Shown here: one piece after another, positions 1 to 23,413 of the stretch
How the letters are laid out: each line of letters starts with the position of its first letter
Numbering within the stretch: position 1 is the first letter of the stretch
IMG/VR virus record: IMGVR_UViG_3300028556_000039
Span: 1-23,413 of that record
DNA from: a virus
Reading direction: 5' to 3' (one strand)
Length of the DNA: 23,413 nucleotides
Notes under the pieces: generated by a model
What the model was told of the DNA's origin: nothing
Database searches by the model: none
The model's input: the letters and a program-made list of their open reading frames with translations, nothing else
Translations under genes and position numbers: made by a program

Positions 1-201
1 CGCGACAATTTGCAGCACCAGCACCGCCACCCCGCGCCGTCCGCTCTTCGCTGTCACCGCGGCTTGTTTCTTCTCAATCTCACGCTTCACATTACCGTCC
101 TATGCCACTACCACCGGGATATCCTCAAAAAACGAATCCGCCTCGAGCCTGTCTTTCAGCTCGTAAGGCAACCGGTCGATAATGTCCAAAGCTGTAATCA
201 T
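1..201 (-). pseudogene. Tail-completion-like phage protein, 5' part, interrupted by an in-frame amber codon; runs off the left edge
   Basis: Reading leftwards from ATG at 201 there are 33 codons (start MITALDIIDRL, end FFEDIPVVVA). A TAG follows at 100-102. The same frame then stays open for 33 codons to the edge (DGNVKREIEKKQ, then AKSGRRGVAVLVLQ). From memory, phage proteins encoded just downstream of gpG/gp10-like genes contain a similar stretch: an 'xFFxDIPV' segment, an acidic-Gly-Asp/Asn loop, an amphipathic 'EIEK' helix and a 'GxxGxxVxVLQ' strand. The stop therefore lies inside one conserved domain rather than between two genes. A GTG four codons after the stop could allow a restart. 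The gene starts 23 bases after the gpG-like gene. It may be a true nonsense mutation, a sequencing error or a suppressed codon. Genome-wide TAG recoding is unlikely because neighbouring genes end at TAG. Confidence 0.6.
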
Positions 202-224
202 CAAAAATGCGTGTTAATTTGTGT

Positions 225-806
225 CTATTTTCGGGCGCGCCACTCCGCGACCAGGTCACTGCTCATCCCGCGTCCCATTGCATCCAACCGTTCGCCGATC
301 CCCGTCCGGAACGGCGCCCGCTCCGGAATGACCGTTTCAAAGCCTTTGCTTTGGAATTGCACCTTTACCCGCTTATGCTCCGCCTTCGCAAAAATCGCCA
401 AATGCCCCAGCGCGCCAGTCCCGGCAGCTTGCCTCAGCAAATTCCCCTGCGCATCCGTCCGCAGCCTCACCGTGCCAGTCCGCGGCTTATGCACAATCCG
501 CCAGCCAAACTCATGAATCGCCGCATACTCCACATTATCGCCAATGCTCGATTGCACCCGCGTGCCAGACACCACCGGGTCAGATGCCCTGGCCGCCCCG
601 CGCAGCCGGCTCGATCTCACCCCCAGCTTATGCTCCTCCGGCGGAAACGGCCCGCGCCCCGTCAGATAATCCCTCTGGATTTTCGACAGCGTAAATTGAT
701 TCTCTCGCTTCATCGACCCCGCCATCGCCTCCATCATCCATTCCGGCGCCTCCAGATCCCTCAGAATCCTCTGCGCCTCCTCACTCAATTGGATTTGCCC
801 AGCCAT
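225..806 (-). CDS. Phage virion morphogenesis / HK97 gp10-like (Mu gpG-like) protein
   Basis: 193 aa. Position in the cluster (directly after the head-tail connector) and sequence features fit the gpG/gp10 family, which acts at the head-tail joining or tail-completion step. The middle holds the family-typical stretch NVEYAAIHEFGWRI, in which 'YAxIHEFG' is the signature I rely on. The C-terminal part contains 'IPERAPFRTGIGERLD', the usual 'xPxRxPxxxxI' element near the end of these proteins. The N-terminal third is helical (EEAQRILRDLEAPEWMMEAMAGSMK), with the 'IQRDYLTGRGPFPP' segment often seen in Mu-type gpG. The start ATG lies two bases after the stop of the connector gene, so the two are probably translationally coupled. 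The gene ends with TAG. The family call is from motif memory. Confidence 0.75.
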   Translation of the reverse strand: MAGQIQLSEEAQRILRDLEAPEWMMEAMAGSMKRENQFTLSKIQRDYLTGRGPFPPEEHKLGVRSSRLRGAARASDPVVSGTRVQSSIGDNVEYAAIHEFGWRIVHKPRTGTVRLRTDAQGNLLRQAAGTGALGHLAIFAKAEHKRVKVQFQSKGFETVIPERAPFRTGIGERLDAMGRGMSSDLVAEWRARK

Positions 807-808
807 AG

Positions 809-1435
809 TTATGAAAGTTGGTATCTGATGTGTGTTTGCAGAACCATCTTCACTAGCGGCGCCAGTTCCAGTTTCGACAGTCCGCTTTGCGCGCCGGGCT
901 TATCTATAATTCCACTTCCGAGCTTATCTCTCTGGGCCCAGACCTCCTCGCATTGCAAAAGGAAGGCCGCTTTCAAATCATCCGGCAATAAAACAGCCCC
1001 AACTGGCGCCGTGCTCGGATATGCATCATCATCAGGCTCCAGCGGTTCAAACCAATAGCCGCCATCCCAAATCGCCTTCACCTGCAAAGGAAAACGCCCA
1101 AGCGTATATCCAAAATGAATTAAGCCGGTTTCGTAGTTCACTGTGATCGGCTGGTCGCTGATATCGTTCCAATTGTCCGTGCGGAAATACTTCATCTGCA
1201 CGCTCATCACGTTTAAAATCGGGTAGCGCGGTAAATAATAGTGCGGGCGGTCTCCGGAGAACGTGATAGTATCTCCGAGCATCCAAGCCAGTCGCCGATT
1301 CGTGAACGCGTTAAATATCCCAGCCACGCCCAGACCAATGGTCTGAATCATCAAATCAAACCTCGTCTCATTCACCAGCGTTTCCGCCAGCAGCGCCTTT
1401 TTCAGCGTATCCAAATTTGTCAGCCCTGCGATCAT
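809..1435 (-). CDS. Head-tail connector (gp6-like) protein
   Basis: 208 aa. It begins MIAGLTNLDTLKKALL and continues with a helix, then 'IGLGVAGIFNAFTNRRL'. This resembles phage DNA-packaging/connector proteins that start with a 'xxLxxxKxxL' helix and a helical platform. The middle is beta-rich ('YYLPRYPILNVMSVQMKY'), matching the common 'LxxxPI.sVtsV' strand of connector proteins annotated with Mu-like and HK97-like heads. The C-terminal half holds 'GAVLLPDDLKAAFLLQCEEVWAQRD', the 'P.dLk.A....v...w..R' helix of the same family. The start overlaps the stop of the upstream 59-aa gene in an ATGA arrangement. It would form part of the ring between portal and tail. Assignment is by motif and synteny. 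Confidence 0.7.
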   Translation of the reverse strand: MIAGLTNLDTLKKALLAETLVNETRFDLMIQTIGLGVAGIFNAFTNRRLAWMLGDTITFSGDRPHYYLPRYPILNVMSVQMKYFRTDNWNDISDQPITVNYETGLIHFGYTLGRFPLQVKAIWDGGYWFEPLEPDDDAYPSTAPVGAVLLPDDLKAAFLLQCEEVWAQRDKLGSGIIDKPGAQSGLSKLELAPLVKMVLQTHIRYQLS

Positions 1436-1611
1436 TGCTCCTCAGCTCCGGCAATCACGCCTTCTCGTTCCACTTTTCGCGCATCTGCCCGTGGGTTGCC
1501 CTTACGCACGTGAAGCCGGCGAACCATGCGGTCTTTTATCTCCGGCTCACCGCGTCCAGCCCGACAGGCTTCGCTGGCCATCTTTTCTCTCGGCCCTATT
1601 GGAATTGGCAT
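1432..1611 (-). CDS. Small basic hypothetical protein, 59 aa
   Basis: A short gene starting MPIPIGPREKMASEACRAG and ending VEREGVIAGAEEQ. It is rich in Arg/Lys and Glu with no membrane segment. Its stop overlaps the start of the connector gene (ATGA), which argues for a real translated gene. It sits between the terminator after the secreted protein and the connector gene. A second in-frame ATG at 1581 would give a 49-aa product. I do not recognise a family. By position it could be a small head or connector accessory protein, but this is not shown by the sequence. Confidence 0.5.
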   Translation of the reverse strand: MPIPIGPREKMASEACRAGRGEPEIKDRMVRRLHVRKGNPRADARKVEREGVIAGAEEQ

Positions 1612-1625
1612 ATTTGTAATTTTGG

Positions 1626-1659
1626 CTAAAACCCGGCGGCGACCCTCGACGCCGCCGGG
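1626..1659 (-). terminator. Rho-independent terminator after the capsid/secreted-protein genes
   Basis: A 9-bp perfect GC stem (1632-1640 pairing with 1651-1659) with a 10-base loop is followed, on the minus strand, by TTTT (1628-1631). It lies 22 bases after the stop of the secreted-protein gene and upstream of the 59-aa gene. It would end or attenuate transcription of the capsid segment, lowering expression of the connector genes relative to capsid. Confidence 0.75.
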
Positions 1660-1680
1660 CCGTGACCCTTCGGCCTAAAC

Positions 1681-2136
1681 CTACTTACCGTCCAGTCGAT
1701 TTGGTTTTAACACGTACTGGATCGAGATGTTCGTCATCGCGGCAGTGTTATTTGCCGCCACAAACGAAAATGGCTTCAAGTAGCCAAACGGCCCCATTGT
1801 CACCGTGACGTTCGTCGAGACCATCGTAGTGCCGTTCGGAACCATCGATACCGAGTACCATGCGCCGGTTTCGTAATTGGTTCCCGCATTTGGCGACTTC
1901 ACAAAGTTGAAAGTGCAGGCGGTAGTTCCCGCCGCGTTCAACGCGAACTGAATGGACAGCCCCACTTCGCCATATTTGGTCGCCGTTATCGGTCCACCCA
2001 AATTTGCTGTCGTGGTCGAACTGTTTGGCACGTCATTCGTCGTCACCAAAGTTGTGACCTTGTATTGCGCCTGCGCTGTGCCAATCAGCGAGGTGACAAC
2101 CAGCGCCACTCCAAACACCTGTTTAATAATTCTCAT
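1681..2136 (-). CDS. Sec-exported beta-rich hypothetical protein encoded inside the head module
   Basis: 151 aa. The N-terminus is a clear signal peptide: MRIIKQ, a hydrophobic core VFGVALVVTSLIGT, then AQA as signal peptidase I site (cleavage after about residue 23, mature start QYKV). The mature part is rich in Ser, Thr, Asn and Gly with alternating hydrophobics (TTLVTTNDVP, MVSTNVTVTMGPFGY), which suggests a beta-sandwich. There is one Cys in the mature chain and no second membrane segment. It lies 36 bases downstream of the capsid gene and just before a strong terminator, so it should be expressed at capsid level. A Sec signal is odd at a locus where many phages encode a decoration protein. 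I recognise no family. Confidence 0.7.
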   Translation of the reverse strand: MRIIKQVFGVALVVTSLIGTAQAQYKVTTLVTTNDVPNSSTTTANLGGPITATKYGEVGLSIQFALNAAGTTACTFNFVKSPNAGTNYETGAWYSVSMVPNGTTMVSTNVTVTMGPFGYLKPFSFVAANNTAAMTNISIQYVLKPNRLDGK

Positions 2137-2172
2137 TTAGATCCTTTCCTTTCGGTTTGTTGCCGTATGGGC

Positions 2173-3570
2173 TTATGACGCTGCGGTTTTCAAAACAGCA
2201 AACGGTTTCAGCGTGGTTGAGGCCGACGCGGTCTTGATCATCACACCCGTCCGCATCAGCGCCCGGAAAGCGCGCATATTCTCTGCGAACTTGATGTCGT
2301 CGCTAGTCGCCAGCTCCATGTCTGAGCGGATGCCCACCGCCTGGCCATCCGGATCGCCAAACACCGCCACCGGCAGCCCAGGTCCGTCCGTGCTCGGCGC
2401 CACCGCTGTCGGCTTCACTTGGTAGCCTAAAATGCTTCCAATCGCTCCTGGCGTCGGCACTTCCTGCCACGTCTGGAAAATAGGCCGGTTGTTCTTATCG
2501 CGAATCAAGACGAACAGCGCGATTACCTGTGGGTGAATCCACCATTTCGCCTGGCGTTTCAGCACAATTGGCGAAACCGTCGTCAAGCAGCGCACAAAGT
2601 CATCCAGCTCCAAACCGGTGATCGAAACGTTCCCCGCCGCCGCCGCGGCCGCTAGGTTCACATTCGCGCCATCGGCGTAGAAGATTCCGCGATACCCGGC
2701 GTCCGTTTGGCTCGCCGCGGCCTGGCCGGAAAACGCTACCGTGTCCAAACCGAAGCTGATGGTTTGAGCCATTTGCTTCAGGATGTAACCCGCCAGGTCA
2801 ACGGTTGAATCCGCGAGAAGTTCACGCGCCACCGTCAGGTAAGCCGCCAAAGTCTGAATGACCAAATTCACCGAAGACCCGGTAAATGCTCCCTCCGCAA
2901 TGGCTGAGCTTTCCCCGTGTCCGCCAGTGCCTGATCCAATCCAGTAGAACAATGGCCGCGCCGTCCCGATTGGCACTACCGTTGTACGCATGCCCACGCG
3001 AATCACACCCAAGCTCGGCCAGTCGCCGTATTCAAGCAGCGTGTCATAGATTTCGTTGAAGGTTTGTTGCGGCACAGTAGCCTGGCCGAGTGAGCTATCC
3101 ACGCCAGTCAAAGACTTAGCCACCGCGCTGCCTTCCTCCACCACCTTGCGCATTTCGGCCGGCACTCGGCTGAGCGAGCCATCCTTTATGTGATGGCAAT
3201 AGCGGATCAACGCATTCAGGTAAAACTTCGTCTCCTCATTCGCCAGCACCCGGTCAATGGGATTCGCAAACGAGCTCCGCGCGTTCAACGCTACTTGCGA
3301 TTGCACTTTAGCCATCGCCTTCATCACTTCCTCATAGGAAGTGTTGACCTGGTTCTTTACCTTCGTCAGGTCCTCAACCGCCTTTTTGACTTCCTTGTCC
3401 GAGCGGTCCAAATCATCCAGCACCTTTTGCTGGCTCGATTTGAATTTCTCCTGCTCTTTGCTCAGAGCTTCCACCCCGCCCAAAACCTTTCTCTGAAAGT
3501 CCGCTTCCGGCAGAACTCCATTGCCGTCCGCGCCATGGAGGTCCAATAACACCGCGATTTTGCGTAACAT
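2173..3570 (-). CDS. Major capsid protein, HK97 fold, with N-terminal coiled-coil scaffolding domain
   Basis: 465 aa. Residues about 25-105 form a charged heptad-rich coiled coil (EALSKEQEKFKSSQQKVLDD, VKKAVEDLTKVKNQV) like the delta/scaffold domain removed by prohead protease in HK97-type capsids. The rest has the order of phage_capsid proteins: 'GQATVPQQTFNEIYDTLLEYG' (N-arm/E-loop entry), 'AEGAFTGSSVNLVIQTLAAYL' and 'ARELLADSTVDLAGYILKQMAQTI' (spine helix region), 'WWIHPQVIALFVLIRDKNNRPIF', 'LGYQVKPT', 'VAVFGDPDGQAVGIRSDMEL' (A-domain), and a C-terminal 'FAENMRAFRALMRTGVMI'. The protease gene lies immediately upstream (2-base gap), as expected for this head type. Confidence 0.9.
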   Translation of the reverse strand: MLRKIAVLLDLHGADGNGVLPEADFQRKVLGGVEALSKEQEKFKSSQQKVLDDLDRSDKEVKKAVEDLTKVKNQVNTSYEEVMKAMAKVQSQVALNARSSFANPIDRVLANEETKFYLNALIRYCHHIKDGSLSRVPAEMRKVVEEGSAVAKSLTGVDSSLGQATVPQQTFNEIYDTLLEYGDWPSLGVIRVGMRTTVVPIGTARPLFYWIGSGTGGHGESSAIAEGAFTGSSVNLVIQTLAAYLTVARELLADSTVDLAGYILKQMAQTISFGLDTVAFSGQAAASQTDAGYRGIFYADGANVNLAAAAAAGNVSITGLELDDFVRCLTTVSPIVLKRQAKWWIHPQVIALFVLIRDKNNRPIFQTWQEVPTPGAIGSILGYQVKPTAVAPSTDGPGLPVAVFGDPDGQAVGIRSDMELATSDDIKFAENMRAFRALMRTGVMIKTASASTTLKPFAVLKTAAS

Positions 3571-3572
3571 AA

Positions 3573-4253
3573 TTAGATTGATTTGATTTTTGTTGTTAAC
3601 CCCACCAGGAACGCCATCCGCGCCCGCTGCCTGGTCAACGCGGCAGCAGCGGGACTATCAGCCGGGTTGACGGTGATGCGTTTAGCCCTCTCGATGGAAA
3701 GTAAATCAAGGTCAGCGTCCGTTAGGACCCCCGCCTTGTAGCCCCTTGCCAGGGCGTTTGGATTCGCGCCAATCACACAGGCGCTCAGCTCTTTTTGCTG
3801 TTGTTCCAGATATATACAGGCCACTCCGTCATCTTCCTTGCGCCCACACGCTTGTAGTGCGGATTTCCATGCCTTCGTGTCCGCGTCCCATTTTGTGGCG
3901 TATTGCGTCGGCACAAACCCCACCGACACCGCTTTGAGATAGCCCGCCTTCGTCATGTTGAAACCCAGTTGCGCCAGCGCGTTCTCTGGTACGTCCACCG
4001 CCCATTTTACCGTTTCAATCAGCCGCTTTTGCTCCACTCGGAAATCAACCACCCGCCCTAGCAGGTTTGCTAGCGTCGAATAATCATGCGAGTCCACAAA
4101 CGGTGCGTTCTTCTTGAACTCGTCAAACCGCCACCCATCCGCCTTGATCACCTCGCGGTAGCTGTCGATCGTTTCATCGCTGGCCACGTACTCCACAATG
4201 CCCGTTTTTTCGTCGATGACCCTTACCTCTGGATTAATGGTGCGTCTTAGCAT
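3573..4253 (-). CDS. Prohead protease, HK97 type (peptidase U35)
   Basis: 226 aa from the ATG at 4253 (MLRRTINPEV), which is preceded by AGAGG and lies two bases after the upstream stop. An upstream in-frame start would overlap that gene heavily. Family features run in order: a beta strand with 'ASDETIDSYREVI', the catalytic His in DSHDY (His56), the catalytic Ser in KAVSVGFVP (Ser110), and 'KELSACVIGANPNAL' around 154-168, the usual 'ELxxxSxVxxxANPxA' end of the fold with the acidic third residue (Glu155). It processes the capsid scaffold domain and perhaps the portal during procapsid maturation. The C-terminal tail (ERAKRITVNPADSPAAAALT) is a plausible self-cleaved linker. Confidence 0.88.
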   Translation of the reverse strand: MLRRTINPEVRVIDEKTGIVEYVASDETIDSYREVIKADGWRFDEFKKNAPFVDSHDYSTLANLLGRVVDFRVEQKRLIETVKWAVDVPENALAQLGFNMTKAGYLKAVSVGFVPTQYATKWDADTKAWKSALQACGRKEDDGVACIYLEQQQKELSACVIGANPNALARGYKAGVLTDADLDLLSIERAKRITVNPADSPAAAALTRQRARMAFLVGLTTKIKSI

Positions 4254-4255
4254 AA

Positions 4256-4453
4256 TTACCTCTGTTCTCTCGGTGGGAGCGCCACCGCCACCGGAATTTT
4301 GCTTCCCAAATAGTCCGCTAATTGCCGCTCCTCCCATCCCAGGCCGGCCTCCACTCGAAACGTAGCCCCTCGCAAATGCACTTCCACCTGGTCGCCTTGC
4401 CTTTGCGCCTCGGCGCCTTTAGGCAGAGCCCTTTTTAATTTCCTTAAATTCAT
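4256..4453 (-). CDS. Small hypothetical protein between portal and protease, 65 aa
   Basis: It starts MNLRKLKRALPKGAEAQRQG and ends SKIPVAVALPPREQR. It begins a few bases after the portal stop and ends two bases before the protease ATG, so it is tightly packed in the head operon and probably translated. The chain is short, basic at the N-terminus, with a small beta segment (QVEVHLRGATFRVE) and no membrane helix or cysteine. I do not recognise a family. By location it may help capsid assembly, but nothing in the sequence shows it. Confidence 0.55.
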   Translation of the reverse strand: MNLRKLKRALPKGAEAQRQGDQVEVHLRGATFRVEAGLGWEERQLADYLGSKIPVAVALPPREQR

Positions 4454-4456
4454 AAT

Positions 4457-6625
4457 TTAGATTTCGTCCGCCGGCGCCGCCGCGATGCTCACACAATGAC
4501 AATTGATCACATTTTCGGCTGACCCATTCGGATCGCCCGGATACATCAGCTTTTCGCCGTCCACGACAAAAGGCTCATCTATCGGAATGGGGCTTTCCCC
4601 ATAATCATCCTCCGCCGCCGCATGCGCCGGCCTCACCGTTTCACCGTGACTGCTCAGCCACATCTTTTGCTCCACCCCAGCCGAGCGCATCGCGGCATCC
4701 CGCGCGAAACCAAACGCCACCGACGTCTCCGTCATCGCGATCCGCTTCGCCTCATACTTCGCCAAATTGTTGAACACACCCCGGATTTCATCCGTCATCT
4801 TCTCGATGCTCGTGCCTTCCTTGAAGCCCGTCTCCAACACCGTATTAAGCTGTCCGCGCACCGTTTCCCCCACCCCCTTCAGAGCCCCATTACGGCTCGC
4901 CACAAACTCCAGCGCCTTATGCGGTGGCATCTTCCAGGGGTCACTCCGGCCAATCTCCTCAAAAAGTTGCTCCCCGGCCGTCTGCAAGGCTGCTTGCGAG
5001 ACTGGATTCATCACCACCCGCAACGCGTTCCCAAACTCCGCCGCGTCAAAAATAAAATCGATCACACTGCGCTGAACCATCTGCTTTGCGTGGGCGGACT
5101 CATACTGCGCCCACTTATTCAGGACCTTCCCGCGAAACTCATTAATCACCCGGCTCGCCTTGCCTTGGTAAGTCTTTATTGTTCCGGCCCGCTTGCGCAT
5201 ATGCGCTTCCCAGATCGCCTTCTTGTTCGCCCGCGTTAGGTCTGCTAGAGCCGCCGCCTTGGTTTCCCTCAGCGCCCCAAGCATCTCCCTCACCGCTTTG
5301 GGCTGATCCGCTATCGGCTCCGCCAGGTCAGGATTCTCCGATGGGCTCTGCGCCATTTCCAACTCCTCCGATCCCACTGGCGACACCGAAAACGGCAAAT
5401 ACCCCACTTCCCATCCGTCAAACTCTGGCAGTTCCAAGCCCAAATACTCATTTATCTCCTGCATCGGCATGCCTTTACTCCACAGCACCTCCACCGAGGC
5501 CAGGCGTTCCTTGCGCACCTCCTGCATCACTGGATGCTCATCCCAGTCCAACTCCACATCCACGTCAGCCCTTTGCAGCTTTACAGTCAGCCGCTTGATG
5601 CCGTCCGCCAGCTTCCCGCCCGTTGGAATGCAGGTATTGGCAATTAGCTGATAATAATCACTCGCGCTGCCAATCGAATACGCCGCCTTCACATCCGCCA
5701 TGGACGGCGGGACTCCAAAGCCAATGAAAATTTCGTGCCGATTCTCCAGGCGCTGTGCAATGAATGCCGCGTCCACACTGCGCACCTGCGGATCCTCTAC
5801 CGTAATGTCGCCTGTCAAAAAGATTGGCCGGAAATCCCCGCGCTGCTGGGCCGCGCGTTTTGCCCTCAAATCGGCAAGAATTTGTTCCCGCTGCGGATCC
5901 GTTGGGATTCCGTTCTTCGCCACGATGTAAGGCCCCGTGTCCCCGTTGTTTGCCATTAGGTTTCTGGCAAACTTTCCCGCCAGCCAATCCGATTCCGCGG
6001 CAATCAGCGTTGCCTCATACTCACTCAACCCACGCCATGGATTGTAGGGATTCCAGTACTTCAATTGGATCACCTGCTCAGGCAGTAATGAATGCATCCC
6101 TCCGGACGGATCATTGTAACTCCACCCCTTGAGCTGATTATTTTCGATTACATGCCGCATCCGATCCGGCCTGGCCACGATCACCTGTGGCAAGGCCCGC
6201 CCGCGCGCTTCAGGAAATGGCACCAGCATTGAATCATCCAGCAACCAGAAGCATTCGCCCGACATTTTCAGCCATCCCACCGTCGCCTCGCAAAAGTCGC
6301 TATAGCCAAGATTTTGCATCGGCGCGCGAAGTAGCGCATCCATCTCCGGCAAATCCACCGTCTGATCGTCATCCCGCTTGCGGTAACCCTTCCCCCTCTT
6401 TTTAGCCGTCCGCGTCGAGTAGAAGTTCACCGGCACCGAGCTGATCGGCCCCGCAATCTTCTTTATCGCCGCCTGCACCCACACTGAAGACTTGTAAGGC
6501 TCCTGCAAAACCTCCTGGCTCCCGATCTCGATTGCTCGAGCAAACCAGAACGCCGGCACGCCTTGACCTCGTAGCACCATCGACGCCGCCTCCAGTCGCT
6601 TGAAAAACCCCAACTTCTTACCCAC
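4457..6625 (-). CDS. Portal protein (HK97 type) fused to a C-terminal MuF minor head domain
   Basis: 722 aa, GTG start at 6625 overlapping the upstream ORF by 8 bases. Residues about 35-420 read as an HK97-type portal: 'YKSSVWVQAAIKKIAGPISSVPVNFY', 'MDALLRAPMQNLGYSDFCEATVGWLKMSGECFWLL', 'NPWRGLSEYEA', 'WLAGKFARNLMANNGDTGPYI', 'IFIGFGVPPSMADV' (the typical 'GVPP' element) and 'WSKGMPMQEINEYLGLELP'. Residues about 631-722 are a MuF domain: 'MTETSVAFGFARDAAM', 'WLSSHGETVRPAHAAA', 'PIPIDEPFVVDGEKLMYPGDP' and 'ENVINCHCVSIA' with the conserved NCHC near Cys709/Cys711. In many phages portal and MuF are separate adjacent genes. The protein forms the DNA channel at the capsid vertex. Confidence 0.9.
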   Translation of the reverse strand: MGKKLGFFKRLEAASMVLRGQGVPAFWFARAIEIGSQEVLQEPYKSSVWVQAAIKKIAGPISSVPVNFYSTRTAKKRGKGYRKRDDDQTVDLPEMDALLRAPMQNLGYSDFCEATVGWLKMSGECFWLLDDSMLVPFPEARGRALPQVIVARPDRMRHVIENNQLKGWSYNDPSGGMHSLLPEQVIQLKYWNPYNPWRGLSEYEATLIAAESDWLAGKFARNLMANNGDTGPYIVAKNGIPTDPQREQILADLRAKRAAQQRGDFRPIFLTGDITVEDPQVRSVDAAFIAQRLENRHEIFIGFGVPPSMADVKAAYSIGSASDYYQLIANTCIPTGGKLADGIKRLTVKLQRADVDVELDWDEHPVMQEVRKERLASVEVLWSKGMPMQEINEYLGLELPEFDGWEVGYLPFSVSPVGSEELEMAQSPSENPDLAEPIADQPKAVREMLGALRETKAAALADLTRANKKAIWEAHMRKRAGTIKTYQGKASRVINEFRGKVLNKWAQYESAHAKQMVQRSVIDFIFDAAEFGNALRVVMNPVSQAALQTAGEQLFEEIGRSDPWKMPPHKALEFVASRNGALKGVGETVRGQLNTVLETGFKEGTSIEKMTDEIRGVFNNLAKYEAKRIAMTETSVAFGFARDAAMRSAGVEQKMWLSSHGETVRPAHAAAEDDYGESPIPIDEPFVVDGEKLMYPGDPNGSAENVINCHCVSIAAAPADEI

Positions 6626-6887
6626 GCGCCACCCCCACGTAGAAATTTTTCATCACACGCGCCAAACCATTCGCCACAGTCCCTTGCAATCGCAGCCTAA
6701 TGCCTTGCAAACTCGATGGGGCCATGGGGGCTGTATGCTGGCACCCTCCAAATAGCCCTGGGGCATTTGCGACGGCTAAAAGGGCTGTCCGCGAGCAATC
6801 AGGAGTGAACCCCTCAACACCCGACTGGACCCCAACGCGGACAGCCCTTTTAACCTTCAACCCGCAACCTGAAATTTGATTCGTCAT
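6618..6887 (-). CDS. Hypothetical ORF between terminase and portal containing a long hairpin, 89 aa
   Basis: ATG at 6887 overlaps the terminase stop (ATGA), and the stop overlaps the portal GTG by 8 bases, so the frame fills the gap exactly. The first 35 or so codons are made from a short-repeat array (6851-6871) and the two arms of a 17-bp inverted repeat. Both arms are translated (VKRAVRVG and SRTALLAV). The remainder (ANAPGLFGGCQHTAPM, ARVMKNFYVGVARG) matches nothing I know. Composition looks less protein-like than its neighbours. It may be an untranslated or merely translated-through insertion that restored coupling between terminase and portal. Confidence 0.35.
   Translation of the reverse strand: MTNQISGCGLKVKRAVRVGVQSGVEGFTPDCSRTALLAVANAPGLFGGCQHTAPMAPSSLQGIRLRLQGTVANGLARVMKNFYVGVARG
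6777..6852. repeat. 17-bp perfect inverted repeat with 42-base loop
   Basis: Arm TAAAAGGGCTGTCCGCG at 6777-6793 pairs without mismatch with CGCGGACAGCCCTTTTA at 6836-6852. As minus-strand RNA it gives a stem ending in UUUU, like an intrinsic terminator but with an unusually large loop. It lies directly beside a heptamer repeat array (6851-6871). It could act as an attenuator between packaging and head genes or be the trace of a small mobile palindromic element. Confidence 0.8.
6851..6871. repeat. CAACCTT-type heptamer tandem array
   Basis: About three degenerate 7-base units (AACCTTC, AACCCGC, AACCTG). They belong to the same family as the arrays at 13465-13495, 14668-14702, 16093-16124 and 18518-18548. 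The array abuts the inverted repeat at 6777-6852. Confidence 0.6.
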
Positions 6888-8398
6888 ATAAGCGCGCTCC
6901 CAAATTCGCCGCGCGCCTTCCCGGCATACAGCGCAAGCCCCTTTGCCCAAAAACGGTCGCAATGACTATCCGCGCTCTCCCCGCCAAACCGCACATTGCC
7001 CGCCGCCGTCGTTTCCTTTTTCACCCCGCGCAGATCCGCCCGGAGCCTCTCATCATTGGGATACCGCACCTTCCGATCCTCATGAGCCATCCGCAGTGGG
7101 TAAGCCAAGTCTTCCTTCACTTGGGCGGTGAAGGTCACCGCCTCCACTCGATAACCCCAGCGTTGCATGGCTCGTTCTGCCAATTGGTTCCCCAGTCCAG
7201 TAGAGTCGATACAGCACCTCCTCACCGCCGGTAATGCAAGCAACCGGTAAAGCTCAAATTCCTGTTCGGCGTAGGTCTTCTTTAAAAGCTCAATCCGCAT
7301 CCGCTCCCAGAACACATCCCCAACCTTTTCCTCCACATCGATCACCGACAAATCCTGCTTCCGAGCCACGTCAAACCCGATATACAGAGGATTTTTACAC
7401 GCCTCCAAATACCCGAAATCCTCGTGACACCCATCCGTCTGAGCCATCGAAATCATCTCATACGAAATAAACGCCGTGCTCTCATCCGCCGGCTGGCAGC
7501 AATACTCTTGCAACCATTGTTCCTCATCGATGCACTCCGCCTTCTGCTGCGCCAGCCACTCAGCCCTTCTCGCCCCTCGCCCCTCTCCACTCGCCACTTC
7601 CATCCCTGTGGCTTGGTCGATCTTTTCCACGATGCCATCCTCCACCGCCCGCTGAATCGGTATCGTGTGCAGACTCCACCCCATCTTATTCCCGCGCTCC
7701 CGGATATCCGTGATCAGCGAATTGAAGACGGTGGCGATTCCCCGGTGAGTTGAGATGATCGATAGGGAACCCCCCCATTGGGTAACCGGTTTCGCCACCG
7801 CAAATAACTGGCGCTGATCCTTGTGCAACGCGAACTCATCCAGCTTTACATGCCCCGTCTTGCCCACGATCGCGTCCGGATTGCTCGACAGCGCGTACAC
7901 ACTTGCCCCGCTCGCAAAAGTGATCACCTGCACCCGCACTTCCTTGCCATCCGCCGTCGTAAAAACCCGCTCGCCAAAATCCTGCGCCGCGTACTTCAGC
8001 ACCATCGCCCAGCGCTTGCAGTAAAGGATGTATTGCTTCGCCTGCACCTCATCCCGCGACATCACCCACACATCCTTGCCGTTTTTGCGCGCCGCCTTCC
8101 GCACTGAGTCATATGAATCCGCGTAGCTGAGCCCAATCTGCCGCCCCTTCTCACAAATCTTCAACCGCGCCTCATCCAAAATCCACGCCTTCTGGTAGCC
8201 TAGAAAATAGGTGTTTTCCCCGGCGACTGGCGCGGAACCTATCTCCGCGCCAGCCCCATCCGTAATCGGGCTATCCACCGTGCTCGCGCTACTTTCTGGT
8301 ACGTGGTCTGGGGACGCCACGCCTCCGGTCGCTGCGGTCGCACCTGTGGGTTGTGCTGCCCTGTCGTTTCGTTTTTTTATAGAATCTCGTTTGGCCAT
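6884..8398 (-). CDS. Terminase large subunit, Mu gp28-like
   Basis: 504 aa from ATG at 8398 (MAKRDSIKKR). Longer upstream frame is a shadow of the small-terminase gene. The first 60 residues are a low-complexity linker. The ATPase domain shows a Mu gp28-type Walker A variant 'KGRQIGLSY' at 84-92 and Walker B 'VKLDEF' with Asp187-Glu188, followed by 'STHRG' (coupling motif). The nuclease domain begins near 338: 'YIGFDVARKQDLSVI' (Asp343), 'CCIDSTGLGNQLAE' (Asp398) and 'ADSHCDRFWAKGLAL' (Asp477/Asp481) give the RNase H-like metal triad. It cuts and pumps phage DNA at the portal. Residues about 267-281 (EVASGEGRGARRAEW) coincide with a CTCGCCCCT tandem repeat, an in-frame insertion candidate between the two domains. 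Confidence 0.92.
   Translation of the reverse strand: MAKRDSIKKRNDRAAQPTGATAATGGVASPDHVPESSASTVDSPITDGAGAEIGSAPVAGENTYFLGYQKAWILDEARLKICEKGRQIGLSYADSYDSVRKAARKNGKDVWVMSRDEVQAKQYILYCKRWAMVLKYAAQDFGERVFTTADGKEVRVQVITFASGASVYALSSNPDAIVGKTGHVKLDEFALHKDQRQLFAVAKPVTQWGGSLSIISTHRGIATVFNSLITDIRERGNKMGWSLHTIPIQRAVEDGIVEKIDQATGMEVASGEGRGARRAEWLAQQKAECIDEEQWLQEYCCQPADESTAFISYEMISMAQTDGCHEDFGYLEACKNPLYIGFDVARKQDLSVIDVEEKVGDVFWERMRIELLKKTYAEQEFELYRLLALPAVRRCCIDSTGLGNQLAERAMQRWGYRVEAVTFTAQVKEDLAYPLRMAHEDRKVRYPNDERLRADLRGVKKETTAAGNVRFGGESADSHCDRFWAKGLALYAGKARGEFGSALI
7569..7602. repeat. CTCGCCCCT-type tandem repeat inside the terminase gene
   Basis: Four degenerate 7-9-base units (CTCGCCC, CTCGCCCCT, CTCCA, CTCGCCACT) read in frame as a Gly/Arg/Glu-rich linker of the terminase. 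The same family occurs inside the transposase gene at 15162-15193. Confidence 0.6.
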
Positions 8399-8426
8399 TA
8401 GTGGCAATTCGTGAAATTCGTGTCTT
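8399..8426. repeat. ATTCGTG-type junction repeat between small and large terminase genes
   Basis: Two copies of (A)ATTCGTG separated by 9-10 bases fill the 26-base gap between the small-terminase stop and the large-terminase ATG. It is the same family as 9261-9290 and 19643-19667. No Shine-Dalgarno sequence is visible in the gap. Confidence 0.55.
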
Positions 8427-8970
8427 ACAGCAGTTTCAGCTCCCGCTCGATCCGCTCCAGAGTGTCCGGTGTAATCCCTCCGCTGGACTTCGCCTGGCCC
8501 AGCTCCTTCTCCAGTGCCCGCTTTTGCGTCGCCACCAGGTCCCGATACTTCGATTCTTGCAGCTCCAACTCCCGCCGCTTCTCTTGCAGCTTGGCGTACT
8601 CCATCGTCGGCTTCGTCAGCCGCGCCACCAGTTCGATAAGCTCCGGGTCCGCATTCGCCTGCACACTGAGCTTCATGATCAGCACCCGCTGCAGCTTGAT
8701 AATCGTTTCCAACTCCGGCGCCGGATTCGTCGAAAACTGCTGTTCGACCTCCCGGCACTGCCGCGCTCCGTTCGTGATTTGCGCCAGCAACATCGCCTCC
8801 TGTAAATGCCCCTGCCGCGCAGACCACCACCCCGACAACCGCGACAAAGACACCGAGCATCCATCCCGCTTGAGCTGGTCGCGTACCTCGGCCAGCGTCT
8901 TCTTTTCCACGCCGAACCATTCGTCCAACCGCTCCGCGTGGGCATCCAGTTTTGATGGTTTCTCTTTCAT
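8425..8970 (-). CDS. Small terminase-like DNA-recognition protein (Mu gp27 / DUF3486-like)
   Basis: 181 aa, directly upstream of the large terminase. The N-terminal 60 residues read as a helix-turn-helix: 'LDEWFGVEKKTLAEVRDQLKRDGCSVSLSRLSGWWSAR', with the 'S.s.L..Ww..r' recognition helix seen in DUF3486 proteins. The rest is almost wholly helical with a strong coiled coil at about 125-165 (KLQEKRRELELQESKYRDLVATQKRALEKEL), consistent with the oligomerisation region of a small terminase ring. It would bind the packaging site and load the gp28-like motor. The family call is by gene order and motif. Confidence 0.75.
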   Translation of the reverse strand: MKEKPSKLDAHAERLDEWFGVEKKTLAEVRDQLKRDGCSVSLSRLSGWWSARQGHLQEAMLLAQITNGARQCREVEQQFSTNPAPELETIIKLQRVLIMKLSVQANADPELIELVARLTKPTMEYAKLQEKRRELELQESKYRDLVATQKRALEKELGQAKSSGGITPDTLERIERELKLL

Positions 8971-8985
8971 TCACACGTCGTCAGA

Positions 8986-9004
8986 GTTTCAAATCTTAAA
9001 TTTC
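8986..9004. repeat. AAATCTTA-type junction repeat
   Basis: Short degenerate array (TTTCAAATCTTAAATTTC) in the 37-base gap between the winged-helix gene and the small terminase. It is the same family as 16911-16943, 19795-19823 and 20605-20631. Confidence 0.4.
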
Positions 9005-9007
9005 GCG

Positions 9008-9259
9008 CTAGCGAAGCTGCCTTGCCTTATGCACGCCCTTTTCCGTCAGCGTCCAACTCCGCCCCGCGATATCATCCGTCGCGCCGGCCACATACCCGCT
9101 CGCCTCCACATCCTTCATCGCCTCAAAAATATCCCCATCAGTCGGATCGATTGGCCGCAACGAAACCTTCACCGCGCTAATCAGTGCCGACTCCGGAAAC
9201 GGCAACCCGTCAGCCGACAACAGCGACACTAAAATTGCCCGCTTCAAATTTGCCTTCAT
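9008..9259 (-). CDS. Small winged-helix-like protein, 83 aa
   Basis: The chain begins MKANLKRAILVSLLSADGLPFPE and ends SWTLTEKGVHKARQL. The order helix, helix, 'DGDIFEAMKDVEASGYVAGA' recognition segment and beta wing 'GRSWTLTEKG' is that of a winged-helix DNA-binding fold, with the common 'WxLTxxG' ending. It is the first gene of the packaging block and may be a packaging accessory (compare the small DNA-binding proteins around Mu gp25-gp27) or a regulator. The ATG directly follows a tandem ATTCGTG array, with no Shine-Dalgarno sequence. Confidence 0.65.
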   Translation of the reverse strand: MKANLKRAILVSLLSADGLPFPESALISAVKVSLRPIDPTDGDIFEAMKDVEASGYVAGATDDIAGRSWTLTEKGVHKARQLR

Positions 9260-9260
9260 G

Positions 9261-9290
9261 ATTCGTGTCTATTCGTGTCCATTCGTGGTT
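9261..9290. repeat. ATTCGTGTCT decamer tandem array
   Basis: Three clean units (ATTCGTGTCT, ATTCGTGTCC, ATTCGTGGTT) lie exactly between the stop of the coiled-coil gene (9289) and the start of the winged-helix gene (9259). The array thus makes up the whole intergenic spacer and touches the start codon. Confidence 0.8.
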
Positions 9291-9735
9291 AATGCACGTT
9301 CTTCAGCTCCCCGCGCACTTCCGCGACTGCCCCTAAAATGTCATTGATCCGATTGTGCAAATCCTTTGCCCTGGTCTCGTTTTCCGCGCTCAACCGGCGT
9401 TCCATCTCCGTCATGTCACGGCGAAAACTCTCCAGCCGTTCATACAGCCCCCGCCGGCTCTCGGCTCCCTCCTTCAAGTCTTGAGCCCGCTGCGATTGCA
9501 CTTGCCGCAATTGCTGTGTGATTTCCCGGTGTCGGCCAACGCAATCCTGCTCCCGCACCAACTCTTTTGCCTCACGCACTTCCAGTGGTTGCGGCGCAAT
9601 CAAGTTGCCCTTGCCCTTCACCCGATCCACCAGCTTCAGCACCTGGTTAACTCCCGTGGCGATACCGGCCACGATCACCACCAGCCACCCCACGGCCTGG
9701 TAAGACGCCGGATCTGGCAACTGCGCAAACATCAT
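9289..9735 (-). CDS. Membrane-anchored coiled-coil protein (inner-membrane spanin/Rz-like candidate)
   Basis: 148 aa (ATG at 9735 or 9732), preceded by AGGAGGG. One N-terminal membrane segment (VGWLVVIVAGIATGVNQVL, about residues 15-33) is followed by a long charged coiled coil (LVREQDCVGRHREITQQLRQ, SRRGLYERLESFRRDMTEMERRLSAENE, AKDLHNRINDILGAVAEVR). This is the topology of an inner-membrane spanin (Rz), and it lies beside a small lipoprotein gene, as Rz/Rz1 pairs do. It also resembles membrane coiled-coil proteins placed upstream of terminases in Mu-like phages. Function is inferred from topology and context only. Confidence 0.6.
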   Translation of the reverse strand: MMFAQLPDPASYQAVGWLVVIVAGIATGVNQVLKLVDRVKGKGNLIAPQPLEVREAKELVREQDCVGRHREITQQLRQVQSQRAQDLKEGAESRRGLYERLESFRRDMTEMERRLSAENETRAKDLHNRINDILGAVAEVRGELKNVH

Positions 9736-9923
9736 TCATTCCCTCCTCGTTCAGGTTCCCTTTGCGTCGCCGGCACCGGCGCCGAGAAAAGACTCTTATG
9801 ATTATCAATTCCCGGCACCGCGCACCCATTCAGCATTACCACCAACAACAGGATGACAAACACCGCCAGCGCCATAATCGCGACCGCCAGCGCCGTTTTC
9901 ACAATCCTGTTAAATCCTGTCAT
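9732..9923 (-). CDS. Small lipoprotein, 63 aa (outer-membrane spanin Rz1-like candidate)
   Basis: The sequence starts MTGFNRIVKT, followed by a long hydrophobic segment and a good lipobox LNGC with Cys34. The mature part is only 30 residues and Pro-containing (SAPVPATQREPERGG), like Rz1 lipoproteins. Its stop overlaps the next gene's ATG. Its own start codon and first eight codons are built from an ATCCTGT tandem array shared with the end of the upstream gene, which it overlaps by 14 bases. The pairing with the membrane coiled-coil protein suggests a two-component spanin, but I see no enzyme to complete a lysis cassette. Confidence 0.6.
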   Translation of the reverse strand: MTGFNRIVKTALAVAIMALAVFVILLLVVMLNGCAVPGIDNHKSLFSAPVPATQREPERGGNE

Positions 9924-9930
9924 CCTGTCC
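9903..9930. repeat. AATCCTGT-type tandem array spanning a gene overlap
   Basis: Three units (AATCCTGTTA, AATCCTGTC, ATCCTGTCC) read on the minus strand provide the stop of the 107-aa gene and the start codon plus first residues of the lipoprotein gene. A second copy of the family is at 11018-11050. Confidence 0.75.
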
Positions 9931-10233
9931 TTTCGGACCGCCGCCGTTAGGCGCCCACGATTTCCGCGGCGCCGGAAATCGGCTGCCAGCTCGCGGTTTC
10001 CACTCGACTTCCTTCACGTGAGTGAAATCCACGTAATAGGATTTGCCCGCCACCAACACACCTTGCGCGTCGGGATTGTCGATCGTTAGCTCCATCGACG
10101 CTGCCGGTGTCGCTTTGGAGTAATTGTTATCCTCCTGATTGTTGGAGGAATAAACGGCCCGGAGCTTTACTAGCTCAGACCCGTAAGCGTATTTCGTGAC
10201 TTCCGTCACCTGCAATTTTGCTCGAATTTTCAT
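9910..10233 (-). CDS. Conserved phage hypothetical protein, 107 aa
   Basis: It begins MKIRAKLQVTEVTKYAYGSE and continues VKLRAVYSSNNQEDNNYSKATPAASMELTIDNPDAQG, then 'KSYYVDFTHVKE'. I recall very similar small proteins in many phages: a beta-rich single domain with 'F/YSKATPxAxxxLxIxNPxA' and 'YYVDFTPV'. They have no assigned function that I know. The last 30 residues (GSRFPAPRKSWAPNGGGPKGQDDRI) are low complexity and end inside a tandem repeat array. There is no membrane segment and no catalytic motif. Confidence 0.65.
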   Translation of the reverse strand: MKIRAKLQVTEVTKYAYGSELVKLRAVYSSNNQEDNNYSKATPAASMELTIDNPDAQGVLVAGKSYYVDFTHVKEVEWKPRAGSRFPAPRKSWAPNGGGPKGQDDRI

Positions 10234-10272
10234 ATTTCTATTTCAGCCTTCGACCTTCGTGTTTCGGATCTC

Positions 10273-11064
10273 CTACACCTTCACTGTGGTGGCCGCCACG
10301 CCAGGGGCGCTTAGCGTCCCCAGCGCCTTAATAATCTCATCCGCGGACTGTTTCGCCGCCGGCTCATCCACAAAGTTTTCGATTATTGTCGCCACCTCCT
10401 GGAACACATTCGCGTCCGCCTGGTGTGCGGTGAGGTAAGCCTTGATAGCCGGCATCGCCGCCGCTCCCTGCGGCGTGCTCTGCAAAACGTTGAGCAGCGT
10501 CTCGATATTCTGCGTCAGCGCCCCTGACACCTGCGTCATCGTGTCCGCCTGGCCGGCCAGCGCGTTATTGCGCAGCTTCAAATACCCCGCCAGCAATCCG
10601 CCCAGCAAAGTCGTCGCCAACCCGCCATACCCAAACAACCCCGCTCCCGCGCCCACCGCGGCCACCGTCGCGTTACTCCCCGTCCCTGGCGACAAATGCT
10701 CCACGGCCGCATAATTCGTCGAGTAACCCGTATTCGTCTGGTAACTCGTCACCGTGTTGTAATTAGTGATTTGCACCGGGACCGGCACCGGCACGCCGAT
10801 CTGGTTCGTTTGCGTCACCGTGACCACCTTCACCTCCACGTTCGTCTGGACAATCGTGACGATATTCGTGATCGGCTTCACCAGCTCGACGATATTCGTC
10901 TCCACCGTGAAAAACTTTTTCTCAAACGCCGTCGCGGGCTTGGCGTTTTTACCGAGCAAACTGCATCCCGCGCACAGCATCATCGCCGCCGCCAGGCCGG
11001 CCACGGCAGCCGCCTTTAAAATCCTGTCAATTCTGTTGATCCTGTCTTCAGTCATTTTTTTCAT
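10273..11064 (-). CDS. Putative lipoprotein with central glycine-rich membrane segment
   Basis: 263 aa from ATG at 11064, preceded by AAGGA at suitable distance; an earlier in-frame ATG would overlap the upstream gene. The N-terminus (MKKMTEDRINRIDRILKAAA) is followed by a hydrophobic core and 'LCAGCSLL'. Cys34 is the likely lipidated residue, although Cys at -3 is atypical. Residues 45-125 are Thr/Asn/Val-rich repeats (ITNIVTIVQTNVEVKVVTVT, VPVPVPVQITNYNTVT) suggesting beta structure. A Gly/Ala/Leu-rich segment near 148-175 may insert in a membrane. The C-terminal 90 residues are helical. It sits between a holin-like gene and the small lipoprotein gene, so an envelope or lysis role is plausible. 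Confidence 0.6.
   Translation of the reverse strand: MKKMTEDRINRIDRILKAAAVAGLAAAMMLCAGCSLLGKNAKPATAFEKKFFTVETNIVELVKPITNIVTIVQTNVEVKVVTVTQTNQIGVPVPVPVQITNYNTVTSYQTNTGYSTNYAAVEHLSPGTGSNATVAAVGAGAGLFGYGGLATTLLGGLLAGYLKLRNNALAGQADTMTQVSGALTQNIETLLNVLQSTPQGAAAMPAIKAYLTAHQADANVFQEVATIIENFVDEPAAKQSADEIIKALGTLSAPGVAATTVKV
11018..11050. repeat. AATCCTGT-type tandem array in the lipoprotein start region
   Basis: Units AAATCCTGTC, AATTCTGTTG and ATCCTGTCTTC are translated on the minus strand as part of the lipoprotein N-terminus (EDRINRIDRI). It is the same family as 9903-9930. Confidence 0.7.
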
Positions 11065-11086
11065 TGGGTCTAGTTCCTTATTCGGT

Positions 11087-11347
11087 TTAGGGGTTAATGG
11101 CCGTCCCACCAGAAATAGTGGCCGGCACGCCAGTGCCTTCTTTGCCGCGCTGCCAGGCTTTGATACCGAGCGCTCCCAGCACCAGGGCCGTCTGGTCCGT
11201 GCTCAGCGCTTGCAACTGCATTTGCTCCACGCTGACCACTGCCCAAACACCCAGCACCACCACCACAATCAACAGCGAGCACACGCGCATCGTGCTCGTG
11301 TTTTGGGGCGTCCCATCCTCGCTCAGCATTGCGGCAAAGAAGTTCAT
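11087..11347 (-). CDS. Small membrane protein, holin-like candidate, 86 aa
   Basis: It starts MNFFAAMLSEDGTPQNTSTMR. The first membrane segment is VCSLLIVVVVLGVWAVVSV (about 22-40). After a short polar loop (EQMQLQALSTDQ) comes a second, shorter hydrophobic stretch (TALVLGALGIKAW) and a polar tail. Short proteins of this topology, with 'xxALVLGxLGxKAxQ', are common near phage lysis genes and are often called holins or phage-associated membrane proteins. It is the first gene after the candidate late promoter at 11525-11554. No endolysin is recognisable nearby, so the holin role is tentative. Confidence 0.55.
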   Translation of the reverse strand: MNFFAAMLSEDGTPQNTSTMRVCSLLIVVVVLGVWAVVSVEQMQLQALSTDQTALVLGALGIKAWQRGKEGTGVPATISGGTAINP

Positions 11348-11524
11348 GTGTTTATCGGTTTATCAGTTCGTCATATTCCGGTCCCTCTGGACCTTCAACG
11401 CGTCCCATCAAAACACACCTCACCCGCCTTGTATTGCCTACCGTGGGAAACTCACTCCTCTTAACTAGAAAACCCCGATTCAGCCCCGGCCGCCTGGCCG
11501 AGACCCAGTCGAGGTCTGACCGTG

Positions 11525-11554
11525 ACTATGCTACCCCGGCTCCCAAACTGTCAA
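11525..11554 (-). promoter_or_regulatory. Candidate minus-strand (lysis/late) promoter
   Basis: On the minus strand TTGACA (11549-11554) is followed after 18 bases by CATAGT (11525-11530). It lies in a 244-base gap upstream of the holin-like gene, where I see no gene. The -35 is consensus and the -10 is four of six. It may need an activator. Confidence 0.45.
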
Positions 11555-11591
11555 CGAACTTCGAGCGCGGCCGCCTTTAGCGCGCGCCAGC

Positions 11592-11873
11592 TCACTTACG
11601 TTTCGCAATCACCCCAAGCCGAAAATAAATTAGCGCCAGCAGCGTCAGCCCGATCCCCGTCGCGATCCGTTCAAAGCTCAAGTTGAAAATCCCGAAAAAC
11701 CACAAAACCAGAAATATTAGCACCGCACCAAAACCAATCCACACCCCAGTCGGTAAATACTCCTCTCCTCTGTGCCTTAGTTCGCGCCGGCTCCGCGTCG
11801 GATTCGCCAGCACCGGATCCATCCCATCCGCCAAGGTCCCATCCGTCCTATCGGTCCTATTGGTCACATTCAT
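11592..11873 (-). CDS. Small protein with two membrane segments, 93 aa
   Basis: The first 20 codons (MNVTNRTDRTDGTLADG) are encoded by a TCCTATCGG nonamer array, so the functional start may be Met18 (11822, MDPVLANPTRS). Two membrane helices follow: VWIGFGAVLIFLVLWFFGIF (about 44-63) and IATGIGLTLLALIYFRLGVI (about 71-90), with a short loop and a basic C-terminus (AKRK). The hairpin topology and size are like class II holins. It lies between the repressor and the candidate late promoter, so it could be a second holin/antiholin or a lysogeny-expressed membrane protein such as a superinfection exclusion factor. No family recognised. Confidence 0.55.
   Translation of the reverse strand: MNVTNRTDRTDGTLADGMDPVLANPTRSRRELRHRGEEYLPTGVWIGFGAVLIFLVLWFFGIFNLSFERIATGIGLTLLALIYFRLGVIAKRK
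11823..11872. repeat. TCCYATCCG nonamer tandem array
   Basis: Units TCCCATCCG, (CCAAGG), TCCCATCCG, TCCTATCGG, TCCTATTGG and TCACATTCA run straight into the ATG of the membrane-protein gene on the minus strand. It is the same family as 18814-18861, 20021-20050 and 21124-21157. Confidence 0.8.
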
Positions 11874-12208
11874 GATTCCGTATTTTCCCTGATGTCCTAC
11901 TTATTCACTTGGACAGCCTTTGTCCAAGCGCATAGGGGAGAATCCCCCCTAGCAAAATGACAACTCTTGCGTTGCTAAAATGCCGACCAACCTGCATGGT
12001 TAGCCAGATTTTTAGCGCAGGTCGCGGCGAACGGAAAATTACGAGTTCCCCTGAATCCGCCGATATACCAGTGCGCGCCAAAACTGGCGCGGCTTGGCGT
12101 TTTGGGATTCTGGGCCCTCGTAAGCCCTCCGTTCCGATGCGTTGGGTCGCGCCCTTCTTTTGGTCGGCAACGCCGGGGATAATAACCGTGAAAGACGCCA
12201 TACAATGA
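11874..12208. other. 335-base gap with three hairpins, no convincing gene
   Basis: Open frames here lack plausible protein features. It holds three perfect stem-loops: CTTGGACA/TGTCCAAG at 11908-11928 (8 bp, 5-base loop), TAGGGG/CCCCTA at 11933-11951, and CGCGCCA/TGGCGCG at 12074-12091 (7 bp, loop AAAC) with an overlapping alternative pairing CCAAAAC/GTTTTGG (12078-12105). Alternative pairings suggest a structured RNA or a decayed mobile element. There is no T-run after the first two stems in either direction, so simple terminators are unlikely. Confidence 0.5.
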
Positions 12209-12721
12209 TTAAGACCCTTGCCCTTGATTCCGAGTTGGAGCAATCGATGACTTCCCTTCCTCTCCTTGAACGCCTTCAGTTGGCCGATCTCCTGGAGGCT
12301 TGTGCTTATCGTCTGCGCCACCCTTTGAGCCCTGCACCACTTTTACGGCGGCCTGCAAAATGTGCCTTGCCGCTTCCTCCACATTGCCACAACTGAGCAG
12401 TTTCCTTTCGTAGTGAGTGATTTGCTCGCTCATCGAGTCCGCCTGGGACTTCAATGCCTGCAATATCCTCCTCACTGTTTCAGTGTCTGGGCCATGGTTA
12501 ACGGCCACGCTTTCCCCCACGAGCCAGCCAATTGTAACACCCATCGCCTTCGCGATTTTTTCAAGTTGCTCCAGAGTTGGTCCACTCGTAACCAGGTTGC
12601 GCTCGTAATCTGAAATACTTCTTACCGAAACCCCAGATTCTTGCGCCAGTCGTTCCTGTGTCCAGTTCCGACTGCCACGGCCTGTTTTTAATCTCTCCGA
12701 CAAACTAACAGTTTTCTGCAT
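12209..12721 (-). CDS. XRE-family (CI/Mu c-like) phage repressor
   Basis: 170 aa from ATG at 12721 (MQKTVSLSERL); the longer frame reaches back across the operator into the opposite gene and is unlikely. The N-terminal domain is a clear HTH_3: 'LSERLKTGRGSRNWTQERLAQESGVSVRSISDYE' (HTH about 21-40) followed by 'PTLEQLEKIAKAMGVTIGWLV'. A helical linker/oligomerisation region (ETVRRILQALKSQADSMSEQITHYERKLL) follows, then a disordered tail. There is no LexA/S24 peptidase domain, so induction by self-cleavage is not expected. It is divergent from the Ner-like gene, with the operator between. It is the probable lysogeny repressor of the early operon. No Shine-Dalgarno sequence is visible. Confidence 0.85.
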   Translation of the reverse strand: MQKTVSLSERLKTGRGSRNWTQERLAQESGVSVRSISDYERNLVTSGPTLEQLEKIAKAMGVTIGWLVGESVAVNHGPDTETVRRILQALKSQADSMSEQITHYERKLLSCGNVEEAARHILQAAVKVVQGSKGGADDKHKPPGDRPTEGVQGEEGKSSIAPTRNQGQGS

Positions 12722-12728
12722 TTTTTTG

Positions 12729-12775
12729 TTGACGGTCCACAGTATGGTGCATAAACTTGCGTATAGTTTATACAC
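12729..12775 (+). promoter_or_regulatory. Early promoter overlapped by an inverted-repeat operator
   Basis: TTGACG (12729-12734), a 17-base spacer and TAAACT (12752-12757) form a good rightward promoter for the early operon. Over the -10 lies the dyad GTGCATAAACT (12747-12757), 7 bases, AGTTTATACAC (12765-12775), with 10 of 11 paired positions. A nested palindrome GTATA-GTT-TATAC is at 12761-12773. On the minus strand TATAAA (12768-12773) could be the -10 of the repressor promoter. A dyad at a divergent promoter pair between repressor and Ner-like genes is the standard place for a lysis-lysogeny operator. Confidence 0.75.
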
Positions 12776-12778
12776 GGT

Positions 12779-12985
12779 ATGCAGAACAACGCAAGTAAAA
12801 AACACTCACAGCAGTACGCCGAACTGCGTGCGCGGCTTATCCAGCGTGGATTCACCCTCCGCAGTTTTGCTATGCAGCACGGTTATTCCATCCCTACCGT
12901 CTACCATGCGGCTCGCGGCTTGCGTTGTGGAATTATCTCCACCCGGATCATTAACCACCTAAATCAGATTGCCTATGCAAAGTGA
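12779..12985 (+). CDS. Cro/Ner-like small DNA-binding protein
   Basis: 68 aa. It starts MQNNASKKHSQQYAELRARL, then 'QRGFTLRSFAMQHGYSIPTVYHAARGLRCG' reads as a helix-turn-helix: 'G.TLRSFA..HGYS.PTVYHA..G', the layout of Ner and short phage HTH proteins. The C-terminal 'IISTRIINHLNQIAYAK' is a further helix. It is the first gene of the rightward operon, only a few bases from the operator dyad. In Mu the Ner protein at this place turns down both the early and repressor promoters; I infer the same role here. Its stop overlaps the next gene by 11 bases. Confidence 0.7.
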   Translation: MQNNASKKHSQQYAELRARLIQRGFTLRSFAMQHGYSIPTVYHAARGLRCGIISTRIINHLNQIAYAK

Positions 12986-13175
12986 ACCTTTCAAAACCAT
13001 CATCGAATTTTGCCTCGAAAAGTCTCACGAGGTTGACATCCCTAAACGTATAAAACTGTACCGTGGACTAGCAGAATTCTGTGGGGACATGCAGCAAGGT
13101 GCGGATTTATTCCGCAGAGCCGATGAGCTTGAAACAGCGGAACGCCGCTGCCGTGAGTTCAGATTTCGCGACTAA
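12975..13175 (+). CDS. Small hypothetical early protein, 66 aa
   Basis: It starts MQSEPFKTIIEFCLEKSHEV at 12975, overlapping the end of the Ner-like gene. It is wholly helical and charged: 'RIKLYRGLAEFCGDMQQGADLFRRADELETAERRCREFRFRD', which looks like two antiparallel helices with three cysteines. There is no membrane segment and no HTH. The frame is maintained by overlap at the 5' end, supporting translation. I recognise no family. Confidence 0.55.
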   Translation: MQSEPFKTIIEFCLEKSHEVDIPKRIKLYRGLAEFCGDMQQGADLFRRADELETAERRCREFRFRD

Positions 13176-13272
13176 TTCCGTGAAATCCGCTCCCAAAATT
13201 CCCGCTGCCGCGCTGGGCACTTCCCCTGGGGGATTTCCCCAACGCACTTCACCCCATGGCAGCCAGAGGAAA

Positions 13273-13728
13273 ATGATGCTCGGTGACACGCCCCTCCTCA
13301 TCCTGGCCACCGTCGAAGACGCCCGCCGCCAACTCCCCGGCCACGACGAAGACGACATCTTAGCCCTCATCGAAGAGGGCCGCATCGACCACGCCTGGAA
13401 CATCGCCGTTCACCTCGATACCGCCCGCGAAATCCGCATCTGGCCAGACTCCATCACCCGCGCCCTGCAACCTTCAACCTGCAACCTTCAACCCGTCCGG
13501 AGCCCAGTCGAGTCCATCATGCACATCGCCACCGGCGACAAACCATTCGCGCGCGGCAAAATCCTCGCCCTCGTTTTCAATTGTTCCCGCAGCCACATCA
13601 TCAACCTGGTCGAGGCCAGGCAGCTCGCGATGCAACCCGGCACCAGCTACGAGCGCGGCCCAAACGGCACCCCTTTGATCACCCTCAGTTCCCTCAAACA
13701 TTTCCTCACCAGCCGCCGAATCATATGA
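13273..13728 (+). CDS. Putative early DNA-binding/regulatory protein, about 151 aa
   Basis: I place the start at ATG 13273/13276 (MMLGDTPLLILATVEDA), which has AGAGGA just upstream; a GTG at 13180, four bases after the previous stop, is the alternative and would add 31 residues. The N-terminal half, 'VEDARRQLPGHDEDDILALIEEGRIDHAWNIAV', and C-terminal half, 'GKILALVFNCSRSHIINLVEARQLAMQPGTSYERGPNGTPLITLSSLKHFL', each read as a helix-turn-helix; the second has 'SRSHIINLVEARQL' followed by a beta hairpin, like excisionase/MerR-type winged helices. The two halves are joined by a translated CAACCTT array (RALQPSTCNLQPVRS). It is probably a regulator; the target is unknown. Confidence 0.55.
   Translation: MMLGDTPLLILATVEDARRQLPGHDEDDILALIEEGRIDHAWNIAVHLDTAREIRIWPDSITRALQPSTCNLQPVRSPVESIMHIATGDKPFARGKILALVFNCSRSHIINLVEARQLAMQPGTSYERGPNGTPLITLSSLKHFLTSRRII
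13465..13495. repeat. CAACCTK heptamer array, translated
   Basis: Four units (CAACCTT, CAACCTG, CAACCTT, CAACCCG) in frame inside the early regulator, coding a Leu-Gln-Pro/Thr-Cys-Asn linker between two predicted HTH halves. Confidence 0.8.
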
Positions 13729-13943
13729 CCCAACCCCTTAACCTCGATATCGAATCCGCCTTGCTCAAACGCATGGCCGCTGAAAATCTGACCCTCGCCG
13801 CCAGCTTCGTCGCCATCGGCAACCTGGCCTCCGCCCGCGACCACATCGCCTCAGCCCTTAGCAACCTCGATTCACTCGACTACGTCACCCCCTCCGTTCC
13901 CTCAGTTAGCTCCTGTTCAATCTCTGAAGCCATCGCCATATGA
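13725..13943 (+). CDS. Small hypothetical early protein, 72 aa
   Basis: ATG at 13725 overlaps the previous stop, and its own stop overlaps the next start (ATGA), so it is embedded in a coupled run of genes. It starts MTQPLNLDIESALLKRMAAE, with two helices (MAAENLTLAASFVAIG, ASARDHIASALSNLDSLD). The last quarter (VTPSVPSVSSCSIS) is encoded by a TCCGTTCCC nonamer array. No family recognised; it resembles small helical-hairpin proteins. Confidence 0.5.
   Translation: MTQPLNLDIESALLKRMAAENLTLAASFVAIGNLASARDHIASALSNLDSLDYVTPSVPSVSSCSISEAIAI
13892..13919. repeat. TCCGTTCCC nonamer array, translated
   Basis: Three units (TCCGTTCCC, TCAGTTAGC, TCCTGTTCA) code PSVPSVSSCS at the end of the 72-aa protein. 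An almost identical array is at 14704-14731 in the transposase N-terminus. Confidence 0.7.
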
Positions 13944-14620
13944 CCCCACTTTCAACCGTCAAGCTCGTCCTGGTCGATTCCATCCTCGACCCCGTGCAAT
14001 CCAACCTGGTCGATCAGATAAAGACATTCCACGCCGGCGTCCGCAAATCCTACGAGCATCAAATCCAGTACGCCTTCATGGCTGGACTGAAACTTCATAC
14101 CCTCAAAGCCACTTGTTCGCACGGAAATAAGAAAGACGGTGAAGGCTTCATGGTCCTCTGCCAGCAACACCTTCCTGAGATTTCCCCTGCCACCGCCCGC
14201 CGCTACAAAGAGTTCTACGGACTGGTCCAGGAGAAATTGCTCACTGTGGGCAATATTCGACCCTCTAATCTTTTGCTTGAGAACGGTGACTTGCCCTCCA
14301 AAGAAAAAGAGCAAGTCCTCAACGCCGTCCACGAAGCCGCAGACGGCAAAACCTGGACCCAGTTCTACCGCGATCTCAACTTCATTCGCCAGTCAAAAAC
14401 CAAACAATATCACGCCCCAAAACCCGCCAGCCCGGACGACGCCGAAGCCGCCGCCCGCGCCCAAGCCGATGATCTCGCCAAAAACTTCCTCGCCGACTTC
14501 GAGCTGCTCATGCAGTCCGATACCTGGTCCCTCCTCACCTCCAGCCGCCAGCAAGAAATCGAAGACGCCCGCCTAACCCTCGGGACCTTCATTAAGAAAA
14601 ACAGCCCCAAGAAAAAGTAG
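13940..14620 (+). CDS. DUF3102-like / ParB-accessory-like hypothetical protein
   Basis: 226 aa. The N-terminal half, 'IKTFHAGVRKSYEHQIQYAFMAGLKLHTLKA', then 'GEGFMVLCQQHLPEISPATARRYKEFYGLVQEKL', matches the pattern of DUF3102-type proteins of plasmids and phages ('A...G..L...K......H G.F......s..tA.rYm.fa'), which have a small HTH-like helical bundle. The C-terminal half is a charged linker with an Ala-rich helix (DDAEAAARAQADDLAKNFLADFELL) and a basic tail (KKNSPKKK). It immediately precedes the transposase gene. Role unknown; DNA-binding is likely from fold and basic tail. Confidence 0.5.
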   Translation: MTPLSTVKLVLVDSILDPVQSNLVDQIKTFHAGVRKSYEHQIQYAFMAGLKLHTLKATCSHGNKKDGEGFMVLCQQHLPEISPATARRYKEFYGLVQEKLLTVGNIRPSNLLLENGDLPSKEKEQVLNAVHEAADGKTWTQFYRDLNFIRQSKTKQYHAPKPASPDDAEAAARAQADDLAKNFLADFELLMQSDTWSLLTSSRQQEIEDARLTLGTFIKKNSPKKK

Positions 14621-14629
14621 GAGTCACTT

Positions 14630-16918
14630 ATGTCAGAATCAGAATCAGAAAACTCGCCGGTATCAGGGCAACCTGCAACCTGCAACCTTCAACCCGCAAC
14701 CGGCTCCGTTCCCTCCGTTGCCTCCTGTTCATTTTCCATCCCCGCCGCCGACACCGCCTACTTCGCCTCCCTCCCGGACCAGGTCCGGGCAGACGTCCGC
14801 CGCAAACTCACCGCCCTCAAATCCATCGCGGTGGCCCCCAAGATAATGCCCGCTTGCAAAGCCCAGGCAGCCCTCATGCATGGAGCCCGTGGCTTCTCCG
14901 CCGCCACACTCCGGTCCCAATACTACACCTACGCCAAAACCGGCGACTGGCGCCTCCTCATCGACCACGCGAGGGCCGGCAAAGATTTTATTGACCGGGG
15001 AGCTAGCCAGGACCTCCCCGGCGAATTCATCGAATACTGGCGCGGCCTGTGCGAGCGCAACCAGCGTAAATCCCGCGCCGCCCGCCGCGAACTCCTCCAC
15101 ATCTGGCGCACCCACCACGACACCGCCGGCCGCGCGGTCAAATCCATCCCCGGTTACAATCTCTCCACTCGCCCCTCGGCCCTCGCCACTTCTTCCTGGC
15201 CCGCCGCAGATCCCTCCACCGGCATCCCTGCCGGCTGGTCCGAAGCCAATCTCTATCGCTTTGCCCCCACCAAATTCGAACTCACAGCCGCCCGTATCGG
15301 CCGCGCCGCCGCCGCCGGGTTTCGCCCCCAAGTCCTCTCCACCCGCGTCGGCTTGCGCGTCGGTCAGTACCTCGTATTCGACGATCAAGAATACGATGTG
15401 AAAGTCAATTTCCCCGGCAACTCAAAAGCCATGCGCCCCCTCGGCCTCAATGCGCTTGACCTATTCTCCGCCTGCCTCTTTGCCTACTCCTTCAAACCCA
15501 CCATTTGGAACGCCGAAGCCGAAGCCAAACAAAAACTCAAAGAAGTGGACATGCTCTGGTTCGCTGTCCACGTCCTCACCAGCTTCGGCTACCGCGACGA
15601 CGACGGTGGCACTACGCTAGTAGTTGAACACGGCACCGCCGCCATCCGGGAGGATTTCGAGCAACGTATCTTCGACGCCACCCACGGCAAAGTCCGTGTT
15701 GATCGCTCCGGCATCGGTGGCGCCCCTAGCTTCGACGGTCTATTCGAAGGCGCCAGCCGTGGTAATTTCCGCTTCAAAGCCGCCCTCGAATCCATCTTCA
15801 ACCTCGTCCGAAACGAGATGGCCATGCTCCCCGGAAACGTCGGTAAAGACCGTCTCCACTCCCCCGAGGAACTCCACGGCCGCGACCGCTACAATAACTC
15901 CCTCATCCGCGCCGGCCTCGCACTCCCGCCCGAGCGCTCCAAACTTTTGCGCCTGCCCTTCCTCGATTGGCAACAATTCACCGGCCTTTGCCTCGACCTC
16001 TATTCCCGAATAAATAGCCGGGTAGATCATGACCTCGAAGGCTGGGAACGCGCTGGCCTGGTCGCCAGCGAATGGCGCCTTCCCCTTTCATCCACCTGCA
16101 ACCTTCAACCTGCAACCTGCAACCAAGACGCTTTCACCCCCTGGATGGACCAGCAAAAATTTCTCGCCCTTCCCGCGCCCGAGCAAGCCATCATGCGCCA
16201 GCTCATCGAAGCCCAGCCATCCCTCACCCGCGCCCGCAAACTCGCCCCCGTTGAAGTCTTCCAACGTGGCCAGCCCGAATTACAGCGCGTCCCTAGCTTC
16301 CTATTGCCCGTCCTCCTGGGCCCCGAGTTCGGCATCGAGCGCCGCGCAAAAAACGGCATCTTTGAATTTGAAGATCGCGCCATCAGCCCCGATCCCATTC
16401 GCTTCCTGGCGCGCCTATCCTCCGGTGAACTCGTTGCCGACGGTGAGAAATTCTTGACCTACCTCAACCCATTCAGCCCCACCGAACTCATCGTCTGCAA
16501 CACCCAAGGCGGGTACCTCGGCACCTGCCTCCCATGGGCCAGTCCCTGCCGATCCGACACGGAAGCCATCCACCGTCAAATGGGCCAGGCAAAGCACATT
16601 GAAGCCCAGCTCCTGGCTCCCGTCGCCCGCCGAGGCGCCGAGGTCGCCCGCGAGAAACTCGAAATGCACCGCCACAACGCCAGCATTTTAGCCGCCGGCA
16701 ATGATCCACGTGGAACATCCGTCAAAATCCCCGAGTCACTTCGCCAGCAAATCACCCCCGCAGACCTGGCCGCCGCCACCGAAGGGGTAGGGACGTCCCC
16801 GTCCCCGCGTCAATTCAGCCCCGAAGAAATCTCCAACCTATTCACCGACCTGGCCCCTCAAATTGCCTCTCCTTTGGGAGAGGGTCAGGGTGAGGGGGAC
16901 GGCTGTTCAGATTCTTAA
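14630..16918 (+). CDS. MuA-like DDE transposase
   Basis: 762 aa, with GGAG eight bases before ATG. After a repeat-derived N-terminus (to about residue 38) comes a Mu-type DNA-binding region (DQVRADVRRKLTALKSI, GFSAATLRSQYYTYAKTGDWRLLID). The rve/RNase H core spans about 240-400: 'QYLVFDDQEYDV' (Asp251/252, first acid), 'TTLVVEHGTAAI' (Glu333 where MuA has Asp336) and 'FKAALESIFNLVRNEM' (Glu387, third acid). Spacing of about 82 and 54 residues compares with 67 and 56 in MuA. A beta-barrel-like region (PVEVFQRGQPELQRVPSFLL, GELVADGEKFLTYLNPFSP) and a helical C-terminus, where MuA contacts MuB, follow. Three repeat arrays are translated in frame, and the last 18 residues derive from a palindromic repeat. 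It catalyses strand transfer for integration and replicative transposition. Confidence 0.9.
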   Translation: MSESESENSPVSGQPATCNLQPATGSVPSVASCSFSIPAADTAYFASLPDQVRADVRRKLTALKSIAVAPKIMPACKAQAALMHGARGFSAATLRSQYYTYAKTGDWRLLIDHARAGKDFIDRGASQDLPGEFIEYWRGLCERNQRKSRAARRELLHIWRTHHDTAGRAVKSIPGYNLSTRPSALATSSWPAADPSTGIPAGWSEANLYRFAPTKFELTAARIGRAAAAGFRPQVLSTRVGLRVGQYLVFDDQEYDVKVNFPGNSKAMRPLGLNALDLFSACLFAYSFKPTIWNAEAEAKQKLKEVDMLWFAVHVLTSFGYRDDDGGTTLVVEHGTAAIREDFEQRIFDATHGKVRVDRSGIGGAPSFDGLFEGASRGNFRFKAALESIFNLVRNEMAMLPGNVGKDRLHSPEELHGRDRYNNSLIRAGLALPPERSKLLRLPFLDWQQFTGLCLDLYSRINSRVDHDLEGWERAGLVASEWRLPLSSTCNLQPATCNQDAFTPWMDQQKFLALPAPEQAIMRQLIEAQPSLTRARKLAPVEVFQRGQPELQRVPSFLLPVLLGPEFGIERRAKNGIFEFEDRAISPDPIRFLARLSSGELVADGEKFLTYLNPFSPTELIVCNTQGGYLGTCLPWASPCRSDTEAIHRQMGQAKHIEAQLLAPVARRGAEVAREKLEMHRHNASILAAGNDPRGTSVKIPESLRQQITPADLAAATEGVGTSPSPRQFSPEEISNLFTDLAPQIASPLGEGQGEGDGCSDS
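14668..14702. repeat. CAACCTG heptamer array in the transposase N-terminus
   Basis: Five units (CAACCTG, CAACCTG, CAACCTT, CAACCCG, CAACCGG) code QPATCNLQPATG near residue 14. They are directly followed by the nonamer array at 14704-14731, and both lie before the first recognisable domain. Confidence 0.8.
14704..14731. repeat. TCCGTTCCC nonamer array in the transposase N-terminus
   Basis: Units TCCGTTCCC, TCCGTTGCC and TCCTGTTCA are translated as SVPSVASCS. It is nearly identical to 13892-13919. Confidence 0.7.
15162..15193. repeat. CTCGCCCCT-type array inside the transposase
   Basis: Degenerate units (CTCCACTCG, CCCCTCGG, CCCTCGCCACTT) code 'STRPSALATSS', a linker between the DNA-binding and catalytic regions. 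The same repeat family is in the terminase gene at 7569-7602. Confidence 0.6.
16093..16124. repeat. CAACCTK heptamer array inside the transposase
   Basis: Four and a half units (ACCTGCAACCTTCAACC, then TGCAACC twice) are translated as TCNLQPATCN near residue 490, between the catalytic core and the barrel-like region. Confidence 0.8.
16866..16898. repeat. Palindromic REP-like repeat forming the transposase C-terminus
   Basis: CCTCTCC-TTTG-GGAGAGG (16866-16883, perfect 7-bp stem) is followed by GTCAGGGTGAGGGG. I recall this sequence (CTCTCC..GGAGAGGG.CAGGGTGAGGG) as a dispersed palindromic repeat in many bacterial genomes. Here it is read in frame as SPLGEGQGEGDG, followed by the stop. Confidence 0.7.
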
Positions 16919-16943
16919 TCTCAAATCCTAAATCCTAAATTCT
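16911..16943. repeat. AAATCCT heptamer array between transposase and ATPase genes
   Basis: Units TAATCTC, AAATCCT, AAATCCT and AAATTCT end exactly at the ATG of the MuB-like gene (16944). It overlaps the transposase stop. No Shine-Dalgarno sequence. Confidence 0.8.
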
Positions 16944-18017
16944 ATGGAAACCCCTCAATCACTCGTTCCCTCCCCGATCACCCGCTCCGAAATCGCCGAA
17001 GCCGCCAGCGCCCATTCACGCCTCAACATCCCCCTCAACCTCGACAACTGGAAAACCCTCCCCGAAGACGTCAGCCGCGAACTCCTCTGGTTTCACCAGT
17101 ACGCCCTCGACAACAAAATCAGCCTGCGCGACTGCGCCGAAGCCCTCGACTACGATCAATCCACCATCTTCCGCATCCTCAAAGGTACGTACGAAGGCTC
17201 CTGGGGAAACATTGCAAAGGCTATTCAAAGCTACCGCAACCTCGCTGAAAATCGTGGTACCATTCAGCAAAATGAGTTCGCTGAAAACTCCATCAGCACC
17301 CTCATCTTCAACGCCCTCGACTATGCGATGGCCAACAACTCCATCACCATCGTCATCGGCGAATCGCGCCAGGGCAAAACCGTAGCCGCCAAAGCCTGGC
17401 GAGACCAAAACAATCACGGCCGCTCCGTCTACGTCATTGCACCCGCCTACGGTGGCACCAAAGCACTCCTCCGCGACATTGCCAGCGCCGTGGGCGTCAA
17501 CCGCAACCTCAACGCCATGCAGATGCACGAAGCCATCCTGCGCGCCTTCAACAAAAACCGAATCCTCATCGTCGACGAAGCCCACCGCCTCCTCCCCTCC
17601 GACCGCCGCACAAACCCAGTCAACCTTGAAATCCTGCGCGACATCCATGACCGCACCCACTGCGCCCTGGCCCTGCTCGCCACCCAGCGCTTCGATTCCG
17701 AACTCAAAAAGTCCGAATACATGTTTGAGCAGCTCCTCGGCCGCGTCGGCCTCCCTGTGCGCATCCCGCGCACCATCAAAGAATCCGACCTCCGCCCCAT
17801 CATCCGCCAATATATATCCGCTCCCTCACGCGACCTAATCACCCTCGCCGTCAAAATCAGCAACCTCCCCGGCCGCCTGGGCATCCTCGTTGAGACCTTG
17901 AAAGTCGCCAGCCGCCTGGCCGCCAAGAAAAAGGAAAAACTCTCCGAGCAACACTTCGTCATCGCCTACCAACTCCGCCAGCAAATGCAGGGCGAAACCA
18001 GCTATGCGGAAAAGTAA
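16944..18017 (+). CDS. MuB-like AAA+ ATPase, transposition target selector
   Basis: 357 aa. The N-terminal third contains an HTH, 'ISLRDCAEALDYDQSTIFRILKGTYEGSWGNI' (about 52-85), as in MuB. The AAA+ domain has Walker A GESRQGKT (139-146), Walker B 'ILIVDEAHRLL' (Asp211-Glu212), a sensor-1-like 'ALLATQRF' and arginine-rich 'LLGRVGLPVRIPRT'. The C-terminal 'NLPGRLGILVETLKVASRLAAKKK' matches the MuB/TniB-type lid with a basic DNA-binding end. It binds target DNA with ATP, recruits transposase and stimulates it, and gives target immunity. It lies 25 bases after the transposase with a repeat array as spacer. Its end overlaps the next gene by 14 bases. Confidence 0.92.
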   Translation: METPQSLVPSPITRSEIAEAASAHSRLNIPLNLDNWKTLPEDVSRELLWFHQYALDNKISLRDCAEALDYDQSTIFRILKGTYEGSWGNIAKAIQSYRNLAENRGTIQQNEFAENSISTLIFNALDYAMANNSITIVIGESRQGKTVAAKAWRDQNNHGRSVYVIAPAYGGTKALLRDIASAVGVNRNLNAMQMHEAILRAFNKNRILIVDEAHRLLPSDRRTNPVNLEILRDIHDRTHCALALLATQRFDSELKKSEYMFEQLLGRVGLPVRIPRTIKESDLRPIIRQYISAPSRDLITLAVKISNLPGRLGILVETLKVASRLAAKKKEKLSEQHFVIAYQLRQQMQGETSYAEK

Positions 18018-18228
18018 CAATCCAGCACCCGCCGCCGCCTGGCTCGGCCACACCTGTGGTTTCTGTGGCGCCAAAGGCGGCGCCTATCTAACTCACTATG
18101 AAATCTTGCGCTGCACCTGCGGGCACTTCTTTTGGGCGCTGCAACCAAACGCCGGCGGTCCCTTGAAACTATTTCAGCATCCCGGCTTTTACCCAATTAC
18201 CGTTCCAAATCTCGTCCCTCGCCACTAA
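18004..18228 (+). CDS. Small zinc-ribbon-like protein, 74 aa
   Basis: The start overlaps the ATPase end, so it is probably coupled to it. 'HTCGFCGAKGG' (Cys18, Cys21) and 'LRCTCGHFFWAL' (Cys37, Cys39) make a CxxC-x15-CxC set, consistent with a zinc ribbon in which the second knuckle has one residue fewer than usual. The remainder (FQHPGFYPITVP) is aromatic-rich. It may be a DNA- or RNA-binding accessory. I recognise no named family. Confidence 0.5.
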   Translation: MRKSNNPAPAAAWLGHTCGFCGAKGGAYLTHYEILRCTCGHFFWALQPNAGGPLKLFQHPGFYPITVPNLVPRH

Positions 18229-18242
18229 CCCCTCAAAAAAAT

Positions 18243-18449
18243 ATGCACAAACACCATAAACACCTCTCCATGCCCGAGCCTGAAAACCTCCACTGCCACA
18301 CCCTCCCCGTCCGCTACCAATGGTCCACACCGGACGGCACCGTCCATCACGCCAGCAGCGTCGTAGTCGCCCGCACCCCCGGCGGACTCCGCGCCGCCCT
18401 CAAACGCTTCTGGATCACCAACACCCACGTCGCCCCGGAGGAAGCATGA
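18243..18449 (+). CDS. Small hypothetical protein, 68 aa
   Basis: It starts MHKHHKHLSMPEPENLHCHT; an in-frame Met10 is an alternative start. The middle, 'VRYQWSTPDGTVHHASSVVVARTPGGLRAALKRFWI', looks like a small beta-beta-alpha domain. There is no membrane segment. It ends in an ATGA overlap with the next gene. No family recognised. Confidence 0.5.
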   Translation: MHKHHKHLSMPEPENLHCHTLPVRYQWSTPDGTVHHASSVVVARTPGGLRAALKRFWITNTHVAPEEA

Positions 18450-18829
18450 CTACCCTACACGCCCTCTCCGCAATCATGCCCACCCACACCGCCATTTTCC
18501 AAGCGGCCACTAAGACCCTGCAACCTTCAACCTTAAACCTTAAACCCTCCCCGCGCCCTATTCCGGGAAGCCGCGCCAAATACATCATCATCCAATCCAT
18601 TGCAATGGAACTGGCTATTCTCTTTCACGAGTCCATTAGCCACTCCGACGCCATCAACCGCAAAGACCGCCAGCCCCTCAGCGCCGGTTATTATTGGCTA
18701 AACACAGACGGCTCCGTCACCACCGACGTCCTCGAAAGCACATCCTTGCAGCTCAAACCCCGTCCCCAAGACGCCCAGATAATCGAAAACACCCTCCACC
18801 TCCTCCGCCTAACCCCATCCGTCCCATAA
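18446..18829 (+). CDS. Hypothetical protein, 127 aa
   Basis: ATG overlaps the preceding stop (ATGA). The first 45 residues contain a translated heptamer array (TLQPSTLNLKPSPRPIPG). The body is 'KYIIIQSIAMELAILFHESISHSDAI', then 'DRQPLSAGYYWLNTDGSVTTDVLESTSLQLKPRPQDAQIIENTLHLL', a helical segment followed by a small beta region. It ends inside a nonamer array that leads to the Gam gene. No catalytic motif and no recognised family. Confidence 0.45.
   Translation: MTTLHALSAIMPTHTAIFQAATKTLQPSTLNLKPSPRPIPGSRAKYIIIQSIAMELAILFHESISHSDAINRKDRQPLSAGYYWLNTDGSVTTDVLESTSLQLKPRPQDAQIIENTLHLLRLTPSVP
18518..18548. repeat. CAACCTT/TTAAACC heptamer array, translated
   Basis: Units CAACCTT, CAACCTT, AAACCTT and AAACCCT in frame in the 127-aa protein. 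Confidence 0.75.
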
Positions 18830-18861
18830 GTCCCATAAGTCCTATCCGTCCTATTCCTCCT
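18814..18861. repeat. TCCCATAAG nonamer array before the Gam gene
   Basis: Units CCCATCCG, TCCCATAAG, TCCCATAAG, TCCTATCCG, TCCTATTCC and TCCT, then the ATG at 18862. The array covers the stop of the previous gene and the whole spacer. Confidence 0.85.
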
Positions 18862-19428
18862 ATGAAAACCACCCGTCAAAAAATCACACTCCACGAAATC
18901 ACCACCCGCGATGAAGCCGAAAGCTTTGTCGGCCAAATCGCTCTCCTCACGATCCACCAAATCCGCGACACCGCCAAAATGGACTCCGAGATCGCCGCTA
19001 TCCGCACAAAATACGAGTACTCACTCGCTGTCATCGCCGCCGAACTCAAGACCCACACCGATACCGTTCGCGCCTGGGCCGAGTCCAACCCCGGCGAATT
19101 TTCCAAAGGCCGCAAATCCATCACCTTCGTCCAAGGCACCATCGGCTTCCGCACCGGCACGCCCAAACTTGCGCTCCTCTCCCGCCTCTGGAACTGGGAT
19201 AAAGTCCACAAAGCGCTCATCAGCCTTGGCCTGGCCAAAGACTACGTCCGCACCAAAGAAGAAGTGGACAAAGAAGCCATCCTCGCCGCGGCCGCGCAGA
19301 ACCCGGACAAAGAAGGCGCCCGCATCGCCTGCGCCGCCTTCGGAACCAAAGTCATCCAGGAAGAAACATTCTTCGTCGATCCCACCCTCACCGAAGTCGA
19401 GACCCGCCAAACCGTGGAGGCCGCATGA
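18862..19428 (+). CDS. gam: Mu Gam-like host-nuclease inhibitor / DNA-end-binding protein
   Basis: 188 aa; Mu Gam is about 174. The family order is visible: 'DEAESFVGQIALLTIHQIRDTAKMDSEIAAIRTKYE' (long dimer helix with the typical 'I...I...y...l'), 'LAVIAAELKTHTDTVRAWAESNPGEFSKGRKSITFVQGTIGFRTGTPKLALL' (the 'K.i.f..G.igfR...p.l' signature), then the second helix and 'GTKVIQEETFFVDP' near the end. These are Ku-like homodimers that cap double-stranded DNA ends against host RecBCD/AddAB-type exonucleases. The start directly follows a tandem repeat array. Its stop overlaps the next gene (ATGA). Confidence 0.9.
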   Translation: MKTTRQKITLHEITTRDEAESFVGQIALLTIHQIRDTAKMDSEIAAIRTKYEYSLAVIAAELKTHTDTVRAWAESNPGEFSKGRKSITFVQGTIGFRTGTPKLALLSRLWNWDKVHKALISLGLAKDYVRTKEEVDKEAILAAAAQNPDKEGARIACAAFGTKVIQEETFFVDPTLTEVETRQTVEAA

Positions 19429-19640
19429 GCCAAAAAGTCAACGTCACCTTTCGCCACAACGGCCGCGTCGTCATCACCATGCGCCCAGACGACTTCAAGA
19501 TCCTGCACAATACCGTCCGTTCCCAACTCGGCCTGGAAAACCTTCCCTCCGATCCCATCATCGTCCGCAGCCTGGCCGACACCCAGCTCGCCATGCGCAC
19601 CTTTAAAGACCGCAACCAAGACCTCTTCCCCGAATCCTAA
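19425..19640 (+). CDS. Small hypothetical protein coupled to Gam, 71 aa
   Basis: It starts MSQKVNVTFRHNGRVVITMR at the Gam stop (ATGA overlap). A beta hairpin (VNVTFRHNGRVVITMRPDDF) is followed by a helix with 'FKILHNTVRSQLGLENLPSDPIIVRSLADTQLAMRTFKDRNQ'. No membrane segment or cysteine. Co-translation with Gam suggests a related step, but no family is recognised. Confidence 0.55.
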   Translation: MSQKVNVTFRHNGRVVITMRPDDFKILHNTVRSQLGLENLPSDPIIVRSLADTQLAMRTFKDRNQDLFPES

Positions 19641-19642
19641 TC

Positions 19643-19667
19643 AGTGAAATCCGTGTAATTCGTGTCT
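19643..19667. repeat. ATTCGTGTC decamer array
   Basis: Two units (AAATCCGTGT, AATTCGTGTC) and TAT lead straight into the ATG of the 42-aa membrane protein (19668). Confidence 0.7.
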
Positions 19668-19796
19668 ATGAAAACCTTAAACATGCTCACCACCTGGTTC
19701 CTCGTTCTCATCATCGCCACCGTCTGCCTCGCCGGCGCCGGCCTCCTCTGCCGTCTCCTGTTCATAGTGTTCCACTTCGGCTGGAGCGCCTTCTGA
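19668..19796 (+). CDS. Single-membrane-segment microprotein, 42 aa
   Basis: It starts MKTLNMLTTWFLVLIIATVC and ends LLFIVFHFGWSAF. Almost the entire chain is hydrophobic, with one Arg (residue 29) splitting it into two stretches (about 8-28 and 30-37), and two cysteines. It lies in the otherwise gene-free gap between 19640 and 19824, with a repeat array ending at its ATG. The size is typical of small phage inner-membrane proteins, such as superinfection exclusion or host-takeover factors; the role is unknown. Confidence 0.5.
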   Translation: MKTLNMLTTWFLVLIIATVCLAGAGLLCRLLFIVFHFGWSAF

Positions 19797-19823
19797 AATT
19801 TCAAATCCAAAATCTTAAATCAG
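19795..19823. repeat. AAATCTTA-type array
   Basis: Units GAAATTTC, AAATCCAA, AATCTTA and AATCAG run from the stop of the 42-aa gene to the next ATG. Confidence 0.65.
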
Positions 19824-20027
19824 ATGAAAACCACCGAACCCTTCTACGCCGTCCAACTCCCCGCAAACCTGCGCCAGCAGCCGCGCCTCGCCATCGGCGC
19901 AATGTCCGCCGGTCCCGCGCTTTTTTATTGGCGAAAACAAGCCGTCGAGTTCAAGCGCACCCTTGCTCGCGAAGGCTTCAAATCCGCGCGCGTCGTTCGC
20001 GTCCGCGCCGACTACACCTGGTCATAA
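19824..20027 (+). CDS. Small basic hypothetical protein, 67 aa
   Basis: It starts MKTTEPFYAVQLPANLRQQP; 'AGPALFYWRKQAVEFKRTLAREGFKSARVVRVRADYTW' follows. One helix (YWRKQAVEFKRTLARE) between beta strands, with net positive charge, suggests a small nucleic-acid-associated fold. It begins after one repeat array and ends in another. No family recognised. Confidence 0.5.
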   Translation: MKTTEPFYAVQLPANLRQQPRLAIGAMSAGPALFYWRKQAVEFKRTLAREGFKSARVVRVRADYTWS

Positions 20028-20050
20028 GTCCCATAAGTCCCATCCGTCCC
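20021..20050. repeat. TCCCATAAG nonamer array before the DnaA-IV-like gene
   Basis: Units TCATAAG, TCCCATAAG, TCCCATCCG and TCCC, with ATG of the DnaA-like gene at 20051. The array includes the stop of the preceding gene. Confidence 0.85.
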
Positions 20051-20428
20051 ATGAATCCCTCCCCTCAACTCTACAAAATCCTCTCCGACGCCATCGCCAC
20101 CATCTCCGATCTCCACTGCGCCTGGGCCATCATCGCCCGCATCAGCGCCCTCACCAGTGTGAGCGTGGTGGACATCCAGTCCCACAATCGCCACTGGGAA
20201 ATCGTCCAAGCCCGTTGGATCGCCATCCATTTCATCCGCGAATACACCAGCCTGCCGCTATCCACCATCGGCCTCTATTTCGGCATGAAACACAACTCCA
20301 TTTTATATGCCCTAAAATCCTTCCAAAACGAGGTCGAAACATCCCCAAAATTCACAGCCCAAGTCTCCTCCATCCGCGCCGAACTCCCCCGCGGCGGTTT
20401 GGGTCGAGTTATTGCCGCCCCAAAATGA
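20051..20428 (+). CDS. Stand-alone DnaA domain IV-like DNA-binding protein
   Basis: 125 aa. Residues about 33-92 follow the DnaA C-terminal domain: a first helix with 'SVVDIQSHNRHWEIVQARWIAIHFI' (DnaA: '...S..R...i...R..amyl.r...'), then 'LPLSTIGLYFGMKHNSILYALKSF', matching the DnaA signature 'lG..FG.RdHtTVl.A...'. The Asp-His-Thr-Thr core is replaced by Lys80-His81-Asn82-Ser83. There is no AAA+ domain, so it can bind DNA but not oligomerise like DnaA. It may recognise DnaA-box-like sites in phage or host, act as a regulator, or compete with host DnaA. It ends in an ATGA overlap with the next gene. Confidence 0.8.
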   Translation: MNPSPQLYKILSDAIATISDLHCAWAIIARISALTSVSVVDIQSHNRHWEIVQARWIAIHFIREYTSLPLSTIGLYFGMKHNSILYALKSFQNEVETSPKFTAQVSSIRAELPRGGLGRVIAAPK

Positions 20429-20628
20429 ACCCTATGACCGTGATCAAAAAAGGAGACCGTGTGAAATGGTGCGCGCCCGGCAGGCCCTACACGCGCGAAG
20501 GCACCGTAGTCGAAATCCTCGAAGGACAGCGGATGGTCAAGGTCGGCTTGGAAAATTGGTCCACTAGGTGGATCCCCGCCGCCTGGGTCGAGTCCTTGCT
20601 TCCAAAAATCGTAAATCGTAAATCGTAA
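20425..20628 (+). CDS. Small SH3/KOW-like hypothetical protein, 67 aa
   Basis: Starts MNPMTVIKKGDRVKWCAPGR (ATGA overlap; in-frame ATG at 20434 is an alternative). 'IKKGDRVKW', 'REGTVVEILEGQRMVKVGL' and 'STRWIPAAWVESLL' form the strand pattern of an SH3-like barrel: 'GDxVxW...GxVxxIxxxxxxVxxxxxxxxWIPxxxL'. Proteins of this type often bind nucleic acid or act as small adaptors. The C-terminus is encoded by an AAATCGT heptamer array (KIVNRKS). Confidence 0.6.
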   Translation: MNPMTVIKKGDRVKWCAPGRPYTREGTVVEILEGQRMVKVGLENWSTRWIPAAWVESLLPKIVNRKS

Positions 20629-20631
20629 TTT
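20605..20631. repeat. AAATCGT heptamer array
   Basis: Three exact units (AAATCGT x3) followed by AATTTCA span the stop of the SH3-like gene and end eight bases before the next ATG. Confidence 0.85.
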
Positions 20632-20638
20632 CACCGCC

Positions 20639-21160
20639 ATGCTCCTAACCAAATCCCAGCAACTCCGTTTCTGGCGCGAATGGTCCGTCGCTTGCAAAGT
20701 GCAAGGTTGGACCAAAGCCGTTAGTTGGACCGGTGCCCAGATCGACAACGAACGCCACGCCTTACTCGCGCGCGCCGGCTTCGACAGCCTCACCAAAGTT
20801 GATCACCTCACCGGCTTCGACCGCGTCCTCGCCGAGCTGGCCGCCCTCGCCAAGCCCAATGACATCAGCCCCCAAATGCGCGCCGCCGAGCAACCCCGCA
20901 TCCGCCTCCTCCACGCCATTGAAGCATTGGGCAACAAAATCAGCCTCGGCCAAACCGCCACCGGACAAAACTCCTACGTTGCCACCATCTCCCGCGACCG
21001 CTTCGGAGTCAGTGATTACACCACCTTGCCCCTACCTCAGCTAGAGCAACTCCGCAACACCCTCGCCTCCCGCGCCGCCGCCCACCGCCGCCGCACCCAA
21101 GAGCGCCTCCAGCCGACAGAAACCCCATCCGTCCTATCCGACTCATCCGTCCCATTCTGA
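20639..21160 (+). CDS. Hypothetical early protein, possibly GemA/DUF1018-like
   Basis: 173 aa. The first part, 'QQLRFWREWSVACKVQGW', then 'NERHALLARAGFDSLTKVDHLTGFDRVLAELAALAKP', resembles the first half of GemA/DUF1018 proteins of Mu-like phages ('Y...L....G..S...l....l..vl..l..L'). The second half, 'RIRLLHAIEALGNKISL', 'NSYVATISRDRFGVSDYTTLPLPQLEQLRNTLASRAA', does not clearly match the 'W.eL......' half of that family. The C-terminus (TPSVLSDSSVPF) comes from a nonamer array. In Mu, GemA modulates host gene expression. I give this family call only weak weight. Confidence 0.5.
   Translation: MLLTKSQQLRFWREWSVACKVQGWTKAVSWTGAQIDNERHALLARAGFDSLTKVDHLTGFDRVLAELAALAKPNDISPQMRAAEQPRIRLLHAIEALGNKISLGQTATGQNSYVATISRDRFGVSDYTTLPLPQLEQLRNTLASRAAAHRRRTQERLQPTETPSVLSDSSVPF
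21124..21157. repeat. TCCTATCCG nonamer array, translated
   Basis: Units CCCATCCG, TCCTATCCG, ACTCATCCG and TCCCATTC code the last residues of the 173-aa protein and reach its stop. Confidence 0.75.
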
Positions 21161-21163
21161 TCT

Positions 21164-21529
21164 ATGCCCGCCTACAACTTTCAATCCCGTTTTGCCCCCC
21201 TCGTAAAATCCGGACGCAAGCGCCAGACCATCCGCCGCAAGCGCAAAGACGGTCGCGTCCCAAAGGTATTTGACCCTCTTTACCTTTACACCGGTCAACG
21301 CACCAAACATTGCCGCCGCCTGCGTGTCTCCAAGTGCCGTGCCGTCCTCCCCATCACCATGACCGGAGGAAAATTGGCTGTCAGTTGCGTGACTGTAAAC
21401 GGTCGAAGTCTTCCTCACCACGAATGCGAGTGGCTCGCCAAAGCCGATGGATTTCGTGACTGGGAAGAAATGCGCCACTGGTTCGCCAAACCCGGCCTCC
21501 CCTTCCACGGCCACATCATCCTGTGGTGA
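21164..21529 (+). CDS. ASCH-domain protein
   Basis: 121 aa. 'SRFAPLVKSGRKRQTIRRKRKDG', 'DPLYLYTGQRTKHCRRLRVSKC' and 'WLAKADGFRDWEEMRHWFAKPGLPFHGHIILW' follow the order of phage ASCH proteins: 'F.e.I..G.K..TIR..R......Gd.l.lytG.Rt..cr.l......', then the 'DGF.s..em..wF........F.G.iI.W' end. ASCH is a PUA-like beta barrel thought to bind RNA or modified nucleotides; some members hydrolyse N4-acetylcytidine. Here it may recognise modified nucleic acid during takeover. It is complete and close to usual length. Confidence 0.8.
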   Translation: MPAYNFQSRFAPLVKSGRKRQTIRRKRKDGRVPKVFDPLYLYTGQRTKHCRRLRVSKCRAVLPITMTGGKLAVSCVTVNGRSLPHHECEWLAKADGFRDWEEMRHWFAKPGLPFHGHIILW

Positions 21530-21564
21530 ATTTCATTTTCCCTTAACCCTCAAAAACAAAACCA

Positions 21565-22128
21565 ATGAAAAAACAAAATACCCCGTCCTCAAAACTGCCG
21601 CTATTAACCCTCTCAATCATCCGCACATGGACCCCTTGCTATGATCCAATCAGGTGGTATCCCGAGACATGGTCAGGCACAGCCCAGACCATTCTCAAAG
21701 ATGATCGAATTCCAGCCGGTGACCGTCTCTGGTGTGTCCTTCGAGTGGATGCCGGGACTGACGAAAAGACACAGCGTTTATTTGCGTGCTGGTGTGCCCG
21801 CGAGGCTTTGAAACTGATCCCTGAAAAAGAGATAGACCCTCGCTCCATAAAAGCAATCGAGGTATCAGAAAATTTCGCTTACGGAAAAGCAACCAAAGAA
21901 GAATTGGCCGCTGCCAGGGACGCTGCCAGGGACGCTGCCAGGGACGCTGCCTGGGACGCTGCCTGGACCGCTACCAGGGCCGCTGCCAAGGACGCTGCCA
22001 GGGACGCTGCCTGGGACGCTGCCAGGGCCGCTGCCTGGGCCGCTGCCAGGGACGCTGCCAGGCCCGCTGCCTGGGCCGCTGCCAGGGACGCTCAAGTCCT
22101 TCAATTGATCAGCATGCTCCCGGCATGA
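21565..22128 (+). CDS. Alanine-rich tetrapeptide-repeat protein (Imm-5-like layout)
   Basis: 187 aa. The N-terminal 115 residues include 'IPAGDRLWCVLRVDAGTDEKTQRLFACWCAREALKLI', then 'IDPRSIKAIEVSENFAYGKATKEELAAA'. This pattern ('R.fAcwcAr..L.......DpRs..Ai...e.ya.G.at.eEl.aAr.aA') is that of Imm-5-like/alanine-repeat proteins frequent in phages and bacterial genomes. Residues 115-176 are 15 tetrapeptides of DAAR/DAAW type (one AAAK, one PAAW, one TATR), which should form a long amphipathic helix pair. The family is sometimes annotated as polymorphic-toxin immunity, but that is not demonstrated for phage copies. It lies near the end of the accessory block. Confidence 0.65.
   Translation: MKKQNTPSSKLPLLTLSIIRTWTPCYDPIRWYPETWSGTAQTILKDDRIPAGDRLWCVLRVDAGTDEKTQRLFACWCAREALKLIPEKEIDPRSIKAIEVSENFAYGKATKEELAAARDAARDAARDAAWDAAWTATRAAAKDAARDAAWDAARAAAWAAARDAARPAAWAAARDAQVLQLISMLPA
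21907..22092. repeat. 12-bp coding minisatellite (GACGCTGCCAGG type), 15.5 units
   Basis: Consecutive 12-base units vary mainly at three positions: GAC/GCC/ACC/CCC at the first codon and AGG/TGG/AAG at the fourth, with GCT and GCC constant. The 12-base period keeps the frame on gain or loss of a unit. Confidence 0.95.
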
Positions 22129-22358
22129 TACAGCCAAATCAGTTGCTGTTGAATTTCTCACCGGACTGGCGCGAGTGCTCCCATAATGACGGCTATGAAA
22201 CTTCAGCCTTCGTGCCATCCGGTGTGTTTTGTAGCGACTGCGACACCTTGATCCTTCAGTTCATCCCAATGCCGCCGGCGTCTCTGGGTTATATGAGCGC
22301 CGAGTGGGCGTGGCACCATCGCGATGGGAAACCCTGGACATCCGAAATCAAGCTATGA
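22125..22358 (+). CDS. Small putative zinc-binding protein, 77 aa
   Basis: ATG overlaps the previous stop and its own stop overlaps the next start (both ATGA-type). 'DWRECSHNDGYETSAFVPSGVFCSDCDTLI' holds Cys18, His20, Cys36 and Cys39, a plausible zinc site (CxH-x15-CxxC). The rest (PMPPASLGYMSAEWAWHHRDGKPW) is aromatic-rich. It may be a small DNA- or RNA-binding accessory. No named family recognised. Confidence 0.55.
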   Translation: MIQPNQLLLNFSPDWRECSHNDGYETSAFVPSGVFCSDCDTLILQFIPMPPASLGYMSAEWAWHHRDGKPWTSEIKL

Positions 22359-22690
22359 GCCAGCCAGATTTTTTTGTTTCCGAAACCCCTCCGCCCACTC
22401 CCACGGACGCCCAAAAACTCCGTGGCTTCCTCAAGTTCCAAAAGACCTGGTGCACCCGCGCTGACATTTGCTCCTGTCTTGGTTGGACCGAACGCCAAGT
22501 CCGCGCCGCCGCCGAACAACTCGGCCCCGAGATTGTCCGCTGCCAAGCCGGCTTCAAACTCACTATGGATATCACCCGCGATGACACCGCCTTAGCCCTT
22601 CAAGGCGCCCAGGCCGCCGTCAGCCAGGGCAAACGCCAGATCCGTTACGGTCTGGCCGTCCTAAAACGCCTCCACTCCATCATTGGCTAA
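22355..22690 (+). CDS. Winged-helix-like hypothetical protein, 111 aa
   Basis: ATG at 22355 (MSQPDFFVSETPPPTP) overlaps the preceding stop; a disordered N-terminus is followed by 'KLRGFLKFQKTWCTRADICSCLGWTERQVRAAAEQLGPEIVRCQAGFKLTMDI'. This reads as helix, 'T..dI...lGw.eR.vR..ae.l' recognition helix and a 'G..L' wing. The C-terminal helix (RQIRYGLAVLKRLHSII) may dimerise. This is the layout of many early phage regulators. The target is unknown. Confidence 0.6.
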   Translation: MSQPDFFVSETPPPTPTDAQKLRGFLKFQKTWCTRADICSCLGWTERQVRAAAEQLGPEIVRCQAGFKLTMDITRDDTALALQGAQAAVSQGKRQIRYGLAVLKRLHSIIG

Positions 22691-22695
22691 TATAT

Positions 22696-23196
22696 ATGGC
22701 AGCGCTGGCCAAAAGACCCAAACAACCCACTCCCCAAGAGCTGCTTGATAGCCTCTTAGACTTCCTCCAACGCAAATTCTACCAGGGTTATGCCGTAACC
22801 TTCGCCAAAGACCGCCCCAGACTCCTCAAATGGGTTGTCCTGTGGCCGGCCGCCTGGCTAAACAAACGCGGTGTAACCCTCCCCGCCGATCGCTACCGCG
22901 AAATCTTCATGACCGTATTCATGGACACCCTCCGCCACGGCACCACCGAAAAAATCAACTACCTCCCCGCCTACCTCGCCACAGTAATTCAGCGGCACTT
23001 CTCTCACCACGAAGAGGAGATCTACGATGAAGCCAAATCCATCCGCAACTTGGTTGAAAACGCCCTCGCCATCACCGGCAAATGCTCCCAGCCCGCTCCC
23101 GACCCAGTCCTCGACCTCGCCACCGCCGCCTCCCTTTTAAAACCCAAGAAAAGACACCTTTCTCCCTCCAAAACTTCCCAATTAGACCTCCTGTGA
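22696..23196 (+). CDS. Conserved-looking hypothetical protein, last gene of the early operon
   Basis: 166 aa. 'TPQELLDSLLDFLQRKFYQG', 'RPRLLKWVVLWPAAWLNKRGVTLPADRYREIFMTVFMDTLRHGTTEKINYLPAYLATVIQRHFSHHEEEIYDEAKSIRNLVENAL' is an all-helical domain. The 'WLNKRGVTLPxxRY..I', 'HG.t..i.YlP.YL...iQ.Hf.hH' pattern seems familiar from other verrucomicrobial phage-like loci, but I cannot name it. The tail is basic (KPKKRHLSPSK). In Mu the last early/middle gene encodes the Mor activator; there is no visible Mor HTH here, so that is only positional analogy. Confidence 0.55.
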   Translation: MAALAKRPKQPTPQELLDSLLDFLQRKFYQGYAVTFAKDRPRLLKWVVLWPAAWLNKRGVTLPADRYREIFMTVFMDTLRHGTTEKINYLPAYLATVIQRHFSHHEEEIYDEAKSIRNLVENALAITGKCSQPAPDPVLDLATAASLLKPKKRHLSPSKTSQLDLL

Positions 23197-23413
23197 ACCC
23201 CCCTTGCACCCATTCTGCAACCCCCTTTCCCGACTTCCAAAAGTGTATCAAACCATTGCGAAGTCGCCTCATTTCGGCCCAAAGTGTATTAAACCTCCAT
23301 TTCACCATTCCCATCGTCGCAAGTAGTTGCCTTTCCGTGACCTCCCTTTAATTTCTGCCCATTTCAGTCTGTTGTAAACCGCGCGATAGACTCCCGGGGG
23401 CGTAGTGTTTGCG
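23197..23413. other. Non-coding right end; candidate phage terminus
   Basis: 217 bases without a plausible gene follow the last early gene. They contain repeated sites of the GTGTATYAAACC type (listed separately) and end at the window edge without any host-like gene. Being at the outer end of the early arm of a transposable phage, this is where transposase end sites are expected. I cannot see a host junction, so the exact end is not placed. Confidence 0.4.
23240..23380. promoter_or_regulatory. Repeated AAAGTGTATYAAACC sites, candidate transposase or repressor binding sites
   Basis: AAAGTGTATCAAACC at 23240-23254 and AAAGTGTATTAAACC at 23281-23295 differ by one base and lie 41 bases apart, about four helical turns. 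A weaker third copy (TGTTGTAAACC) is at 23370-23380. The core GTGTAT(Y)AAAC matches the operator arm GTGTATAAACT (12765-12775, minus strand) apart from one inserted base. Confidence 0.6.

Follow-up and report, generated by a model that had tools for sequence, protein, structure and literature searches.

Tandem arrays in a Mu-like phage

The window, a stretch of viral DNA of 23,413 nucleotides (IMG/VR record IMGVR_UViG_3300028556_000039), belongs to a Mu-like phage with MuA, MuB, Gam and an HK97 capsid, and the genes for the MuA-type transposase, the MuB ATPase and Gam are all present (Table 1). Genes of the left half lie on the minus strand and those of the right half on the plus strand. The record is linear, and one relative, L520, reaches further left. 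Single-protein scans with MuA and MuB recovered no relatives among viral contigs and genome contigs; the relatives compared here came from a genome search and a portal alignment. No host of the phage was found.

About 22 arrays of seven families (F1 to F7), with units of 7–10 bp, are distributed over the window. TRF returned 21 arrays (score at least 35, period 6–12) against 1.8 in shuffles, and a consensus scan for the seven families gave 22 matches against 0–1 in shuffles, which bears out an earlier note on this DNA that had described about seven such families. The same note regarded the arrays as linkers of gene junctions throughout the phage. Enrichment at boundaries is real: of the 22 TRF arrays, 10 are no more than 20 bp from a gene boundary (3.3 expected, p=0.0014), and of the 22 family arrays, 9 are mainly noncoding (about 1.85 expected, p=0.001) and the others lie in genes; in the relative L526 the corresponding figure is 23 of 31. 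A specific linker role, however, is not confirmed, as more than half of the window arrays fall within ORFs (four stretches in MuA, one each in terL and the genes starting at 13123 and 18446, others at coding ends) and arrays abut stops equally. Junction arrays occupy the entire gap, which leaves them no nearer to the downstream start than to the upstream stop. AAATCCT, closed in all six frames, never occurs in a gene; CAACCTT and CTCGCCC, whose sense frames are open, are often found there.

Table 1. Tandem arrays and Mu-type genes of the window
Feature	Positions	Strand	Basis
Degenerate F1 (ATTCGTG-like) array, junction beside gene 225-806	211..232	+	sequence; acacaaattaacacgcattttt in sense
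F4 (CAACCTT/CAACCTG) array, terL/portal gap, genes on -	6851..6869	+	
F7 (CTCGCCC) array in terL, at lineage-specific insertion	7569..7595	+	
F1 array filling terS/terL junction; 4-nt ATGA overlap instead in L522, L524, L526	8399..8424	+	
F1 array from stop of 9289 gene to ATG 9259; gap here 2 nt in L524	9260..9288	+	
F6 (AATCCTGT) array; on - gives stop of gene 9910-10233 and ATG of gene 9732-9923	9903..9930	+	
F6 array forming N-terminal codons (EDRINRIDRI) of lipoprotein-like gene 10273-11064	11019..11047	+	
F3 (TCCYATNNG) array, N-terminal codons of gene 11592-11873	11833..11866	+	
F4 array within gene 13123-13728	13464..13493	+	
F5 (TCCGTTCCC) array, close to 3' end of gene 13725-13943	13892..13919	+	
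Mu-type transposase, MuA-like	14630..16918	+	phrog_310
F4 and F5 arrays, MuA N-terminal extension; insertion relative to most homologues	14668..14731	+	
F7 array within MuA	15161..15187	+	
F4 array within MuA; insertion of ~15 residues, absent from five homologues	16094..16124	+	
GGGAGAGGGTCAGGGTGAGGG repeat, C-terminal insertion of MuA	16868..16907	+	
F2 (AAATCCT) array filling MuA/MuB junction to ATG 16944; lacking before MuB in five related prophages	16923..16943	+	
Transposition ATPase, MuB-like	16944..18017	+	phrog_296
F4 array within gene 18446-18829	18519..18546	+	
F3 array over end of gene 18446-18829 and into Gam ATG 18862	18815..18861	+	
End-protection protein, Mu Gam-like	18862..19428	+	phrog_491
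F1 array from stop of 19425-19640 to ATG 19668	19638..19667	+	
Degenerate F2 array upstream of ATG 19824	19803..19822	+	
F3 array over stop of 19824-20027 and into ATG 20051	20023..20050	+	
F2 (AAATCGT) array giving stop codon of gene 20425-20628	20606..20628	+	
F3 array, 3' end of gene 20639-21160, shortly before ATG 21164	21125..21157	+	

Occurrence in bacterial genomes and turnover in related phages

STRR of cyanobacteria are short tandem arrays with units of about 7 bp that form lineage-specific families of many dispersed, mostly intergenic copies. The earlier note had likened the arrays to repeats of Verrucomicrobiota comparable to STRR, and F1, F2, F3 and F4 are indeed found in bacterial genomes. 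More than 119 genome stretches contain F1, and many of these are from Verrucomicrobiota; F4 occurs in 9 of 388 genomes of that phylum, F2 in 5 of 293 genomes of one order (51 copies in one genome), and F3 in 42 of 150 genomes of one family. None of 23 genomes contained TCCCATAAGTCCCATAAG as an exact pattern, so a degenerate one was then used. Exact F3 units are common to the window and to a complete Verrucomicrobiota chromosome, G114. The window arrays thus share with STRR short tandem units beyond chance and dispersal of families in cellular genomes, but differ in that their units measure 7, 9 and 10 bp, at least seven families are present, the carrier is a phage, genes are also occupied and the arrays are strand-polarised. 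Borg tandem repeats likewise evolve fast on an extrachromosomal element and occupy both gaps and ORFs, but are reported to be virtually absent from the host (PMC9879509), whereas bacterial chromosomes also contain the window families, whose units measure 7–10 bp.

Compared with related proteins, the in-gene arrays of MuA and terL coincide with lineage-specific insertions. At orthologous junctions, related phages of unchanged gene order lack an array, overlap by ATGA or carry an array from a different family. For example, the prot/capsid junction measures 2 nt in the window versus an AAAGCAG array in L526, the next2/next3 junction has F3 in L520 versus GGGGCGAG in L526, and the MuA/MuB start is preceded by an array in the window only. 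No upstream array was found at the MuA/MuB junctions of five prophages (MuB identity 43–66%). In one of these prophages, G168, a GACGACG array lies a short way into MuB. No insertion was seen together with its empty site in a near-identical genome; the sole near-identical contig, L520, matches the window array for array over the 8.4 kb that the two share. Because orthologous junctions differ and in-gene arrays match insertions, these comparisons indicate that arrays are inserted, turn over and are retained where tolerated, and that gene order is independent of them. The excess at boundaries is explained by tolerance.

The idea, also from the earlier note, that recombination between shared repeats brought the phage modules together draws on the presence of the same families at several junctions, but it is abandoned here as extremely improbable: relatives keep gene order with or without arrays, the family at a given junction varies, different families stand at junctions within one conserved operon, and arrays within single genes are insertions that join nothing. 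Another question is whether the arrays arose locally. Strand-biased replication slippage, with no copying between sites, would suit their tandem structure, rapid turnover and strand dependence. F5, however, has non-identical units in the same order at 13892, at 14704 and in L526, which indicates that whole arrays get copied, and the same imperfect-unit order at unlinked sites, in other phages and in chromosomes (F5 in L526, F3 units in G114) makes a purely local origin unlikely.

Start codons and strand polarity

As described before, an array immediately precedes the ATGs at 9259, 16944, 18862, 19668 and 20051 (by 0–3 nt), and at 18862, 19668 and 20051 the 'AT' belongs to the last repeat unit. 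The arrays had been proposed on this basis to help initiate or couple translation, in which case they would be ribosome-landing elements replacing the Shine-Dalgarno (SD) sequence, analogous to MacGregor's TAACTGA proposal. In addition to the five arrays that run into an ATG, none of the 9 array-start genes has an SD-like site, compared with 10 of the 27 other genes (Fisher p=0.039). TAACTGA direct repeats, known from Beggiatoaceae, cyanobacteria and Bacteroidetes, are similar in being heptamer arrays by start codons, some over stops or at protein ends; in Beggiatoaceae they most often stop 1 nt short of the start codon and SD is rare (PMC4679880). But TAACTGA is one sequence, mostly forward to the start, whereas the window has many sequences in both gene orientations.

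A consistent forward orientation towards the downstream start is not observed. One family reads in sense in the plus arm and antisense in the minus arm, and sense:antisense counts in viral contigs are 44:53 and 11:13. Concentration upstream of starts is limited to the five window junctions: G114 has no start bias, its chromosomal arrays lying mid-gap (mean relative position 0.54), window arrays contact stops and starts equally, and those of L526 contact stops no less often than starts. Moreover, SD is rare in G114 anyway (103 of 709 genes), and orthologous genes start without arrays. With sense and antisense equally frequent, contact with stops matching that with starts and few SD sites in G114 in the first place, a start-codon role for the arrays is unlikely, and ribosome landing or coupling very much so. 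The same junctions without arrays in relatives count against a conserved function, even though the excess near boundaries is real.

Strand orientation is a stronger regularity than junction placement. All window arrays have the plus orientation (22:0) despite genes on both strands, and family words in L526 are 84:0 in one orientation over two oppositely transcribed arms. In G114, whose origin was placed by GC-skew sign and gene direction (dnaA at position 376), the orientation of 106 of 108 arrays agrees with the GC-skew replichore and not with the gene strand (p=4e-29). This includes six of six arrays between genes that are both on the minus strand in the left replichore, and eleven unrelated sequences obey the rule. 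F3 arrays (14/14 and 6/6) and F6 arrays (5/5 and 5/5) follow it as well. The 15 F3 loci of a second chromosome, G125, by our own count, fall in two opposite arcs, which fits replichore polarity. Strict polarity is absent from chromosomes G196 and G731, where orientation is mixed, as it is in weakly skewed phages. Polarity seemed absent from G196 and G168, both genomes of weak skew, as well as from G025 and other phages; the rule is accordingly not universal. Across a broad set of viral contigs, from which collagen-like coding matches to F3 were removed by a copy-number cut, polarity is only a tendency (F3 76:38, F6 22:5).

Quadruplex-forming GGGNATC heptamers of Xanthomonas and Nostoc are also dispersed arrays, enriched between co-directional genes and near stop and start codons, with no leading/lagging preference (PMC4692102). 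The arrays of the window and G114 differ in being strictly strand-polarised and mostly without G-tracts; such tracts occur only in F7 (GGGGCGAG) and partly in F5, and are absent from F1, F2, F4 and F6; a three-G tract in every unit is not the rule in the window. Open-access papers yielded no report of replichore-polarised tandem arrays.

Polarity could be partly compositional, since a C-rich strand carries many arrays that are themselves C-rich; the nearly balanced TTGGTCA family (8/8) and the ATTCGCGTCC family (7/7) are polarised and argue against composition. KOPS, which orient FtsK, and other skewed motifs also take their orientation from replichores, as G114 arrays do, but KOPS are single short motifs, not tandem arrays of many unrelated families. 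The near-absolute polarity of G114 resembles that of such motifs and might have been kept by selection after insertion in either direction. Selection is nevertheless quite improbable as the cause, as eleven unrelated sequences obeying the rule are hard to assign to one reader protein and other array-bearing genomes show no polarity.

Proposed origin of the arrays

To our knowledge, bacterial short tandem repeats of 6–10 bp have been noted for decades, and we know of no established origin for them. The arrays of the window are probably dispersed STRR-like families, as in Verrucomicrobiota chromosomes, that are inserted with an orientation set by the strand, turn over fast and survive where tolerated. 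In phage and host DNA alike they would arrive as small insertions, turn over rapidly and survive mainly where protein-coding load is lowest, namely in gaps, gene ends and loops, and families without stop codons would also survive within genes. An array in a junction may then give its neighbours a stop codon, a start codon or N-terminal codons. Their orientation would come from the DNA strand, that is, from replication polarity, and not from transcription. The comparisons show what the arrays are, that those within genes are insertions, that junction arrays turn over and that orientation follows the strand, whereas we infer the insertion step and its link to phage replication; the likely cause would be strand-specific insertion during replication, for instance by annealing of a single strand of fixed polarity at the fork or by template switching on one arm. 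More tentatively, an active strand-specific process at the forks of these bacteria and phages might insert repeat blocks of fixed polarity into replicating DNA, so that array orientation would record the direction of replication in chromosome and phage, and gene ends would be continually remodelled.

The near-absolute replication-strand polarity in some Verrucomicrobiota, and in phages that share their families, points to replication-coupled insertion, an origin that is testable through close strains and phages. An array touching a start codon need not be a translation signal, and in such genomes insertions can make stop and start codons.

Arrays of the phage and their placement

The repeat families are common to the phage and to chromosomes, insert within genes, turn over at junctions and have a polarity set by the DNA strand. 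Their carrier is an entire linear virus record (23,413 bases). Its minus strand has the genes for an HK97-type capsid, a fused portal/MuF protein and terminase, and its plus strand those for a MuA-like transposase, MuB and Gam. This gene set marks it as a Mu-like transposable phage whose two arms are transcribed in opposite directions. It is incomplete, since L520 (IMGVR_UViG_3300031711_000090), a related contig from another metagenome with 99.99% identity to window 1-8369, runs ~5.5 kb past the left end.

Tandem Repeats Finder confirmed the arrays reported in the earlier note, as did a consensus scan, which gave 22 arrays from seven families against 0-1 in shuffled sequence, and the five start codons at which arrays had been said to end were correctly placed. 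The arrays are indeed enriched near gene boundaries, with 10/22 within 20 bp of one (3.3 expected, p=0.0014) and nine lying largely in noncoding sequence (p=0.001; 1.85 expected), but more than half sit within genes.

Coordinates of arrays and other features (window positions unless stated)
Position	Feature	Observation
9259, 16944	start codons	
18862, 19668, 20051	start codons	AT of ATG is part of the final repeat unit
9903-9930	array	makes a stop and a start codon
20606-20628	array	makes a stop codon
7569-7595	array in TerL	a few residues extra vs homologues
16094-16124	array in MuA	~15 residues extra vs homologues
16787-16813, 16868-16907	insertions near MuA C-terminus	two more repeat types, GGGACGTCCCCGTCCCC and GGGAGAGGGTCAGGGTGAGGG
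L520 9974-10000	F3 (TCCYATNNG) array	at a junction past the window's left end
6748-6850	terL/portal gap	perfect-looking 16-bp inverted repeat AAAAGGGCTGTCCGCG / CGCGGACAGCCCTTTT, loop of several tens of bases; terminator or miniature element
21909-22092	in gene 21565-22128	12-bp unit CGCTGCCAGGGA x15, encoding AARDAARDAAWDAAW-type alanine-rich repeats
23239-23380	3' of last gene	near-repeats AAAGTGTATCAAACC, AAAGTGTATTAAACC, TGTTGTAAACCGCG; possible transposase-binding end sites

Shine-Dalgarno-like sites are found at none of the nine array-start genes of the window and at 10/27 others (p=0.039), while only 103/709 genes of G114, a complete Verrucomicrobiota chromosome, have such a site, so that its absence is ordinary there. 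The proposal that arrays act in translation initiation is not borne out: they lie mid-gap between co-directional G114 genes (mean relative position 0.54), their sense and antisense orientations are equally frequent in viral contigs, and in L526, an array-rich relative, they contact starts no more often than stops. Single arrays may have been taken over later for a translation role.

Turnover at junctions and insertion within genes

Relatives were found by portal alignment (47-55% portal identity), and genes in them and in the chromosomes were called with a home-made gene finder. Gene order is conserved, but array presence and family vary at orthologous junctions. The terS/terL junction holds an F1 (ATTCGTG-like) array in the window and a four-base overlap in L522, L524 and L526; prot/capsid and g809/g225, two bases each in the window, hold in L526 an array of a different kind and a repeat-derived stretch, respectively; an F3 array in the L520 extension stands opposite a GGGGCGAG array in L526; and only the window has an array ahead of the start at MuA/MuB. 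Arrays turn over at these junctions. The structural arm of L526 has 31 arrays in 18.9 kb, 23 of them mostly noncoding (3.9 expected), with nearly all its gene junctions occupied, and the whole contig has >30 polarised arrays in 22 kb.

When MuA and TerL were each aligned with five homologues, array residues were missing from most or all relatives, including 14 at the MuA C-terminus and an array-bearing N-terminal extension. By these alignments, arrays within genes are insertions. A perfect AAATCCT repeat is closed in every frame and its family is seen at junctions or gene ends only, whereas CAACCTT is open in all sense frames and its copies lie mostly within genes, a frame-dependent placement predicted by insertion followed by purifying selection.

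Strand polarity and replication

On the plus strand all 22 window arrays point one way, including six in the minus-gene half; with one founder per family set aside, the remaining 15 copies are all concordant (chance ~3e-5). L526 has 84 family words forward and 0 reverse, eight in the arm with MuA transcribed oppositely. In G114, 106/108 arrays from 11 families match the skew-defined replichore (p=4e-29); among these are 6/6 arrays between minus-strand genes on the left replichore, along with every convergent or divergent case. Counts over that whole chromosome agree: F3 has 14 sites on the plus strand (0.37-2.04 Mb) and six on the minus strand (2.63-4.16 Mb), and F6 has five of each. F3 loci of the chromosome G125 occupy two opposite arcs (8 plus, 4.6 to 1.4 Mb through zero; 7 minus, 1.8-3.8 Mb). 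G731 and G196 show no such polarity, and in a mixed set of viral contigs arrays merely tend towards one strand orientation, more clearly so where skew is strong (50:17). Close inverted pairs of such arrays, which could form hairpins, occur in L279 and L280 (G196), G712 and G029 (23287-23388); strand polarity is absent there.

In behaviour and appearance the arrays resemble dispersed STRR-type repeats, and the earlier comparison with these holds, families being common to chromosomes. TAACTGA heptamers of Beggiatoaceae end beside start codons, mostly in a single orientation (MacGregor, PMC4679880), a feature that window-type arrays lack. GGGNATC heptamers have no replication-strand preference (Rehm and colleagues, PMC4692102), whereas that of arrays in the window, L526 and G114 is near-absolute. 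No report of replication-strand polarity in such arrays was found in the open-access literature.

GC skew is negative over the full window (1-23413) in both transcription arms (-0.11 to -0.35), suggesting that the phage replicates with a fixed polarity. Array insertion would be strand-specific and replication-coupled. Host forks may meet an integrated Mu-like phage in either orientation, so its uniform polarity from end to end suggests that arrays were laid down, or kept, with respect to the direction in which the phage itself replicates.
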